Made by a program: the position numbers and the translations under genes. The notes beneath the pieces are model-generated. The model made no database searches. It saw only the letters and a list, made by a program, of their open reading frames with translations, and was not told where the DNA came from. 64,000 nucleotides of DNA from Corynebacterium genitalium ATCC 33030 (GTDB lineage: Bacteria > Actinomycetota > Actinomycetes > Mycobacteriales > Mycobacteriaceae): assembly GCF_000143825.1 (NCBI RefSeq), contig NZ_CM000961.1, forward strand, positions 310,001-374,000, written 5' to 3'. Of the stretch, positions 1 through 64,000 are shown in pieces (positions within the stretch are counted from its first letter, which is position 1; the number at the start of each line of letters is the position of its first letter).

Positions 1-156
1 GCCGGGCTTCAGGTCCAGCAGTTCGCGGGTGCGGCGGCGCCAGCGGCGGTCCAGGCCAGCTGTCATCACGGTGTTGGTGATGTCGTAGTTCTTGCCGACG
101 TCATCGAACATCCCCGCCACGTCGTGCGGGTTCTTCTCCAGGTTCGCCTTGGCCAT
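1..156 (-). CDS. menG: Demethylmenaquinone methyltransferase, N-terminal part (runs off window)
   Basis: These are the first 52 residues of a UbiE/MenG-type SAM-dependent methyltransferase, which methylates demethylmenaquinone in the last step of menaquinone synthesis. The visible part begins [20 protein letters not shown] and continues with GKNYD and [15 protein letters not shown], the typical UbiE opening ahead of the SAM-binding motif, which lies outside the window. The ATG at 154-156 is the natural start. The gene follows the glycosyltransferase stop by 11 bases on the same strand, so the two are probably co-transcribed. Identification rests on the short N-terminus and on menD being two genes upstream. 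Confidence 0.85.
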
Positions 157-167
157 AGGAAGACAGT

Positions 168-1325
168 CTACTTCGCCTTACTACGCCGGCCTTTGCGCCC
201 CTTGTACGGGCTGGCGTCGATTGCTTGCTCGTAGTAGCCCAGGAGCTGGTCGCACAGCGCCGACCACGTCTTGTTCGCAACCGACTCGCGGGCGTTGCCG
301 CTCATCTGCTCCAGGTTGTCGTCGGCGAGGATGGTCGCAGCGGCGGCGGGTAGGTCGCGTTCGAAGGTGGGGACGTCGAGAAGCTGGCCGTTGTAGCCGT
401 CGACGATCGTGTCGATGGGCCCGCCCGCGCGCGGCCCGATCGTCGGCGTGCCGGAAGCCTGCGCCTCCTGCAGCGTTTGCCCGAAGGTCTCAAACTCGCC
501 GGTGTGCACGAACAAATCCAACGACGCGTAGGCCGCCGCGAGCGCCTCCCCGCGCAGCTCACCGGTGAAAATCGCATTCGGCATGAGCTTGCCCAAGTCG
601 CGTCGCTCCGGCCCGTCACCCACGATGACCAGCTGAATGCCTGGATCCCCGTGCAGGGCCGCAAGGCGCTCGACGCCCTTCTCCGACGCGAGGCGCCCCA
701 CGAAGCCGACGAATTTCTTCGTTCCCGTCGGGTCCCACTTCGCGCGCAGCTGCTCGCTGCGTTTCGACGGGTGGAACAGCTCCGAATCGACCCCGCGCCC
801 CCACTTGTGCACGTTTTCAATGCCGTGCTTCTCAAGCTCCGCGATGGTCACTGACGACGGGGCGAGCGTCATCTGGGTCATGTTGTGCAGCCTGCGCGTC
901 CACAGCCACGCCGCCTTCTCCAGGAAGCCGAGGTGGTACCGGGCGCTGAATCCCGCGACATCGGTTTGGAAGAGGGCGACGGCGGGGAGCTTCAAACGTC
1001 GACAAGCAATCGCTCCGACACCACCAAGCACGAACGGGCTGGCCAGATGCACCACGTCGGGCTGGAACTCTCGCAGCGTGTTCCACAGCGTCGTGTTCGG
1101 AATGCCCACCGGCAGTGAATCAACCAGCGGCACCATGATCGTGGGCACACGCACGACCGGGAAGCCGGCGTAGGACGGGACCTCCTCCTGGTTCGACCGC
1201 GCACCAGGAGCAATGACAATCGCCTCGTGGCCGTTCGCCTCCAAATGCTCCAGCACACGCAGGACGGAGTTGGTTACTCCGTTGACGTTGGGCAGGAAAG
1301 CTTCGGCAACAATGGCGACACGCAT
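168..1325 (-). CDS. mgtA: GT4 family mannosyltransferase, MgtA-like
   Basis: This 385-residue GT-B fold glycosyltransferase of family GT4 starts [17 protein letters not shown], the usual Rossmann-like acceptor domain. The donor-domain motifs follow: GVDSELFHP near 190, [14 protein letters not shown] near 208 and the E-x7-E type segment [19 protein letters not shown] near 280. In C. glutamicum the gene between menD and menG is MgtA, which adds mannose to glucuronosyl-diacylglycerol for lipomannan-like glycolipids. The same position here supports that role, but the acceptor is inferred from context. It probably shares a transcript with the DUF3592 gene, menD and menG. A related GT4 enzyme with a different acceptor cannot be excluded. 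Confidence 0.75.
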
Positions 1326-1348
1326 TGCACCATTATGTCTTTGGCCTG

Positions 1349-1792
1349 CTAACTGTTCGCGTCTTTCTCGGTAACGGCAGGTGAATTTTCACGCCGTCCC
1401 GCCCGCGACACGGCCAGCCATCCCGCCGCCGCGATGAGCGTGGACATGAGCGCCACCGATAGCGCCGGAATGATCGCAAGGGGCCACGAGCGGCCTTCCA
1501 CCTTCACAATGTCCGGGTCCGACTTCGCGTACGTCACCCACACTTGCTGCCCCTCCCCCAGCCCCGAGGGGTAGAGCAGACCGTGGGGCGGGAAGTGCAC
1601 GCGCCCGGTTTCGTCCAGGTACTCGACGGAGGTGCGCAACCACGTCACGCTGGTGACGGTGGCAATGCCGCGGCCGGGGTCGCGGGAAATGGTGGCATCG
1701 TTCATCACGGGCCCTGCGACCATGGCCACGCTGCCGAGCATCGCGCACAGGTATAGCGCGATGATCAGCTGGTGCAGGCGGCGCTGAATCAC
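1349..1792 (-). CDS. DUF3592-type small membrane protein
   Basis: This 147-residue protein has one membrane segment near the N-terminus (about 10-32), an extracytoplasmic domain of about 70 residues containing [18 protein letters not shown] and [15 protein letters not shown], and a second membrane segment near 105-128. The arrangement and the beta-rich middle match DUF3592 proteins, whose function is unknown. It overlaps the menD stop by 4 bases, so translation is likely coupled to menD. Nothing in the sequence points to an enzymatic function. Confidence 0.7.
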
Positions 1793-3441
1793 TTCTTCAG
1801 CTGCTCCGCCAAATCGCGCCTGGTCGCGCGCGTGGTCACGGCCTCAATCACAGTCACGGGCTCGTGCTTATCGACGCCATCGACCAGGCACTCCACCAAT
1901 TCCTGCGTCGTCTCGGCCCGGCGGTACGCGACACCGTATGCGTCTGCGAGGGCGGCGATGTCAACGTCGTGAGGCGTGCCGAACGCCATCTCGAAGTTCT
2001 CGCGCAACGGTTCAGCACCGGGTTCGAGAGCCTCGAAGATCCCGCCGCCGTTGTCGTTGGCCACAACGATGGTGAGGTTGCTCGGACGCGGCTGCGGCAG
2101 GTCGTGGCTGCCGATGAGCAACCCGCCGATGTCGTGCAGGAAGGTCACGTCGCCGACGAGTGCGACCGTGCGCGGGGCGCGCAGCTCATCCGGGTGCAGT
2201 GCCTGCGTGGCCAGAGCAATGCCGACTGCCTGGGACACTGTGCCGTCGATGCCGGCAGCACCCCGGGCGGCGTAGGTGGACACGCCGTCGAAAGGCAGGC
2301 CGACCAAGCTGGCGTCGCGCACCGGGTTCGACGACCCGAGCACCAACGTGTCCCCCACCGCTAACGTGTCGCCCACCGCTGCGGCGGCATGCAGGCCGGT
2401 GAAACCGTATTGCTTGTCCTCGAGAGCGTCGCGGACTGTCTGGGCGCCGACGTCGCCAGCAGCCTCGCAAATCTTGAGCCACTGATCGGTCGGTTGTCCG
2501 GTGACGTTCACTCTGCTGCCGCGGCGGGCAGGGTTGCCCGTGAACGCCTCCGTGCGCGACAGCCCGATGACCTCAATGGTGTTGTCCGCCATGAGCGCCA
2601 GCACATCGCGGTGCAGCGTTGGGTGGCCGACCACAATGACCTGGTCCGGCTTTGTCGACGCGGCGAAGTCCCCGCCGTCGTGGCTCACCGCCACCTCATC
2701 CTGAGTGAAAAACCGCGCCGCCAAGGGGTGCACCTGGTGGAATGGGGTCGGGGCGGTCGGTTCGGCAATCGTGGGTATGTGCTCAAGTCCGGGGACCTCC
2801 CAGGCCTCGTCACCGGCAATGACCAGTGTGTTCAAAGTCAGGTCGACATCGACCGCGCCGTGGTCGACAAAACCTGCCCCGCCCTGCAGCCGCCCAGGGC
2901 CGACAACCCGGCGCGGCGTCCCCACCGGTTCCGCCAGCGCCTCCGGCACGAGCGGGGTATCCAACGCGACATTGATATGCGCGGCGCTGCTGCCGCCCGC
3001 GTCCGCGTCTAGCTCGATCGGGTCACCCACCGCGGCGACCTGCTGTGTCGCGGCGTAGCGGCCGAAGATGCCCTGCTGCCAGATCGTCTGCGATGCGCCG
3101 GTGCCCACCAGCCGCTCCGGCCGGTCCGCACTGACCACGAGCAGCGGGGTGTGCGACATGTGCGCCTCGATGACGGCCGGGTAGCAGTTCGCCACCGCAG
3201 TTCCCGAGGTCATCACCACCGCCACCGGCCTGCGTTGCACACGCGCGAGGCCGAGGGCGAGGAAGGAGGCGGCGCGTTCGTCGATACGCGAATGGACAGT
3301 GACGTCCCTGCGCGCCAGAAACGCGTACGCCAACGGCGAGTTGCGCGAACCCGGGCACAACACGACATCCGTGACATGCCCGGCGACCTCTTCCGCGACG
3401 TAATTCGCGACGGCGATTGCCTCTACTGCAGAATCCGCCAT
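1789..3441 (-). CDS. menD: 2-succinyl-5-enolpyruvyl-6-hydroxy-3-cyclohexene-1-carboxylate synthase
   Basis: This is MenD, the thiamine-diphosphate enzyme that joins isochorismate and 2-oxoglutarate at the start of the menaquinone branch. Its 550 residues match the usual MenD length. The N-terminal domain has [12 protein letters not shown] (about 31-42) and [14 protein letters not shown] with the catalytic-type Glu of the ThDP fold. The C-terminal cofactor domain shows GDVTFLHD and [14 protein letters not shown]. The ATG shares its first base(s) with the upstream stop (TAATG), so it is coupled to the 226-residue membrane protein. The downstream DUF3592 gene overlaps by 4 bases. Confidence 0.95.
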
Positions 3442-4121
3442 TACTGCCCCGACCCAAACAGATCGTCGAGGAAGCCCTGGATCTCGCTAACGACGCCTTC
3501 CGCCTCGTCTTGCAGCTCAGGCGGAATCTCAGTCGGAACCTCGGAGGGAAGGTCATCCGGCAGGTCAGACGGGATGGTCACCTGGGGATCACCGTCGGAG
3601 TTGCGGCCGAACAGGCCGTCGAGCAGACCCTCCGGGGTCGTCGTCACTGTCTCTGTCTCCGTGAGGGTCACCGGTGCCGGCGGCGGCTGGTTCGCACGGC
3701 CCTCCGCCCCGCGCCACAAGAAGAACAAGACAAGGGCTGCCAGGGCCAACAGCAACGCGGTGATGCCCATGGCGACGCCGCCGGCCCTGCCGCCGCGCTG
3801 CGGCTGCTCGTAGGGCTCGGGATCGCTGTAGGCCTGGCGGTCGCGCGGCGGGCGGTACGGCTGCTCGTAAGGTTCGGGATCGCCGTAGCCCTCGTAACCT
3901 TCATAGCCGCCGTATCCGTCGTAGCTGTCCTGCCCGCCGTACTGGGTGTGGCCGCCGTACTGCGTCTCCGGGTACGCAGCCTGGTAGGTCGTCTCATCCG
4001 GCATGTACTGCCGTGGCCCCTTCTCGCGGGGCTGGAACTGTGCAGTGCGGTCGTCGGCGCCGAGGAACTCGGTCTCATTATTCGAGCCGTCGCGGCGGGT
4101 CTGATCATCCATGGGCCACAT
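3441..4121 (-). CDS. Single-pass membrane protein with Tyr/Gly/Pro-rich cytoplasmic domain
   Basis: This is a 226-residue protein I cannot assign to a named family. Residues 1-112 are hydrophilic and rich in Tyr, Gly, Pro and Glu, with short degenerate repeats ([17 protein letters not shown] twice). One strong membrane segment follows at about 114-138 ([19 protein letters not shown]). The C-terminal part is acidic and Pro-rich with VTLTETETV and several Pro-Glu pairs. The start has a good GGGGGA ribosome site 5 bases upstream. It precedes menD with a TAATG overlap. The layout resembles actinobacterial envelope proteins whose repeats act in protein contacts, but this is only a resemblance. Confidence 0.7.
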
Positions 4122-4166
4122 CGTAGTCCCCCGGCGATCTGAGACCTACCGCGGTGAAGCGGCGGC

Positions 4167-5750
4167 CTACAGCACCAGGCCGAAGACAGGCACCGCCAGG
4201 AAGTAGGTAGCCAGGGTGATGATCACCACGGCGATGACGTTGAGCCAGATACCGCCCTTGATCATCTGCCCCATGGTGACGTAGCCGGAACTGTAGGCAA
4301 TCGCGTTCGGCGGGGTGGCCACCGGAAGCATGAACGCGCATGTGGCGGACAGGGCGACCGGGATGGTCAGCAGCATGACGTTCATGTCCCCGCCCGATGT
4401 CAGGCCGATGCCGGTGGCGACACCGCCCATGATCGGCAAGAACGTCGCGGCCGTCGCCGTGTTGGAGGTCAGCTCCGTCAGCAGCAGGATGAGCACAGCC
4501 ACTGCGGCGATGAGCAGGATGACCGGCAGACCTGCAAGAATCTTCGCCACTTCACCGACCCACAACGACAGGCCCGTCTTGGTGAACATCGCCGACAGCG
4601 ACAGACCGCCGCCGAACAGCAGCAGCACATCCCAGGGGATGTCCTTGGCGGTCTCCCAATCCAGCAGGCGGATGCCGTTGAGTTTGCCCGGGATGGTGAA
4701 CAGCAACAACCCGGCGATCATGCCCACGCTCGCATCGGTGTAGGGGAAGTCCCAGCCGAAGGTCTCCATCCCCAGCGGGATGAACACCCAGGCCAGCGCT
4801 GCAGACACGAAGATCACACCGGCGAGGATTTGGCCGGGGGTCCAGCGGCCGATCTTCTTCAATTCGTCGTCGATAAGCTCTTTGCCCCCGGGGATCTCGT
4901 CGATCTCGGGCTTGAACACATTGATCAGGATGACCCACGCAAGCAGCGTGAACAGCACCGCAATGGGCACACCGAACATCATCCACTTGCCAAAACCGAT
5001 CTCGATACCGTGCGATTCCTTCATGTAGCCGGCCAGCAGCAGGTTCGGCGGCGTACCGATCAGCGTGCCCAGCGAGCCTGTCGACGCCGAGTACGCAATG
5101 CCCAGCATCAGCGCCGTGGCGAAGTTCTTCTGCTTGTCCATGCTGCCCAGCTGCTCCGCGGTGAGAGTGAGCACGGAAACACCGATCGGCAGCATGACCA
5201 CGGCCGTGGCGGTGTTGGACACCCACATCGACAGGAAGCCGGTGGCCACCATGAAGCCCAGGATGATGCGCTTCGGGGACGTACCGATGAGCTTGACCAC
5301 CCACAGCGCAAGCCGGCGGTGCAAGTTCCACCGTTGCAGACCCAGCGCAATCATGAATCCGCCCATGAACAGGAAGATCGTGTCGGACGCGTACGGGGCG
5401 CTGACTTCCTTGAACTCGGCGACGCCCATGATCGGGAAGATGGCCAACGGAATCAGCGCAGTGGCGGCGAGCGGGATCGCCTCCGTCATCCACCACACCG
5501 CCATCCACACCGCGACTGCAGCCACGATGCGCATTGCCTGCGCGGAGTACTCTTTCTCAGCGTCAGCACCGGCGGACCGGGCTACGGTGTCAGCGGCGCC
5601 GTCCGGGAACAACAGGTAGATGACCACTGCCGCCGCAAGCCCGACAAACAAGCCGATGACCTGGCGGCGCCAGTCCTTGCGTTCCGGCGCGGTGGCGATG
5701 TCGCCTTCCGCGAACTGAGTGGAATCGTGAGTTATCGCTGTTGCTGGCAT
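4167..5750 (-). CDS. DASS (SLC13) family sodium/dicarboxylate symporter
   Basis: This 527-residue polytopic protein carries the two Ser-Asn-Thr motifs of the divalent anion:sodium symporter family: VSNTATAVVMLPI near 180 and TSNTATAATFLPIMGG near 430. It also has the conserved segments GGFMIALGLQRWNLHRRLA and TPPNAIAYSSGYV. Known relatives in C. glutamicum import succinate, fumarate or malate with sodium, so C4-dicarboxylate uptake is the likely role. The proposed ATG lies only 3 bases after the menC stop without a clear ribosome site, suggesting coupled translation; a slightly later start is possible. A decamer copy lies at 4868. Confidence 0.88.
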   Translation of the reverse strand: MPATAITHDSTQFAEGDIATAPERKDWRRQVIGLFVGLAAAVVIYLLFPDGAADTVARSAGADAEKEYSAQAMRIVAAVAVWMAVWWMTEAIPLAATALIPLAIFPIMGVAEFKEVSAPYASDTIFLFMGGFMIALGLQRWNLHRRLALWVVKLIGTSPKRIILGFMVATGFLSMWVSNTATAVVMLPIGVSVLTLTAEQLGSMDKQKNFATALMLGIAYSASTGSLGTLIGTPPNLLLAGYMKESHGIEIGFGKWMMFGVPIAVLFTLLAWVILINVFKPEIDEIPGGKELIDDELKKIGRWTPGQILAGVIFVSAALAWVFIPLGMETFGWDFPYTDASVGMIAGLLLFTIPGKLNGIRLLDWETAKDIPWDVLLLFGGGLSLSAMFTKTGLSLWVGEVAKILAGLPVILLIAAVAVLILLLTELTSNTATAATFLPIMGGVATGIGLTSGGDMNVMLLTIPVALSATCAFMLPVATPPNAIAYSSGYVTMGQMIKGGIWLNVIAVVIITLATYFLAVPVFGLVL

Positions 5751-5753
5751 GAA

Positions 5754-6788
5754 TCAAACATATGCCATACAGCGCCTCAGACGATAAAACCACCAGTCTT
5801 TTCTTATCGACGACGCCCGCAAACCCGCCACCCTATCCGCATCCGGCGCGAACAACTCTGTCGGATTGATACTGATGCGCCCCTCCACGATGGGGAATGG
5901 GTCAGCGACATCCTCAATGAACAGCCGTTGCGTGGCCAGCCCCGCCGCCTGCGAGCCCACCGCCGCCGCGGCAACGAGCCCGGCGTGAATCCCCACCGCA
6001 GTGTCCAGGGCAGAGGCCACCGTGATCCGCAGGTCTAGGTCGCGGGCGATCCGCGTGAGGTTGCGCACCCCGCCGAGTGGTGCGACCTTGCACACCGCCG
6101 TATCCGCTGCCGCCAGCTTGACCACGCGGTACGGGTCCGCCACCTTCCGAATCGACTCATCCGCCGCAATCGGCGTGCTCACTTTGCGGCGGACTTCTGC
6201 GAGCTCCTCCGCGGTGCGGCACGGCTGCTCGATGTATTCCAAATACCCGCCGCGCGCGGTTCCGGTCGAGCCATCCGACGCGCCTTCCCCAGGCGGGAGG
6301 ATCTCTTCGAAAGCCCGCGCGGCGGCGATCGCTTCCTGCACGGTCCAGGCGCCGTTGGCGTCGACACGCAGCACGGCATCGGGGCGCAGCTCGTGGACGG
6401 CTCGAAGACGCGCGACATCGTCCGCGAGCGCCTGCCCAGGCTCAGCGACTTTGATTTTGAACGTGCGCACGCCTTCGAAGCGGGCGAGGACGTCAGGCAC
6501 CTCGTCGGGTGTCACCGCGGGAATGGTGCCGTTGACCTCCACTTCGCTAGGGCCACCCAAACCCTGGTATCCCTCGTAGGCGGCTTCGAGCCCGGCGCGC
6601 AGCCAGGCCGCCGCTTCCTCGTCGCTGTACTCGAGGAAGGGGGAGAACTCGCCCCAGCCTGCGGGGCCGTCGATAAGCAGGGCTTCGCGCGTGGTGATGC
6701 CGCGGAACCGCACCGCCATCGGCAGCGAGACAACGTGGGCGCGGTCGAGAATGTCGTCAGGATCCGGCAGAAAACTATTCCCAAGCAC
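5754..6788 (-). CDS. menC: o-Succinylbenzoate synthase
   Basis: MenC is an enolase-superfamily enzyme that dehydrates SHCHC to o-succinylbenzoate in menaquinone synthesis. Visible catalytic motifs are FKIKV (acid/base Lys), VDANGAW, EQPC and ADES (metal ligands) and VCKVAPLGG (second Lys). The GTG at 6786-6788 is chosen (344 residues) because homology begins with PDPDDILDRAHVVSLPM; the longer ATG frame would read through a separate 36-codon gene. The GTG lies inside the end of that small gene, so coupling is likely. The C-terminus (DWWFYRLRRCMAYV) is an odd Trp/Arg-rich tail and contains a decamer copy just before it. Confidence 0.9.
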   Translation of the reverse strand: MLGNSFLPDPDDILDRAHVVSLPMAVRFRGITTREALLIDGPAGWGEFSPFLEYSDEEAAAWLRAGLEAAYEGYQGLGGPSEVEVNGTIPAVTPDEVPDVLARFEGVRTFKIKVAEPGQALADDVARLRAVHELRPDAVLRVDANGAWTVQEAIAAARAFEEILPPGEGASDGSTGTARGGYLEYIEQPCRTAEELAEVRRKVSTPIAADESIRKVADPYRVVKLAAADTAVCKVAPLGGVRNLTRIARDLDLRITVASALDTAVGIHAGLVAAAAVGSQAAGLATQRLFIEDVADPFPIVEGRISINPTELFAPDADRVAGLRASSIRKDWWFYRLRRCMAYV

Positions 6789-6885
6789 CGATTTCGTCTT
6801 CCGGCAGTGGTTCGAAGAAACTGTCGGGGACTTCGTAGTCAACGAACCCCAACTGATACCGCTCATCCTGACCGTTCTCAGTCAT
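6775..6885 (-). CDS. Small acidic protein of 36 residues overlapping the menC start
   Basis: This short frame starts at ATG 6883-6885, with an AGGAAGG ribosome site 8 bases upstream, and ends TAG at 6775-6777. The product begins MTENGQDERYQLGFVDYEVP and ends EDEIGAWE. It is strongly acidic with no membrane segment. The frame overlaps the GTG of menC by 14 bases, so its translation may feed ribosomes to menC. The good ribosome site and coding-like composition argue that it is real. Its function is unknown; a leader peptide or a small protein partner are both possible. Confidence 0.55.
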   Translation of the reverse strand: MTENGQDERYQLGFVDYEVPDSFFEPLPEDEIGAWE

Positions 6886-6919
6886 GGCAGCACCTTCCTG
6901 CTATGGCCCATATTCATGG

Positions 6920-7282
6920 CTAACTGTACCCGGGATCCGCGGGCCGTTTGGTCAGCACGAGCGCAACGGGTCCGCTCGGACGGTCAGTGCGGTTCGCCGA
7001 TGCGCAACCACCGTTCGGGGCCGCCGCCACACAGGACGAGCACGCGCCGCCCGCGCACGACGACCCGATCTCCTCCAGCGTGAGCCGGCCGACGCGTTGC
7101 AAGTGGTGCACCACTGCGTCGACAGTGCTGGGGCTCAGGCCGGTCATGGTGCGGATCTCAGCGCGGGACCGCGCTCCCCCGCGGATTGCAGTGACAACTG
7201 CTTCCATCGGGCGCAGGTCGCTCTCGGGTGCTGCGGGTGCAGGCGCTGCTTGCGGCCGGTTGTTTCTTGTGAAGAATCCCAT
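6920..7282 (-). CDS. feoC: FeoC-like winged-helix protein with Cys cluster
   Basis: This 120-residue protein has a predicted winged helix at about 25-72 (RSRAEIRTMTGLSPSTVDAV, HHLQRVGRLTLEEI). A cluster of four Cys follows (residues 76, 81, 84 and 93, SCAGGACSSC ... GGC), as in FeoC proteins that can carry an iron-sulfur cluster or sense iron. The C-terminus is short and disordered. It lies 12 bases after the feoB remnant on the same strand, the usual feoB-feoC order. Because FeoB here lacks its GTPase domain, this gene may be a leftover of an inactivated ferrous iron uptake operon, although its own frame is intact. Confidence 0.65.
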   Translation of the reverse strand: MGFFTRNNRPQAAPAPAAPESDLRPMEAVVTAIRGGARSRAEIRTMTGLSPSTVDAVVHHLQRVGRLTLEEIGSSCAGGACSSCVAAAPNGGCASANRTDRPSGPVALVLTKRPADPGYS

Positions 7283-7294
7283 CGTTGTCCCTCT

Positions 7295-8497
7295 CTAGAG
7301 CACCAAGCTCAGGCCCTGGAAGGTGGCCACGGCGAGCAGCCAGGCGAGTGCTAACTGGCCGACGAGGCCGATCGCGGTCCACTTCCATCCGATCTCGCGA
7401 CGTTGCGCGGCCAACGTGGCCACGCACGGGGTGTAGGCGAGCAGGAAGATCATGTAGGCCCACACGGCGGCCAGGGTGTTGCCCCCGGAGGTCTCTTCGA
7501 AGTCCGCGCGCACGGCCTGGGCGAGCGGGGATGCGCCCTGCTCCTCTGGGGCCGCGTCGGTAACGTCCTCGAGGTCGTAGGTCTGGGCCCACGTGGCGAT
7601 GAGAGCCTCTTTGGCCAGGAAGCCGGTGACCAGCGGGCCGGTGAGCGACCACGAGTCGAAACCGGCGGGCTCGAACACCGGCGCCATGGAATCGGCGACA
7701 ACGCCGTAGAGGGAATCTTGGGGCGCCAAGTCCTCATCACCCCAGCTGTGCCCCGGCGCAGCGGGGGTAGACAGGAGGAACCAGATCACCACGACCGTGG
7801 CCACGATGATCCCGCCCGCGGTCTGCAGGAAGCCTTTCAGGCGGCTCCACATCACCGAGAAGCTCAAGCGCGCTGTCGGACACTGGTAGACGGGCAGGTC
7901 AATGACCAGCGGGTCGGAGCCCATCGTGCGCCACAACGTCGTGCGCAACAACAGCCCGGAGGCCACCACCAGCGCGATCGAGATGACGTACATGGCGAAG
8001 ACGACCAATCCGGCATGCTCCGGGAAGAACGTCTGCGCCAGCATCACGTACACCGTCGAGCGCGCAGAGCAGGACGTGAACGGCACCAGTAGCGCGGTCA
8101 ACCTGCGCTGTTCCGGGGTGGCCAAAACGCGCGTGGCCGAGATCGCCGGCACGTTGCAGCCAAAACCCACGATAAGCGGGATGAACGCCTTGCCCGGCAA
8201 CCCGATCGCCCGCATGAGTCGGTCCGCGACGACCGCGGCCCGAGCCATGTAGCCGGAGTCCTCCAACACCGCCAAGCAAAGGAACATCAACGCCATCAAC
8301 GGCACGAAGGTGAGCACCATGCCGACGCCGTTAATGATGCCGTCGACAAGCAAGCCCTCCACGAACGGGTAATTGAGACCGACCGCAGCAAGCCCGGCGC
8401 GCGCCCAATCGGAACACGGGCCCAGCACGAAGTCCTCGAGCAGGCTTTGCAGCGGCGCCGCCACCGTCGTGGTGATTTGGAAGACAGCGAACCGCCT
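7295..8497 (-). pseudogene. feoB: FeoB remnant: permease half only, GTPase domain missing
   Basis: About 398 codons encode the C-terminal membrane half of the ferrous iron transporter FeoB. They include LEDSGYMARAAVVADRLMR, PLIVGFGCNVPAISATRVL and PFTSCSARSTVYV (the two Gate motifs with Cys), and the closing helices with KEALIATWAQ. Homology begins abruptly at AVFQITTTVAAPLQ, where the first permease helix should be completed. Upstream the frame stays open only because it runs antisense to menB. The N-terminal G domain (normally about 170 residues with GNPNxGKT) and its linker are absent on either strand, and no feoA is nearby. There is no clear start codon or ribosome site at the junction. 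A deletion fusing to the menB promoter side is the simplest reading. Confidence 0.8.
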
Positions 8498-8527
8498 AAA
8501 ACTAACTCCAAGCTCTACGATGGCGCC

Positions 8528-9448
8528 ATGACCTACACCACAGAACAGCCCTTCGACCCGTCGCAGTGGCGCAGCGTCGGGGAGTTCACCGACATCACCT
8601 ACCACCGCCACGTGGGCGAAGGCCGCGAAAACGGCATCGTCCGCATCGCGTTCAACCGCCCCGAGGTACGCAATGCGTTCCGTCCGCACACTGTCGACGA
8701 GCTGTACCGCGCACTCGACCACGCGCGCCGCGACCCTTCCGTAGGAGTGGTGTTGCTCACCGGTAACGGGCCGTCGCCGAAGGACGGCGGTTGGGCGTTC
8801 TGCTCCGGCGGCGACCAGCGCATCCGCGGCCGCAGCGGCTACCAGTACGGCGACGACGACAACCAGGTGGACACCGCGCGCGTCAAGGCCGAGGGCGGGC
8901 GGTTGCACATTCTCGAGGTCCAGCGCCTCATCCGCACGATGCCGAAAGTGGTCATCGCGGTGGTGGGCGGCTGGGCAGCCGGCGGCGGGCACTCGCTGCA
9001 CGTTGTGTGCGACATGACCATCGCCTCGCGCGAGGAAGCCCGCTTCAAACAGACCGATGCCGACGTGGGCTCCTTCGACGGCGGCTACGGTTCCGCCTAC
9101 CTGGCAAAACAGGTCGGCCAGAAGTTCGCGCGCGAGATCTTCTTCCTCGGCAGGGAGTACTCCGCTGAGGACATGCACCGCATGGGCGCGGTCAACATCG
9201 TGTCGCCACACGGTTCGCTCGAAGACGACGCCATCCAGGTCGCCCGCGAAATCAACGGCAAGTCGCCCCAAGCACAGCGGATGCTCAAATTCGCATTCAA
9301 TTTGCTTGACGACGGCCTCATGGGCCAACAGGTCTTCGCCGGCGAAGCCACCCGCCTGGCCTACATGACCGACGAAGCCGTGGAAGGCCGCGACTCCTTC
9401 CTACAAAAGCGCCCACCGAACTGGGAAGACTTCCCCTTCTACTACTAG
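8528..9448 (+). CDS. menB: 1,4-Dihydroxy-2-naphthoyl-CoA synthase
   Basis: MenB is a crotonase-fold enzyme that closes the second ring from o-succinylbenzoyl-CoA. Its 306 residues are typical. Motifs seen: RIAFNRPEVRNAF near 40, the oxyanion-hole regions CSGGDQRIRG near 93 and GGWAAGGGHSLHVVCD near 150, SFDGGYGSAYLA near 185 and the conserved C-terminal PNWEDFPFYY. The ATG at 8528 (MTYTTEQPFDPSQW) fits the family start; an in-frame ATG at 8447 would add residues without homology, encoded opposite the feoB remnant. It converges with the ABC permease gene, overlapping it by 4 bases at the stop codons. Confidence 0.95.
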   Translation: MTYTTEQPFDPSQWRSVGEFTDITYHRHVGEGRENGIVRIAFNRPEVRNAFRPHTVDELYRALDHARRDPSVGVVLLTGNGPSPKDGGWAFCSGGDQRIRGRSGYQYGDDDNQVDTARVKAEGGRLHILEVQRLIRTMPKVVIAVVGGWAAGGGHSLHVVCDMTIASREEARFKQTDADVGSFDGGYGSAYLAKQVGQKFAREIFFLGREYSAEDMHRMGAVNIVSPHGSLEDDAIQVAREINGKSPQAQRMLKFAFNLLDDGLMGQQVFAGEATRLAYMTDEAVEGRDSFLQKRPPNWEDFPFYY

Positions 9449-10866
9449 CGCCGCGCCGAGCGGTTGCCGGTGAGCTGCCACCGGGCCGCGACCCAGCTGC
9501 CCGCCGCGAGCGCTACGCCGAGAACCGCCGCGGCGGCATACCGCACCGGCGTCGTCGCGGTGTACGGCCATGCCTGCGGGGCAAGGATCCACAGTGGCGT
9601 CTCGGCAAGCACGTCCCCGCCGATGGTGACACCGAAGATGGTCCACACGATCGTCAGTGCGAGCGTCCACGCCACCCCGAACCGGGCCGTGACGAAAAGG
9701 GCGAACAGCACCATCGCCGTGCCGACGAGAAGCGCGAGCACACCGCCGGCAGCTGGCGTGCCGGTGAGCACCGCAAGAAGCGTCACCAGCGCGACGACCG
9801 CCACGCACCAGGTGCACAGCGCGCTTCGCACGCGCGGATGCTCGATCTGCATGAGCGCCCACGCGGGGTGCAGCCGCGGCCAGACCAGCGCAGGCAGCAC
9901 GCCCGTGCCGACCGGGAGGATGAGGAACGTGAACACTCCCTGGCGGACATCCGGGGAGTAGCGCACCGCGGCAAGCATCACCAGCCCGGTGAGCGCGAGG
10001 CATGCGTAGACGGCTGACGTCGCCGCCGCCCGGTGAACGCCGATGAGAGCCGAGCCGGGCTTCGCCGGGCGCGCGACGGCAGGTCCCGCAGCCTCGATCG
10101 GAGTGCTGACTGCGTGCACCGTCTTCTTCCGGGGCCGTGCGCGGCGGACAGGAATGAGAACTGCGCACACAGCCCCCACCGCCGCGAGCAGCAGGCACAG
10201 AGCGAGCGCCGCCCACGGTGCCTCGCCGTGCATCGGCGAGTCCGGTTCGAGAGGAAGCGCGTTGAACTGCAGGCCCATCGTCGGCAAGACGAGGCGCAGC
10301 GGCCACGCACCCGGATTGAGCCACCACCAATCGCGCTCGACGAAGTAGCCGAGCCCGATCTGCCACACCACCGACACCACCAGCGTGGGCAGCAGGCCGA
10401 CGCGCCGCGTCAACCCCGCTGCCAGTCCCGCCGGGCCGAGCGCACCGATCCACACGAAGAACCCGACGAGCAGCACCACGCCCGCCCGGTCAAGACCGAG
10501 CAGAGAAGCGACCGCAGCCGTGACACCGAAGTCCAGCAGGAAGAACACGCCGAGGGCAGCCCACACGAACGCCAGGCGCGCTGCGCGGGTCGCCAGAGGT
10601 GAGACAGGCCGCCACGCGGTGCCGCCATTGCGAGCGTCGCGCTCGCGGTTCTCCGCTGTGCCGGCAAACAATGCGGCCAGCGGTGCGGCCATCCCCGTGA
10701 CCAATAACGCCTGCCAGCTCAACAGGTCTGTTGCGGCCTGAATAGCGCCGGCAAACCCGAACAGCGTCAGCACGCCCCCGAGCAGCAGGCCCGACAGGGC
10801 GAGCCACCACAGGACCGACCCGCGCGACCGGATCGCCTCGGCGCGAAAGTACCTCGCCGTTGTCAT
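9445..10866 (-). CDS. ABC-2 type transporter permease
   Basis: This 473-residue integral membrane protein has about 12 hydrophobic segments in two similar halves separated by a basic hydrophilic stretch (about 225-262, RRARPRKKTVHAV). The start MTTARYFRAEAIRSRGSVLWWLAL is typical of ABC-2 permeases with a cytoplasmic amphipathic helix before the first membrane segment. It overlaps the ATPase gene by 4 bases, so the two form one transporter. The two-component system directly upstream suggests an export or detoxification role induced by envelope stress or a drug; the substrate is unknown. Confidence 0.8.
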   Translation of the reverse strand: MTTARYFRAEAIRSRGSVLWWLALSGLLLGGVLTLFGFAGAIQAATDLLSWQALLVTGMAAPLAALFAGTAENRERDARNGGTAWRPVSPLATRAARLAFVWAALGVFFLLDFGVTAAVASLLGLDRAGVVLLVGFFVWIGALGPAGLAAGLTRRVGLLPTLVVSVVWQIGLGYFVERDWWWLNPGAWPLRLVLPTMGLQFNALPLEPDSPMHGEAPWAALALCLLLAAVGAVCAVLIPVRRARPRKKTVHAVSTPIEAAGPAVARPAKPGSALIGVHRAAATSAVYACLALTGLVMLAAVRYSPDVRQGVFTFLILPVGTGVLPALVWPRLHPAWALMQIEHPRVRSALCTWCVAVVALVTLLAVLTGTPAAGGVLALLVGTAMVLFALFVTARFGVAWTLALTIVWTIFGVTIGGDVLAETPLWILAPQAWPYTATTPVRYAAAAVLGVALAAGSWVAARWQLTGNRSARR

Positions 10867-11558
10867 TGCGCGACTCCGCGGGTCAGGTGGAAGAAGGACT
10901 CCTCCAGGTTCGGGCCCAGCTCGCGCAGTTCGCCAGCGAAGCGAACGGTGCCTCCGGCGATGACGGTGGCGTCGTCGGCAAGGTGGAGGACTTCGCCGAG
11001 CTGGTGGGAGCTGACCAGCACTGTCCGCCCGGAACGCGCGTAGTCGCGCAGGTAGGTGCGTAGGTGGGCGATGCCTTCGGGGTCGAGGCCGTTTTGCGGC
11101 TCGTCAAGCACGAGCACCGGCGGTTCGCCGAGCAGTGCCTGGGCAAGCGCGAGGCGGCCTTTCATGCCGGTGGAGAACGTCGAGGCACGCTTCTTCCCCG
11201 CCCCCGCAAGACCGACAAGCTCGAGCACCCGGTCCGCTTCCGAGTCTGGCAGACCGAGCAGCGTCGTGTGCACGCGGAGGTTATTGCGCGCGCTCAGGTG
11301 ACCGTAGAAGGCAGGGTCATTGATCGACGCGCCGACGTTGCGCAGCAGCGTCCGGTCGAACGGCTGCCCCATGAGCGTGACGGCGCCAACGTCCGGTTCG
11401 ATCAGCCCGAGCATGACGGACATGAGGGTGGATTTACCGGCACCGTTGGGTCCGAGCAGCGCGTGCACGCGCCCGGGCTGGGTGGTCAGGGTCACGCCGT
11501 CCAGGACGCGCTGTGCGCCGAACGACACGGAAACATCGCTACATCCGAGGTGAGTCAT
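10863..11558 (-). CDS. ABC transporter ATP-binding protein
   Basis: This 231-residue ABC ATPase has Walker A GPNGAGKST (about 37-45), a Q-loop region followed by signature FSTGMKGRLALAQALL (about 136-151), Walker B VLVLDEP (about 157-163) with Glu after the Asp, and the switch His in LVSSHQ. It pairs with the 473-residue permease through a 4-base overlap. The ATG at 11558 sits 7 bases after a CACAAT -10 element, so the mRNA is probably leaderless. A CCTCC-N4-GGAGG inverted repeat lies just upstream of the -35 position, suggesting activation by the neighbouring response regulator. Confidence 0.9.
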   Translation of the reverse strand: MTHLGCSDVSVSFGAQRVLDGVTLTTQPGRVHALLGPNGAGKSTLMSVMLGLIEPDVGAVTLMGQPFDRTLLRNVGASINDPAFYGHLSARNNLRVHTTLLGLPDSEADRVLELVGLAGAGKKRASTFSTGMKGRLALAQALLGEPPVLVLDEPQNGLDPEGIAHLRTYLRDYARSGRTVLVSSHQLGEVLHLADDATVIAGGTVRFAGELRELGPNLEESFFHLTRGVAQ

Positions 11559-11564
11559 GCGGTC

Positions 11565-11593
11565 ATTGTGGCGCGCGGCCCGGCGCGTGTGAT
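11565..11593 (-). promoter_or_regulatory. Predicted leaderless promoter of the ABC transporter operon
   Basis: On the minus strand, CACAAT (11570-11565) lies 7 bases before the ATG at 11558. ATCACA (11593-11588) lies 17 bases further upstream as a weak -35. Initiation would fall on the start codon itself. The weak -35 with an inverted repeat directly adjacent is typical of an activator-dependent promoter. Confidence 0.45.
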
Positions 11594-11607
11594 CCTCCCT
11601 CAGGAGG
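11594..11607. promoter_or_regulatory. CCTCC-N4-GGAGG inverted repeat, operator candidate
   Basis: This is a perfect CCTCC CTCA GGAGG inverted repeat. Its centre is 42.5 bases upstream of the presumed +1 (the ATG at 11558) of the ABC transporter operon, the classic class II activator position. The same half-sites with the same 4-base spacer occur at 13423-13436 before the histidine kinase gene. The site overlaps the stop codon of the response regulator gene. Confidence 0.5.
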
Positions 11608-12268
11608 AAATTCCGGCGCGGTGCGCCAACAGCACGAGCGCGACGCGGTCCCGCGCACCCAGCTTGACCAGCAGGTTTTTGACGTGCGTTTTCACGGTCG
11701 TCGGCGCGATGAACAGCCGCTGCGAGATCTCCGCGTTCGTCGCCCCGGCGGCGATCTCGGCGAGCACTTCCACCTCGCGCGCGGTGAGCATGGACAGCGC
11801 CTGCCGCTCGTAGTCGCTCAACGCATTCCGCTTATCGACGCCCCCACGCACCCACTCCAGCACCGCCCCCGTCACCCCACTCGCCAACACGGATTCACCC
11901 CTGTCGACGGCGCGAACGGCATCGGCAAGCACGTCCGGGTCAGCATCCTTGAGCAGAAAGCCGTGCACGCCGGCGGTGATGGCGGCTTGGACGAGCTCGT
12001 CGTCGTTGAACGTGGTCAGCATGATCACTTTCGGTCCGAGCGGCATGATTTTCTTCGCCGCGGTAATGCCGTCCATGACCGGCATGCGAATGTCCAGCAC
12101 CGCGATATCGATCCCACCCGCGCCAGCCTGTTGCACCCTGTCCACCGCGTCCACCGCTTCTTGCCCATTCGTGGCAGTGCAGACCACGTCGATGTCCGGC
12201 TGGGAATTCAGGATGGTGGCGAGGGCGGAGAGGAGGAGGGGTTGATCGTCGGCAAGCAGCAGGCGCAT
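11600..12268 (-). CDS. NarL/LuxR-family response regulator
   Basis: This 222-residue two-component regulator starts MRLLLADDQPLLLSAL with the acidic pair at 7-8. The phosphoacceptor Asp is near 59 in AVLDIRMPVMDG, and Thr/Lys switch residues appear in IMLTTF and FLLKDAD. The LuxR-type helix-turn-helix occupies about 155-215 (LTAREVEVLAEIAAGATNAEI, VKTHVKNLLVKL). The ATG at 12268 is chosen; it follows the kinase stop by 1 base (TGACATG), so the pair is coupled. The likely target is the ABC transporter downstream, given the shared inverted repeat. Confidence 0.9.
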   Translation of the reverse strand: MRLLLADDQPLLLSALATILNSQPDIDVVCTATNGQEAVDAVDRVQQAGAGGIDIAVLDIRMPVMDGITAAKKIMPLGPKVIMLTTFNDDELVQAAITAGVHGFLLKDADPDVLADAVRAVDRGESVLASGVTGAVLEWVRGGVDKRNALSDYERQALSMLTAREVEVLAEIAAGATNAEISQRLFIAPTTVKTHVKNLLVKLGARDRVALVLLAHRAGISS

Positions 12269-12269
12269 G

Positions 12270-13412
12270 TCACACCCCCAGCCGCGCGTTGACTGTGACC
12301 GTGTCCCCGTCGTACGTGACGTCGAGGGTCCCGCCGGTGGCGCGCGCACGCTCACGCATCCCCTCAATCCCGGCACCCGCGCCCGGCTGCGGCGCGCGGC
12401 GGCCCGTGGAGACGACCGCGACCGCCACACCGCCCTCGGCCGGCTCCACCGTCACGTGAACAACAGGATCCACCTGGTGCTTCGCCGCGTTGGTGACCGA
12501 CTCCGCAACAATCCGGTGCGCTGCCAACCCCGTCACCGCCGGCACCGAGACCTCGCTGAGATCGAGCGTCACGTTGAGCCCCGCGTCGCGGAAGCGCTCG
12601 ACCAGCTCCGGGATATCGCGCAGCCCCGGCGCGGGCTGCAGCCCCGCGTTCTCCTCTCGCAAATCCCGCACGAGCCCACGGATGTCGGCCAGCGCGTCGC
12701 CGGCCACCGCCTGGATCGTCTCCAGCGCCTCGCGCTCGTGTCCGCCGGCCAACCCCGCGTTCGCCTGCACCTTGATGAGGGTGAGGGTGTGGCCCAGCAC
12801 GTCGTGAATCTCGCGGGCGGTCTCGCGCCGCTCCTCATCGCGGGCGGTGACAAGTAGCTGCTCACGCATCCGCGCCTCATTCGCCCTGGCCGCCTGCTCC
12901 GCCACCAGGTTCTTCGCGAACAAGAACGCCACAGCTATTGCCGCCCAATGCAGCGCCAACGAGATCACCGCGTCCACCGGCGTCCGGTAATACAGGATGA
13001 AATCCTCCCCCCAGGTCCACATGAACGGCGAGGCGAACGACCACACCAACGCGGCCGCCGACACCCCGCGGCTGAACGGCGTCGAACACCACCGCCGCGC
13101 CGTGAACACACCCAGCGGGACCAGCACGACCCACAGCGTGTAGCCGATGTTGACCGGTGCGAGGATCCACAGCGCAGACCACGCGGCGTTGAGCCCCACC
13201 ATGAGCCCAGCGGACCACCGCGGGTGGGAACGCCACACAGCGAGCGCGCCGACGAACCCCCACGACAACACTGCCTGCGCCCAATCGGCAGCGCCTGCCC
13301 AATCGGAGAACAGCACTCCCGTGTGCATGATCGCCAGCACGGCCGCCAGCGCTGCCACCACGAGATCACCGTTTTTCACACGCATCCTGCTCAGCGTATC
13401 CGCTCCGCCCAC
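12270..13412 (-). CDS. Sensor histidine kinase, HisKA_3 type
   Basis: This 380-residue kinase has about five membrane segments in residues 15-165 and almost no extracellular domain, as in kinases that sense within the membrane. The dimerisation and phosphoacceptor motif is ERRETAREIHDVLGHTLTL near 192-210 (His in REIHD). The HATPase domain follows with ESVTNAAKHQ and a glycine-rich GAGIEGMRERA. The GTG at 13412 is chosen because GGGAGGAGG lies 7 bases upstream; that Shine-Dalgarno sequence is itself half of a palindrome at 13421-13438. It is coupled to the response regulator. The ligand is unknown. Confidence 0.88.
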   Translation of the reverse strand: MGGADTLSRMRVKNGDLVVAALAAVLAIMHTGVLFSDWAGAADWAQAVLSWGFVGALAVWRSHPRWSAGLMVGLNAAWSALWILAPVNIGYTLWVVLVPLGVFTARRWCSTPFSRGVSAAALVWSFASPFMWTWGEDFILYYRTPVDAVISLALHWAAIAVAFLFAKNLVAEQAARANEARMREQLLVTARDEERRETAREIHDVLGHTLTLIKVQANAGLAGGHEREALETIQAVAGDALADIRGLVRDLREENAGLQPAPGLRDIPELVERFRDAGLNVTLDLSEVSVPAVTGLAAHRIVAESVTNAAKHQVDPVVHVTVEPAEGGVAVAVVSTGRRAPQPGAGAGIEGMRERARATGGTLDVTYDGDTVTVNARLGV

Positions 13413-13420
13413 GCTGCGAC

Positions 13421-13438
13421 CTCCTCCCGTGGGAGGAG
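13421..13438. promoter_or_regulatory. Palindrome between the kinase gene and menE (operator or ribosome-site hairpin)
   Basis: CTCCTCCC-GT-GGGAGGAG is a perfect 18-base palindrome that contains the CCTCC-N4-GGAGG pattern (13423-13436) also found before the ABC transporter operon. It lies 9 bases upstream of the kinase GTG, where its GGGAGGAG arm is the ribosome site, and 24 bases upstream of the divergent menE GTG. It could bind the response regulator (autoregulation), or fold in the mRNA and hide the ribosome site. Both may apply. Confidence 0.5.
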
Positions 13439-13462
13439 ACTGACCCCCGTAAGCTTGCCAGC

Positions 13463-14593
13463 GTGCCCCACATCCTCGAACTGCTGCCCGTCGACCTCGC
13501 CGACCCGCTGGCGATCATGCCTGACCTGGAGGCCGCGATCAGCGGCCAGTGCGCGGTGCTGCCCGTCCCCAAGGACGACCCGCGGCGAGCGGACCAGCTG
13601 CGCACGACGATGCGCGCGGGCCAGTCGATCGCAGACGAGATCGCCGTCGTCGTGGCCACGTCCGGTTCGACCGGTGTGCCAAAGGGCGCGCAGCTCACGG
13701 CGGCGAACCTCATCTCCAGCGCGGATGCGACGCACCAGGCGCTCGGCGGGCCCGGCCAGTGGCTGCTGGCCATGCCGGCCCACCACATCGCGGGGCTGCA
13801 GGTCCTGGTCCGCAGCATGGTCGCGGGTGTGGAGCCAGAGTTCGTCGACCTCTCCAGCGGCTTCCACATCAGCGAATTCGCCGCGCGCACCCACGACCTC
13901 GCCGACACCGGCGAGCGCATGTACACCGCGATGACGCCGATGCAGCTGGACAAGACGATGAGCACGCTCGCGGGCATCGAGGCGCTGCGCCTGTACAGCG
14001 CTGTGCTCGTCGGCGGTGGCGCCATTCACCCGAAAATTCTTGAGGCTGCGGGCAAGTTGCGCATCCGCGTGGTCACCACGTACGGGTCATCAGAGACGTC
14101 CGGTGGCTGCGTCTACGACGGTCGCCCGCTCCCCGGCGCGCAGATCACGCTTATCGACGGCCGCATCCACCTCGGCGGCCCCACCATCGCCCACGGCTAC
14201 CGCAACGTGCCCGATCATGCAGCGTTCGCAGAGCCGGGCTGGTTTGCCACCTCCGACGCCGGCGAGCTTATCGACGGCCGCCTGACCGTCACCGGGCGTC
14301 TGGACACCATCATCGATACGGGCGGGTTGAAGCTGCACCCCGAAGTGGTCGAGTCGTTCATGCTCGGCGTCGACGGCGTGACTGCTGCGTGCGTGGTGGG
14401 GGTGCCGGACGTGCGCTTGGGCAACCGCGTCTGCGCCGCCTACGCCGGCTCAGCGGAGGTCGCCGACCTGATGGAGGCTTTCGACGACCTGCCCCGCTGG
14501 CAGGTGCCCAAAGATGTGCGCCACGTGCGCACCCTGCCCACAACGGGCCCCGGCAAGCCGGACCGCACCGCCGTGCGCGAACTGTTCGCCTAA
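13463..14593 (+). CDS. menE: o-Succinylbenzoate-CoA ligase
   Basis: MenE is an adenylate-forming ligase that activates o-succinylbenzoate with CoA. Its 376 residues make it shorter than the roughly 450-500 of many MenE proteins, mainly through a short N-terminus, as is common in actinobacteria. Seen motifs: P-loop ATSGSTGVPKGAQLT (about 70-84), TTYGSSETSGGC, the hinge-type TGRLDTIIDTGGLKLHPEVVE and a C-terminal PTTGPGKPDRTAV with the catalytic Lys in GKPDR. The GTG at 13463 sits 8 bases after TAAGCT (13450-13455), so it may be leaderless. Two decamer copies (14149, 14266) both encode Leu-Ile-Asp-Gly. Confidence 0.9.
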   Translation: MPHILELLPVDLADPLAIMPDLEAAISGQCAVLPVPKDDPRRADQLRTTMRAGQSIADEIAVVVATSGSTGVPKGAQLTAANLISSADATHQALGGPGQWLLAMPAHHIAGLQVLVRSMVAGVEPEFVDLSSGFHISEFAARTHDLADTGERMYTAMTPMQLDKTMSTLAGIEALRLYSAVLVGGGAIHPKILEAAGKLRIRVVTTYGSSETSGGCVYDGRPLPGAQITLIDGRIHLGGPTIAHGYRNVPDHAAFAEPGWFATSDAGELIDGRLTVTGRLDTIIDTGGLKLHPEVVESFMLGVDGVTAACVVGVPDVRLGNRVCAAYAGSAEVADLMEAFDDLPRWQVPKDVRHVRTLPTTGPGKPDRTAVRELFA

Positions 14594-14607
14594 CCGTCAA
14601 CGCCGCG

Positions 14608-15474
14608 CTAGGACTCGACCGGCGCAGCGGCGAGCAGCTGCTCCACGTCTTCGCGGGTATAAGTGTCGGCGATTTGCACGTCGTTGCCGCCGCGCCAGTG
14701 GTTGCGGCGCACCAGCGCGCCCTTCTGCGAGAACGGGATCATGGAGAACTCGCGCGGGTGCGGGTAGACCTGCCGGACGAGATGGCCGGAGCGAAGGGCC
14801 AGGTTGTTGAGCCAGACATCGTCGGCGAGCGGGGCCTTGCCCGTGAACTCCGTGCCGTGCGAAGCGACATAGTCCACCATCGACGCTGGATACAGCACGC
14901 CGGAGACCCCCGTGGCGAAGTGCCGCGCGGACGGTTCCGTCGTGTACGTCGCGCTCCACTCCTTGTACGGGGCCATGCCGTCCGCGTTCAACTCGATCGT
15001 GTGCGCGCGGTACGCCACAATGCAGCCCGGGCTCGCACCCGCCGAGTTCAACAGCTTATCGACGAACCACCGCGGATACATCATGTCATCATCCACCGTG
15101 ATCACCCGCGTGCCCGTACCCTGGAACTCCTGGAACGCGCCGTAGTACTTCGTGTGCGGGCCGTAATGGCCGTCAGAACACCGCACCTGCAGGCCACGCT
15201 CCTTCAGCCGGGCCAGCGCCTTCGGCCAGGGGCGGTAGTAGTCCTCCTTGTCGAGCCAGAGGTACACGGGCAGGCGGTGGGTGCCGGTGAGGAGGGAGGA
15301 GATGCAGTACACCGCCGTCGATAAGCGTCGGCCGTACGTGGTCAACGAGATGACAGTGTCGCCGTCCTGCGGGAACGACAAGTGCGCCGCATGCGTGGCC
15401 AAGCGCAGGCCGGGCTGGCGGGCGAGTGTCCCCGCGGTGTGCAGCACCTGGCGGACGGCGTAGTCGATCCACAT
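14608..15474 (-). CDS. Putative glycosyltransferase with DDD motif
   Basis: This 288-residue protein is predicted to be a GT-A-like glycosyltransferase. It has the opening DTVISLTTYGRRLSTAVYCI, the metal-binding type triad VDDDMMYP at 127-134 and a C-terminal LADDVWLNN that resembles the second acidic motif of capsule-type transferases. No signal peptide or membrane segment is evident. It stands alone between menE and menA on the opposite strand to both. The sugar and acceptor are unknown; cell-envelope glycan or glycolipid decoration is an inference. Confidence 0.6.
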   Translation of the reverse strand: MWIDYAVRQVLHTAGTLARQPGLRLATHAAHLSFPQDGDTVISLTTYGRRLSTAVYCISSLLTGTHRLPVYLWLDKEDYYRPWPKALARLKERGLQVRCSDGHYGPHTKYYGAFQEFQGTGTRVITVDDDMMYPRWFVDKLLNSAGASPGCIVAYRAHTIELNADGMAPYKEWSATYTTEPSARHFATGVSGVLYPASMVDYVASHGTEFTGKAPLADDVWLNNLALRSGHLVRQVYPHPREFSMIPFSQKGALVRRNHWRGGNDVQIADTYTREDVEQLLAAAPVES

Positions 15475-15509
15475 GAAGCGATACTTTAGCCGAGCTTCGC
15501 CACCGACCT

Positions 15510-16466
15510 ATGATGAAGCTCATGAGCTTCAAGGATTGGTGGGACGCGGCGCGCCCGCACACCTGGTTCAACGCGGTCGCTCCGGTCGTCGTCGGAACGG
15601 GCGCCGCGGCGTACGAATTCATCCCGTCACTGCCGGCCGCCCTGCTCGCCCTGATCGTGTCGATGGGGCTGATCGTCGGGGTCAACTACGCCAACGACTA
15701 CTCCGACGGCATCCGCGGCACTGACGACGACCGCACCGGCCCCACCCGCCTGACCGCCTCGGGCCGCGCACGGACGGAGCAGGTGAAGCTCGCCGCGTTC
15801 ATCGCCTTCGGCGTTGCCGGTGTCGCCGGGCTGATTCTGGCGGCGTGGACGGCGCCGTGGCTAATCCTCGTCGGTGCGCTGTGCATCCTCGCGGCGTGGT
15901 TCTACACCGGCGGTGAAAACCCCTACGGCTACCGCGGGCTTGGCGAGGTCGCCGTCTTCGTCTTCTTCGGCCTCGTCGCCGTCCTGGGCACCCAGTACAC
16001 CCAGATCGGTTCCATCTCCTGGGTCGGCCTCGGCTGCGCAGTCGCCGTCGGCGCCATCTCCGCGGCGATCAACCTAGCCAACAACATCCGCGACATCCCC
16101 TCCGACACGGAGGCCGGCAAGATCACCCTCGCCGTCAAGCTTGGCGACGCCAGCGCCCGCACCCTCTTCACCATCCTCACCCTCACCCCCTTCGCCATCA
16201 CCCTGCTGCTCGGCGCGGCCTGGCCGCCGACGCTGCTGGCGTTGGCGGCGTTGCCGTGGGCGATCGGGGCGGTGCTCGTCGTCAAGCGTGGCGCGCAGGG
16301 CCCCGAGCTCATCCCCGTGCTCGGCGCGAACGGCCGCGCAATGCTCATCTGGGCGCTCATCACCGCCGGCGCGCTCATCGCCGCCTCCCCGATGTGGCAC
16401 CTGGGCGAGACCATTCCCTACGGCGACTTCGGCTACAGCCGCCACCTGCCCGCGCCAGGGATGTAG
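15510..16466 (+). CDS. menA: 1,4-Dihydroxy-2-naphthoate polyprenyltransferase
   Basis: MenA is a UbiA-family membrane prenyltransferase that attaches the isoprenoid tail in menaquinone synthesis. The 318 residues contain about 8-9 membrane segments and both Asp-rich motifs: NYANDYSDGIRGTDDDR near 52-68 and NLANNIRDIPSDTEAGK near 188-204. The ARPHTWFNAVAPVVVG opening is characteristic. Two closely spaced ATGs (15510 and 15522, MSFKDWWDAARP) are possible starts. The AEC transporter gene follows after 2 bases. Confidence 0.93.
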   Translation: MMKLMSFKDWWDAARPHTWFNAVAPVVVGTGAAAYEFIPSLPAALLALIVSMGLIVGVNYANDYSDGIRGTDDDRTGPTRLTASGRARTEQVKLAAFIAFGVAGVAGLILAAWTAPWLILVGALCILAAWFYTGGENPYGYRGLGEVAVFVFFGLVAVLGTQYTQIGSISWVGLGCAVAVGAISAAINLANNIRDIPSDTEAGKITLAVKLGDASARTLFTILTLTPFAITLLLGAAWPPTLLALAALPWAIGAVLVVKRGAQGPELIPVLGANGRAMLIWALITAGALIAASPMWHLGETIPYGDFGYSRHLPAPGM

Positions 16467-16468
16467 TT

Positions 16469-17410
16469 GTGCTCGACGTTCTCACCGGCTTCGCCATCAT
16501 CTTCGTCGTCATCGGGGCGGGCTACGTGCTGGCCCAACGCGGCGTCATCGGCGACGGCGACCAGCGGCTCATGTTCAACCGGGTCGCCTACTGGGTGGCG
16601 TCGCCGTCGCTGCTGTTCACCACGGTTGCCACCTCCGACACATCCACCTTCCTCTCCACTGTCGTGGTGGTCGTGTTCATCGCCACGGTGGTCACCATGG
16701 CGATCTTCTGGGTCATCTCCCGAGCATTCTTCCGGGCGGACGTGGCCACGCGCATGTCCGGCGCGGCGAGCGCGAGCTACTTCAACTCGGTCAACATTGG
16801 CCTGCCGATCGCCATCTACGTCATTGGCGACCCCGCCTACGTCCCGCCGGTGCTGCTCATGCAGATGGTGATCATCTCCCCCATCGTCATCGCCGGCCTC
16901 GCCGCCGACCCGACTGCCGGGGGCTCCCGCGCACGAGCCGTCGGTAGCGCCGTCACAGCCGGCATCACGGCCCCGGTGGTGGTCGCGCCGCTGCTCGGCC
17001 TGATCGTGTCTGCCAGCGGCTGGACGGTTCCCGACCCGGTGATGGCGCCGCTGGAGATCCTCGGCGGGGCATCCATCCCAATGATCCTGATGAGTTTCGG
17101 TGCCTCGCTGAAGGGCAGCTCCGTCCTCGAGCCCGGCCCGGACAAGCCGGCCACCATCACGGCATCCGCGCTCAAACTGGCGGTCATGCCGGCCATCGCG
17201 TGGGGTGTCGGCGCACTCATGGGGCTTCACAGCGACGCCCTCTACGCCGCCATCATCCTGTCTTCCCTCCCCACAGCCCAGAACGTCTACAACTACACCG
17301 CCAACTACCGTGCCGGGGAGACAGTGGCACGCGACACGGTGCTCATCACGACCTTCGCGTCGCTGCCCGCCATGGCCGTGATCGCTCTGATCTTCGGCGC
17401 CGTTTCCTAG
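16469..17410 (+). CDS. AEC (auxin efflux carrier) family transporter
   Basis: This 313-residue membrane protein has about ten hydrophobic segments. Its two halves contain NSVNIGLPIAIYVIGDP near 100 and SLPTAQNVYNYTANYR near 272, the crossing-region motifs of the AEC/BART family. Family members export small organic acids or amino acids; the substrate is unknown. The GTG at 16469 is chosen because it begins MLDVLTGFAIIFVVIGAGYV and lies 2 bases after the menA stop, giving translational coupling. It ends 4 bases inside the convergent DUF4229 gene. Confidence 0.82.
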   Translation: MLDVLTGFAIIFVVIGAGYVLAQRGVIGDGDQRLMFNRVAYWVASPSLLFTTVATSDTSTFLSTVVVVVFIATVVTMAIFWVISRAFFRADVATRMSGAASASYFNSVNIGLPIAIYVIGDPAYVPPVLLMQMVIISPIVIAGLAADPTAGGSRARAVGSAVTAGITAPVVVAPLLGLIVSASGWTVPDPVMAPLEILGGASIPMILMSFGASLKGSSVLEPGPDKPATITASALKLAVMPAIAWGVGALMGLHSDALYAAIILSSLPTAQNVYNYTANYRAGETVARDTVLITTFASLPAMAVIALIFGAVS

Positions 17411-17712
17411 CGGTCGGCGAGCTCCTCATTCACCCACTGCTTGCGGGCCCGACGCTGCTCGTTCCAGGCCGCCATCGCCTCTGTGGCCTCGACGCGTTGG
17501 CGCGGGAAAACCAGCATCGACAACGGGAACGCGACGATAAGCGCCAGGAGGGCGGACATGACGAGGGGGACGGGGGCGTCGATAAGCAACGCCAGCGCCT
17601 GGATGACCACCGTGAGAACCACGAAAAGCGCAAGCCGCAACCCGCCGTAGATCAGGGCGGCGCGGTTTGCGCGCTTGCGTGCGTTGGGGTCGAGAGCTGG
17701 CTGCTGTGTCAC
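17407..17712 (-). CDS. DUF4229-type small membrane protein
   Basis: This 101-residue protein has two membrane helices (about 22-43 and 48-69) and a basic, charged C-terminal tail (QRRARKQWVNEEL). The pattern matches DUF4229 proteins of actinobacteria, function unknown. A decamer copy at 17577 encodes LeuIleAsp between the two helices. The gene is divergent from the 93-residue membrane protein starting at 17732, leaving a 19-base gap. Confidence 0.65.
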   Translation of the reverse strand: MTQQPALDPNARKRANRAALIYGGLRLALFVVLTVVIQALALLIDAPVPLVMSALLALIVAFPLSMLVFPRQRVEATEAMAAWNEQRRARKQWVNEELADR

Positions 17713-17731
17713 AACCAGCTATGTTAGAGGT

Positions 17732-18013
17732 ATGGGACGCCTCCTGTTAATCGTGTTGGTCATCCTGGCCCTGTGGCTGCTGTGGCGCGCGTTCGGCCCC
17801 GGCAGCAATGACCGCTACGGCCCGCTGCGCCAAAAACAGCAGCCGCCCGCGATCAAGGGGCCGGATGATGACGAGGAGTTCCTGTGGAACATCGAGAAGA
17901 ACCGCTTCAAAGAGCGGCGCGCACGCGAGGAGGCGGAGCGCAAAGCCCGCGAAGAAGAGGAACGCCGCAAAAAACGCCAAACGCGTGACGACGACCCCAG
18001 CGACCCTACGTAG
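17732..18013 (+). CDS. Small single-pass membrane protein with charged coiled-coil tail
   Basis: This is a 93-residue product starting MGRLLLIVLVILALWLLWRA, a single N-terminal membrane anchor. A highly charged stretch follows (about 55-85, rich in Glu, Arg and Lys: RFKERRAREEAERKAREEEE) that should form a helix or coiled coil. AGAGG 2 bases before the ATG is close for a ribosome site. It overlaps the end of the convergent XRE gene by 8 bases. Similar small proteins occur in corynebacteria without a known role. Confidence 0.6.
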   Translation: MGRLLLIVLVILALWLLWRAFGPGSNDRYGPLRQKQQPPAIKGPDDDEEFLWNIEKNRFKERRAREEAERKAREEEERRKKRQTRDDDPSDPT

Positions 18014-18260
18014 CCGCCTGCTCCGTCCAATCAAGCGACAGACCCAACGCCTGCGCCACCGCAACAACCTTCTCCCAACGCACACCCGCACCGCCGTGCT
18101 CAATGGTGTGCAGCGTCGACCGCGACACCCCCGCCGCCGTAGCGACCTCCTGCTGCAGACGCCCTGCATCACGACGGCGCTGCGCCAACGCCGCACCTAA
18201 CTCGAGCAGGACCGGAATGTCGCTGGCAGGCTTGCCTTGCTTGTTGCGGGGTGCGGGCAC
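18006..18260 (-). CDS. XRE-family DNA-binding protein
   Basis: This 84-residue protein is essentially one helix-turn-helix domain: LGAALAQRRRDAGRLQQEVATA followed by SRSTLHTIEHGGAGVRWEKV. It starts at GTG 18260 with GAAGGAG upstream. A near-perfect inverted repeat in its promoter region (18289-18310) is likely its own operator. No toxin-like partner lies beside it: the upstream gene is ccsB, 58 bases away, and the convergent gene is a membrane protein. Autorepression is inferred; other targets are unknown. Confidence 0.7.
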   Translation of the reverse strand: MPAPRNKQGKPASDIPVLLELGAALAQRRRDAGRLQQEVATAAGVSRSTLHTIEHGGAGVRWEKVVAVAQALGLSLDWTEQAAT

Positions 18261-18288
18261 CGGGGGGCTCCTTCGCGGGGTCAGTAGA

Positions 18289-18310
18289 GTGCTAACAAAA
18301 TTGTTAACAC
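18289..18310. promoter_or_regulatory. Inverted repeat upstream of the XRE gene, operator candidate
   Basis: The 22 bases are GTGCTAACAA-AA-TTGTTAACAC; ten-base arms match except for one position. The repeat is AT-rich in a GC-rich setting, lies 29 bases before the GTG of the XRE gene and after the ccsB stop, and would overlap a promoter. This is the usual position for autorepression by an XRE protein. Confidence 0.55.
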
Positions 18311-18318
18311 AATCTACC

Positions 18319-19350
18319 CTAGTTCAACCCGGCGTAGGAGTGGAGCCCCGAAACCACCATGTTGATGAAGAACAGGTTGAACACACTTGTCGCGAACGCG
18401 GCCACATTGATCCAGGCGGCCTTGACGCTCTTCCAGCCGGCGGTTGCGCGGGCGTGGAGGTACGCGGCGTAGAGAATCCAGGTGATCAATGCGACGGTTT
18501 CCTTCGGGTCCCAACCCCAGAAGCGGCCCCATGCGACCTCACCCCAGATCGCGCCGAGCATGATGCCGATGCCGAAGACCGGCAGCGTGATGATCGCCGT
18601 GCGGTAGGCGTAGGAGTCCAGCTTCTTCGCGCTCGGCAGCGGCTTCGCGATCGCGCCGAAAAAGCCGCTCTCCTCCCCGCGCGGGTGGCGGATGCGCAGC
18701 AGGTAGAGCATCGAGAAGATGCCGGAGATCAGGCCAATGGACGCGCCGATGGACACCACGGAAACGTGGAACGGGTACCAGAAACTGCGCAGGGCTGGAA
18801 CGAGCGGCGCAGCCTCAGCGTAGAGCACCGTGGCGTCGAGGAACAGCAAGATGATGATCGGGGTGAGCACCCACGGCCACATCGTGTGCCAACCCTTGCG
18901 CTGGATGATCACGGCAGCGACCACCATGGACACCGCGGTGAAAGTGAGCACGTATTCATACATGTTGCCCAGCGGGAAACGGCTCACCGAGAGCCCACGC
19001 GTCACCACAGCCACAAGGTGGAAAATGATGCCGACGCACGTCAGGTACTGCGCCATGCCCGCCATCGAACGCGCACGGTCGCGGGCGGTGTCGAAGGCGG
19101 ACTGGTCAAATGGGGCGTCGTCAAGCTCGGGGGAGCGCGGCGTGACCGTGGTGGAACCGCCGTCGCCGACCGCGACCAATTCGTTCGCGGTTGCCTCTGC
19201 CTGCGCGAGTTTGTCGCGGCGCATGTCAATCACGGTCTGCGCACGCATGTAGTGGATGCACGCGAGAACCAGGGAAACGATGTACACCGCAAAGGCGGTG
19301 CGCAGGGTCAAGTCCGAAATACCGGCGAGTGTGGTGTTGACGGGCAGCAT
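18319..19350 (-). CDS. ccsB: Cytochrome c biogenesis protein CcsB (CcsA/ResC type)
   Basis: This 343-residue heme-handling membrane protein belongs to System II cytochrome c maturation. The tryptophan-rich WWD signature is clear (WGRFWGWDPKE near 268-278). Conserved His occur in GIIFHLVAVV, WYPFHVSVV and VSGLHSYAG. About eight membrane segments are predicted, with a hydrophilic Thr/Ala/Asp stretch near 55-90. With ResB it forms the synthase that moves heme outward and ligates it to apocytochrome c. It follows resB on the same strand after 50 bases. In corynebacteria the client is expected to be the diheme cytochrome c1 of the bc1-aa3 supercomplex. Confidence 0.92.
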   Translation of the reverse strand: MLPVNTTLAGISDLTLRTAFAVYIVSLVLACIHYMRAQTVIDMRRDKLAQAEATANELVAVGDGGSTTVTPRSPELDDAPFDQSAFDTARDRARSMAGMAQYLTCVGIIFHLVAVVTRGLSVSRFPLGNMYEYVLTFTAVSMVVAAVIIQRKGWHTMWPWVLTPIIILLFLDATVLYAEAAPLVPALRSFWYPFHVSVVSIGASIGLISGIFSMLYLLRIRHPRGEESGFFGAIAKPLPSAKKLDSYAYRTAIITLPVFGIGIMLGAIWGEVAWGRFWGWDPKETVALITWILYAAYLHARATAGWKSVKAAWINVAAFATSVFNLFFINMVVSGLHSYAGLN

Positions 19351-19400
19351 AGATCAACCCTACTCCACACGGGGTTTTCCTCAAAGGTCATCGGGGGTGG

Positions 19401-21050
19401 TCAGTGCCACTCTTCACCGTCGTCGAGCGCGTCGTCCGCTTGCTTATCCGCGCCCCTTTGCGCCGTCACCTCATCCACCACGTCATAGAACTCATTACCC
19501 CAGCCGGCGCGGTCGGTGCGCGCCAGGCCGGCCATGTCAACGTGGGTGGTGCCGTCCACGTTCGGAGTGAGACGCACCCAGATGCGGCGGCGCTTGATGG
19601 TCAACGAACCGATCAGGCTGGCCAGCAGCAACGACGTAGTGATCAGCGCCCACACCTGCGTCGGGTCGCGGGAGATTTGGTAGTTGGCGTACTCGGCGGC
19701 GCCGTCGAAACGCACTGTGAGCTCTTGGCCGTTCGCCGTGATCTTCTGCTCCTCGCCGGCGGCGAGCTGGATGCGCTCGACGCGCTGCAACTGACCGTTA
19801 GCGATGAGGTCCTGGTCGAGCGAGAACAGGTTCTGCGGCCGGCCAGTGTCCAGGCCGGCATCGCCGACATAGACGTCGAGGGAGACCGCCGGGCCATTCA
19901 TCGCCGGGAAGGCGGACTGGAGCATGTCGCCGTTCGGGCCCGACCACTCGGCAGTCGGGGCGAAGACGCCCTCGATGGCGAGCTGGTTGTCGCGGCGGTC
20001 GGAAAGGTCCGGGTACATCCCGGCGGGCGGGTCGAACCGCATCACACCGTTGGACAGGAAGAACGTCAAGTCCGACGGGCGGTACTGAATCATCTGGGTG
20101 CGGGTTTCCCCGTTCGGCCACGTCACCGTGATCTGCGGGGCAAAACCGTGGCCCTGCAGGTAGACGCGGTCGCCGCCGATGCGCAACGGGTGGTTCACAC
20201 GCAGGGTGTAGTCCTCCCAATCACCGTCGCCGCCGGCTGTGATTCCCTCGCCTTCCACGTAGGAGACGTCCGACGCGAACGACTCCGCCTGACCGTTGGG
20301 CAAGTAGTCAGCGGTGAAATTGTGGGAGATGAAGCAGAAGGGGGTGAGGCCGGTGCCGTCGAAAAGCGGGCCGGCGCGGAAAGTATCAAAGTTCGCAGGC
20401 GAAGTATTGCAGAACTCGCGCGACTGCTTGACTGGCACCGCGAACTCGGACTCCGAATTGGTCACCACAATGACCTGGCCCTCATAAAACACCATGCGCC
20501 CCAACGCGAACACCGCGATCACAGCGACGATGGCGACGTGGAAAATCAAGTTCGCCAGCTCACGGGCATAACCCCGCTCCGCCGACAACGACTGCGCCCC
20601 CGCGCGGTCCTCCTCCGGCGTATACACCGCCACGCGCCACCGGCCGAGCGCTTCACGCGCACGGGCCTCCACCTCCTCGGGCGGCGCGTCCACATCCGCT
20701 TCGCGGTGCAACGGCATCCGGTGCAGAAACTTCGGCGCACGCGTCGGCTTCGCCTTGTACGCCCGGTAATGATCAACCGACCGCGGAATGATGCACCCGA
20801 TCAACGAAATGATCAGCAGGGTCAACAGGGCGGCGAAGATTGGGGAGGAGAAAACGTCGAAAAGCGAAAGGCGGTCGTAGATGCGACCCATCGTCGGGTT
20901 AGCCGCAATGTACTCGTCGACCTGCGACTGGCTGACTTCGCGCTGCGGCAGAAGCGCGCCCGGCACCGCGACGAGCGCAAGCAGGAACAGCAGCACGAGC
21001 GCGGTGCGCATACTCGTGAGCCAGTGCCAAATACGTTTCAGAAAAGTCAT
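19401..21050 (-). CDS. resB: Cytochrome c biogenesis protein ResB
   Basis: This 549-residue partner of CcsB starts MTFLKRIWHWLTSMRTALVL. The typical ResB opening helix ends in VAVPGALLPQREVSQ, with a second helix near 75-95, a third near 170-190 (FHVAIVAVIAVFALG), a large outside domain, and a closing helix near 465-485. The ATG at 21050 is chosen because it overlaps the ccdA stop (ATGA); a longer open frame upstream runs in another phase of ccdA and is not coding. It acts with CcsB in heme transfer to cytochrome c. Confidence 0.92.
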   Translation of the reverse strand: MTFLKRIWHWLTSMRTALVLLFLLALVAVPGALLPQREVSQSQVDEYIAANPTMGRIYDRLSLFDVFSSPIFAALLTLLIISLIGCIIPRSVDHYRAYKAKPTRAPKFLHRMPLHREADVDAPPEEVEARAREALGRWRVAVYTPEEDRAGAQSLSAERGYARELANLIFHVAIVAVIAVFALGRMVFYEGQVIVVTNSESEFAVPVKQSREFCNTSPANFDTFRAGPLFDGTGLTPFCFISHNFTADYLPNGQAESFASDVSYVEGEGITAGGDGDWEDYTLRVNHPLRIGGDRVYLQGHGFAPQITVTWPNGETRTQMIQYRPSDLTFFLSNGVMRFDPPAGMYPDLSDRRDNQLAIEGVFAPTAEWSGPNGDMLQSAFPAMNGPAVSLDVYVGDAGLDTGRPQNLFSLDQDLIANGQLQRVERIQLAAGEEQKITANGQELTVRFDGAAEYANYQISRDPTQVWALITTSLLLASLIGSLTIKRRRIWVRLTPNVDGTTHVDMAGLARTDRAGWGNEFYDVVDEVTAQRGADKQADDALDDGEEWH

Positions 21051-21829
21051 AGCAAAGTGGTGCCGAAGCCGTCGACGAACTGGCGGGTCCAGCTGATGAA
21101 AACGTTCCACGCGCCGGTGAGCAGCAGGATGCCCACCAGCACCATCGCGGCCCCGCCAATGATCTGGATGGTACGCGAGTGGCGCCGCAAGAAACCGACC
21201 GCCTCCACCGCCTGCGCGGAACCGAGCGCCACGAGCAAGAACGGGACGCCCAAACCAAGGCAGTACGCGACGACGAGGAGAATGCCCCGCACCGCCGTGA
21301 ACCCCTCCGTGCCGACAGACACCGAGACCACGGCGCCGAGGGTCGGCCCCAAGCACGGCGTCCAGCCGAGCGCGAACACCCCGCCAAGCAGCGGCGCACC
21401 CAGCCACGTCGCCCATTTCTTCGGCTGCATGCGGGTGTCGCGCTGGAGCGCGGGGACGGCGCCCATGAAGACCAGGCCCATCACGATCGTGACCACACCG
21501 CCGACACGCATGAGAGTGTCCGCGTTAAGCGCAATGAGACTGATCGCCCCGAACACAGTCACTGTGGCCAGCAAGAACACGACCGTGAAACCGAGGATGA
21601 ACAACCCCGCCGCAACGACCACCGCCCACTTGCGGCGCTTGCCCACCGCCACTTCGCCGTCGCGGAAGTCCAGTTCCCCGCCGACGATGCCCGTCAGGTA
21701 CGACATGTAGCCCGGCACCAGCGGGATCACGCACGGCGACGCGAACGACACCAGACCAGCCACCGCCGCCGCGAGCATACCCAGCAGCAGCGGGCCGGAC
21801 GCAGCGAGATCCGCGAAGGTCTCCCCCAT
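21047..21829 (-). CDS. ccdA: Cytochrome c biogenesis protein CcdA
   Basis: This 260-residue membrane thiol transporter of the DsbD/CcdA family has two redox Cys in the expected positions: SFASPCVIPLVPGY near 28-41 and LGWTPCLGPTLG near 155-166. About six to seven membrane segments are predicted. It passes electrons from cytoplasmic thioredoxin across the membrane to the TlpA-like protein encoded just upstream, keeping apocytochrome heme-binding Cys reduced. It is flanked by tlpA (stop adjacent to the ccdA start) and resB (4-base overlap) in one operon. Confidence 0.93.
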   Translation of the reverse strand: MGETFADLAASGPLLLGMLAAAVAGLVSFASPCVIPLVPGYMSYLTGIVGGELDFRDGEVAVGKRRKWAVVVAAGLFILGFTVVFLLATVTVFGAISLIALNADTLMRVGGVVTIVMGLVFMGAVPALQRDTRMQPKKWATWLGAPLLGGVFALGWTPCLGPTLGAVVSVSVGTEGFTAVRGILLVVAYCLGLGVPFLLVALGSAQAVEAVGFLRRHSRTIQIIGGAAMVLVGILLLTGAWNVFISWTRQFVDGFGTTLL

Positions 21830-22405
21830 CTAGCTGGCCCCTTCCGTGGCGAGCCGGTCGGTGACCTCCAGAATGTCGGCAGCTGTGACCTCCCGGAGGA
21901 ACACGGCGGCAGGGCGGTGCTGCTTGTCCAGGATCACGGTGGTGGGGATCACTGACGTCGGGATGCCGCCGAGCGCCGCGGCGGTGCGGAACGGCGGGTC
22001 ATAAATGGACGGGTACGTCACGCCGTTATCTGTGACGAAGTCGCGGGCGATCTCCGGCTGGTGGTCGCGCACGTTGATGCCCAGGACGGTGCCCTGGCCA
22101 GATTCGGTCAGGGCGTCTTGGACTTCCTGTAGGTCGTCGACTTCCGCGCGGCACGGCGCGCACCATTGGCCCCAGGCGTTCAGCACGACGATCTGCCCTT
22201 TGAAGTCGTCCAGAGAGATCTGCTCGCCCGGCTCCATAAGGGATTCGCCGGAGAAGGTGGGCAAGGGGGCGCGGTCGGCTTCGTCGTAAAGTATTTCGAC
22301 CTGGCCGCCTGGCGAGTGGAACGCGAACGTATCGCCGGAACCCGTGTCTGCGCATGCGGTGAGCGCGACGGCGGCAGCGATGACGACTGCGGTGAAACGG
22401 CGCAC
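21830..22405 (-). CDS. TlpA/ResA-like thiol-disulfide lipoprotein
   Basis: This 191-residue exported thioredoxin-fold protein has a signal peptide ending in the lipobox ALTAC (lipid-modified Cys18). The active site WCAPC lies at 81-85 after VVLNAWGQ, and the cis-Pro region is SVIPTTVILD. It should reduce the CxxCH Cys of apocytochrome c, receiving electrons from CcdA, whose gene begins right after this stop. The upstream histidine phosphatase gene abuts this start, so the whole hemL-to-ccsB set probably forms one transcript. Confidence 0.9.
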   Translation of the reverse strand: MRRFTAVVIAAAVALTACADTGSGDTFAFHSPGGQVEILYDEADRAPLPTFSGESLMEPGEQISLDDFKGQIVVLNAWGQWCAPCRAEVDDLQEVQDALTESGQGTVLGINVRDHQPEIARDFVTDNGVTYPSIYDPPFRTAAALGGIPTSVIPTTVILDKQHRPAAVFLREVTAADILEVTDRLATEGAS

Positions 22406-23023
22406 CTAGATCCCCCTCGCGGGTTCGTCGTAGGACCAGGAGACAAGCCGGTCGCCGTCGAACATGAGTGATGTCACGCTGGCCAGCTCGCACTGGCGCT
22501 TCGTGGGGTTGTGCGGCAGGCGTTTGCCCTGGATGGAGCGTTGCATCATAACGATCGGCAGCTGGTGCGACACGAGCACCGCCTCATGGCCCTGCGCATG
22601 CCGGCGCGCCTTATCGACGGCCCGTTCCATCCGCTGCAGAATCTCGTCGTACGGCTCACCCCAGCTCGGCTCAAACGGGTTGGTCATGTGGCGCCAGCGG
22701 ACAGGGTGCACCAGCTGGGAGCGCAGCCCTTTGGTGCGCAAGCCCTCGAAGACGTTGTCGGATTCGATGAGGTCGTCGTCGGTGTGGATCCCCATGCCGA
22801 GGACATCAGCGATTGGCGCGGCGGTCTCCTGCGCCCGCTCGAGCGGCGAGGCGGCGAGGTACGTGACGTCGTGGCCTTTGAAGCTGACGGCGGTGCGCGC
22901 AGCCATCGACTGCCCGCGCGAGCTCAAGTGGAAACCAGGCAGGCGGCCGTAGAGGAGCTTTTTCGGGTTGTGTACCTCACCGTGGCGCACGAGATGCACG
23001 ACGGTTTCGTTGGACCCTGCCAT
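22406..23023 (-). CDS. Histidine phosphatase family protein
   Basis: This 205-residue member of the phosphoglycerate mutase-like superfamily has the RHGE motif near residue 14 (HLVRHGEVHNP), the second phosphate-pocket Arg in SPLERAQETA and the second His in AVLVSHQLPI. It lacks the lid insertions of true glycolytic mutases. The position between hemL and the cytochrome c maturation genes is conserved in corynebacteria, but the substrate is unknown. It is separated from hemL by 19 bases. Confidence 0.82.
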   Translation of the reverse strand: MAGSNETVVHLVRHGEVHNPKKLLYGRLPGFHLSSRGQSMAARTAVSFKGHDVTYLAASPLERAQETAAPIADVLGMGIHTDDDLIESDNVFEGLRTKGLRSQLVHPVRWRHMTNPFEPSWGEPYDEILQRMERAVDKARRHAQGHEAVLVSHQLPIVMMQRSIQGKRLPHNPTKRQCELASVTSLMFDGDRLVSWSYDEPARGI

Positions 23024-23042
23024 GGCTGCCTCCTACTGTGTC

Positions 23043-24368
23043 CTACTCAGTCGCGCTTGCTGCCGCGCGGGCAGCGGCAGGCAATGCAGTCTCGATCTTC
23101 TCAAAGTCTGCATCGGTCAGGGCGGTCGACACAAACCAGGTTTCGAAGGCGCTGGGCGGGGCGTAGACGCCGGCGGCCAGAAGCGCGTGGAAGAACGGGG
23201 CGTAGCGGAAGGTGTCGGCGGCCTTCATGTCGGCGAAGTTGTGGCCTGCACCCTCGGCGAAGCGGATGGAGAGCATCGACTCGGCACGCTGGATGTGGTG
23301 CGCGACACCTGCGCTGGCCAGGGCGTCGCTAAGCAGCGCGGCCAGGCGGTCGGCGTTGGCGTTCAGCTGCGGGTAGATCGCCTCTTCCGCGATGCTTAAC
23401 GACGCCTCCCCCGCCGCCATCGCCACCGGATTCCCCGACAACGTACCCGCTTGGTACACCGGCCCGCCCGGCGCGAGGTAGTCCATGATGTCGGCACGGC
23501 CGCCGAACGCCGCCGCCGGCAACCCGCCGGAGACGACCTTGCCGAACGTGGTCAGATCGCCGGCCACACCGTCGACGCCGTACCAGCCGCCGTAGGAGGT
23601 GCGGAAGCCCGTCATCACCTCGTCGATGATGAGCAGCGACCCGTCGGCATGCGCGATGTCTTTGAGTGCTTGGTTGAACCCGACTCCAGTGGAGGACGTC
23701 GCAGGGGCGACGGTGCCCATGTTGCCCGCGGCGGCCTCGGTAATGATCGCGGCGATCTCACCGGGATGCGCGGCGAACGCCTCGCGGACAGCCTCGATGT
23801 CGTTGTACGGGACGACGATGGTGTCTCCGGCCTGTGCGCCCGTCACGCCGGGGGTGTCGGGCAGACCGTAGGTAGCCACGCCGGATCCGGCCGCAGCCAA
23901 GAGCGCATCGACGTGGCCGTGGTAGCAGCCCTCGAACTTGAGGATCTTCGACCGGCCGGTGAACCCGCGCGCGAGACGCACCGCACTCATTGTCGCCTCC
24001 GTGCCGGAGTTGACCATGCGGACCTTCTCCACGCTCGTGCGCTTCACGATCAGCTCCGCTAGGCGCACCTCAGCCTCGGTGGGCGCACCGAAGGACAGCC
24101 CGTCCTTCAAGGCTTTCTCCACCGCTTCGACGATCTGCGGGTGGGAGTGCCCATGGATCATGGGACCCCAGGAGCAGATGAGGTCGGTGTAGGGGTTTCC
24201 GTCGGCGTCGATAAGCTGCGAGCCGCTCGCGCGCTCGATGAAGCGCGGCTGACCCCCCACGGACCCGAATGCGCGCACGGGCGAGTTCACCCCGCCGGGT
24301 GTGACAGCTTTCGCGCGTTGGAAAAGCGCGGCGGAACGGGATTCGGAATGATCGGTTGATGCAGTCAT
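23043..24368 (-). CDS. hemL: Glutamate-1-semialdehyde 2,1-aminomutase
   Basis: HemL is a PLP enzyme that converts glutamate-1-semialdehyde to 5-aminolevulinate, the second step of the C5 heme pathway after HemA. The 441 residues include [15 protein letters not shown] near 22, the PLP-phosphate region and [22 protein letters not shown] and the Schiff-base Lys in [17 protein letters not shown]. The ATG at 24368 ([11 protein letters not shown]) is chosen; an in-frame upstream start at 24476 has no homology support and runs antisense to the tail of the HNH gene. A decamer at 24206 encodes GlnLeuIleAspAla. Confidence 0.95.
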
Positions 24369-24397
24369 GTCCCCCAGTCTAGGGACTGCTGCATTGG

Positions 24398-25462
24398 CTA
24401 GGTTCCGAAGAGCAACCTCAACGCCCCGTACGGGTGCCGGTTGTTCGGCATCGGGTAGCCGCGCGGCGACACCCACGTCGGCGCACCCCGGATGTTCTCG
24501 ATCCGGCCGCGGCGGGCCTGGTCATCATCGTCGTTCGTGCGGTTGTGGTAGCGGCACAGGGGCGCGAGGTTGGCCAGGTTGGTCTGGCCGCCGTGCTTCC
24601 ACGGAGTGATGTGGTGCATCTCGCACATGTCGGCGGCGTGGCGGCAACCGGGGACCGCGCAGATCGGCTGAACCATGCTGACCAGCGTGCGCTGCTTCGC
24701 GTTGGCGAACCGCTGGCCGCGCAGCAGGTTCACCGCGCCCTCCTGCGGGTGGAAAACGGCGACTTCCAGCTGGTCGCCGAAGTGCTCAGCCACCAACTCG
24801 GAAGCGGTCATGGTGGTGCCGTCGGTCAGGCCGAGGACAGTGTCATCGCCTTCGCCGCCGAGAATCTTAACGGCTTCGTCCACGGGCACCATGACGATGG
24901 GGCGGGGTACGGAACGGGGGACGCGGGGGCCGTCGTCACGCAAAAGGTCCAAGAACTTCTCCAGCTTCTGCGGCGACTCCGGCCGCTCCGGGTCAAGCCC
25001 GGCCGAGACGGCCTTCTCCAGGTCAGCAAGCTCTCGCTCGGGCCCTGTGATGCTCACCGAGCGGACGCCATCGACCGAGGCGCTGAAGCGGATCCCCGGT
25101 TTCGGCGGCTTCTTCTCCTTCGGCGGCACGATCGCGGCGGCCTTGCGCTTGACCGCGTCGTAGTTGCCCCGCAGGGTGAGCAGTTCGTGGCGCAAACGCC
25201 AACGCTCGCCTTCGTCGCCGATATGCCGAATGCGTTCCTCGATGAGCACGAGCTGGGCAAGAGGCACCCCGCGCGCCTTATCGACGGCCACCGCCTGCTT
25301 CCTCGACCAGCGTGTCTTGCCGAAATACACCTCGCGGGCCTTGGCCCACGTTCGCACCTGGTGCGGCGGGAAGCCAGCGTCGAGGGCGACATTGCGGTCG
25401 AACCCCGCCAAAAAGTCGATTCCCTGCGACATCGCGCCGACTGCTTCCCCGAATGCGTTCAT
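24398..25462 (-). CDS. HNH endonuclease domain protein, DUF222/13E12-like
   Basis: This 354-residue protein carries a long helical N-terminal part (about 1-230) of the type joined to HNH nucleases in many actinobacterial 13E12-repeat proteins. A C-terminal HNH module follows: [21 protein letters not shown] with KHGG and LAPLCRYHN, giving the two zinc-type Cys pairs and the His-His catalytic pair. Such genes occur in variable numbers in actinobacteria and are thought to be semi-mobile; their DNA target is unknown. The ATG at 25462 is preferred over the TTG at 25504; neither has a strong ribosome site. Two perfect DnaA-box sequences lie upstream. Confidence 0.75.
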
Positions 25463-25515
25463 GGCTTGAACCGTATGGCCGCATGCACGCGCGGTAAAGG
25501 GCAAGGCGAAAACCC

Positions 25516-25563
25516 TGTGGATAACCGCGTTGACACGTCACCAACCGCGCTGATTTATCCACA
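25516..25563. promoter_or_regulatory. Two perfect DnaA boxes in inverted orientation
   Basis: TGTGGATAA (25516-25524) and TTATCCACA (25555-25563) are both exact matches to the DnaA box consensus on opposite strands, with 30 bases between them. They lie in the 206-base divergent gap between the HNH gene and galM. No dnaA, dnaN or AT-rich unwinding element is nearby, so this is not the chromosomal origin. DnaA titration or DnaA control of the HNH gene are possibilities. Confidence 0.5.
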
Positions 25564-25656
25564 ATTCCCAGGAAACGATTCGCCCTGAGAGCACATAACT
25601 ATTGGGCGGTCACCCATGATTGGGTGTGGCATTTTTCGGTACGAGGGCAGGAGAAC

Positions 25657-25662
25657 GATAAT
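25657..25662 (+). promoter_or_regulatory. Predicted -10 of a leaderless galM promoter
   Basis: GATAAT ends 6 bases before the ATG at 25669, so transcription should begin on or next to the start codon. No Shine-Dalgarno sequence sits at normal distance from this ATG (the nearest GGAG is 17 bases away), which fits a leaderless transcript. No clear -35 is seen. Confidence 0.5.
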
Positions 25663-25668
25663 TGGACT

Positions 25669-26592
25669 ATGGATGCTGACGCGATCCCAGAAATAGTCCT
25701 CGAGCAGGGCAACGTGCGGGCAGTCATCACTGCGTCAGGTGCCGCCGTACGCGATCTGCGTGTCGACGGCCGCCCACTCCTGCGCTCCTTCGAACCCGCC
25801 AAGCGTCCCCCTGGGGCTGCGAACATCGTCCTGGCCCCATGGCCGAACCGCGTGAACAACGCGACGTTCCGTTTCGACGGAGAAGATCACCGCCTCGACA
25901 TCACCGAACCAGAGTTGGGCCACGCCCTGCACGGGTTCACGTGGGGGCGGATCTTCGACATCGACGCCGACACTAACGACGGGGCGGACCGCACTGACCG
26001 CACTGACCGCACTGAAGCGACGCTGCGCACTGTGCTCGGCCCCGAACCGGGTTGGCCGTGGGAGATCGCGCTGACTGTGCGTTACCGGCTCGTCGGCAGC
26101 CAAGACGCGGCGGCCGGCGCGGGCGCTGGGATCGAGGCGACAATGACCGCCGAGAACATCGGCGCAGAAGCGGCACCGTGCGCGCTCGGCGTGCACACCT
26201 ACCTCGACCCCCAGGGCGCACCGCTCGACGAGTGCACGCTGCACCACGGCCTGACGCAGCGCCAGCCCCTCGACGAGCGCAACATCCCGGCCGGCCCGCG
26301 TGAACCGTGGCCAGACAACCCGATCGACATGGCTGGCGCGTGGCTGGACGACCCCAGATTCGACCCGGAGTACCGGACCCACACGGCAGTTCTGATGGAT
26401 CGGGCTGGCAAGGGGGTGGGGCTGGATGCGTCGATAAGCATGCGATGGTGCCAGCTTTTCACCTCGCCGCAACGATTCCTCGCGGTTGAACCGATGACCG
26501 CACCTCCAAACGCCCTCGCGACCGGCGAGGACCTCATCGTGCTCGAACCCGGCGACCGCACCAGCGTGCGCTGGAAGGTTCGGGCCGTCTAA
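25669..26592 (+). CDS. galM: Aldose 1-epimerase family protein (galactose mutarotase-like)
   Basis: This 307-residue GalM-fold protein heads a Leloir-type cluster. Motifs include NIVLAPWPNRVNNATFRFDG near 45-64 (substrate Arg), ALHGFTWGR near 88 (His), GVHTYLDPQG near 178 (catalytic-type His) and VEPMTAPPNAL near 277 (Glu base). It interconverts alpha and beta anomers so galactokinase gets its substrate. The ATG at 25669 fits a leaderless promoter; a GTG at 25624 is less likely. An internal nine-base tandem repeat gives AspArgThr three times in a surface loop near 107-115. The symporter gene follows after 15 bases. Confidence 0.85.
   Translation: MDADAIPEIVLEQGNVRAVITASGAAVRDLRVDGRPLLRSFEPAKRPPGAANIVLAPWPNRVNNATFRFDGEDHRLDITEPELGHALHGFTWGRIFDIDADTNDGADRTDRTDRTEATLRTVLGPEPGWPWEIALTVRYRLVGSQDAAAGAGAGIEATMTAENIGAEAAPCALGVHTYLDPQGAPLDECTLHHGLTQRQPLDERNIPAGPREPWPDNPIDMAGAWLDDPRFDPEYRTHTAVLMDRAGKGVGLDASISMRWCQLFTSPQRFLAVEPMTAPPNALATGEDLIVLEPGDRTSVRWKVRAV
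25987..26013 (+). repeat. Nine-base tandem repeat, three copies, in galM
   Basis: GACCGCACT occurs three times head to tail in frame, coding a Thr/Asp/Arg repeat in a loop of the epimerase. Copy number could change by slippage without breaking the frame. Confidence 0.85.
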
Positions 26593-26607
26593 ACAGAAAG
26601 CGTCTTC

Positions 26608-28251
26608 ATGGATACAGCTCTCAGACTCGACGCCACCTGGGTCGACTTCATGCTCGTGGCGGTGTTCTTCGCCTTCGTGCTGGGCATTGGGTGGGCCGCG
26701 AAGCGCGGTGTGTCGTCGTCAATCGACTTCTTCCTCTCCGGGCGCGGCCTGCCCGCGTGGATCACCGGTCTGGCGTTCATCTCCGCGAACCTCGGTGCGG
26801 TGGAGATCATCGGCATGTCCGCCAACGGTGTGGAATACGGCGTGCAAACGATGCACTACTTCTGGATCGGCGCCGTGCCCGCCATGATCTTCCTCGGCAT
26901 CGTGATGATGCCGTTCTACTACGGCTCGAAAGTGCGCTCCGTGCCGGAGTTCATGCTCAAGCGCTTCGGCCCGGCGGCGCACCTGGTCAACGCGATCTCG
27001 TTCGCGGTGGCGCAGCTGCTCATCGCCGGTGTGAACCTGTTCCTGCTGGCCACCGTGGTGGAGGCGCTGCTGGGCTGGCCACTGTGGGCGACGCTTGTCG
27101 TCGCTGCGCTCATTGTGCTGGCGTACATCACGCTCGGCGGCCTATCGGCGGCGATCTACAACGAGGTGCTGCAGTTCTTCGTCATCATCGCCGCGCTGCT
27201 GCCGCTGACGATCATCGGCCTGCGCCACGTCGGCGGCTGGAGCGGCCTGAAAGAGGCAATCGGCGACCCGAGCCACTTCTCCGCATGGCCCGGCCAGGAC
27301 CTGTCGGGCTTTGACAACCCGGTCTGGTCTGTCATCGGCATCGTGTTCGGCCTGGGCTTCGTGCTGTCGTTCGGTTACTGGACCACGAACTTCGTCGAGG
27401 TGCAGCGCGCGATGGCGTCAGACTCCCTCGCGTCCGCGCGGAAAACGCCGATCATTGGCGCGTTCCCGAAGATGTTCGTACCGTTCATCGTGATCGTGCC
27501 CGGCATGATCGCCAGCGTCTTGGTTTCCCCGATCATGGAGGGCGCGGCGAACCCGAACGACGCGGTGCTCTACCTCATGCGCGACTTGCTGCCGAACGGT
27601 TTGCTCGGCGTGGGCATTGCGGGTCTGCTCGCCGCGTTCATGGCGGGTATGGCCGCGAACATTTCCTCGTTCAACACGGTGTTCTCCTACGACCTGTGGC
27701 AGACGTACCTGATCAAGGACCGCGAGGATGACTACTACCTGCGTGTCGGCCGCCTGGCCACCATCGGGGCGACCGTGATCGCCGTGTTCACCGCGCTGCT
27801 GGCCGCGAACTTCGGCAACATCATGGACTACCTGCAGACGCTGTTCGGCTTCTTCAACGCGCCGCTGTTTGCCACGTTCATCCTGGGTATGTTCTGGAAG
27901 CGCATGACCCCGCACGCCGGCTGGTCCGGCCTGGTCGCCGGTACCGCCGCAGCCATCGGCTTCTGGGCGCTGTCGCTCGGTAGCGACCCGGTTGTCTCGC
28001 TGCCCGGCCAGGGCACCGCGTTCGTTGCCGCGGCACTCGCGTTCACTGTCGACATCGTGGTCAGCGTGATCGTCTCGCTGTTCACCGCGCCGAAACCGGA
28101 TCACGAGCTTGTCGGCTTCGTCCGCTCCGTCACGCCGAAGGAGCAGCTTGTCGACGCCTCCGAAGCCGCCCTCCCCTGGTACCAGCACACCGTTCCGCTG
28201 GGCGTGATCGCGCTTGTCCTTGTCATCGGCCTCAACCTGTTGTTCCTGTAG
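26608..28251 (+). CDS. Sodium/solute symporter (SSS family, probable galactose transporter)
   Basis: This 547-residue protein has about 14 membrane segments of the sodium:solute symporter family. The SGLT-like subgroup is suggested by SSSIDFFLSGRGLPAWITGL near 37-56, the early AEIIG-like motif (GAVEIIGMSANGVEYG) near 70 and MAGMAANISSFNTVFSYDLW near 346 with the Ser/Thr of the sodium site. Its place between galM and galTK makes galactose or a galactoside the best substrate guess. It starts ATG with no strong ribosome site and is followed after 8 bases by a small membrane protein, as other SSS carriers are. Confidence 0.88.
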   Translation: MDTALRLDATWVDFMLVAVFFAFVLGIGWAAKRGVSSSIDFFLSGRGLPAWITGLAFISANLGAVEIIGMSANGVEYGVQTMHYFWIGAVPAMIFLGIVMMPFYYGSKVRSVPEFMLKRFGPAAHLVNAISFAVAQLLIAGVNLFLLATVVEALLGWPLWATLVVAALIVLAYITLGGLSAAIYNEVLQFFVIIAALLPLTIIGLRHVGGWSGLKEAIGDPSHFSAWPGQDLSGFDNPVWSVIGIVFGLGFVLSFGYWTTNFVEVQRAMASDSLASARKTPIIGAFPKMFVPFIVIVPGMIASVLVSPIMEGAANPNDAVLYLMRDLLPNGLLGVGIAGLLAAFMAGMAANISSFNTVFSYDLWQTYLIKDREDDYYLRVGRLATIGATVIAVFTALLAANFGNIMDYLQTLFGFFNAPLFATFILGMFWKRMTPHAGWSGLVAGTAAAIGFWALSLGSDPVVSLPGQGTAFVAAALAFTVDIVVSVIVSLFTAPKPDHELVGFVRSVTPKEQLVDASEAALPWYQHTVPLGVIALVLVIGLNLLFL

Positions 28252-28259
28252 GAGGGAAA

Positions 28260-28541
28260 ATGTCCACCACAGCACCTCAAACTGCACCTAAGAAAACGTC
28301 TGCCACGACCTTCGACATCCGCAACGTCATCGGAGCGCTGCTCGGCTTCTACGGGATCGTCCTGGTGATCTGCTCCTTCGCGCTCGACCCGGGCATGAAC
28401 GTCGACACCGGCCTGCCCAAGGAATCAAGCGATAACCTGTGGGTAGGCATCGCCTTGACCGTGGCCGCTGCGGCCTTCTTCATCTGGGCGCGCCTGAACC
28501 CGATCGAATTCGACCCCGACACGCTAGAGGCAGCTGACTAA
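28260..28541 (+). CDS. Small two-helix membrane protein in the galactose operon
   Basis: This 93-residue protein has two membrane helices (about 22-42 and 62-80) and short polar ends, with GGAGG 5 bases before the ATG. It lies between the SSS symporter and galT, separated by 8 and 1 bases, so it belongs to the operon. Its role is unknown; a helper subunit of the symporter is an inference from position, in analogy to small proteins paired with other SSS carriers. Confidence 0.75.
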   Translation: MSTTAPQTAPKKTSATTFDIRNVIGALLGFYGIVLVICSFALDPGMNVDTGLPKESSDNLWVGIALTVAAAAFFIWARLNPIEFDPDTLEAAD

Positions 28542-28542
28542 A

Positions 28543-29622
28543 TTGAGCGACATCCGCATCACACGCACGACGCTTTCCGACGGCCGCGAGCTCATCTACT
28601 ACGACTCCCCCGGCAGCGGAACCGCCGAGGTTCCGCCGAGAACAGCTGTAGACGAGCGCGGCCTGCCGGAGGTGCACACCGACTCGTGGATGCGGAAAGA
28701 CCCCTTGACCGGCGAGTGGGCCCTCTACGCCGCCCACCGCCAGAACCGCACGTTCCTCCCGCCCGCGAACGAAGACCCGCTCGCGCCGACCCGCCCTGGC
28801 CAGAAACCCAGTGAAATTCCGGAGTCGGATTATGAGGTGGTGGTGTTTGAGAACAGGTTTCCGTCATTAAGCATGGGCATGGAAGGCCGCGACGGTCACC
28901 CCGCGGTCGGCCGGTGTGAGGTAGTGTGCTTCACGCCCGACGCCGACGGTTCCTTCAAAGATCTGCGGCTCGAGCGCAAGCGCACGCTTATCGACGTCTG
29001 GGCCCACCGCACCGAAGAACTCTCCGCTTTTGAACCCGTGAAGGCCGTGTTCCCCTTTGAGAACCGCGGCGAGGAAATCGGCGTCACGTTGCACCATCCG
29101 CACGGGCAGATTTACTCCTACCCGTTCGTGCCGCCGCGCATGGCGGCGATTGCTCGCTCTGCCCGCGAGCGTCGCGAGGCAGGTGGGAACCTGTTCGACG
29201 AGGTGCTGGCCGCTGAGCTGGACGCCGGCGAACGCATCATCGCCGAAACCGAGCACTTCGTCGTGTTCACCCCGATGGCCGCGAAGTGGCCGATGGAGGC
29301 CATGGTGATGCCCCGGCGCGACGTGCCGTCCTTCGTCGAGCTCACCGACGACGAGCGCGATGACCTCGCCGAGGTGTTGCACCGGTTGTTCGCTGCCGTC
29401 GATAAGTTCTTTGCGGGCGTTGATCGCACGCCGTACATTGCGGCGTGGAACCAGGCACCCGTCGATACGCCGGAGGACGGCCGGCTGCACCTGCAGCTGT
29501 TCTCCCTGATGCGCTCGCCCGGCCGGATGAAGTTCCTGGCCGGCAGCGAATCCGGCATGGGCGTGTGGATCAACGACACCACCCCTGAAACCATTGCCGC
29601 GACACTGCGGGAGGTCTACTGA
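28543..29622 (+). CDS. galT: Galactose-1-phosphate uridylyltransferase
   Basis: This 359-residue GalT exchanges UMP between UDP-glucose and galactose-1-phosphate. The HIT-like active site HHPHGQIYSYPFVPPRM near 185-201 contains the His-Pro-His nucleophile. ENRFPSL near 106 and WNQAPVDTPEDGRLHLQLFS near 307 are further family landmarks. The start is TTG at 28543 directly after the preceding stop. The galK ATG overlaps or abuts the stop, so the two are coupled. Two decamer copies lie inside (28986, 29397). Confidence 0.93.
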   Translation: MSDIRITRTTLSDGRELIYYDSPGSGTAEVPPRTAVDERGLPEVHTDSWMRKDPLTGEWALYAAHRQNRTFLPPANEDPLAPTRPGQKPSEIPESDYEVVVFENRFPSLSMGMEGRDGHPAVGRCEVVCFTPDADGSFKDLRLERKRTLIDVWAHRTEELSAFEPVKAVFPFENRGEEIGVTLHHPHGQIYSYPFVPPRMAAIARSARERREAGGNLFDEVLAAELDAGERIIAETEHFVVFTPMAAKWPMEAMVMPRRDVPSFVELTDDERDDLAEVLHRLFAAVDKFFAGVDRTPYIAAWNQAPVDTPEDGRLHLQLFSLMRSPGRMKFLAGSESGMGVWINDTTPETIAATLREVY

Positions 29623-30824
29623 TGATTGTCCCCACGACCCGCACGCCCGAGGAACTCGATCGGGACGCCCGTGCGTTCTTCGCCGCGCACCTCGGCGGCG
29701 AAGCGGACGGCGTGTGGCTCGCCCCTGGCCGCGTGAACCTCATCGGCGACCACGTCGACTACGCCTATGGTGTGTGCCTGCCGTTCGCGACGACGATGGC
29801 CACTGCCGTCGCCGCCTGCCGGCGTGAGGACGCGACCGTGCACATGGTCTCCCAATCCCCCACCGGCGAGATTCTCGATGCCTCCGTCGACCTCAACGCC
29901 CTTGACGCCGCGAACTCGGCGCCCGGCTGCTTGCCCGACTGGCGCGGGTACATCGCCGGCACGGTCGACGCGCTGCGCGTGCACGGAGCCCCGCAGACCG
30001 GCGGGCTCGACCTCGTCGTTGTGTCCGACGTGCCTTTAGGCTCCGGGCTGTCCAGTTCAGCTGCACTGGAGTGCGCTGTGGCTGTGGCGGCCCGCGACCT
30101 GCACGGACTCGACGCCACCGACGAGGACATCATCACGGCCACCATGCGCGCCGAGAACCACTACGTCGGCGCGAACACCGGCGGGCTGGACCAGAATGCT
30201 GTCGTGCGCGGTAGGGCCGGCCACGCCCTCGCTCTGGACTTCCTCGCCGGCACGCACGAGCAGGTGCCCTGCAACTGGGACGATTACCTGTTGCTCGTCG
30301 CCGACAGCCACGTCGAACACTCGCATGCTACAGGCGGTTACGGTTCGCGCCGGGGGCTTATCGACGCTGTGGCCGACGCGTTGGGGTGCACGTTCAGGGA
30401 AGGGGACGTCGTCACGCGTGCTGTGGCGTGGGCCGAGACGTCGGATTATGACCCGGAGACCGTGCACCGCCGCGTGCGCCACGTCGCCACGGAGACAGCC
30501 CGCACCATCGCAGCCGTCGACGCGCTCAAGGCTGGCGACATCGAACAGTTCGGCGCGCTGATGAACGACGGCCACGCCTCCCTGCGCGACGACTACGAAA
30601 TCGTGCCCGTTGAGCTCGAAACCGCCGTGCAAGCGGCGCTGGAAGAGGGTGCAGTAGGCGCGCGGATCACCGGCGGCGGATTCGGCGGCTCCATCATTGC
30701 GCTGTGCCGCGCCGACGAGGCCGACGCCGTTGCCGCAGCCATCGAGGACGCAACCGGTTCCGCCGGCTACCCCGTGCCTACGATCTACGCCACAAGCGCA
30801 CAGGATGGAGCCCGCCGGGTATAA
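29622..30824 (+). CDS. galK: Galactokinase
   Basis: This 400-residue GHMP-family kinase phosphorylates galactose at C1. Motif 1 is GRVNLIGDHVDY near 36-47 (Asp where most have Glu in IGEH). Motif 2 is PLGSGLSSSAALECAVA near 140. Motif 3 is ARITGGGFGGSIIAL near 347. It overlaps the galT stop by one base and ends the Leloir operon. galE is not in this window, so the epimerase must be elsewhere. Confidence 0.93.
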   Translation: MIVPTTRTPEELDRDARAFFAAHLGGEADGVWLAPGRVNLIGDHVDYAYGVCLPFATTMATAVAACRREDATVHMVSQSPTGEILDASVDLNALDAANSAPGCLPDWRGYIAGTVDALRVHGAPQTGGLDLVVVSDVPLGSGLSSSAALECAVAVAARDLHGLDATDEDIITATMRAENHYVGANTGGLDQNAVVRGRAGHALALDFLAGTHEQVPCNWDDYLLLVADSHVEHSHATGGYGSRRGLIDAVADALGCTFREGDVVTRAVAWAETSDYDPETVHRRVRHVATETARTIAAVDALKAGDIEQFGALMNDGHASLRDDYEIVPVELETAVQAALEEGAVGARITGGGFGGSIIALCRADEADAVAAAIEDATGSAGYPVPTIYATSAQDGARRV

Positions 30825-30836
30825 GCCGGGTGTAGC

Positions 30837-30842
30837 TAGAAT
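30837..30842 (+). promoter_or_regulatory. Predicted -10 of a leaderless promoter for the TRIC-type gene
   Basis: TAGAAT lies 7 bases before the GTG at 30850, and no ribosome site is present, consistent with a leaderless transcript starting at the GTG. This separates the downstream gene from the galK transcript. Confidence 0.5.
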
Positions 30843-30849
30843 CGCCGGC

Positions 30850-31662
30850 GTGAATGACTTCGGCCCTCTCTACTTCATCCTCGAATACACCGGTGTGCTG
30901 CTCGCCGCGATCATCGGCGGGCAAGTGGCCAAACGCATGAACTTCGACGTGGTCGGATTCGGCTTCATCGCGTTAATTTCGTCGCTCGCCGGCGGCATGC
31001 TGCGCGACTGCCTGCTCAACAACGGCCCCGTCGCCGCGCTGCAGACTCCCTGGTATCTCATCATCGCGGTACTCGGCGGCGCCATCGCATTCTTCCTCCA
31101 CGTCGAAGGACGGCTGTGGGACCGCGTGCGCTTCTACATGGACGTGGTCACTGTCGGAGTGTGGTCGGTAGTGGGCGCGTCTAAAGCACTCGTCAACGAT
31201 CTGCCGTGGATCTCCGTACTGCTGCTCGCCGTCATCACAGCGACCGGCGGATCGTTGGTGCGCGACGTCGTGCTGCGCAATATTCCCAGCCTGTTCACGT
31301 CCCAGAAGATGTTGGTCTTTCCAGCTCTGCTCGCCGCCGGCCTGACACTCGCATTTTCCCACTTTCAGGTCACTCCGTGGAAGGGCATGCTCATCGCGTC
31401 GATCGCCGCATCAGTGCTGTCCATGGCCGTGTACTGGGTGAGCACGCGTCGCGCCCCGCGCACCCGGTACACCGAGAGATCTTTGGAGAAGCGCCTCGCC
31501 GCCGAGCTGAACATGTCGGAGGATGATCCGGTGGTGGACATTGCTGGCGCTATCGAAAAGGCGCCGGACGAGGACGTGATAAACATCGTCCGGATCTACC
31601 TGCGCGACCAAGTGTTGGAGCGCGCCGGCTCCTCCCCCGCTGCGGCAGAGCCACGCGGTTAG
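30850..31662 (+). CDS. TRIC/UPF0126 family cation channel-like membrane protein
   Basis: This 270-residue protein has about seven membrane segments and two internal GG-MLRD-type motifs (SLAGGMLRDCLL near 47-58 and TATGGSLVRDVVLRNIPS near 131-148). These define the UPF0126/YicG family, now linked to trimeric TRIC-type cation channels. A hydrophilic tail of about 65 residues follows and ends in Pro/Ala. The GTG at 30850 starts MNDFGPLYFILEYTGV. An in-frame longer version overlapping galK is not supported. It converges with the DedA-like gene with a 4-base overlap. Confidence 0.82.
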   Translation: MNDFGPLYFILEYTGVLLAAIIGGQVAKRMNFDVVGFGFIALISSLAGGMLRDCLLNNGPVAALQTPWYLIIAVLGGAIAFFLHVEGRLWDRVRFYMDVVTVGVWSVVGASKALVNDLPWISVLLLAVITATGGSLVRDVVLRNIPSLFTSQKMLVFPALLAAGLTLAFSHFQVTPWKGMLIASIAASVLSMAVYWVSTRRAPRTRYTERSLEKRLAAELNMSEDDPVVDIAGAIEKAPDEDVINIVRIYLRDQVLERAGSSPAAAEPRG

Positions 31663-32390
31663 GCTGTGCCCGCGTTCTTCTGCTGCCCGCGAAACACCCC
31701 GAAGAAGATGACCACGAGCAGACCGATGGCCACCCAGTTGGCCACCTTCGCGTACTGCTCGAGGACGAAGACGACCGGCTCGCCGATCGCCCAGCCGAGC
31801 CCGAAGTAGAGGAACGACCACGCGGTTTTCGCGATGAAGTCGAGCAGCATGAACTTCTTAACGTCCATGCCGGTCGCGCCGCACATGACGAAGACGACGA
31901 ACGCGATGGGCAGCGGAATCGGCACGTACGCCAGGAAAATGCCAACCCATCCGACGCGGTGGAACCAGCCTTCGACCCGTTCGATGTTGCGCCCCATGCG
32001 TTTGGAGTTCTGCGCCTGCACATCAAGGATGCCGCGGCCCCAAAGTTTGCCGGCCCACCAATAGACCCAGTCAAATTTGATGGCCACGACCGAGCCGATG
32101 AGCAGGTACCAGATCCAGCCCGGCGCTTCACCGACGGCGGCCAGCGCACCGGTTGAGGCCGCACCGATGCGCGAACCGGTCAGCGCCAGCATCACCGGCG
32201 GGTCGAGACCCAGCAGCCACGCGCGCAGCGGAATCATCGCCATGCCGAACAGGCCGACAAAACCGAACCACGCGAGGCACCAGTAGTCGGCTTTGGTGGG
32301 TTTGGAGTTCCAGGGCAGCCCTGGTTCTTCCCACCATTCGGGTTCTTCGGAAGCGGGGCGGTCGTCCACCCGGTCCTGCTCGTCGTGCAT
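31659..32390 (-). CDS. DedA/VTT-domain membrane protein
   Basis: This 243-residue membrane protein of the DedA (VTT) family has the re-entrant motif region LLIGSVVAIKFDWVYWWAGKLWG near 95-117 and VGIFLAYVPIPLPIAFVVF near 150-168. It has an acidic N-terminal tail of about 30 residues with two Trp-rich stretches. Relatives act as lipid carriers (undecaprenyl phosphate or phospholipid flipping), so a role in envelope lipid recycling is likely. The ATG at 32390 is preferred; the TTG at 32396 directly after the hemY stop is an alternative start. Confidence 0.8.
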   Translation of the reverse strand: MHDEQDRVDDRPASEEPEWWEEPGLPWNSKPTKADYWCLAWFGFVGLFGMAMIPLRAWLLGLDPPVMLALTGSRIGAASTGALAAVGEAPGWIWYLLIGSVVAIKFDWVYWWAGKLWGRGILDVQAQNSKRMGRNIERVEGWFHRVGWVGIFLAYVPIPLPIAFVVFVMCGATGMDVKKFMLLDFIAKTAWSFLYFGLGWAIGEPVVFVLEQYAKVANWVAIGLLVVIFFGVFRGQQKNAGTA

Positions 32391-32396
32391 GGACAA

Positions 32397-33845
32397 TTAA
32401 CCTACAGCACGCGCTGTGTCGCGCGCGTGTGCGATGACGGCGGGCACGCCGACGCCGCCCGCCCATGCGCCTGTCGCGGAGATGCCGGGCACTTGCGCCA
32501 ATTGCTTATCGACGTCACGCACCACCCCCACATGACCCTCGTCGTAACGCGGAAGACCGCCGAACCAGCGTTGGACGTAGATTTCTTCGAGGCCTGCTTC
32601 CCTGCCGTCGAACCCTGTGATGGTCTGCAGGTCATCGAGTGCCCAGTCGACGAGGTCGTCTTCGGAGGCCGTGATAGCCAGGTCCGGGTTGTCGCCGTAG
32701 CGGCCGAAGCTAGCGCGCACGAGTGCCCCGCCGCGCTCGGCGAGGTGCGGCCACTTCTTCGACGACAGTGTGAACGCCTTCGCGCGCACATCCGGTTTAG
32801 CGGTGTCAGCAGTGTCGGCGATGAGGATGCCGGAGTTCTCCGGCAGGCCCGAGCCGTCGGCAAAGCGCATGCCTACCACAGCGGAGTTCGCCAACTTTAC
32901 TTTCGACAGCGCAGCGGCCACGTCGGGGGCAACGCGCTTCAGCAGCAGTGCCGCAGTCGGCGCGGGCACGGCGAGGATGACGTGGTCGTAGAGTGTGTCT
33001 TCGCCGCCGGTCAGCTTGTACTGGGGCGCGGCGGCGTCGCTGGATGAGTCGGCGCGCTCAATGTCGGAAATGAAGGCGTCGATGTAAATGTCGGCGCCGG
33101 ATTGCTCGGCCAAGGTTTCGTAGAGCTCCTGGTAGCCGTCGCGGAAGGCGTTGAACACCGCGCCGTGGCCTGTGGGCAGCTCAGCGCGCTGCGCCTCCAA
33201 GTTGCGCACAGCCGTGGACAGGTGGACCAGGCGGTCGGGGTGCTCGGCGGTCAATCGATCGAATTCGGCGGCGAGCTGCGGGATCGTGGCACGCACGCCG
33301 AGGTCATCAGCCGTGCAGGAGTACACTCCCCCGAGCAGCGGGGAGACGATGATGTCGGCGACCTCGTCACCGTAGCGTTCACGCACCAGCGTGCCGACGT
33401 TGAGGTCGCCAGGGTCGGAATCAGGGGTGGGCCAGAAGAAGCCGGGGCGGTCGGATTCAGCGTCGATAAGCGCGGCGGTGTCGGCGGACACGAGGTGGGC
33501 GACAGTATCGGAGCGCCCGGGGATGCCCATGACGCCGCCGGTGGGCAGCTCGCGGACGGCACCGCCGGACCAGAGGAGCGAGCGCAGGCCGGAAGGCTCG
33601 ACGAGGGAGTCGCCTAAGCCGAGGGACTCGAAAAACTCGACGGCGTCGCGGCGGCGCGCCATGAACGCCTCCGCTCCCATGTCTGTGGGGCCAGCTTCGA
33701 AGGCCACTGTGTAGAGCTTGCCGCCGATGCGGTCAGTGGCCTCGTACACGTCGACCTTGTCGTCGCGGCCGTCGTGGCGGCCGTGACGCAGCTCGTAGGC
33801 GGCGGTGAGGCCAGCCAGGCCGGCACCGATGATGGCGATGTTCAT
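32397..33845 (-). CDS. hemY: Coproporphyrinogen/protoporphyrinogen oxidase
   Basis: This 482-residue FAD enzyme has the dinucleotide fold AIIGAGLAGLTAAYEL at the N-terminus and GGKLYTVAFEAGPTDMGAEAFMARR near 44-68. The closing motif VPAVIAHARDTA fits the HemY/HemG family. In actinobacteria it oxidises coproporphyrinogen III to coproporphyrin III in the coproporphyrin-dependent heme route. It directly follows hemE on the same strand without a gap. Two decamer copies occur (32504, 33461). The exact substrate is inferred from taxonomy. Confidence 0.93.
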   Translation of the reverse strand: MNIAIIGAGLAGLTAAYELRHGRHDGRDDKVDVYEATDRIGGKLYTVAFEAGPTDMGAEAFMARRRDAVEFFESLGLGDSLVEPSGLRSLLWSGGAVRELPTGGVMGIPGRSDTVAHLVSADTAALIDAESDRPGFFWPTPDSDPGDLNVGTLVRERYGDEVADIIVSPLLGGVYSCTADDLGVRATIPQLAAEFDRLTAEHPDRLVHLSTAVRNLEAQRAELPTGHGAVFNAFRDGYQELYETLAEQSGADIYIDAFISDIERADSSSDAAAPQYKLTGGEDTLYDHVILAVPAPTAALLLKRVAPDVAAALSKVKLANSAVVGMRFADGSGLPENSGILIADTADTAKPDVRAKAFTLSSKKWPHLAERGGALVRASFGRYGDNPDLAITASEDDLVDWALDDLQTITGFDGREAGLEEIYVQRWFGGLPRYDEGHVGVVRDVDKQLAQVPGISATGAWAGGVGVPAVIAHARDTARAVG

Positions 33846-34895
33846 TTACGCCTCCTCGTGAATAATGCGGACTGCCTCGGTGATGGCGTCCGGGTCGGTC
33901 TCCGGGAGTACCCCGTGGCCGAGGTTGAAGATGTGGCCCGTTGCTGTGCCGGCACGCACGGCGTACTCGGCTTCGCCCTTGATGCGGGCGATTTCCTCGC
34001 GCACGACGTCGGTGCCGGCGAAGAGCAGCGCCGGGTCGAGATTGCCCTGCAGCACCTTCGGAGCGGTGAAGCGTTCAGCGGCGCGGTCGAGCGGGACGCG
34101 CCAATCGACGCCCATCACTTCCGAGCCCGCCTCCGACATCGCCCCGAGCAACTCACCGGTGGCCACGCCGAAGTGGATGCGCGGGATCTCCCCGGCGACG
34201 GTGGCCAGGATCTCGGTGGAGTACGGCAGGACGTAGCGGCGGTAGTCGGCCTCAGTGAGGAAACCGGCCCAGGAGTCGAACAACTGCATCGCGTCGATGC
34301 CTGCTTCGACCTGGATGCGCAGGAAAGCGGTGATGGTGGGCACGAGCTTGGACATCAGGGCGTGCCAGGTGTCCGGGTCGCCGTGCATCATGGCTTTGGT
34401 TTTCTCGTGGTTCTTGGACGGGCCACCCTCGATGAGGTAGCTGGCCAGGGTGAACGGGGCACCGACGAAGCCGATGAGGGCTTGGGTGTCGGTGAGCTCG
34501 GACAGGATGATCGAAATGCCTTCCGCGACGTCGGCGACATCGCCTTCCAGGACAGGCAGGGCGTCGACGTCGGCGCGGGAACGCACCGGCGACCCCATGA
34601 CGGGTCCGCGCCCGGGCACAATCTCTACATCCACGCCGGCTGCCTTGAGCGGCACGACGATGTCGGAGAATAGGATCGCCGCGTCCATGTCGTGGCGGCG
34701 CACCGGCTGCATGGTGATCTCCGCGAGCAGCTCCGGCATGAAGCAGGAGTCCAGCATGGCGATACCTTCCCGTGTAGCGCGGTACTCGGGAAGGGAGCGG
34801 CCCGCTTGGCGCATGAACCACACCGGGGTGCGCGACGGGGTGCGGCCGGTAGCGGCGGCGATCAAGGGGGCGTGGTCAAGCGTGCGTCTGCTCAT
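33846..34895 (-). CDS. hemE: Uroporphyrinogen decarboxylase
   Basis: This 349-residue HemE converts uroporphyrinogen III to coproporphyrinogen III. The conserved PVWFMRQAGRSLPEYRA near 20-36 holds the substrate-binding Arg pair, and FSDIVVPLKAAG near 75 has the catalytic-type Asp. IHFGVATGELLGAM and LQGNLDPALL are also typical. It lies 10 bases after the P-type ATPase-like gene and abuts hemY. Confidence 0.96.
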   Translation of the reverse strand: MSRRTLDHAPLIAAATGRTPSRTPVWFMRQAGRSLPEYRATREGIAMLDSCFMPELLAEITMQPVRRHDMDAAILFSDIVVPLKAAGVDVEIVPGRGPVMGSPVRSRADVDALPVLEGDVADVAEGISIILSELTDTQALIGFVGAPFTLASYLIEGGPSKNHEKTKAMMHGDPDTWHALMSKLVPTITAFLRIQVEAGIDAMQLFDSWAGFLTEADYRRYVLPYSTEILATVAGEIPRIHFGVATGELLGAMSEAGSEVMGVDWRVPLDRAAERFTAPKVLQGNLDPALLFAGTDVVREEIARIKGEAEYAVRAGTATGHIFNLGHGVLPETDPDAITEAVRIIHEEA

Positions 34896-34905
34896 GGCTC
34901 CATTG

Positions 34906-37389
34906 TTACAGGCTCCGCGGGAAACGCCGCGCCCGCATCGACAATGACTCGATGAGCAGCGACGACCCGAGCATGAGTACCGTGGCGATGATCGGCGGGA
35001 TCACACCAATGGCGGCGAAGAAGAGCATGGCGATGTTGTACATCCACGCCAGGGAAAGATTGCGGTCTTTGATGCCGCAGACATTGCGGGCGTGAGCGAT
35101 GAGCTGGGGGACGGCGGTGACATCCTGACGCAGCAGCATCACCGACACGCGGCGGTTACGCTTGCGTCCCGTTTCAATGTCATCTGCGGTGGCGTACATG
35201 ATGCTCACATCGGCGGCGCGCAGCGCATCAATCACAGTGCGGTCGCCGACCATGGCTACCTCTGCACCGTTGGCACGCAAGGTGCGGATGGCGCCGGGCT
35301 TCTTGTCGGCGGTGATGCCTGCCAGCACGGTGGAGATGCCTAGGTAATCGGCGAAGCGACGGGCGACGGCGTACGTGTCCCGGGTACACATGACCGTTTC
35401 TAGGCCTTGACCCTCCAGCAACGCAATGGCGTCGTCGGCGTCATCCTTGAACGGGTCATGCAATGTGATCACGCCGCGGTCTTTGCCCTTCCAATGCACC
35501 ACAACGGGCGTGCCGCCAGAGGTCGCTGCCACCGCCAGGTTGCCCTTTAAATGGGACAGGTTGGAGGGGCGCCACAGCATAGCGTCGATGTGCGTCGTGC
35601 TCTCGTGGCCGTCTTCGTCGACGTACACCAGCGCCAGGCGGCCGGTGACATCGCCGGTGCGCGCATAGTCGACGCTGACCAGCTCGTAGCGCGCAGGCAG
35701 CTCACGGTCATCGTCGGCCCCGGCGCGGGCATCGCGGGCACCTGCCACGAGCGCACGCGGAACGGCGAACTGGGAGTTCATCGACAGAGCGCCGGCAATG
35801 CGCATCACCATTTCTTTGCTGTCGCCCTCGGCGGCCGTGACGGACTCGACGAACATCTCGTCCTGCGCGAGCGTGCCCACGCGGTTGAACACGATCGTGT
35901 CCACGGTCTCTAAGGTCCGCAGGGTTTCACCGTCGCGGACAAGCACACCGTTGCGTGCGGCGGATTCAATGCCCAGGCGCATCGCCAGCGCCGGCGAGAG
36001 CGCCAACGCGACTGGGGCCACGCCGGAGAGCACGGCCAATGCGGTGCGCAACGCCGCGTTATAGTCGCCCGTGATCAGCCCCCACAGCACAAAGCTTGTC
36101 AGCGCCACCGCCATCGCCACCGGCAGCAACGCCGCCGCTGCCTGCGCATGCTGCACAGAGGCGTAGCGCTGGCGCGCTTCGACGTCTGCCAACCAGTGCT
36201 CCACGGCGCTCCACCGCGTCGCGTGGCCGGTGCGCTGCGCGCGCACCTTGACTTCGCCCTCGGCGATGACGGAACCAGCGTAAATGATGGAACCGACTTT
36301 GACGTCAATGGGTTCGTGGGCGTCGATCAGCCCGGGGCGCAACCGTGCGCGCCCGCCCATGATCACACCATCGACGGGAACGATCTCACCGACGTGCACA
36401 ACAATGTCGTCGCCGCGGTTGATCTCCGAGACGGGAATGCGTTCCTCAGCAGCCTCGGCCTGGCCGCGTTTCTTGCAGAAGCGGATGTATTCGGTGTCGG
36501 GGTCGAGGGTGCGGGCGGTCATTTCGTCGAGAAGCAATGTGCGCGCACGGATGGAATACCGCCGCCCGATCAGCAGAAGCAGCGTGATGCCGCACGCGAC
36601 ATCGAGAAATAGCTCTGGACCGTTCGCTGTGCCGCGGGTGGTGGCGAACCACGTGAAGCCCGAATGCCAGCCGCGGTGGCCGGTCGGCGCGGCAAAAATG
36701 ACGGCGGCGGACCACAGGTACGCGATGATGATGGCGACGGCGCTCGCACCGTCAAGTGCTGTGCTGCCGCGCCGGACTCCGCCGAGCAATGCGCGGTGGA
36801 ACGGTAACGCGCACCACGTGACCACCGGCGTGGCCAAGGCGAGTTCGACCCACTGCCAACCGTCGAACTGCGTAGGGCGGAAGTAGGCGAGCACGAGGAC
36901 CGGCAGCGTGAACACCAGTGCCACCCACATGCGGGCGGGGGTGACCAAGTCGCGGGCGGTGTAGAGGACATCGTCCTGCGTGGGCTCCGTTTTGCGCTGC
37001 GGGGTGTACCCGGCGCGCCGTGCGCGGTCGAGCGACCGGTCCGCGCTCCGACGCCGGCGGCGCATCCGCGTGGGCACGGGGCGTTGGGAGCGGCGCCGGC
37101 CCGTTGTCATGTCGGCGGGGGCTGCGTGGCGCAGCTGCGAGGCGTCGGTCAGCCGCGCCGTGATGCCCAGTTCAGCGAAGACCTCGATGATCTGCTCCGG
37201 CCCCGTTGCAGCTGTCGCCGTGATCCAGGCGGAGTTGCTCGGGTGCACGATCTTGCACTCGACACCTTCGATCGTCTCCAGGGTGGCTTCGACCTCATCG
37301 ATATCGGGCGCACCCGGCAGCCCCTCGAGAGTGAAGGAATAGGAGACATGCGGCCGGTCTTGAGTCTCTTCCTCGATGTATGCGGTCAT
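34906..37389 (-). CDS. P-type ATPase-like protein lacking the phosphorylation Asp (pseudoenzyme)
   Basis: This 827-residue protein has the layout of a P1B-type metal ATPase: an N-terminal HMA-like domain (about 12-85), an Arg-rich linker (about 95-130), eight or so membrane segments, and A, P and N domains. The key residues are changed. The HMA domain has no CxxC. The TGE loop reads DAHEPIDV. The CPx motif of the ion-binding helix reads SGVAPVALALSPAL. The DKTGT motif reads FNRVGTLAQDE with Asn502 in place of the phosphorylated Asp. GDGxND reads VGDRTVIDAL. It cannot run the normal cycle. It sits between two small membrane proteins (with hemB) and hemE, so a heme-linked non-transport role, or a lost function, is possible. 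Confidence 0.85.
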   Translation of the reverse strand: MTAYIEEETQDRPHVSYSFTLEGLPGAPDIDEVEATLETIEGVECKIVHPSNSAWITATAATGPEQIIEVFAELGITARLTDASQLRHAAPADMTTGRRRSQRPVPTRMRRRRRSADRSLDRARRAGYTPQRKTEPTQDDVLYTARDLVTPARMWVALVFTLPVLVLAYFRPTQFDGWQWVELALATPVVTWCALPFHRALLGGVRRGSTALDGASAVAIIIAYLWSAAVIFAAPTGHRGWHSGFTWFATTRGTANGPELFLDVACGITLLLLIGRRYSIRARTLLLDEMTARTLDPDTEYIRFCKKRGQAEAAEERIPVSEINRGDDIVVHVGEIVPVDGVIMGGRARLRPGLIDAHEPIDVKVGSIIYAGSVIAEGEVKVRAQRTGHATRWSAVEHWLADVEARQRYASVQHAQAAAALLPVAMAVALTSFVLWGLITGDYNAALRTALAVLSGVAPVALALSPALAMRLGIESAARNGVLVRDGETLRTLETVDTIVFNRVGTLAQDEMFVESVTAAEGDSKEMVMRIAGALSMNSQFAVPRALVAGARDARAGADDDRELPARYELVSVDYARTGDVTGRLALVYVDEDGHESTTHIDAMLWRPSNLSHLKGNLAVAATSGGTPVVVHWKGKDRGVITLHDPFKDDADDAIALLEGQGLETVMCTRDTYAVARRFADYLGISTVLAGITADKKPGAIRTLRANGAEVAMVGDRTVIDALRAADVSIMYATADDIETGRKRNRRVSVMLLRQDVTAVPQLIAHARNVCGIKDRNLSLAWMYNIAMLFFAAIGVIPPIIATVLMLGSSLLIESLSMRARRFPRSL

Positions 37390-37402
37390 CTCTACGTGCT
37401 CA

Positions 37403-37885
37403 CTAAAAGCGGGGGCTCATCTTGTCCACGAACGCGTTCGCGTCCGGACGGAACGCGAACAGCATGGAAAACGCCAGCAGAATCACAATGACCATGGACG
37501 CCCACGACGTCAGCTGCACCATGAACGCCGCAACGTTGAGAAAGCAGCTCAGCGCCACGAACCCAGCCGCACATCGGCGGGCGATGCGGTTGCCGTGGCG
37601 GAAGTAGCTCGCCGCCGAGACCAACAGCAGCGCCAGCACAATGTTGCCGATGGACACCGCACGCAAGTTGGTCATGTAGGAAGCACGCAGCGACTCATTC
37701 GCCGGATCTCCCGGGAAGCCCTGGGATAGCAGCATCATCGCAGTCACCAGCATGAGCACCGCAGCGCCGCAGATGAGGTAGAACGCGATCTGCAGATTGC
37801 GCGGCCACGTGTCCCCAACTGCACCGCGGTAGCGGCGGTTCGGGTCGTTCGGGTCGCTCACGATCGTGGGGAACATCCCGGCCAT
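37403..37885 (-). CDS. Four-helix membrane protein next to the P-type ATPase-like gene
   Basis: This 160-residue membrane protein has about four hydrophobic segments (near 30-52, 78-98, 108-128 and 130-148) and a short N-terminal cytoplasmic part with DPNDPNRRYRG. GCAGG lies 8 bases before the ATG at 37885; a GTG at 37894 is an alternative. It precedes the ATPase-like gene by 13 bases and follows the 198-residue membrane protein, so the three likely form one unit in the heme cluster. Family and function are not recognised. Confidence 0.7.
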   Translation of the reverse strand: MAGMFPTIVSDPNDPNRRYRGAVGDTWPRNLQIAFYLICGAAVLMLVTAMMLLSQGFPGDPANESLRASYMTNLRAVSIGNIVLALLLVSAASYFRHGNRIARRCAAGFVALSCFLNVAAFMVQLTSWASMVIVILLAFSMLFAFRPDANAFVDKMSPRF

Positions 37886-37917
37886 GACGTGCACCTGCGT
37901 TTCTGTGTTCTGGGTTT

Positions 37918-38514
37918 TTAGTGAGTGCTTACGTCATTATGGTCTGTGGCGTCTTTGGCCGTCCACTTCTTCACATCGTCCTGGTTAGCGAAGATGAGGG
38001 CACAGATCGCCGCCACTCCCGCAGCGATCTGCAGCACGCCGTCGGCACCGATGACCGCGGTGGGCACATCCATGCCGGCAGGGTTGATCAGAAACACTGT
38101 GAGCATGCGCAGCGCAAAGAACACAGAGAACACCATCAGCAAAGTACGCGCGCTGTTCGCCCACTTCTTCTGCGCCGCCACGGCCCGCAGTGCGAGCGCA
38201 AGCAGCGCGACAATCAGCAGCGACAGCAGTGCCATGATGCTTATCGACGTATACGCCACCAACTTCACCTGCCCCTCGGACACCTCTTGCGGCATGCCCT
38301 TGCTGGCCTCACGCGCACTCTCGAACAGCGCGGAAGGATCCAACAGCGGCATCGCAATGGAGAAAAGCTGGTGCAACAACTCCGCACCGATCATGACCAC
38401 CCACGTGACCAACAGGTAGCGCACGGCTTCCGGCCGCTGGTCAGGCCGAGCGTCCTGCGCGGGCGGCGCGGGCTGGGCGGGTTGTTGCGGTGCGGGCGGG
38501 GTTGGGTGGGTCAT
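37918..38514 (-). CDS. Four-helix membrane protein following hemB
   Basis: This 198-residue membrane protein has a Pro/Ala/Gln-rich start ([20 protein letters not shown]), four membrane segments (about 32-52, 88-110, 120-140 and 148-170) and a polar C-terminus. The ATG overlaps the hemB stop region by 4 bases, so it is coupled to hemB. It shares size and topology with the next membrane protein, but no sequence motif links them to a known family. A decamer at 38239 encodes SerIleSer in a membrane helix using the rare ATA codon. Confidence 0.7.
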
Positions 38515-39593
38515 GGGCGGGGTCTTTCGTCGATAAGCATGCGAGCTGCGTCGAGCGCGAAGTACGTGAGAATCTGGTCGGCGCCGGCGCGTTTGATGGA
38601 GAGCAACGCTTCCATCATTGTGCGGTCTAGGTCAATCCAGCCATTGCGGCCGGCGGCCTGGATCATCGCGTACTCGCCGGAGACGTGGTAGGCGGCGACG
38701 GGGACGGGCGAGACTTCAGCGACCTTCGCCAGCACGTCGAGGTACGGCATGGCCGGCTTGACCATGACCATGTCCGCGCCCTCAGCCACGTCGAGTTCGA
38801 CCTCCATGAGGGACTCGCGGATATTTGCCGGATCCTGCTGGTAGGTCTTGCGGTCGCCCCACAGGGAGGAACCGACAGCGTCACGGAAGGGGCCGAAGAA
38901 CGCAGACGCATACTTCGCCGAATACGCCATGATCGCGACATCCGTGTAGCCCGCTTGATCGAGCGCGTGGCGGATCACTTCCACCTGGCCGTCCATCATT
39001 CCGGACGGGCTGACAATATGCGCGCCGGCCTCAGCCTGCGACACCGCCATCTTCGCGTACAGCTCCAAGGTGGCGTCATTGTCCACCGCCACATTGCCCT
39101 CCCGGTCGGTGACCAAGACGCCGCAGTGGCCGTGATCGGTGAACTCATCGAGGCAGGTGTCGGTCATGATGAGCAGCTTGTCGCCGAACTCGTCGCGCAG
39201 CCGCGCAATGGCACGGTTGAGCACGCCGTCCGGGTCCCAGGCCTGGGAGCCGGACGCATCCTTGTCCTCGCTGCGAGGCACACCGAACAAGTCAACGCAC
39301 GGAATCCCCAAAGAAACAGCCTCCCGGCAGATCTCCACGAGAGAGTCCATGCTGTGCTGGTACACACCCGGCATGGAGGCGATGATGCGGGGTTTGCCCG
39401 ATTCACCGAGATCGTCGGCAACGAACAGCGGCAAAATCAGGTCCGCCGGATCCAGGCGGACCTCCGCCGTCATGCGGCGCATCGCGGCGTTCTGGCGCAG
39501 CCTCCGCGGCCGCCGCACCGGGCCAGTCAGGCTCGGTGCAGGCGAGTGGTTGAACGAATCTGTGGGTTCCGACGGTGTAGGCACACAGACCAT
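38511..39593 (-). CDS. hemB: Delta-aminolevulinic acid dehydratase (porphobilinogen synthase)
   Basis: This HemB condenses two aminolevulinate molecules. The two Schiff-base Lys regions are [15 protein letters not shown] and [11 protein letters not shown]. The metal site reads [15 protein letters not shown]: it keeps two of the three zinc-type Cys and has Asp at the middle position, a mixed pattern between zinc and magnesium enzymes. The ATG at 39593 gives 360 residues; a GTG at 39584 lies 8 bases after TAGAAT and may be the true leaderless start. The long open frame reaching 39872 is a shadow of hemD. Confidence 0.92.
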
Positions 39594-39619
39594 TCTACGA
39601 ATGGCGTCCACGGCCGTAG

Positions 39620-41323
39620 CTACGAGCGTCGGGCGCGACGCTTTTTCCGCGGCGGCGGCAGCTGGCCGGCAGCGCGGAGACCGGCGACATGCTCGGCCAA
39701 TGCGTCGACAAGCGACGGTACGTCGGCGACCTCGGGCACGACATCGACCCGCAAGCCTTGCTCCTTCGCTTCCGCAGCCGCCATGGGACCGATGCACGCG
39801 ATGATGGTGCGCGGGTGCGGCTTGCCGGCAATGCCGACGAGGTTCTTCACAGTCGAGGCGGAGGTGAAGCAAACAGCGTCGAACCCGCCGGTCTTGATCA
39901 TGTCGCGCACTTCCGGTGCCGGCGGGGCGGCGCGGACAGTGCGGTAGGCGACGACGTCGTCGACTTCCCAGCCGCGCTCGACAAGGCCGTCAACAAGCAC
40001 GTCGCTGCCGATGTCCGCGCGCGGCAGCAGCACGCGGCCGACCGGGTCGATCTCCTCGACATACTCAGGGAAGATGTCCACGAGGCCGTGCGCGTTCTGC
40101 TTCGTGCGGTGCGGGATGAGCTCCGGGATCATGCCGCGGGAGCGAATCGCGTCAGCGGTCTTCTCCCCCACTGCGGCCAGGTGGACCCCGGCAAAGGAGC
40201 GGGCATCCAGGCCGAGCTCCTCGAACTTGTCCCACACAGCGTCAACACCGTTGACCGAGGTGAACACGATCCACTGGTAGCGTCCCTCAACGATGCCTTT
40301 GATCGCGCGGTCCATCTGCGCCGGGTTGCGCGGCGCCTCCATGGAAATGGTGGGCACGGACTGCGGAATTGCGCCATAGGAGTTCAGCCGGGCGTTCATC
40401 ACACCGGCCTGCTCCTTCGCGCGCGGCACGAGTACACGCCAGCCGTAGAGCGGACGGTTCTCCCACCAGGAGTACTTCGAACGGTCGTCGACAGCAGTGC
40501 CGATGGTGACCACGAGCGTGCCATCCAAGTCCGCATCGAGCTTGCCGACGGTCCCCAGCGTCGCATCAAACGTCCGCTGCAGACGGGTCGTACCGTTGAT
40601 GGTCACAGTCAGCGGCGTCGACGCGGAGAACCCGCGGGCCTGCAGCTCGGTGGCAATGACCGGCAAGTGGCGGGCCTCGCCCTGGAGGACGAGCGGCTGC
40701 GGGGCGGCGGCGAGGCCGTCCCAGTCGATCGGCTCGTTGGCCAGGTCAGCTTCGGTGTAGGTGGAACCGAGCGCGATGCCGGCGAACGAGGGCACCGTCG
40801 ACGGCAACGACATGCCGGGCACCACCTGGAACTCCAGGCCGGCGGCGGCGACAGCGGAGATCTCCTCCATGATGGCGTTGCGGGTCAGCGGGTTGCCCGC
40901 AACCAGACGGATGACGTCGCCATCGCCTGCTTCACCGCGGTCGATCGCCGCCTGCGCTTCGGCGAGGGCTTCACGCAACGGCTCGACGATCTCATCTCCG
41001 GCGGGTGCCTGTTCGCTCAGCTCTGCCGCAGTCGGGTCTGCCGGTTTCGCGGGCTTGCGGCGGGCTCCAGCCTCCTTGGCTTTGGCACACATGGCCTCGT
41101 ACTCTTCCGCAGCCGCTTTCAGCTTGTCAGCCGGCACGGGGAGAGCGGATCCGACGACACCGCGCACACCGCCAGAGACGTCCGGATCGACAACGGCGAT
41201 CGAGTTACGCTCCAGCACCTCGCGAGCGCGGATCGTCAACAGGTCGGGGTTGCCTGGCCCGGCGCCGACGAAAATGACCTTGCCAACGTTCTCGGGCGCT
41301 GTGGAGGAGGCAGCATTCATCAA
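39620..41323 (-). CDS. hemD: Uroporphyrinogen-III synthase with degenerate N-terminal SUMT-like domain
   Basis: This 567-residue fusion has an N-terminal half (1-265) resembling uroporphyrinogen-III methyltransferase: [18 protein letters not shown] is kept. The KGGDP...GRG motif reads [16 protein letters not shown], and an Ala/Lys-rich insertion sits near 60-110, so methyl transfer is doubtful. The C-terminal half (about 280-545) is a HemD domain with [13 protein letters not shown] and [12 protein letters not shown]. It closes the tetrapyrrole ring. A basic tail RKKRRARR ends the protein. A sigma-A type promoter precedes it, so hemD-hemB and followers may have their own transcript. Confidence 0.9.
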
Positions 41324-41331
41324 AGAAATCT

Positions 41332-41360
41332 CTTCTAAACGGATCGTTTGAAAGCGTCAA
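41332..41360 (-). promoter_or_regulatory. Predicted promoter of hemD-hemB
   Basis: On the minus strand TTGACG (41360-41355) and TAGAAG (41337-41332) are separated by 17 bases, close to the sigma-A consensus. The -10 lies 8 bases before the hemD ATG at 41323, giving a very short or absent leader. The 169-base hemC-hemD gap otherwise holds nothing recognisable. Confidence 0.55.
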
Positions 41361-41492
41361 TCACTAGAAAACCGCCTTACGCACCAAGGGACGTGCCCGG
41401 AGCTCCCATTAACGGGGACCAGATGCACAGCGGCGCAGACGGCGTATGGTAGTTACACCTTAAAGTAAGACGGCTGTTTTGAAAAACCGTGC

Positions 41493-42380
41493 TTAGAGGA
41501 ATTGGGCTGCTCCTGCGTCGAAAAGTTGCTGGGCGCACGCTTGGCCCACCTCGCGCGGATCTGTGCCGCTAGCTTCGCGCACGAGTTGGGCGGAGCCGTC
41601 GAGAGCGAACACGCCGCCGCGCACCGTGATCTCATCTCCGTCGAGGACCGCAGACGCCGCGACGGGCGCGGTGCAGCCAGCTTCCAAGGTCGCAAGAACG
41701 AAGCGTTCGGTCAGGGCGCAGCGGGTGGCAAAGTCGTCGACAAGCGTGTCGATCGCTGCGACCGCCTGCGCATCCTCCGCCCGGCACTCCACGGCAAGCG
41801 CACCTTGGGCAGGTGCGGGCATGAAGTCCTCCGGTGCGAAGACTTCGGTGGCGCGCTCGCCGAGGCCGACGCGGGACATGCCTGCGTAGGCGAGCACCAC
41901 AGCGTCGAGCTCACCGCTGGTCACGCGCCCCATGCGCGACTCGATGTTCCCCCTCAACGGGTGAATGTCCAGATCAGGGCGTTTCGCACGCAGCTGAGCG
42001 ATGCGCCGGGGTGCGGAGGTGCCCACGCGGGCGCCGCTGGGCAAGTCGGCCAGTTTCAGGCCGTCGCGGGCAATCAGTGCTTCACGGCGGTCCTCCCGCA
42101 CAGGAATGATCAGGTGCGTGCGCGGTTCGTGAGCGGTGGGAAGGTCTTTGAAGGAGTGGACGGCGACGTCAGCTTCACCGTCGAAAAGCGCCTGGCGGAT
42201 AGCGGTGGTGAACACGCCGACCCCGATGCGCTCCACAGGGGCTTGCGACATGTCGCCCGCGGTGGTGACGATGGTCAACTCAGCGCTGTGTCCTGCGCTG
42301 ATCAACGCATCGCGAATGTGTCCGGCCTGGGTCGTAGCGAGCTTGGACCCGCGCGTGGCTACTCTCAACGTCTCTGTCAC
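41493..42380 (-). CDS. hemC: Hydroxymethylbilane synthase (porphobilinogen deaminase)
   Basis: This 295-residue HemC polymerises four porphobilinogens into hydroxymethylbilane. It starts with [28 protein letters not shown] contains the catalytic Asp. [18 protein letters not shown] binds substrate. The dipyrromethane cofactor Cys is in [11 protein letters not shown] near 235. It overlaps the hemA stop by 4 bases. Confidence 0.96.
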
Positions 42381-43750
42381 TGGCTTTCCCTTTCACAAAA
42401 CCCGGCAAGCGAGCTCTTCTCATAATGAGTGCCGTCGTCGCCTGCGAGCCCGGTGCGCGTATCTTTGCCGCCGGTGAGGCCGAACAGCTCCTCGATGGCG
42501 ATTTCGTAACTCACCTTCGACTGCGTGCCCGCTAGCTCTTTGATCTTCACGGTCGGATTATGCAAGAGCTTATCGACGATCCTGCGCACCGCCCGTTCCA
42601 CTTCCCCGAACTCCCCGTCATCCAATCCGGGCAGGCGGGAGCGCAATTTGTCCAGCTCAGTCTGGGCGGTCTCAGCGGCGGTGACGCGCAGTTCGGTGAC
42701 CATAGGGGCGACATCGCGCACACGCTGCTCGGTTGCATAGGCGGCCAGCTCCGTGGCGACGATGTCCTCGGCCTGCCCGCGGGCATCGAGCTCCGGGCAC
42801 ATCGGAGAATCGGCGGAGTGCTTGAGAGCCTCGTGCAAGGCCTCGATGTTGATGAGGCTGACACCGGGCAGCTCGGCGACCGCGTCGTCGATGTCGCGCG
42901 GCAGGGACAGATCGACCAGCAGCGCGGGCCCGGGAATGTCCTCCGGGGTGATGGTGAAGCCGTCGCTCGCGGTCGCGGAGACCGCAATGTCCACCCGTGA
43001 CAGTGCTCCGGCGCGGGCAGAAAAATCCACCACCTCGGCGGTCACACCGGCTGCGCGGGCGTGCTCGGCAAGCCGTTCGGCGCGCGAGCGGGTGCGGTTC
43101 GCAATGATCAGCTTGCTCACCCCGCGTTTACCCAGGTCCGTGGCGGCCAAAGAGCTCATTGCGCCGGCTCCAAGAACCAGTGCCGAGTGCCCTTCCAGAG
43201 ACGCGTCGGGGGTCAGTCCCTTCAGCCGCATTGCTTCGTCGAGGGCAGCGGTGACCATGGAGGAACCAGCGTCATCGATATCTGTCTCGGTGTGGACGCG
43301 TTTACCGGCGTGCAAAGCAGACTGGACTAGCGCGTGCAGCGCCGGGCCGATCGTGCCACGGTCTGCGGCGTCCTGGTAGGCGGAGCGGACCTGGCCGATG
43401 ATCTGCTGCTCCCCCACCACCATGGAGTCCAAACCGGCGGCGACGCGCATGAGGTGCTTCGCCGCGGCGTCGGCATAGCGGACATAGAGGTATCCCCGCA
43501 GCTGTGCCAACTCCACGCCCGAGAATTCGCTGAGCACACCCAGCACGTCGTTGACACCGGTGTGGAACGCGTTGGTGACGGCGTAGACCTCCATCCTGTT
43601 GCAGGTGGAGATGGTCATGGCTTCGCTGATGCTGGGTTGCTCAAGAAGAGCGCGTGCAGTCTGCTCCTGCACGGCGTTGTCCATGCTGAGCCGCTCCAGC
43701 AGCGCGACGGGCGCCGAGCGGTGGGACATGCCCACCACGAGAACACTCAC
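42377..43750 (-). CDS. hemA: Glutamyl-tRNA reductase
   Basis: HemA performs the first step of C5 heme synthesis, reducing glutamyl-tRNA(Glu) to glutamate-1-semialdehyde. The 457 residues include the catalytic Cys in [13 protein letters not shown] near 46-58, the [13 protein letters not shown] motif, an NADPH fold [14 protein letters not shown] near 190 and a C-terminal dimerisation helix. It starts GTG with GGAGGG upstream. In other bacteria the N-terminus is a degradation signal under heme excess; that is not testable here. A decamer is at 42568. Confidence 0.96.
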
Positions 43751-43838
43751 GTTTTCCCTCCAAGCCAGTTCGCGATCATCCCAAAGGATACCCCCGCTGC
43801 CCAGTTCCCAGACAATCCCCTGATCGTCGCGTGCGAAT

Positions 43839-44105
43839 CTAGCGCGAGTCTACCTGCCCGCCACGGGCGAGTTCCGCAGCCAGTTCCGCGTTATCGACTT
43901 CCCAGCAGGCGAACTCTTCACCGTCGATGACCACGACGGGAACTCGGTCACCGAATTCGATGGCTAGGCCAGGGTGGGCGTCGACGTCGACAAGCGAAAG
44001 ACGCGCTCCCGCTTCCGCCACCACGGGCGCGATCTGCGCCGCCACGCGCTCGCACGAGCCGCATGTGGAGCGGACCATTAGTTCAACCTCAGCTACTGCA
44101 CCCAT
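43839..44105 (-). CDS. Glutaredoxin-like thiol protein (DUF836 type)
   Basis: This 88-residue thioredoxin-fold protein has the redox pair RSTCGSCERVAA near 12-23 and the cis-Pro segment VPVVVIDGEEFACW. It matches the small glutaredoxin-like proteins next to hemA in mycobacteria and corynebacteria (Rv0508 position). Reduction of a partner by mycothiol or thioredoxin is plausible; the partner is unknown. It diverges from the SerB-like gene with a 20-base gap. Confidence 0.82.
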   Translation of the reverse strand: MGAVAEVELMVRSTCGSCERVAAQIAPVVAEAGARLSLVDVDAHPGLAIEFGDRVPVVVIDGEEFACWEVDNAELAAELARGGQVDSR

Positions 44106-44125
44106 TGGGAACCTCCTAACATACG

Positions 44126-45079
44126 ATGGATCACACTACACACGAAGGGAGAGAAGGCTTGAGCGGCAATCTGCGGCGCTACCTTGAGGAGACTGCGCTT
44201 CCGCCTATCGACGACGCCCACCAGCGCACCGCAGGCGAAGCCGCCGCCTCCGCCGCATCCTCGACCGTAGGCCAGAGCGCTGAGCGCGTCACCGAGCCCG
44301 ACCCGGACATCCCGCAGCACGCGACCGCCGCTGCATTCTTCGATGTAGACAACACCCTGATCCAGGGAAATTCGCTCATCGCACTGGGATACCAGCTGTT
44401 CAAGCGCGGATTTTTGACGCTGAGCGAGATCTTCCCGTATCTCGTGGCTCAAGGCCGGTACCGTTTGTTCGGCGCGGAGCTGCCAGACGCGATCGCGCAG
44501 GGCCGTGAGAAAGCGCTGAGCTTCATCACGGGGTGGAGCGTGAGCGAACTGCGCGACCTGTGCGCAGAGCTTGTCGACGCTCACTTGATCGCCCGCACCT
44601 ACACCGGCACCCGCGAACTCGCCTCGATGCACATCAACGCCGGTGAGCAAGTGTGGCTCGTGTCCGCAACACCCGTGCAGGTCGGGCAAATTCTGGCTGA
44701 GCGCCTCGGTTTCACCGGCGCCCTGGGCACCGTTGCAGAGGAAGAGGACGGACAGTTCACCGGCCGTCTCGTCGGCGATATCCTCCACGGCCCGGGTAAG
44801 GCGCACGCCGTGGCTGCTCTGGCAAAGGCACAGGGGCTCAACTTGGAGGAGTGCACCGCCTACTCCGACTCCGCCAATGACATTCCCATGCTGTCCATGG
44901 TGGGCACCCCCGTGGCCATCAACCCCGACAGCACATTGAGAAAGCACGCCGCGAAACACGGCTGGCTCATCCGGGACTACCGCCCGGTGCGCCGGGTGTT
45001 CCTCAGCGTGCTTGTCCCCTTAGGCGCCGTAGCCGGCATTGGTGGCGCGCTGGCGTGGCGCCGCCGCCGGAAGCGCTAG
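44126..45079 (+). CDS. HAD-IB family hydrolase, SerB-like, membrane-anchored
   Basis: This 317-residue HAD phosphatase has the nucleophile motif AAFFDVDNTLIQGNS near 69-83 (DxDNT), a Ser in VSATP (motif II) and YSDSANDIPML (motif IV). An N-terminal extension of about 65 residues is Ala/Glu-rich, and one membrane helix lies near 291-310 before a basic tail (WRRRRKR). The same gene stands here in mycobacteria (SerB1 position), where phosphoserine activity is not certain; lipid or sugar phosphate substrates are alternatives. Confidence 0.82.
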   Translation: MDHTTHEGREGLSGNLRRYLEETALPPIDDAHQRTAGEAAASAASSTVGQSAERVTEPDPDIPQHATAAAFFDVDNTLIQGNSLIALGYQLFKRGFLTLSEIFPYLVAQGRYRLFGAELPDAIAQGREKALSFITGWSVSELRDLCAELVDAHLIARTYTGTRELASMHINAGEQVWLVSATPVQVGQILAERLGFTGALGTVAEEEDGQFTGRLVGDILHGPGKAHAVAALAKAQGLNLEECTAYSDSANDIPMLSMVGTPVAINPDSTLRKHAAKHGWLIRDYRPVRRVFLSVLVPLGAVAGIGGALAWRRRRKR

Positions 45080-45110
45080 GCCGAACGCTCGCCGGGGTCA
45101 ACCAAAGCCG

Positions 45111-45148
45111 AAAAACGCCCGCTCCGGCCAAACGGCGGGGACGGGCGT
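45111..45148 (-). terminator. Rho-independent terminator of the bS22 gene
   Basis: Read on the minus strand, ACGCCCG pairs with CGGGCGT around a GC-rich loop with a further CCG/CGG pairing, followed by five T. It lies 15 bases after the bS22 stop and could also slow transcripts arriving from the convergent phosphatase gene. Confidence 0.65.
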
Positions 45149-45162
45149 GAAGCGGGGCAGTT

Positions 45163-45264
45163 TTACTTGCCCAGTTTGCGACGCTGAACGCGCGTACGGC
45201 GCAGCATCTTGCGGTGCTTCTTCTTGGACATGCGCTTACGGCGCTTCTTGATCACAGAGCCCAT
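45163..45264 (-). CDS. Small ribosomal protein bS22 (AURKAIP1/COX24-like, 33 residues)
   Basis: This 33-residue, extremely basic product begins [20 protein letters not shown] and ends QRRKLGK. It matches the tiny actinobacterial ribosomal protein bS22 (Rv0500B position), which binds 16S rRNA in the small subunit. The ATG at 45264 has GAGG upstream (GCGAGGAAACCT). Too short for standard gene finders, but the sequence match and synteny with proC and the HTH gene are clear. Confidence 0.93.
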
Positions 45265-45426
45265 AGGTTTCCTCGCTTCTCTTTGTACGTACAGTTCCGT
45301 GCCGCGTTCCGGTTCCAGGGCAGGTCCGGGGCAACGCCGCGAGGTGCACTCTCGAGGCGGCGCTCACGCAACATGAATGGGTACAAAGTCTAGCGCCGTG
45401 ACCGGGCGAATCCAAAAAGAGGGGGG

Positions 45427-45630
45427 CTAACTCACGTCGGAGTCGACGTCGTAGACCGAGGAATCCAGGTACTCGTTGACGGCGTTCTCATTCACGCGGA
45501 ACGAACGGCCCACGCGCACTGCCGGCAGCTCGCCGGAGTGGACCAGACGGTAGACCGTCATCTTGGAAACGCGCATGATCTCAGCGACCTCAGCGACGGT
45601 CAGGAACTTGCCTTTATCTTCAGTTGCCAT
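45427..45630 (-). CDS. BldC/excisionase-type helix-turn-helix protein
   Basis: This 67-residue protein contains a single MerR-like winged helix: FLTVAEVAEIMRVSKMTVYR followed by LVHSGELPAVRVGRSFRV. It matches small actinobacterial regulators annotated as excisionase family or BldC-like, here at the Rv0500A position beside bS22 and proC. No integrase or phage gene is near, so it is a chromosomal regulator rather than an excisionase. GGAGG lies upstream (AGCACTAGAGAGC region on the complement contains CTGGAGG). Confidence 0.85.
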   Translation of the reverse strand: MATEDKGKFLTVAEVAEIMRVSKMTVYRLVHSGELPAVRVGRSFRVNENAVNEYLDSSVYDVDSDVS

Positions 45631-45808
45631 GTTCTAGTTAAACCTCCAGCACTAGAGAGCCGGTGCGCGCTGTAGGCTTCCCCTCCCACAGTTGGACACG
45701 CACGTGCCGGGACCAGCCTAGCGTGAAAACAGTGTCACATGCGACTCAAAAGCAAGAAAACTTTCACTTTTTTCACAGCGGACCCCGGGGTCACTATCGT
45801 CAATCTGG

Positions 45809-46621
45809 TTATTCTCCCAGCTCAGCCGCCCGATTGGTGGCAGCCTCTACGGCCCGATAGAAGGCCCCACGCATCCCGGATTCCTCGAGTTCCCGGACGG
45901 CTTGGACAGTCGTTCCTGCCGGAGAACACACGTCTGCACGTAGATCTGCGGGCGGCTTACCCGAGCGCGCCAACATGGCCCCGGCACCTTCTGCCGTACC
46001 CGTGGCCAGCAGCATGGCAGTCTCACGCGGCAACCCCATCTGCACACCGGCATCCACCAACGCCTCCGTGAGGAGGAAGTAGTAGGCGGGGCCGGAACCG
46101 GAAAGGGCTGCGGCAGCGTCGATAAGCGACTCAGGCACGACGGCGACCTTGCCGCACGCACCCAGCAGCTCCGTGACGAGCTCTTGCTGGTCCTCATCGA
46201 CATACTTGCCAAATGCAACGACGCTGATGCCCTTGCCCACCTGCATCGGGGTGTTCGGCATGACGCGGACGATGGGTGTGCCCGCGCTCTGCGCCGCCTC
46301 CGTCATCGCACCGAGCGTGACGCCGGCTGCCATGGAGACGACGACAGTTGCAGTCTCGTTGCTCGCGATCGTCTCCGACAGCTCCTCGATCAAATCCGTG
46401 ACCGCGTACGGCTTCACGCACAAAAAGCACACGTCAGCGTTCGTCGTAGCCGCCTCGTTGTCGTCTGTCGTGTTCACGCCGTACCGGCGGTTCAGCTCCT
46501 CGCTGCGCTGCGGAGTGCGGTTTGTCGCTGTGATCGTTTCCGGGTCGACGCCAGAGTTGACCAGCCCTGAGATCAGGGCCTCACCGATATTGCCTGCGCC
46601 GATGACTGCAATGTTGCTCAT
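45809..46621 (-). CDS. proC: Pyrroline-5-carboxylate reductase
   Basis: This 270-residue ProC reduces pyrroline-5-carboxylate to proline. It has the NAD(P) fold AVIGAGNIGEALISGL at the N-terminus, RVMPNTPMQVGKGISV near 118 and the C-terminal signature LSGSGPAYYFLLTEALVDAG with DLRADVCSPAGTT. The gene lies between the BldC-like gene and a membrane protein gene, all on the minus strand, each with its own spacing. A decamer at 46117 encodes SerLeuIleAspAla. Confidence 0.95.
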   Translation of the reverse strand: MSNIAVIGAGNIGEALISGLVNSGVDPETITATNRTPQRSEELNRRYGVNTTDDNEAATTNADVCFLCVKPYAVTDLIEELSETIASNETATVVVSMAAGVTLGAMTEAAQSAGTPIVRVMPNTPMQVGKGISVVAFGKYVDEDQQELVTELLGACGKVAVVPESLIDAAAALSGSGPAYYFLLTEALVDAGVQMGLPRETAMLLATGTAEGAGAMLARSGKPPADLRADVCSPAGTTVQAVRELEESGMRGAFYRAVEAATNRAAELGE

Positions 46622-46693
46622 GGCTCACTAGCGTGCCACACCCGCCGAAATTCTCAACGAGAACAACCACGGGGATTCTTCTCCTGTAAGCGC

Positions 46694-46719
46694 AAACCCC
46701 GCACGCTGAGCGTGCGGGG
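46694..46719 (-). terminator. Hairpin terminator after the 408-residue membrane protein gene
   Basis: CCCCGCACGC-TGA-GCGTGCGGGG is a perfect ten-base-pair stem with a three-base loop, 22 bases past the stop codon at 46741 on the minus strand, followed by TTTGCG. The T-run is short, but the very strong stem and position fit a terminator that isolates proC. Confidence 0.65.
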
Positions 46720-46740
46720 CGGGCGGGGTCAGTGTTGAGA

Positions 46741-47967
46741 CTAGACGGCTGAGATCAGCGCCGGGCCGAACGTCATCACCGCGCCGGCAACACCGGCGAG
46801 CGTGAGAGTCAGGCCGTCGCGGCCGGTCTTCATCGCGCGAACGAGCAGCACAATGAGGCCCGTTGCGGCCACAGCCAACACTGCGACCACAATCGCATTC
46901 ATGGTGGCCCAAAGGTACTGGAAACCAAGGAAGACCAGCACACCCAGGATCAAGCCAGCGAAGACGAGCAGCACCAGCATGATCGGGTTGACACTAGTGT
47001 CCTCTACCTCATCGTCGTACTTGGCCACATCCTCGTAGGTCGGCTCCACAGCGCCATCGGCGCGGGCTTCATCAAGGCGATCCTCTGCCCGCTCCTGACG
47101 CGGCTCGACCTTGCGGTCCCGCACGTCCTTGCGGGCCCCTTCGCGAACGGGAGCGGCAAAAGCAGCCGTCTTCGGCTCGGTGCTCTGCTCATCGTCGACA
47201 ACAGGGATGACGTTGGTTTCGCTCGAATCGCGCTTCACCGGGGTCTCGTGCTGGACAGATGTCATCGGCGCGGGCTTCTCAGCAGGTTCCGGACGCACGG
47301 CAGGCTGAACCTGCGTAGCCGGCTCCGTTTCCGCGGCCTCAGCAGTGTCGCGCTCCTGGACAGCATCCGCGCGGGAAACCTTGCGCAGGGTCACGCCATC
47401 TGCGTTGTCAGGCTGCTCCGACGTGAGCTGCGTCGGCTCGGGCTTGGCTGGCTGCGCTGCCTGTGCTGGCTGAGCTGTCTGATCCGCCTCAGACTGGGAC
47501 GACTCAGCTTGGGACGGCGTGGACTGAACAGGACGGAACTTGGTCAGTGCGACCGGGGACTCGTCAGAACGCCCCTCGGTGGCAGACGCCTCGGCCGCAT
47601 CCTTGGACGCGGACTTCTGCGCAGTCTTTTCCTCGGACTTCTGCTCGACCTTCTGCTCGTCCGCAGGCGCCTCCGACTCGGCGGACTTCACACCCGCGTC
47701 AGACTTAACTGCCTCGTCGGGCTTGACCGCTTCGGCTGACTCGGAGCTTTCGGCAGTGTCGTCGTCAAGCGGCACAGAAGAGTGCTTGACCTGGGCCGGG
47801 CGGGCGTTGACCTTCTTGAAGGAGCCAGTCAGTTCGGCGACGGTCACACCGCCTTCTTCAATGCTGCGGCGACGACGGCGGCGGGGCTGGCCCTCAGCGT
47901 CGGTTTCGGGATTCTCCTGCTGCGCCCGGGCCATCAGCTCGGCAACAGTGAGTTGCTTTTCGGCCAT
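46741..47967 (-). CDS. Membrane protein with long acidic, disordered N-terminal region
   Basis: In this 408-residue protein, residues 1-315 are low complexity, rich in Ala, Glu, Ser, Gln, Val and Pro and almost certainly disordered. The first 45 residues contain a conserved-looking LTVAELMARAQQENPE and basic RRRRRRS segment. The C-terminal 90 residues hold three membrane helices (about 325-350, 354-376 and 384-406). The gene takes the place of Rv0497 of mycobacteria, next to ppx. Function is unknown. The start codon abuts the ppx stop. Confidence 0.8.
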   Translation of the reverse strand: MAEKQLTVAELMARAQQENPETDAEGQPRRRRRRSIEEGGVTVAELTGSFKKVNARPAQVKHSSVPLDDDTAESSESAEAVKPDEAVKSDAGVKSAESEAPADEQKVEQKSEEKTAQKSASKDAAEASATEGRSDESPVALTKFRPVQSTPSQAESSQSEADQTAQPAQAAQPAKPEPTQLTSEQPDNADGVTLRKVSRADAVQERDTAEAAETEPATQVQPAVRPEPAEKPAPMTSVQHETPVKRDSSETNVIPVVDDEQSTEPKTAAFAAPVREGARKDVRDRKVEPRQERAEDRLDEARADGAVEPTYEDVAKYDDEVEDTSVNPIMLVLLVFAGLILGVLVFLGFQYLWATMNAIVVAVLAVAATGLIVLLVRAMKTGRDGLTLTLAGVAGAVMTFGPALISAV

Positions 47968-48909
47968 CTACTCGTCTCCTTCAGACTGTCCCATGTCTAT
48001 CTGACGCAGGATCACGCCTTCGCGCAATGCCCACGGGCAGATATCTAACTTATCAAGTTTCAGTGCCCTCATGGCTGCTTCCGCCACCAGCGCGCCGGCC
48101 ACAATTTGGTGGGAGCGGTCGGAGGACACGCCTTCAAGTTCCGCCCGATCGGACGCCGTCATGCGGGTAATGAAGGCGATGAGCTGGCGCAAACCCGGAG
48201 CCGTCAGCGTGCGCTGGACGTAGGGGCCAGCGGACGACGGAGCGGAACCGGTCAAACGCGCCAAGGTCCGGAACGTCTTCGAGGTACCTACGGCCAGACC
48301 TGCTTCACCGCGGACGAGGAACTCTTCAGCGGCGGAAGACAGTTCCGCGTCAATGAAATCACGAAGAGCGTTCACCGTCTTCTTTTCCGGCGGGTCAGAG
48401 TCAAACCATTCATGGGTCAGGCGGCCAGCACCCAAGTCGAGGGAAACGGCGATATCCGGGACTTCGTCATTACCCGTGCTCATCTCCAGCGAGCCGCCGC
48501 CGATGTCCAAGTTGGTAATGCGCCCAGCGGACCAGCCGTACCAGCGGCGCACTGCCAGAAATGTCAGCCGTGCTTCGTCCTGACCGGAAAGCACCTTGAG
48601 CTTCACGCCGGTCTTCTTTTCCAGGTGAGCCAGCACTTCTTGGGAGTTGGTGGCAGACCGCACCGCAGAGGTGGCGAAGGCGAGGAATTCTTCGCACTTG
48701 AGGTTATCCGCCAGATCAGCGGCTTCTTGCACCGCTTCGGTGAGCTTTTTCACGCCCTTGTCGTCGATGTTGCCCTCAGAATCGAGCATTTCCACGAGCC
48801 GCAGCGACTGCTTCCAGTCGCTCATTGGCGTCGGGCGGCCGCCGCTTTTTGCATCTACTGCCACGAGGTGGACAGTGTTACTGCCCACGTCCAATACACC
48901 TAGTCGCAC
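47968..48909 (-). CDS. ppx: Exopolyphosphatase/guanosine pentaphosphatase family protein
   Basis: This Ppx/GppA family hydrolase belongs to the ASKHA fold. Motifs: [18 protein letters not shown] at the N-terminus (phosphate 1 loop), [13 protein letters not shown] near 132 (phosphate 2) and [13 protein letters not shown]. It degrades polyphosphate or pppGpp. The GTG at 48909 gives 313 residues and lies 7 bases after TAGTGT, consistent with a leaderless start; the GTG at 48942 would add 11 residues without homology. It diverges from the Cys-rich protein gene. Confidence 0.9.
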
Positions 48910-48943
48910 AGGCTCAACACTAGACCGTCTACCGTGATTCACT

Positions 48944-49816
48944 GTGAACCAACCTGTGTTTTTGGGCTTTCCATCTGACTCCCCCGCTGGAAAATCAATC
49001 CGTGCAGGCCATGAATTGCCACCTGATTTCCCGCACGAATGGTTCGAATTCGTCCACCCCGACGATCCATTGCACTACTTCTCCCTCGACCTCACGTGGC
49101 TGGAATCGACATGGTCGTGCCGCTTCGGCACACCGCAGTGCCGCGGCATTTCACAAGAACTCCCAGTCGTTGGGTGCTGCATCCACGGTGCCTACCTGTC
49201 GGACGAGCACGACCGCGACGACCTTTACAACGCTGTCGCCGACATGCCCGCACGGTTCTGGCAGCTGCGCCCCGACGACGTCGACAGCTATATAGAGGCA
49301 GCCGACCCGACCGAGTTGGAGCCGTGGCTCGAGTGGGACGAGGACGATGAGGAACCCTCCATCAAAACAAAGCTTGTCGACGGAGCGTGCATCTTCGCCA
49401 ACCGCCACGGCCACCCCACCGGCCCCGGGTGCGCACTGCACCAGTGGGCAATGGATGAAGGCCGCAACATCATCGGTTCAAAACCGGAAGTGTGCTGGCA
49501 GGTGCCATTTTCCCGCGAAGACTCGTGGGAGGAGCGCGGCGACGGCCAAGAAATCCTGCGCACCACCATCGGCGAGTACGACCGCCGTCAGTGGGGCGAC
49601 GGGGGCGAAGACTTCGACTGGTGGTGCACCAACGACCCTGCCTGCCACTCTGGCTCGAGCACTGCGGTTCCTGTGTGGAAGTCGATGAAAGACGAGTTGA
49701 CGCAGTTGATCGGTGCGGAGGCATACGGGATCGTCGCAAAGCATTGCGAAGCCCGCGCCGCACTACCCGCAGAAGCGAAGGCCGTGCACCCGGCGACCCG
49801 CGCCGCACAATCGTGA
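48944..49816 (+). CDS. Conserved Cys-rich actinobacterial protein (Rv0495c position)
   Basis: This 290-residue soluble protein has an unusual number of Cys for a corynebacterial cytoplasmic protein. Pairs or singles occur in [12 protein letters not shown] near 51-62, [10 protein letters not shown] near 69-78, [20 protein letters not shown] near 144-163, [14 protein letters not shown] near 222-231 and KHCEARA near 267. Together with several His this suggests a metal site or iron-sulfur cluster. It resembles conserved proteins found beside regX3 and ppx in mycobacteria. Function is unknown. It is convergent with regX3, 19 bases apart. Confidence 0.75.
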
Positions 49817-49835
49817 CGCCGCGACGCCGGCGACA

Positions 49836-50537
49836 TCACGCTTCGAACTTGTAGCCCAACCCGCGGACAGTGATGAGCTGCTCCGGACGGGAGGGCTCTT
49901 GTTCGATCTTCGTGCGCAGGCGCTTGACGTGCACGTCGAGGGTCTTGGTGTCGCCGACGTAGTCCGAACCCCAGATACGGTCGATGAGCTGACCGCGGGT
50001 GAGCACACGGCCAGCGTTGCGCATAAGGTACTCGAGCAGGTCGAATTCCTTCAATGGCATCGGAACAGGCTGGTCGTCGACGTAGACGGTGTGACGCTCG
50101 ACGTCGAGACGCACGCGGCCGCCCTCGAGGATGTTCTCGCTGGACTCTTCCTCCCCCGGCGGGTCCGCAACATCGGAACGGCGTCGCAGCACGGCCCGGA
50201 TGCGGGCGATCAGTTCGCGGGTGGAGTACGGCTTGGTCACATAGTCATCCGCACCGAGCTCGAGGCCGACGACTTTGTCGATTTCCGTATCGCGCGCGGT
50301 GACCATGATGATCGGCACATCGGAGGTGGCACGCAGCTTCTTGCACACGTCGGTCCCCGACATGCCCGGCAGCATCAGGTCGAGCAGAACCAAGTCGACA
50401 TTATTGGCCTCGAACTGCGTCAGCGCGGCCTGGCCGTCCGGCGCGACAACCGCCTCAAAGCCTTCCTTGCGCAGAAGGTAGGCAAGCGGGTCTGCCAGCG
50501 ATTCCTCATCCTCGACGATCAGGATGGTCGGTGTCAT
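49836..50537 (-). CDS. regX3: OmpR-family response regulator RegX3
   Basis: This 233-residue regulator has a receiver domain with acidic pair EDEES near 8-12, phosphoacceptor Asp in LVLLDLMLPGMSG near 54-57 and Lys in DYVTKPYSTRELI near 102. The winged helix occupies about 135-230 (LKEFDLLEYLMRNAGRVLTR, VHVKRLRTKIE). It overlaps senX3 by 4 bases. By homology and synteny (regX3-senX3-gpm) it should control the phosphate starvation response. Confidence 0.92.
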   Translation of the reverse strand: MTPTILIVEDEESLADPLAYLLRKEGFEAVVAPDGQAALTQFEANNVDLVLLDLMLPGMSGTDVCKKLRATSDVPIIMVTARDTEIDKVVGLELGADDYVTKPYSTRELIARIRAVLRRRSDVADPPGEEESSENILEGGRVRLDVERHTVYVDDQPVPMPLKEFDLLEYLMRNAGRVLTRGQLIDRIWGSDYVGDTKTLDVHVKRLRTKIEQEPSRPEQLITVRGLGYKFEA

Positions 50538-51736
50538 TGCTGCTCCTTATTGTCCAACTCGGCGATCTCTGTGGGAACGACCGTTGCACTCGACGGGTCC
50601 GGTTTGTGCACCGGCAACTCGATCGTGAACGTTGATCCCGTTCCCAAACGCGACCACAGCTTGATATTACCGCCATGGTTTGCCACGACGTGCTTGACGA
50701 TGGCCAAACCGAGCCCCGTCCCGCCCGTCTGTCTCGACCGCGCCTTGTCCACGCGGAAGAAACGCTCGAACACACGCTTCTGGTCTTCCGGCGCGATACC
50801 AATGCCGCGGTCAGTGACGCGGATGAGCACCACCGAATCGCGGACGACTTTTTGGCTAACGCTGACTGGCTGACCTTTCGGCGAGTAATTGATCGCGTTT
50901 GTGATCAGGTTCGACAGAGCCGTGACCAACAGAGACTTGTCTGCCATGATCATTGTGTCGGTGCGTTCGCCGCGGTTGAGCTCGATCTCTTGGTTTTCGG
51001 CAGTGAGAAGGTTGCGTTCCATCGCTTCGTCGATGATCTCGTCGACGGTCACGGCGGCCATTTCCGGGAGCGCTTCAGCACCCTGCAGCTTGGACAGATT
51101 GATCAGGTCGGTGATCATTGCGCCCATGCGTTGAGCTTCCCCGACCAGTTTCTCACCGAAGTAGGTGACCATCTCCGGGTCGTTCGGGTCCTCCAGCAGA
51201 GCCTCGGCCAGCAACGACATGCCGCCGACGGGGGTTTTCAGCTCATGCGAGACGTTCGCCACGAAGTCGCGGCGGGCGGATTCCATGCGCACATTTTCAG
51301 ACTCGTCCACCGAGTACACGATGATGTAGCTGTTCTCCGACAAAGTCAGCGGCTGCACCACCGCGCGCACGTTGTTCACGCGGGAGCCGGTCGAGCGGTG
51401 CTTGAGGTTCAATTCCAAGACGCGGGTCTCTGCGTCCTCAAACACTTGCTTGCCGACGCCCCACACCTCCGGGTTCAGCGTCCTGTCATGCACAATCGAC
51501 ATCTCGTGGGCGCGGCCGTTGGACAGGATGACGTCGCCTTTTCTGCCCACGACAGTGACACCGGTCGGCGACCCCTGGATGACCAAGTGCAGGATCTGGC
51601 TGACTGTGCGGACTTGGTTGTCTGCGGGGTTGTCGCTGGTACGGGTACGCCCCCGCCAGCGGCGGAGCCACGTGGTTCCGCCGATCGCGAGGGCGACGAC
51701 AATGCCTCCCGCAAGGAAGGCGAGAACGTAATTCAC
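50534..51736 (-). CDS. senX3: Sensor histidine kinase SenX3
   Basis: This 400-residue kinase has one membrane helix at 3-22 (AFLAGGIVVALAIG), a PAS-like domain near 45-140, HisKA with phosphoacceptor His in FVANVSHELKTPVGGM near 160-175 and HATPase boxes NLITNAINYSPKG, RVTDRGIGIAPEDQ and GGTGLGLAIVKHV. The single anchor and PAS domain fit SenX3, which works with the phosphate transporter rather than an outside sensor domain. The GTG start lies 7 bases after GATAAT, suggesting a leaderless transcript. Confidence 0.92.
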   Translation of the reverse strand: MNYVLAFLAGGIVVALAIGGTTWLRRWRGRTRTSDNPADNQVRTVSQILHLVIQGSPTGVTVVGRKGDVILSNGRAHEMSIVHDRTLNPEVWGVGKQVFEDAETRVLELNLKHRSTGSRVNNVRAVVQPLTLSENSYIIVYSVDESENVRMESARRDFVANVSHELKTPVGGMSLLAEALLEDPNDPEMVTYFGEKLVGEAQRMGAMITDLINLSKLQGAEALPEMAAVTVDEIIDEAMERNLLTAENQEIELNRGERTDTMIMADKSLLVTALSNLITNAINYSPKGQPVSVSQKVVRDSVVLIRVTDRGIGIAPEDQKRVFERFFRVDKARSRQTGGTGLGLAIVKHVVANHGGNIKLWSRLGTGSTFTIELPVHKPDPSSATVVPTEIAELDNKEQQ

Positions 51737-51742
51737 GTGTTA

Positions 51743-51748
51743 ATTATC
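51743..51748 (-). promoter_or_regulatory. Predicted -10 of a leaderless senX3-regX3 promoter
   Basis: GATAAT on the minus strand ends 6 bases before the senX3 GTG, and no Shine-Dalgarno sequence is present. The promoter is between gpmA and senX3, so senX3-regX3 can be expressed apart from gpmA. Confidence 0.5.
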
Positions 51749-51767
51749 GCCTACTGCGTCATGCAGG

Positions 51768-52514
51768 CTACTTGTTGCCCTGGTTGGCCACGGCGGCCGC
51801 GCCAGCCTCAGCGGCCTCCGGGTCCAGGTAGGTACCGCCCGGGTTGGTTACTTGGCCGTTGTCATCGAACTCGTACACCAGCGGCATACCGGTGGGAATG
51901 TTCAGTCCGGCAATGTCCTCGTCGGAAATGTTGTCCAGGTACTTCACCAGCGCACGCAGGGAGTTACCGTGCGCTGCAACCATGACGTTCTTTCCGTCCA
52001 GGACCTGCGGCAGGATGGAGTCAATGTAGTACGGCAGGAAGCGCTCGACGACGTCCTTGAGGCACTCGGTGCGGGGAACCTCCGGCAGGAACGCGTAGCG
52101 CGGGTCGTCAGTTTGCGCGTACTCGTTGTCCGTGTCGATCTCCGGAGGCGGAGTGTCGTAAGAGCGGCGCCATTCCATGAACTGCTCCTCGCCGAACTCC
52201 TCACGGATCTCTGCCTTGTTCAGACCCTGGAGCTTGCCGTAGTGGCGCTCGTTGAGGCGCCAGTTGCGGGTCACCGGGATCCAGTGACGGTCGGCTGCAT
52301 TCAGGGAAATGTTCGCGGTGCGAATCGCGCGACGCAGCAGGGAGGTGAACACGATGTCCGGCAGAATGCCTTTTTCCTTCATCAGCTTGCCGGCGTTGAC
52401 TGCTTCAGTCTCGCCCTTTTCAGTCAGGTCAACATCGACCCAGCCTGTGAATTGGTTGGACTCGTTCCAGGTGCTCTGTCCGTGGCGTACAAGGATTAGC
52501 TTTCCGTTGCTCAT
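51768..52514 (-). CDS. gpmA: 2,3-Bisphosphoglycerate-dependent phosphoglycerate mutase
   Basis: This 248-residue glycolytic mutase has [20 protein letters not shown] near the N-terminus with the phosphohistidine, [16 protein letters not shown] near 88, RRSYDTPPP near 115 and [15 protein letters not shown] near 180 with the second His. The length and lid motifs mark it as the true GpmA, unlike the shorter phosphatase at 22.4 kb. The ATG at 52514 is chosen over an upstream ATG at 52526. Confidence 0.96.
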
Positions 52515-52592
52515 AACCCCCAGCATGCCATTTTCTGGCTATTTTCGCTGGTCATTTTTCTCACAGGAAGTTAAGTAGAATTTCAGAAAGAT

Positions 52593-53870
52593 GTGGCTTA
52601 TGTTCTTCATGTGATTACTCGTCGTATTTTCTCTCCCGCCGTCGTGCTGGCTTTCGCGTTCAGCACTCTCACCCTCGCCACCGCCACTGAGGCAGCACCG
52701 CAGGCCCATGCTGACACGGGCGCTGCAGCTGCTCCCGGCGCGCCCATGCGCGTGCTGCCGTATGACCCCGAATTCCCGTTTGGCCCCGATGTCAGCGTCG
52801 AAGAAGCCACGGGCATGGATATGCCGCCGGAGGCATTCACTCTCGCCTGCAGCCAAGGCCCCATTGGTGATGTGCTTCTGCCTGATGGCACGACCCAGCG
52901 CATCATGGTGACCGCTGGCCACTGCGTCGTCGGTGACACCGAGACCGGCCTGCTGCTGGGCAGCGATGTCTACGCACCCACGCGCGACGGCTACGAACGC
53001 ATCGGCGCAACCGGCATGGTGCATTTCCAAGGCGGGGCGCCGGTGAATCCCCTCGCGATCCCGGAAACGGCGATGACCACGGTTGACTGGGGCATCGTGG
53101 TGCTTGACGACGACACTGCCGTCGACGGTTCCGCCTCCTCCAAGGACAAGGCGAACCGCAACGGCTCCACCCCCGTGACGCTGACCGGTGTGCGCGACTA
53201 CCGCACGCTGCGCCCGGGCGAGGTCTCCTTCGACAACTTCGGCCAGCCGATCTGCAAGGACGGAATGATCGGCGCTCGCAAGTGCGGTTACCAGCTGCTC
53301 TACACGGCGGACAACGTCTGGCACGTCTCGCTGGATTACAAGCACGGCGACTCGGGCGGGGTGAACTTTGACCCCTCCACCGGTCAGATCATTGGCGTGT
53401 CCTCCCTCGGCGTGGGTCCGCTGGGCACTGCGCAGCGCGCTGACCGCGCCATCGAGCTCGCCTACGACGTTCCGGACGGCCAGGTCAACGACTACTTCAC
53501 CCCCGCTGCTCCGAACCAGCCGCGTGCAGAGTTCGTCTCCATGGACGAAGAAGACAACGCTGTCGACTCCTACATCCTGGAGAACAACCCGGATGTGGCC
53601 CCGGAGGATCTGGTTCCGCCCACCAACCAAGAGGTCTTCGGCATGGTGGTTGAGTCCGCTCAGCAGGATGCCGCTGTCATCGGCGCAGAGGCGCAGACGC
53701 TCGCCGCTGGCTCGGCCGTGGCTGTCGCCACTGGACAGGCAACGGTTCCGGAGGTTGCCTCCGCCGCCAATGAGTTCGCCACCGAGGTGGGAACGGCCGC
53801 CACGGCCTACGGCAATGCCCTGTCCAATGTCGGCTTCCAGTGGGCGCTGGAGGAACTCGGTTACGAGTAA
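52593..53870 (+). CDS. Secreted trypsin-like serine protease
   Basis: This 425-residue exported protein has an N-terminal signal peptide (VLAFAFSTLTLATATEAAPQ, cleavage probably after AHA). The catalytic triad is visible: His in MVTAGHCVVGD, Asp in TTVDWGIVVLDDD and Ser in KHGDSGGVNFDP. The C-terminal 100 residues form an Ala/Val/Glu-rich helical tail (SAQQDAAVIGAEAQTLAAGS) of unknown role. The start is GTG 52593 or GTG 52611; TAGAAT at 52576-52581 suggests a very short leader. It is convergent with mshA and not part of a secretion cluster. Target unknown. Confidence 0.85.
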   Translation: MAYVLHVITRRIFSPAVVLAFAFSTLTLATATEAAPQAHADTGAAAAPGAPMRVLPYDPEFPFGPDVSVEEATGMDMPPEAFTLACSQGPIGDVLLPDGTTQRIMVTAGHCVVGDTETGLLLGSDVYAPTRDGYERIGATGMVHFQGGAPVNPLAIPETAMTTVDWGIVVLDDDTAVDGSASSKDKANRNGSTPVTLTGVRDYRTLRPGEVSFDNFGQPICKDGMIGARKCGYQLLYTADNVWHVSLDYKHGDSGGVNFDPSTGQIIGVSSLGVGPLGTAQRADRAIELAYDVPDGQVNDYFTPAAPNQPRAEFVSMDEEDNAVDSYILENNPDVAPEDLVPPTNQEVFGMVVESAQQDAAVIGAEAQTLAAGSAVAVATGQATVPEVASAANEFATEVGTAATAYGNALSNVGFQWALEELGYE

Positions 53871-53875
53871 AAGGG

Positions 53876-55147
53876 CTACTCCCCCGTGGCGTCCCTGTGA
53901 TCCATGGGGGTGAACCCCTCTAGCACCTCGTCGTACACCTGCGAGAGTGCTTCGGCTGACGCCGCCCAACTGAACGTGGCAGCCCGTTTCACGGCGGCGG
54001 TGGCCATGGTGAGGCGGGTGGAGTCGTCGATAAGCAACTGCTCGAGCGCGTCCGCCCACGCGTCGGGAGCGTGACCGTCGACAAGCACTCCCGTTTCCCC
54101 GTCCGCGACGGCCAGAGGCAGACCGCCCACCCGCGCCGCGACGACTGGCGTGCCCGCGGCCTGCGCCTCGATGGCGACAAGACCGAATGACTCGTTGTAG
54201 CTGGGCACCGCGACAATATCTGCGGCCTGGTAGATCTGGACGAGCTCTTCTGGCGGGCGCGGCCCCAAGAAGCGAACCTTGCGGCCAATGCCCAGCTTAT
54301 GGGCCATCGCACGGTAGAAGTCGACCGATGAATCCGCACCCGACGCGCCACCGCACATGATGATGCGCACGTTGCGGTCCGGGTCGCGGTCGAACAATTC
54401 CGCAGCCGCCCGGATAAGCACCTGCGGCCCCTTGAACTCCTGCATGCGGCCCACGAACGCGATCACTTTGCTGTCCAACGGGATGCCCAGGTGGCGGCGG
54501 GCAAGCTCCGTGTTGCGGTTCGTGCCCGGCGTGAACAGGCGCGTGTCAGCGCCGGGGGTGACCACGCTGATCCGCTCAGGCTCGGCATCGTAATAGCGGA
54601 CTAGCTGTTGGGTCTCGTCAGCAGTGTTGACCACGATGCAATCGGCGTTGTCCACGAGCTGCTGCTCGCCAATGCGGCGGGCCTCCGTCTCTGGGGAATC
54701 CGAGTCCGCCGCAGCTTCGCGCGCCGCGTTCTTCACCGCCGCCCACGTGTGACCAGTGTGGATCAGCGGCACCCCGGCAAGGTCACGCAACAGCCACCCC
54801 ACCTGGCCGGAGAGCCAATAGTGGGAATGGATCAGGTCGTAGGGACGGCCTTCCTGCCGGACAAACTGCATCACACCACCGGCGAAGGCGGCGAGCTGGG
54901 TGGGCAGCTCTTCTTTGGCCAGACCCTCGTAAGGGCCGGCGACGACATTGACCACCCGCAAATTCTCGCTGACGCGCACCACCTCGCCCTGGCTGGGCCT
55001 CGTCGCACGGGTGAACACGTCCACCTCGGTGCCGCTTGCTGCGAGCTCGCGGGCGATGTTGAGAATGTAAACGTTCATCCCGCCAGCATCGCCGGACCCC
55101 GGCTGCTCCAGCGGGGAGGTGTGCATAGAGATCATGGCCACGCGCAT
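53876..55147 (-). CDS. mshA: D-inositol-3-phosphate glycosyltransferase (mycothiol synthesis)
   Basis: This 423-residue GT4 enzyme joins N-acetylglucosamine to inositol 3-phosphate, the first committed step of mycothiol. It begins [20 protein letters not shown] with [15 protein letters not shown], contains [40 protein letters not shown] and [20 protein letters not shown]. These are hallmark MshA segments. The ATG at 55147 is chosen; longer frames lack homology. A decamer is at 54025 and its one-base variant at 54076. Confidence 0.95.
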
Positions 55148-55157
55148 GACCCGAAGT

Positions 55158-56219
55158 CTATCGCGCGTGCTTATGCCACTGCCCGAAGTCGCTGGCGACA
55201 GTAGCCGCGAGCTCGCGGTATGCCTGCATTGTCCGCGGGTGCAGGCGCGCAATGTCGACCACGGCACCTTCAGCAAGGTGCGGGTCATAAGGAATCACGT
55301 GCACGGCCCGGGTCCGCGCGCCGAAGTGCGCGACCACACTGTCCATGTTCACCGGCGACTTCGGCGTGGCCGACGACACCACAACGACCGCGTTGGCCGC
55401 GAGCCTGTCATAACCGTGCAGGTTGAGCCAGTCCAAAGTCGCCGAGGCGGACTGTGCGCCGTCGAGAGCCGGCGAGCTGACCAGGATCAACGTGTTGGCC
55501 AAATCCAACACGCCCGCCATGGCAGAGTGCATCAGCCCTGTCCCGCAGTCAGTGAGGATGAGGTTGTAGTGGTGCTGCAGGATGTCGACGGCACGGCGGT
55601 AGTCGTACTCGCTGAACGCCTCCGACACGGCCGGGTCGCGTTCGGAGCCAATGACTTCGAGGCGGGAAGCCCCTTGCGTGGTAAACCCGCGGACGTGCGC
55701 GTACCGCGACGTGTCTGAGGCCGCGAGTAGATCGCGGATCGTCGCTGGGCCCGGCGCGGCGACACGTTGGGCCAAGGTGCCGAAGTCCGGGTTCGCGTCA
55801 ATGGCGATCACCCTGTCACCGCGCGATTCCGCCAATACCGACCCCAACGCGACCGTCGTTGTCGTCTTGCCCACCCCGCCCTTGAGCGACATTACCGCGA
55901 TCCGGTAATCGCCCCGCAGCGGAGTGCGCATGGCTTCCTCTAACGTCGCGGCCGCCAATTCTTTGCGAGAGGCACCGGGATTGATCCGTCCACCCGAGGC
56001 ACCATGGACGAGCTTGCGCCACCCTTTCGCCGGGGGTGCTTTGACGCCGCGCACGACGTTTGCCTGGTCGAGGCTCTGCGGCGCTCGCTTGTGGCTTTCA
56101 GCATGCTTATCGACGGACCCCTGCCCCGCCTCAGCTCGCACCTCCGGCTGCGGGACGGGCCCATCCGGCACCCACTCCCCCAGCCCGGTGTTGGCGTACT
56201 TCTGGTACAGATCGGTCAT
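55158..56219 (-). CDS. ParA/MinD-like ATPase, EspI-type
   Basis: This 353-residue protein has a disordered N-terminal region of about 100 residues rich in Pro, Glu and Lys. A deviant Walker A motif [17 protein letters not shown] follows near 109-125, then [13 protein letters not shown] and [11 protein letters not shown]. This matches actinobacterial MinD-like ATPases related to EspI of ESX secretion clusters, but no ESX gene is in the window, so the role (protein positioning or regulation) is open. It ends 10 bases upstream of mshA. A decamer at 56106 lies in the disordered part. Confidence 0.8.
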
Positions 56220-56476
56220 CTCAATTCCCCCCCGATGATTCCCTGAAAGTGCGGAAACGCCCGAAAGGTTTCCCGATTCATCGCGAGTGTACCGCCGACG
56301 GGCATGTTTCGCCCGGTTACCCTGCCGCCGGCAAGACTGCACCTGGCGGGCAGCGACATTCAGACAACTGGCAGCAAGGTGACAAAGATCATAAATATTC
56401 CGTCGAAACTGTCGAATCACAACTACACTTAGGCAAAGTAAATCAATCGCTGATCACGTTTGGAGGGCAGACAGCC

Positions 56477-58435
56477 ATGTCGGCATACGAAGAAAAAGCC
56501 TGGTTATCCAGCTACGCGGAGTGGACCCCGCACGAGGTGGAGCTGGGCAACGACACCATCTTGGACATCTACGACGCCACGCTGGCAAAGAAGTCCTACA
56601 AGAACGCGCTGTGGTTCTTCGGCAAGACCACGACTTACGCAGAGCTGGACAAGCAGGTCCGCAGCGCGGCCGCCGGCCTGAAGGCCTTCGGTGTCCGTCC
56701 GGGCGACCGCGTCGCTTTGGTCATGCCTAACTGCCCCGAGTTCGCCATTTCCTTTATCGCTGTTTTGAAACTCGGCGCATCTGTGGTCGCACACAACCCG
56801 CTCTACACCGAGCACGAGCTGCGCGTCCAGTTCAACGACCACGGCGCACGCGTGGCCATCATGTGGGACAAGGCCGCCGGCAACCTGGGCGGCCTGCGCA
56901 AGGACACTCCACTGGAGACCATCGTATCCGTCGACATGACCAAGTCCATGCCGAAGTACATGGAGCTGGCTCTGAAATACGTGCCGCTGAAGAAGCTGCG
57001 CGAATCCCGCAAGAAGCTCTCCGGCCCGGCCCCCGACACCATTCCGTTCGAGACCCTGTTGTCCTCAGCGATCGGTGGCGAAGGCCACGACCTGCAAAAC
57101 CCGGACATCGACCAGGACACCACCGCGGTCATCCTCTACACCTCCGGCACCACTGGCGAGCCCAAGGGTGCGCAGATCACCCACGGCAACTTCAACCACC
57201 AGATGAAGGCCGGTAAGGCCTGGGTGCAGGACCTGGGCAAGGAAGACGAGAAGATCCTGGCGGTCCTGCCGCTCTTCCACGTCTACGGCCTCGCCCTCAA
57301 CCTCGGACTGGGCATCATGGTCGGCGGAGAGATCATCCTGCTGCCCGCTCCGGAGCCGGACCTGATCCAGGACGCGTTGAAGAAGAACCCGCCGACCTGG
57401 ATGCCGGGTGTTCCGACTCTGTACCAGCGCATCGGCCAGTCCGCCCTGGACAACGGCAAGAAGCTGACCTCGATCCGCAACTCCTTCTCCGGTGCCTCCA
57501 CCCTGCCGGTCTCCACCGTGGAGACCTGGGAGAAGGTCACCGGCGGCAACCTGGTTGAGGGTTACGGCCTGACTGAGACCTCCCCGATCGTCACCGCTAA
57601 CCCAATGGACGGCTCCCGCCGCCCGGGCTACGTCGGCGTGCCGTTCCCGAACACCATCGTGCGCATCGTCAACCCGGACAACCCGACCGAAGTCATGCCC
57701 GACGGTGAAGCCGGCGAGCTCGTGGTCAAGGGCCCGCAGGTCATGAAGGGCTACCTGAACAAGCCCGAAGCCACCGAGAAAGCCTTCGCCGACGGCTACT
57801 TCCGCACTGGCGACATGGGTGTCATGGAGGAAGACGGCTGGATCCGCCTGGTCTCCCGCATCAAGGAGATGATCATCACCGGCGGCTTCAACGTCTACCC
57901 GGACGAGGTCGAAAACGTCATGCGTGAACACCGCGACATCGAAGACATCGCCGTCGTCGGTCGCCCGCGCGAGGACGGCTCCGAGGACGTCGTCGCCTGC
58001 GTCACCCTTGCAGAAGGTGCCGCTCTCGACCCGCAGGGCCTCCAGGACTACGCCCGCGAGCGCCTCACCCCGTACAAGGTGCCGCGCACCTTCTACCACT
58101 TCGAGGAACTCAACCGCGATATGACCGGCAAGATCCGCCGCCGCGAGGTCCAGCAGTCACTACTCGACCGCCTCAACGCCGGCACCGCCGCCGACGGCGA
58201 GAACTCCGACGGCAAGCCGGAGCAGCCCACCGAGGAAGAGATCCAGAAGGGCGAGAAGGAAAACAACTGGTCCGTCGAGCAGGCCCCCGAAGGCAACGAG
58301 GTTCAGGCCGAGCAGGGTGGCCAGGCCGAGCAGGGTGGCCAGGCCGAGCAAGCTGGCCAGGCCGAACAGGGCGACCAGGGTGGGGAAGCCGACGACAACG
58401 CCGGACGTCACCGCCTCAACGAGCCCGAGAACTAA
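56477..58435 (+). CDS. Long-chain fatty acid-CoA ligase (FadD type)
   Basis: This 652-residue adenylate-forming enzyme has the P-loop ILYTSGTTGEPKGAQITHGN near 218-237, EGYGLTETSPIV near 362-373, TGDMGVMEEDGWIRLVSRIKE near 442-462 and the C-terminal Lys in TGKIRRREV near 550. It activates fatty acids for beta-oxidation or lipid synthesis. GGAGGG lies 9 bases before the ATG. Unusually, about 80 residues of hydrophilic, repeat-bearing tail follow the catalytic domains (Glu/Gln/Gly-rich). A terminator follows the stop. Confidence 0.92.
   Translation: MSAYEEKAWLSSYAEWTPHEVELGNDTILDIYDATLAKKSYKNALWFFGKTTTYAELDKQVRSAAAGLKAFGVRPGDRVALVMPNCPEFAISFIAVLKLGASVVAHNPLYTEHELRVQFNDHGARVAIMWDKAAGNLGGLRKDTPLETIVSVDMTKSMPKYMELALKYVPLKKLRESRKKLSGPAPDTIPFETLLSSAIGGEGHDLQNPDIDQDTTAVILYTSGTTGEPKGAQITHGNFNHQMKAGKAWVQDLGKEDEKILAVLPLFHVYGLALNLGLGIMVGGEIILLPAPEPDLIQDALKKNPPTWMPGVPTLYQRIGQSALDNGKKLTSIRNSFSGASTLPVSTVETWEKVTGGNLVEGYGLTETSPIVTANPMDGSRRPGYVGVPFPNTIVRIVNPDNPTEVMPDGEAGELVVKGPQVMKGYLNKPEATEKAFADGYFRTGDMGVMEEDGWIRLVSRIKEMIITGGFNVYPDEVENVMREHRDIEDIAVVGRPREDGSEDVVACVTLAEGAALDPQGLQDYARERLTPYKVPRTFYHFEELNRDMTGKIRRREVQQSLLDRLNAGTAADGENSDGKPEQPTEEEIQKGEKENNWSVEQAPEGNEVQAEQGGQAEQGGQAEQAGQAEQGDQGGEADDNAGRHRLNEPEN
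58304..58375 (+). repeat. 18-base tandem repeat, four copies, in the ligase C-terminal tail
   Basis: The unit CAGGCCGAGCAGGGTGGC occurs twice exactly and twice with two to three changes, encoding Gln-Ala-Glu-Gln-Gly-Gly repeats. It is in frame, so copy-number change would only lengthen or shorten the tail. Confidence 0.9.
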
Positions 58436-58445
58436 TCGCTCACAG

Positions 58446-58493
58446 AAACCCGGCTAGGTCGAACCATCTCGGTTCGGCACTTGGCCGGGTTTT
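58446..58493 (+). terminator. Terminator of the fatty acid-CoA ligase gene
   Basis: AAACCCGGC (58446-58454) pairs with GCCGGGTTT (58484-58492) around an inner hairpin CGAACC/GGTTCG, followed by TTTT. It lies 11 bases after the stop codon. Confidence 0.7.
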
Positions 58494-58669
58494 CGCATGC
58501 GCACGTGGGGCCGCACGGGTATTGGCGCGAGCATCCGCGCGGTTGCGCAAAACTTTACATGCGCTTTAGTTTATGGTTTCAAAGCGCCTGGTAGGGGTTT
58601 TCTATCGCTCTACCAATACAATCGACATGTCAACTTCTGCGCAGCTCGGACCACGAGCGAGCTAGCGCG
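58494..58669. other. Gene-free AT-richer gap with two adjacent hairpins
   Basis: Between the ligase terminator and the end of murB, GCGCTTT (58561-58567) pairs with AAAGCGC (58581-58587) and GGTAG (58590-58594) with CTACC (58610-58614). The stretch is clearly more AT-rich than its surroundings. An open frame of 58 codons (58497-58673, plus) exists but has no ribosome site and overlaps murB. The stretch may hold a small RNA or murB terminator signals; nothing decides this. Confidence 0.4.
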
Positions 58670-59746
58670 CTAATCGATGGACACGCCGATCCAGACCGGC
58701 TCCGGCTCGAGTGTCACGCCGAACTTGTCCTGCACACCCGCGCGGATGGTGCGGGCCAGGGCGACAATGTCGTCGGCGGTAGCGGTGCCGCGGTTGGTCA
58801 GCGCGAGAGTGTGCTTGGTGGACAGCCGGGCGGGAGCGTTGGGATCGGCGTCGCCGGGGAAGCCACGGGGGAAGCCGGCGCGCTCGATAGTCCAGGCGGC
58901 GGAGAGCTTCACGGCCCCATCAGGGTGTTCCCCAGACGCGGGCACCGGGTAGCGGGGCATGGTGTCGCCCTCACCCGGCGCGACGTCATTGACCAGCGCG
59001 GCAACCCGGTCCGCAACAGCCGGGGTCACAATCGGGTTGGTAAAGAAGGACCCGGCGGACCAGGTGTCGTGGTCTGCGGGGTCGAGGACCATGCCTTTGG
59101 AGGCGCGGACGCGGAGGATCTCTGCGCGGGCGTCGGCAAGCGGGAGGCGCTCACCACCCAGGTGGCGCAGCGGGATGGAGAGTTCGGACGGCTCGAGCTG
59201 CATCTCGATCTCCAGGACAACGGCACGGCCGGTGAATTTCAGGTTGGAGTAGCGGTACGCCAGGTCGAGCTCGCTGGCGGGGACCCACTCGTCTTCACCG
59301 GTTTCGCGGTTGTACAGGCGCACACCGGTGAGCACGTCGGAGACCTCGGCACCGTACGCGCCGACATTCTGCACCGGGGTCGCACCGGCGGACCCGGGGA
59401 TTCCCGACAGCGTCTCAATGCCGGACAGCCCGGCCGCGACAGTTTGCGCGACCACGTCGTCCCACACTGCCCCGGCCCCGGCGCGGACCGCGCCCGGCAC
59501 ACCGTCTGCGTTGACCGTCACGTCGTCATTCGCCGCAAGGACTACGTCGAGATCCAGATCGCCCTCGGCCACCACGAGGTTCGAGCCACCGCCGACGATG
59601 ATGAGGGGGGTGGTGGAAGCGTCGAGAAGCGAGACGGTGCGTGCGAGCTCATCTGCTGTTTCCGCGCGGTGCACCGCACGTGGCACGCCGCCGACGCGCA
59701 GCGTGGTGAGATCCTTGAAGCTTAGGGGCGCTAATGATTCAGACAC
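58670..59746 (-). CDS. murB: UDP-N-acetylenolpyruvoylglucosamine reductase
   Basis: This 358-residue MurB (FAD enzyme) completes UDP-MurNAc synthesis for peptidoglycan. Motifs: TTLRVGGVPRAVHRA near 16, IIVGGGSNLVVAEGDLD near 52, SGIPGSAGATPVQNVGAYGAEV near 112 and WSAGSFFTNPIV near 238 with the proton-donor Ser. The GTG at 59746 (MSESLAPLSFKDL) is chosen; the longer frame runs antisense into the DUF2505 gene. Divergent starts are 24 bases apart, so both promoters overlap. Confidence 0.94.
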   Translation of the reverse strand: MSESLAPLSFKDLTTLRVGGVPRAVHRAETADELARTVSLLDASTTPLIIVGGGSNLVVAEGDLDLDVVLAANDDVTVNADGVPGAVRAGAGAVWDDVVAQTVAAGLSGIETLSGIPGSAGATPVQNVGAYGAEVSDVLTGVRLYNRETGEDEWVPASELDLAYRYSNLKFTGRAVVLEIEMQLEPSELSIPLRHLGGERLPLADARAEILRVRASKGMVLDPADHDTWSAGSFFTNPIVTPAVADRVAALVNDVAPGEGDTMPRYPVPASGEHPDGAVKLSAAWTIERAGFPRGFPGDADPNAPARLSTKHTLALTNRGTATADDIVALARTIRAGVQDKFGVTLEPEPVWIGVSID

Positions 59747-59757
59747 GTAATCAAAGG

Positions 59758-59763
59758 TAGTCT
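59758..59763 (+). promoter_or_regulatory. Predicted -10 of a leaderless promoter for the DUF2505 gene
   Basis: TAGTCT ends 7 bases before the ATG at 59771 and no ribosome site is present, so a leaderless transcript is likely. The element overlaps the promoter side of murB, which starts at 59746 on the other strand. Confidence 0.5.
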
Positions 59764-59770
59764 GTATCCC

Positions 59771-60262
59771 ATGGCAACTCATAGCGAAAACACTGTGACC
59801 ATTAACCAGCCGGCTGACAAGGTGCACAAGGCACTGTCAACGCGCGAGTACTGGGATTACATTGCGCAGCACCTCTCCCCCGAGCCGGGTGAGGTCGCCG
59901 AATTCACCGACAACTCGGTCACCCTGTACGAGGTTCTGCCCACCACCGTCCTGCCGGAGGCCGTGCAGTCCATGGTTTCCCAGGCCCTGAAGGTCAAGCG
60001 TGTGGTCAACATCGGCGCGCTTGAGGGCGAGAACGCAGATGTCTCCTACACCGCGGACGTCAAGGGCACCCCGGTTGACTTCGGCGGCTCCATTAAGCTC
60101 GCCGGCTCTGGTGACACCACCACCCTGAGCTACGACAACGAAGTCTCCGTGAACATCCCGTTCATGGGCCCGGCTATTGAGCCGAAGGTCGGCGAGGCGC
60201 TCGGCGACCTGTTCAACCAGGAAGGCGAGCTCACCGACAAGTGGATTTCTGAGAACCTGTAG
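59771..60262 (+). CDS. DUF2505 (SRPBCC-like) protein
   Basis: This 163-residue protein with the beta-alpha pattern of the START/SRPBCC fold begins with SENTVTINQPADKVHKAL and ends GDLFNQEGELTDKWI. It matches DUF2505, a family of probable lipid- or hydrophobe-binding proteins in actinobacteria. It shares no operon with murB and has its own strong terminator at 60298-60349. Function is unknown. Confidence 0.8.
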   Translation: MATHSENTVTINQPADKVHKALSTREYWDYIAQHLSPEPGEVAEFTDNSVTLYEVLPTTVLPEAVQSMVSQALKVKRVVNIGALEGENADVSYTADVKGTPVDFGGSIKLAGSGDTTTLSYDNEVSVNIPFMGPAIEPKVGEALGDLFNQEGELTDKWISENL

Positions 60263-60297
60263 TTTCGCACGCTCGCGAACGAGACACCCCTAGAAAT

Positions 60298-60349
60298 GGC
60301 CGACCACGCCCATAATCTGCGCGCGCAGACTGGGCATGGTCGGCCTTTT
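60298..60349 (+). terminator. Strong terminator after the DUF2505 gene
   Basis: GGCCGACCACGCCCA (60298-60312) pairs with TGGGCATGGTCGGCC (60331-60345), 14 of 15 pairs, with an inner CTGCGCGCGCAG hairpin and a TTTT run. It overlaps the longer possible 5-prime end of the methyltransferase gene, so that extension is not coding. Confidence 0.8.
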
Positions 60350-60352
60350 GGC

Positions 60353-61111
60353 GTGATCACCCGCGGCACCACCGGGTATAACCGCCTGCGCCGCTCCGAC
60401 AGGTGGACGCGCTACCACCCGCAGGTCCAGTCACTGTTGCGCGCGGAGCCTGCGCCTGTGCTTATCGACGTCGGCTACGGCGCCTCCCACACCACCACCG
60501 TCGAATGGGCCCGCTGGATGCGCCAGATCAACCCTTCTGCCCGCGTCATCGGGCTCGAGATCGACCCGGATCGGGTGCTTCCGCCCCGCGACGGCGTGAC
60601 CTTCGAACTCGGCGGGTTTGAACTGGCCGGTTACCAACCCCACTTAGTCCGGGCGTTCAACGTGCTGCGCCAGTACGACGTCGCGGATGTGGAGGCGGCC
60701 TGGGCATCCGTCTGCGGGCGGCTTGCCCCGGGCGGGCTGTTCATCGAGGGCACGTGCGACGAGTTGGGTCGCCGTGCAGCGTGGGTGCTGCTCAGCGCGA
60801 CTGGACCGGAGTCGTTGACGTTGGCGTGGGACCCGGAGGACGTCGATAAGCCGAGCGACGTCGCCGAACGCCTGCCGAAGGTGCTCATCCACCGCAATGT
60901 CCCCGGTGAACCCATTCATGCGCTGCTCTCGGCCGCAGACGCTGCCTGGGAGCGCTCCTCCGGGTGGGCGCCGCACGGCCCGCGAGTCCGCTGGCGGGAG
61001 GCACGCGCGCTTTTGCTTGCCGACGGCTGGCCCCTCGACCCCATCCGCCGCCGCATCCGCGACAACACTCTCACGGTGGGGTGGGACATCGTCGCGCCAA
61101 GTAACCAGTAA
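60353..61111 (+). CDS. Class I SAM-dependent methyltransferase-like protein
   Basis: In this protein the SAM-binding motif is LIDVGYGASHTTTVEWARWM near residues 37-56, followed by VIGLEIDPDRV and LAPGGLFIEGTCDE near 125-138. The GTG at 60353 (252 residues) is chosen because the ATG at 60296 lies at the foot of the DUF2505 terminator, whose hairpin would otherwise be coding. The substrate is unknown. Two decamers occur, one coding LeuIleAsp in the SAM motif itself (60460) and one coding ValAspLys (60841). Confidence 0.72.
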   Translation: MITRGTTGYNRLRRSDRWTRYHPQVQSLLRAEPAPVLIDVGYGASHTTTVEWARWMRQINPSARVIGLEIDPDRVLPPRDGVTFELGGFELAGYQPHLVRAFNVLRQYDVADVEAAWASVCGRLAPGGLFIEGTCDELGRRAAWVLLSATGPESLTLAWDPEDVDKPSDVAERLPKVLIHRNVPGEPIHALLSAADAAWERSSGWAPHGPRVRWREARALLLADGWPLDPIRRRIRDNTLTVGWDIVAPSNQ

Positions 61112-61195
61112 TCTTGGGGTGTACAGCCACTTCACAGCGGATTCCTCCGGTGGCATGTTGGCAAACGGCATAGAACTCAACCAGAATGGCTTTCC

Positions 61196-62002
61196 ATGAC
61201 ACGCAATTACCCTGCGGGCCCGGCTGGCTCCAGAGGCTCCACCGGGAAAGGCTGGAAAATCGCCTTCGGCATCATTGCCGTCATCTTGGTGCTGTTCTTC
61301 ATCGCTGAACTAGCGCTGCGCTGGTTCATCACCGATCAGATAGAGACCAGTCTGCGGGAAAGTGCGCCCGAAAGCGTCGCCGCCCAACAGGACGCCGAGG
61401 TCCACTTCGGCGCCATGCCCGTTGTCTTCGGGCTGGTGCAGGGCAAACTCCACCAGATCAATATCGATGTGCCGTCCACGCTCACACCGGATAGCAACGC
61501 CATTGTGGGCAACCCGCCGGCGACCATCAACGCCACCGGCTTCGTCCTCGACTCCGAGGATCCGAGTGCGGACGAACTCACCCTGTCCACCGAAGTACCC
61601 AAAGCCCTCGTCCGCGACATGCTGCAAAAAGAGCTGGGTAATGCGCTGGAGGAATCCAACGAAGGCCGGTTCGCCGAGTACAACGAGATCCTCACCGTCT
61701 CCGACGTGGACACCAACCCCGCCGACGGAACCTTCAACATCACGTTCTCCAACGGCGCGTTCGGGGTCGAGCTCCGCCCGGAGATCGTCGATAACCAACT
61801 CTCCTTCACGGCCGTGTCCACCCAGATTCTCGGCCGGAACCTACCGGACTTCTTCTCCGAGGCAGTCAGTGCCGCACTCGAAAGCGGCATCAACGACCAG
61901 GTAGCCGGGCCGCTGGAATTCCGCGAGTTCTCCGTCATCGACAACGGGTTCAAGATCGTTGTCTACGGCCACAACGTGCACCTCAACGAACTAGCCGTGT
62001 AG
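61196..62002 (+). CDS. LmeA-like DUF2993 phospholipid-binding protein
   Basis: This 268-residue protein has a short basic N-terminus, one membrane anchor or signal (about 22-42, KIAFGIIAVILVLFFIAELA) and an outside beta-rich domain with DQIETSLRESAP near 46, KLHQINIDVPSTL near 90 and DGTFNITFSNGAFGVELRPE near 180. This fits DUF2993/LmeA, a periplasmic lipid-binding protein needed for lipomannan elongation in mycobacteria. The ATG lies 8 bases after a CAGAAT -10 candidate, and no ribosome site is seen. Confidence 0.82.
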   Translation: MTRNYPAGPAGSRGSTGKGWKIAFGIIAVILVLFFIAELALRWFITDQIETSLRESAPESVAAQQDAEVHFGAMPVVFGLVQGKLHQINIDVPSTLTPDSNAIVGNPPATINATGFVLDSEDPSADELTLSTEVPKALVRDMLQKELGNALEESNEGRFAEYNEILTVSDVDTNPADGTFNITFSNGAFGVELRPEIVDNQLSFTAVSTQILGRNLPDFFSEAVSAALESGINDQVAGPLEFREFSVIDNGFKIVVYGHNVHLNELAV

Positions 62003-62018
62003 CCTGCGCGCACCGCAG

Positions 62019-62627
62019 CTACACGTATACGCGCGCGGCGCCTGCCAGCAGCAGGTCCAGCGCAGCGTCCAACGTGGGGATGGTGCCGTAAAAGGCTGTT
62101 TCGCACGCGAGCCCATTCAGCGCAGGCGGCTCGCTTGATTCCCTGAGCTCCACCGCGAGGAGATCGACTCCCCCACGCTGGGCCACGGCGTCCAGCTGGG
62201 TGATGGCATCCACCCCCACTGCGGCGGGGCACGTCACCCCAAGCCGCGCGCGGGAATCCACGACTTGGCGCACAGCAATGATGTCTGCGAGCACGGCGTT
62301 CAAGCCATCCGTGGTGCCGACCAATGTGTCGTCGATGGCCAACCAGACCTCGGTCGCTCCTTCATCTACGGCAAGGCGCGCCTCGGCGGCTTTGATCAGG
62401 CTGTGGTGGCGGCCCGTCGGCCACCCGATGAGAGCGATGACGCTGCCCATACCGTCGCCCGTGCCCGTGTTCGGTGCCGCAGCTTGGGCGGTGACGCCGG
62501 TGGGTTCGACGATGTGGCCGGCGCGTGCGACGTCGATAAGCGACGCGAACTCTTCATCGCTGACCCTACCGCTGAGAACGCGGTTGCGGCCGACGCGCGG
62601 GGCGAGCCAGGTGAGATCGTCGGTCAC
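62019..62627 (-). CDS. Deoxyribose-phosphate aldolase-like protein lacking catalytic residues
   Basis: This 202-residue TIM-barrel-like protein has an N-terminal half that resembles DeoC (VIALIGWPTGRHHSLIKAAE followed by ARLAVDEGATEV). The segments that carry the Schiff-base Lys (usually LKTSTGF) and the second Lys (VKASGG) are missing, replaced by ARLGVTCPAAVGVD and VDLLAVELRESSEPP. The C-terminal TLDAALDLLLAGAARV resembles the end of DeoC. It is about 20 residues short and probably not an aldolase. Its start overlaps the DUF2516 gene by 4 bases, suggesting an operon. Confidence 0.65.
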   Translation of the reverse strand: MTDDLTWLAPRVGRNRVLSGRVSDEEFASLIDVARAGHIVEPTGVTAQAAAPNTGTGDGMGSVIALIGWPTGRHHSLIKAAEARLAVDEGATEVWLAIDDTLVGTTDGLNAVLADIIAVRQVVDSRARLGVTCPAAVGVDAITQLDAVAQRGGVDLLAVELRESSEPPALNGLACETAFYGTIPTLDAALDLLLAGAARVYV

Positions 62628-62947
62628 CAGCTGTAATTCCCGCCGATGATGTTCTTCAGGTGCGGACGGACATCGAAGAAGTACAAACCGATGAACACGC
62701 AGCCAATCAGGCCGATGAATGCCCTACCGCTCAAGCATGCAAGCGAGCTGACCAGCAAGATGCCTACCCACGCGACCTTCGGCATGCGGTCGCCTGCCGG
62801 GAATGCGTCCGAACGGGTCAGGCCCGCCATGACTGCCCCCGCAATGCCCGCCAGACCCACAATCAGCATGAGGACGCTGCGGAGCAAAGCTGGCGACAGC
62901 ATGATCCATCCCTCAAGCGGCATGTTCTGGAGGTTGAGAAGCGTCAT
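62624..62947 (-). CDS. DUF2516 small membrane protein
   Basis: This 107-residue protein has three membrane helices (about 18-42, 58-76 and 78-94) and a short cytoplasmic tail ending NIIGGNYSW. It matches the actinobacterial DUF2516 family, which often lies beside the DeoC-like gene. Function is unknown. Its stop overlaps the DeoC-like start by 4 bases; the 214-residue gene lies 20 bases upstream. Confidence 0.78.
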   Translation of the reverse strand: MTLLNLQNMPLEGWIMLSPALLRSVLMLIVGLAGIAGAVMAGLTRSDAFPAGDRMPKVAWVGILLVSSLACLSGRAFIGLIGCVFIGLYFFDVRPHLKNIIGGNYSW

Positions 62948-62967
62948 AGCGTTCAGGCCGAACCTTT

Positions 62968-63612
62968 CTAGCGGTTGTCAGTTTCGTCGGGGTTGTTACC
63001 GTCGGTCGGGTCGTGCTCCACAATATCGGAGGCGTTGTCGCCGCCGTTGAACGTGTTGCTCACTCGGCCGATCACTTCCTCCAGGCGGCTGCGCAGATCG
63101 GCCACAGTGCCTTCGACATCTACGTCCGACTCTTCAGCGCGGCTGCGGACCTGCCCGACAGCGGTGTTGAAGGTCTCGCGGATCTCATCGAGAGCGGAGC
63201 CGAAAGCGGCCTTGGTCTGATTCGCCTCATCGGACTCGCGGGCAGTGTCCACGGCGCGGGTAACGCTGCCGGCGAAGTCGCGGAAAATGGACTCTGCATC
63301 CGAGGCGAACGAGGTGGTCGCGGCGCGGAAGTCACGGTCGTTGGCTGCGCCCTGGTAAGCCTCGCGGGCGTTGGCGATAGCCGCCTTGAGCTGCTCCGTA
63401 AGACCCGAGTGGGCATGGGTGAGCTCCTCATCCACGCCGTGGTGGGCACCAGTGTCCACGTCAGCATCGCGGTCCGCGCGGAAGTTGCGGCTGAACTCGC
63501 CCGCAAGGTCCCCCAAGCGGGACCACGCGTTGAGCGAAGCATCGCCCACGCCGCGCAGAGCGTTCATGAAGGTGTCGTCGTTAGCAGGGCCGTTCGGGGT
63601 TGCGTTGGTCAT
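62968..63612 (-). CDS. Helical, acidic conserved protein of corynebacteria
   Basis: This 214-residue soluble protein with no membrane segment is almost entirely helical, with Ala/Asp/Arg/Glu-rich stretches and repeated Phe/Ala heptads (for example GDLAGEFSRNFRADRDADVD, SDAESIFRDFAGSVTRAVD). The pattern suggests a coiled-coil or phasin-like apolipoprotein shape. It ends in an acidic Asp/Asn tail. No family is recognised with confidence. It stands upstream of the DUF2516 and DeoC-like genes. Confidence 0.65.
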   Translation of the reverse strand: MTNATPNGPANDDTFMNALRGVGDASLNAWSRLGDLAGEFSRNFRADRDADVDTGAHHGVDEELTHAHSGLTEQLKAAIANAREAYQGAANDRDFRAATTSFASDAESIFRDFAGSVTRAVDTARESDEANQTKAAFGSALDEIRETFNTAVGQVRSRAEESDVDVEGTVADLRSRLEEVIGRVSNTFNGGDNASDIVEHDPTDGNNPDETDNR

Positions 63613-63696
63613 GGCAGAGGTCTCCAGAATCGTAGAACGTGATCGGCAGGTGTGCGCCTCTCAGTCTAGACAGCCCGGCGGCAAAACAACCGGGGG

Positions 63697-64000
63697 CTAG
63701 AACAGCAACTGCGACACCGTGTAGATGACCAGGCCAGCCAAAGCACCGACGATCGTGCCGTTGACGCGGATGAACTGCAGGTCTTTGCCCACCATCAGCT
63801 CGATCTTGTCGGCAGCCTCACGGCCGTCCCAGCGCTCAATGGTGTCGGAGATGATCGCCGTAATGTCGCCGGCGTAATTGTCCGCGATGAACCGGGACGC
63901 ACCCTCGATCCGTGTGTCCAAGTCTGCACGCAGCTGCGGGTCGGTGGTGATGCGAGTGCCCCATTCCCGCGCCAGTTCGGTGATGCGCCGCCGTAGGAGG
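63697..64000 (-). CDS. DUF445 family membrane-associated protein, C-terminal part
   Basis: This is the last part (about 100 codons) of a gene that continues beyond the right edge. It contains the DUF445-type ending FIADNYAGDITAIISDTIERW, KIELMVGKDLQFIRVNGTIVG, and closes with a membrane helix (VGALAGLVIYTVSQLLF). The family is widespread, with a helical soluble middle and membrane ends; function is unknown. The frame stays open to base 64000. Confidence 0.82.
   Translation of the reverse strand, partial: LLRRRITELAREWGTRITTDPQLRADLDTRIEGASRFIADNYAGDITAIISDTIERWDGREAADKIELMVGKDLQFIRVNGTIVGALAGLVIYTVSQLLF

Follow-up and report, generated by a model that had tools for sequence, protein, structure and literature searches.

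The DUS of the Neisseriaceae is described as a word of 10-12 bases with ComP as its receptor (PMC6370729, PMC12616744), for which 943 and 4,265 copies are given in two species, with dialects that track phylogeny around an invariant core (PMC3630211). The USS of the Pasteurellaceae is reported to have a short core, two dialects and a high copy number, and own DNA is preferred in uptake (PMC12616744, PMC1939737). In Micrococcus luteus, natural transformation is attributed to a Tad/Flp pilus, with tad genes, ComEA and ComEC (PMC4322843).

We analysed a 64,000-nucleotide stretch of Corynebacterium genitalium ATCC 33030 (the window), which contains many copies of a bipartite word, GCTT-NN-CGAYG. 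This word resembles the DUS in being short and present in many copies, with dialects around an invariant core, and the USS in its short core word, its dialects and its high copy number. It differs from both in sequence. Unlike the DUS, it has a variable two-base centre, its dialects appear to fit phylogeny only partially, and the genus carries Tad pili. It differs from the USS in belonging to another phylum and in lacking close pairs of the USS kind: close pairing of GCTTNNCGAYG was looked for and 15 gaps below 100 bases were found vs 19.6 expected, indicating no clustering. M. luteus, also an actinobacterium, shares the machinery class, whereas the term "uptake sequence" does not occur in the main text of PMC4322843. 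The 10-base spelling was not abundant in the two genomes counted for comparison, with 9 copies in an Arthrobacter (control 9) and 4 in a member of the Micrococcaceae (control 1). Among the openly licensed papers listed for the word itself and for uptake sequences or competence in Corynebacterium, none described this feature and none the transformation of a carrier.

Abundance and codon context of the word

The window has a G+C content of 65% and contains 28 exact copies of CTTATCGACG, 15 on the plus and 13 on the minus strand, compared with a mean of 0.06 and a maximum of 1 in 100 dinucleotide shuffles. G directly precedes the word in 24 of the 28. These GCTTATCGACG copies, which enter both the exact-word and the GCTTNNCGAYG counts, lie on the plus strand at 1866..1876, 11830..11840, 14149..14159, 14266..14276, 15054..15064, 28986..28996, 30356..30366, 32504..32514, 38239..38249, 42568..42578, 56105..56115 and 60460..60470, and on the minus strand at 4868..4878, 6668..6678, 15316..15326, 17577..17587, 24206..24216, 26429..26439, 33461..33471, 38528..38538, 46117..46127, 54025..54035, 60841..60851 and 62531..62541. 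The copies of CTTATCGACG with no leading G, which enter the exact-word count, are at 5803..5812, 22610..22619 and 25277..25286 (plus) and 29397..29406 (minus).

The copy number, places and strands claimed in the earlier note, and their excess over chance, were thus borne out, and the phenomenon is larger than it described: the 10-base word is real but is only the commonest spelling of GCTTNNCGAYG. The window has 56 copies of this longer word, 24 of them with AT as the inner NN. The variants that enter the GCTTNNCGAYG count are GCTTCTCGACG at 374..384, 36525..36535 and 59620..59630 (all minus); GCTTGTCGACG at 28146..28156, 44569..44579 and 49372..49382 (plus) and 997..1007, 8341..8351, 39703..39713, 41735..41745, 43985..43995 and 54076..54086 (minus); GCTTGACGACG at 9304..9314 and 53102..53112 (plus) and 16277..16287, 19116..19126 and 47760..47770 (minus); GCTTGCCGATG at 11920..11930 (minus); GCTTGCCGACG at 40540..40550, 51448..51458 and 61015..61025 (plus) and 12247..12257 and 59131..59141 (minus); GCTTGGCGACG at 16139..16149 (plus); GCTTTTCGACG at 20357..20367, 20855..20865 and 42179..42189 (all minus); GCTTAGCGACG at 23324..23334 (minus); GCTTAACGACG at 23394..23404 (plus); GCTTTCCGACG at 28572..28582 (plus); GCTTTGCGACG at 49732..49742 (minus); and GCTTGACGATG at 50692..50702 (plus). 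RNA families and tRNAs were looked for in the window and none was found.

The copies of CTTATCGACG are not limited to the window, because the whole genome holds 547 (273 forward, 274 reverse) compared with 5 (3 and 2) of the reversed-word control; the exact-word density of the window is about twice the genome average (28 vs 14.9, computed from the genome count). GCTTNNCGAYG occurs 1,567 times in the 2.35-Mb genome and its control 111 times.

Codon-aware expectations were obtained from a 384-kb sample of this genome (the window and 16 stretches of 20 kb), with gene calls from a crude caller that covered about 81% of the sample. When synonymous codons were shuffled within genes, 5.5 copies of CTTATCGACG were expected in called genes and 89 were found (200 shuffles, maximum 13); for GCTTNNCGAYG the values were 27.7 and 231, and the pattern also exceeded this shuffle in genomes G110, G144, G006 and G053. 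The earlier note was right to place the action of selection or copying at the DNA and not at the protein level, and neither of the outcomes that it named as fatal, a count near the codon-aware expectation or confinement to the window, was seen. The statement that all copies lie inside coding sequence holds for 26 of the 28 exact window copies, which are wholly inside called genes, but it mostly reflects a coding-dense genome: 231 of the 281 sample copies of GCTTNNCGAYG (82%) are in called genes, which make up about 82% of bases. Five frames are used rather than the four codon phases first described, with 50 copies of CTTATCGACG in the sense-0 frame and 3 in each of the two remaining sense frames; two antisense frames account for 25 and 8.

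The word overrides codon choice. Leucine before ATC-GAC-G is encoded by CTT in 51 of 57 cases, compared with 855 of 9,654 (9%) overall, and CTC-ATCGACG (4 vs 12.6 expected) and CTG-ATCGACG (3 vs 13.6 expected) are both depleted. Likewise, GTC-GAY uses GAT in 24 of 24 cases when lysine follows and in 67 of 292 when it does not. At aligned positions, the word was kept in 49 of 113 comparisons, and other 9-of-11 matches in 9-15%.

Distribution and dialects in Corynebacterium

Among 151 Corynebacterium genomes, GCTTNNCGAYG reached at least 5 times its control in 110 (320-1,969 copies), 3-5 times in 5 and less than 3 times in 36. In 113 genomes from 30 other genera of the family it reached at most 2.67 times control; among the genera scanned, the word is limited to one.

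GCTT and CGA are constant, and the inner NN and Y differ between species, forming dialects. In this genome AT is the inner NN in 106 of the 281 sample copies, whereas the spelling is GCTT-G[TC]-CGACG in G110 and CTT-GC-CGATG in G006, G053 and G144; G099 and G102 have a broad mix with C at Y among the matches listed. A gapped-word search with no prior motif placed CTT..CGACG or CTT..CGATG, or the reverse complement, first or second in 7 of 11 carriers (G110, G031, G001, G099, G006, G144 and G027). In G053 it led to a shifted form, and in carriers G048, G029 and G150 it failed to recover the word. In G048, GATTGACGACG was strong in a Markov test but was not leading in the synonymous-shuffle test. 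This spelling would break the GCTT core; G048 is perhaps an exception to the constant core.

Comparison of the dialects with gene trees gave a mixed picture, in which G006 and G053 pair in both the TadA and the LepA tree and G144 joins them in the TadA tree but G110 in the LepA tree. A pooled synonymous-shuffle search of ten clade-B and five other non-carriers revealed no sharp word, the GGACGCCG-type excess in non-carriers G147 and G128 was weak, and word searches, including the gapped-word search, found no clear dialect in non-carriers G014 and G133.

Phage regions and uptake genes

In ten terminase-centred stretches from seven genomes, GCTTNNCGAYG occurred 22 times vs 76.9 expected, and in the inner 12 kb around the ten phage terminases 5 times vs 46.2, while the reversed control around the same terminases matched its computed expectation (7 vs 6.7). 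A narrower pattern, CTTATCGACG or CTTGNCGAYG, was also depleted (20 vs 55.3). In these stretches the word sets the genome's own DNA apart from recent arrivals, as expected of a DUS or USS.

This genome has a tad locus and comEA-comEC-holA. ComEC and DprA were matched in 151 of 151 Corynebacterium genomes and the Tad ATPase TadA (E<=1e-3) in 148. Carriers G075, G113 and G119, whose assemblies are fragmented or incomplete, gave no convincing TadA match, and in carriers G021, G101 and G112 the matches were only partial or split. The machinery does not predict the word, because non-carriers also have ComEC and DprA, and all 17 non-carriers sampled match TadA, TadB and Flp.

Three candidate links between the word and this machinery were rejected or set aside. 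The 4.8-kb tad locus of this genome holds five exact words (5 vs 2.2 expected), but with CTTATCGACG or CTTGNCGAYG as the pattern there was no enrichment in the tad span of 17 genomes (37 vs 32.8 expected) or in comEA-comEC of 8 genomes (9 vs 7.9 expected), and word enrichment in competence genes was rejected. ComEC frames are shorter than 640 amino acids in 93 of 107 carriers and 8 of 36 non-carriers (lengths for 148 of the 151 genomes). Short ComEC as a carrier hallmark was set aside: the split tracks phylogeny, and among 10 proteins sampled for Pfam domains, nine had the Competence domain and nothing else, one showed a sub-threshold DUF4131 at its N terminus, and none had a lactamase domain. 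Finally, the 22 genomes with a near full-length TadA match at 366-416 bits, a grouping that leaves out genomes with split or fragmentary matches, are all non-carriers. TadA type was rejected as independent evidence: a gene-by-gene test of a single member, G066, placed nearly all of its genes with the same clade.

Explanations of the word

We consider that the word is probably a DNA uptake sequence like the DUS and USS, a self tag in natural transformation, here with Tad pili. Against this reading, phage depletion and clade structure are also expected of other old chromosomal words.

The main rival, which we regard as unlikely, is a Chi-like signal that would switch the resection enzyme of the genus, AdnAB-type rather than RecBCD, from degradation to recombination. 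Chi sites are dispersed, non-palindromic and taxon-specific, and their copy numbers are similar; the spelling variation and the phage depletion fit this reading as well. PDDEXK_1 nuclease domains were found in all 151 Corynebacterium genomes, and many of those listed sit in open reading frames roughly 1,000-1,100 amino acids long, the size of AdnA/AdnB. These domains are common to carriers and non-carriers, however, RecC was found in none of the 151 genomes, and GCTTNNCGAYG, a bipartite 9-of-11 word, exceeds known Chi words in length. Nor does the word show replication polarity: 140 of 270 copies of GCTTNNCGAYG (our own sum) run with replication, taking the origin from a DnaA-like motif at 600-620 kb and assuming the terminus opposite. 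This agrees with the earlier description of the word as non-polar and separates it from KOPS, a short dispersed chromosomal word that is polar towards the terminus. Whether AdnAB obeys Chi is described as unknown in PMC4824097.

A binding site for a nucleoid or chromosome-organising protein is more doubtful still. The word is spread over the sampled chromosome, on both strands and in the majority of the Corynebacterium genomes sampled, as such a site would be. By eye, though, its density of 9-19 copies per 20 kb in 17 stretches follows no origin or terminus trend, it lacks polarity and is depleted around phage terminases, and 36 of the 151 Corynebacterium genomes have it at less than 3 times control, which would be odd for a housekeeping chromosome role. 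We give even less credence to a modification target, a word kept by a methyltransferase in the manner of HIP1, or a mutational drive with no reader. HIP1, an abundant, dispersed, palindromic word of cyanobacteria whose role is debated, is a precedent; GCTTNNCGAYG, by contrast, is not its own reverse complement, has a two-base gap and is spelled differently between species. Mutational drive is disfavoured because a context-free mutation bias would not override codon preference at exact sites, as happens here. Among the roles proposed earlier, an uptake or recognition word is favoured by these tests, and the nucleoid, chromosome-organising and modification roles less so because of the lack of an obvious density trend, lack of polarity, non-palindromic form, varying spellings and terminase depletion. 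A compositional or codon-usage artefact, for which a GC-rich genome would make CG-rich word pieces common, is refuted by the reversed word (5 vs 547) and the synonymous shuffles (5.5 vs 89 and 27.7 vs 231).

As an uptake sequence, the word would be recognised at the cell surface in natural transformation, while the DNA is still double-stranded. GCTT-NN-CGAYG would be bound by a DNA receptor that reads sequence; by analogy with ComP, candidates are a TadE- or TadF-like minor pilin of the Tad system and ComEA. The pilus would pull word-bearing DNA in, and a single strand would then reach the cytoplasm by way of ComEA and ComEC and be recombined by DprA and RecA. If word-bearing DNA were imported more often, word-bearing alleles would spread and could drive the word to hundreds to thousands of copies, building up mostly where synonymous change permits, with few copies in newly arrived phage DNA. 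Changes in the receptor may shift the inner NN and Y and so give rise to dialects.

We lean, with some reserve, towards a broader reading, in which most sampled Corynebacterium species use a Tad pilus to read a genus-specific, dialect-forming uptake sequence. This would be the third independent origin of sequence-specific natural transformation and, among Gram-positive lineages, the first; it would also be a sign of recombination through transformation having shaped the genus. If true, this third case, in another phylum and with another pilus, would represent convergent evolution, and the origin of uptake specificity would become testable. The word could then aid the transformation of laboratory Corynebacterium species, and it would be a genome-readable marker of past transformation.

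Abundance and shape of the word

The earlier note had reported 28 copies of the 10-base word CTTATCGACG in the window, 15 on the plus and 13 on the minus strand, and a recount gave the same number, versus 0.06 in dinucleotide shuffles. The window spans bases 310,001-374,000 of a genome of 2,349,853 bases in a single contig. The word is not confined to it: genome-wide there are 273 copies on the forward and 274 on the reverse strand, compared with 3 and 2 of the word read backwards. The window itself, with its copies between 1866 and 62541, is about twofold richer than the genome average predicts (28 versus 14.9). A 384-kb sample of this genome, made up of the window and 16 stretches of 20 kb, contains 112 copies, and the 89 within called genes exceed the codon-aware expectation of 5.5 from within-gene synonymous-codon shuffles (n=200, maximum 13).

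Counts of one-base neighbours in the 384-kb sample showed that position 4 of CTTATCGACG is free and positions 1, 2 and 5 are partly free, and that changed copies at positions 6-10 are few (0-2 each). Changing the third base to give the common codons CTC or CTG leaves 4 and 3 copies versus 12.6 and 13.6 expected, a depletion. A motif-free gapped search, using 20-100 kb per genome, was applied to 11 carriers, i.e. genomes in which GCTTNNCGAYG is at least five times as frequent as its reversed-word control. CTT..CGACG or CTT..CGATG (or the reverse complement) was the first or second pattern in seven of them (G110, G031, G001, G099, G006, G144 and G027). The best pattern from G053 was a shifted version, and neither pattern was returned from the 20-100 kb of G048, G029 or G150. 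Because of the neighbour profile and these gapped patterns, the element is taken as GCTT-NN-CGAYG, with 1,567 copies in this genome versus 111 of the control. The sample holds 281, with C at Y in 274 and AT inside in 106. The 10-mer is as abundant as first described, but it is just the commonest spelling of the bipartite element.

Selection or copying had been proposed to act on the DNA and not on the protein, and in addition to the shuffles the codons bear this out. Among the called genes sampled, CTT encodes the Leu that precedes ATC-GAC-G in 51 of 57 cases, compared with 855 of 9,654 Leu codons over all genes, and Asp in GTC-GAY-Lys is always GAT (24/24), compared with 67 of 292 other GTC-GAY. 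In called genes, the count of GCTTNNCGAYG was above every one of 100 synonymous shuffles in this genome (231 versus a mean of 27.7), G110 (19 versus 0.9), G144 (33 versus 5.9), G006 (19 versus 2.5) and G053 (8 versus 0.9), and narrowly in G048 (10 versus 4.3); it did not exceed all 100 in G014, G041, G062, G120, G147 or G010. In orthologous DNA about 75% identical, the word was kept in 49 of 113 site comparisons, which share sites and hence are not independent, versus 9-15% for other 9-of-11 matches; therefore single sites turn over and the total is maintained.

Distribution, dialects and phage DNA

Among 151 genus genomes there are 110 carriers, with a median of 1,128 GCTTNNCGAYG copies (range 320-1,969), 5 are intermediate at 3-5 times the control and 36 are non-carriers below threefold. 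The exact 10-mer reaches at least 40 copies and at least eight times its control in 100 of the 151. Outside the genus, the ratio to the control does not rise above 2.67 in 113 genomes from 30 other genera of the family, with a median of 1.11; that search also yielded three genus members beyond the 151, carriers G197 and G235 and non-carrier G218. Each of 13 outgroup genomes, including Rhodococcus, Nocardia, Mycolicibacterium, Dietzia, Mycobacterium, Streptomyces, Nocardioides and Arthrobacter, has 0-14 copies of the exact 10-mer.

The inner bases and Y vary by species. AT with C is used by this genome, G071, G122 and G149, G[TC] with C by G110, and GC with T by G006, G053 and G144. Among the matches listed, G099 and G102 show a broad inner mixture with C, and GT with T is commonest in G111. 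In G048 both GATTGACGACG and GCTTTCCGACG are prominent in a Markov test, and its dialect is tentative because the codon test supports GCTTTCCGACG only. A TadA tree (38 rows) places G006, G053 and G144 together, with non-carrier G014 in the same group, and a LepA tree (22 of 26 genomes tried) pairs G006 with G053 and places G144 with G110. The carrier/non-carrier label requires 6 changes on the TadA tree and 3 on the LepA tree, below nearly all label shuffles. The lepA of G066 (L048:14183-16072) is nearest a carrier species (90.5% to G006), and nearly all other genes compared in the two 20-kb stretches of G066 are nearest clade B, a group of non-carriers; from sequence comparison, this lepA is likely a cross-species replacement. 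Within clade B, G147 (L017-L019, L071-L072) and G128 (L053-L054) show a weak, roughly 2-4-fold excess of GGACGCCG-type words. The same G147 stretches hold six copies each of the overlapping GGTTTTTCACA and GTTTTTCACAC versus almost none expected; these may belong to a CRISPR or an intergenic repeat.

Within the sampled stretches of this genome, the density of GCTTNNCGAYG is 9-19 per 20 kb, by eye free of an origin-terminus trend, and the share of copies in called genes matches the share of bases in those genes. Gaps vary slightly less than under random placement (coefficient of variation 0.83, low partly because the sampled stretches are short), and close pairs are not in excess in the 384-kb sample (15 gaps under 100 bases versus 19.6 expected). 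Terminase matches were found at 13 places in nine of the 151 genomes. Ten places in seven genomes were used, two scoring under the family cut-off and one genome, G129, being only an intermediate carrier. The 20-kb stretches centred on them, fixed in size and not set by prophage borders, hold 22 GCTTNNCGAYG where the density of the respective genomes predicts 76.9, and their inner 12 kb hold 5 versus 46.2. Base composition is not the cause, because the reversed control is at its computed level (7 versus 6.7). In G112, terminases with identical scores on the chromosome (G112:C1:2122412-2122939) and a second contig (G112:C2:20476-21003) suggest a phage present twice, or additionally as a free element.

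Candidate functions and the uptake machinery

We consider GCTT-NN-CGAYG to be, quite probably, a DNA uptake sequence, the most likely reading, because the pattern resembles the described DUS of Neisseriaceae and USS of Pasteurellaceae. These are words of 9-12 bases, present in about a thousand or more copies, whose dialects share a fixed core (PMC3630211, PMC12616744, PMC1939737), and the likeness lies in word length, copy number and dialect structure. By analogy at each step, the word would be recognized by a putative receptor, and recognition would lead to import. Against this reading, uptake genes show no enrichment of the word (37 versus 32.8 expected in tad genes; 9 versus 7.9 expected in comEA-comEC), and no competent carrier appeared among the literature matches listed. 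Those matches also contained no account of the word, nor of any uptake sequence in Corynebacterium.

The main rival is a Chi-like role. PDDEXK_1 nuclease domains occur in all 151 genus genomes, and many of those listed lie in frames of AdnAB size. RecC, however, was found in none of the 151, and the word lacks replication polarity, as the earlier note had held: 140 of 270 GCTTNNCGAYG copies, excluding the origin stretch, are co-directed with replication, with the origin set near 600-620 kb by a DnaA-like motif and the terminus assumed opposite. Whether AdnAB obeys Chi is stated as unknown in PMC4824097. Readings of the word as a nucleoid-protein site, a methylation target or an artefact fit less well.

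For the uptake reading, this genome has comEA-comEC-holA and the tad genes ssd, tadA, two T2SSF-domain proteins (tadB, tadC) and a DUF4244 Flp-type pilin; the set also includes a TadE-like protein, whose family match is weak, and a minor pilin resembling Rv3654c, next to a DEAH helicase. ComEC and DprA are each present in 151 of 151 genus genomes, and the Tad ATPase in 148 at E<=1e-3, above the curated cut-off in 142. No Tad ATPase match was found in G024, G075 and G092 and only weak ones in G113 and G119. All five are draft or incomplete assemblies, and the carriers among them are G075, G113 and G119. In carriers G101 (G101:C2:174454-175475) and G112 (G112:C1:297808-298844), tadA is matched as two abutting pieces, none above the cut-off, as if recently interrupted or misassembled.

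Against the uptake reading, non-carriers retain the machinery. They include a clade with a distinct TadA (of the genomes with near full-length matches of 366-416 bits, 22 of 22 are non-carriers), and others beside or within carrier lineages (such as G041, G062, G120, G132 and G133); in the latter, the tad loci sampled have matches to TadA, TadB, Flp, TadE and TadF. TadA of non-carriers G010, G015, G033, G054, G066, G095, G107, G128, G147 and G148 forms one side of the tree (midpoint root, long branches), and the other 25 Corynebacterium TadA cluster with those of Rhodococcus, Nocardia and Mycolicibacterium; the Tad system of these ten is therefore unusually diverged or of other origin. On one reading, the non-carriers reflect repeated loss of uptake specificity; on another, they reflect a gain within the genus.
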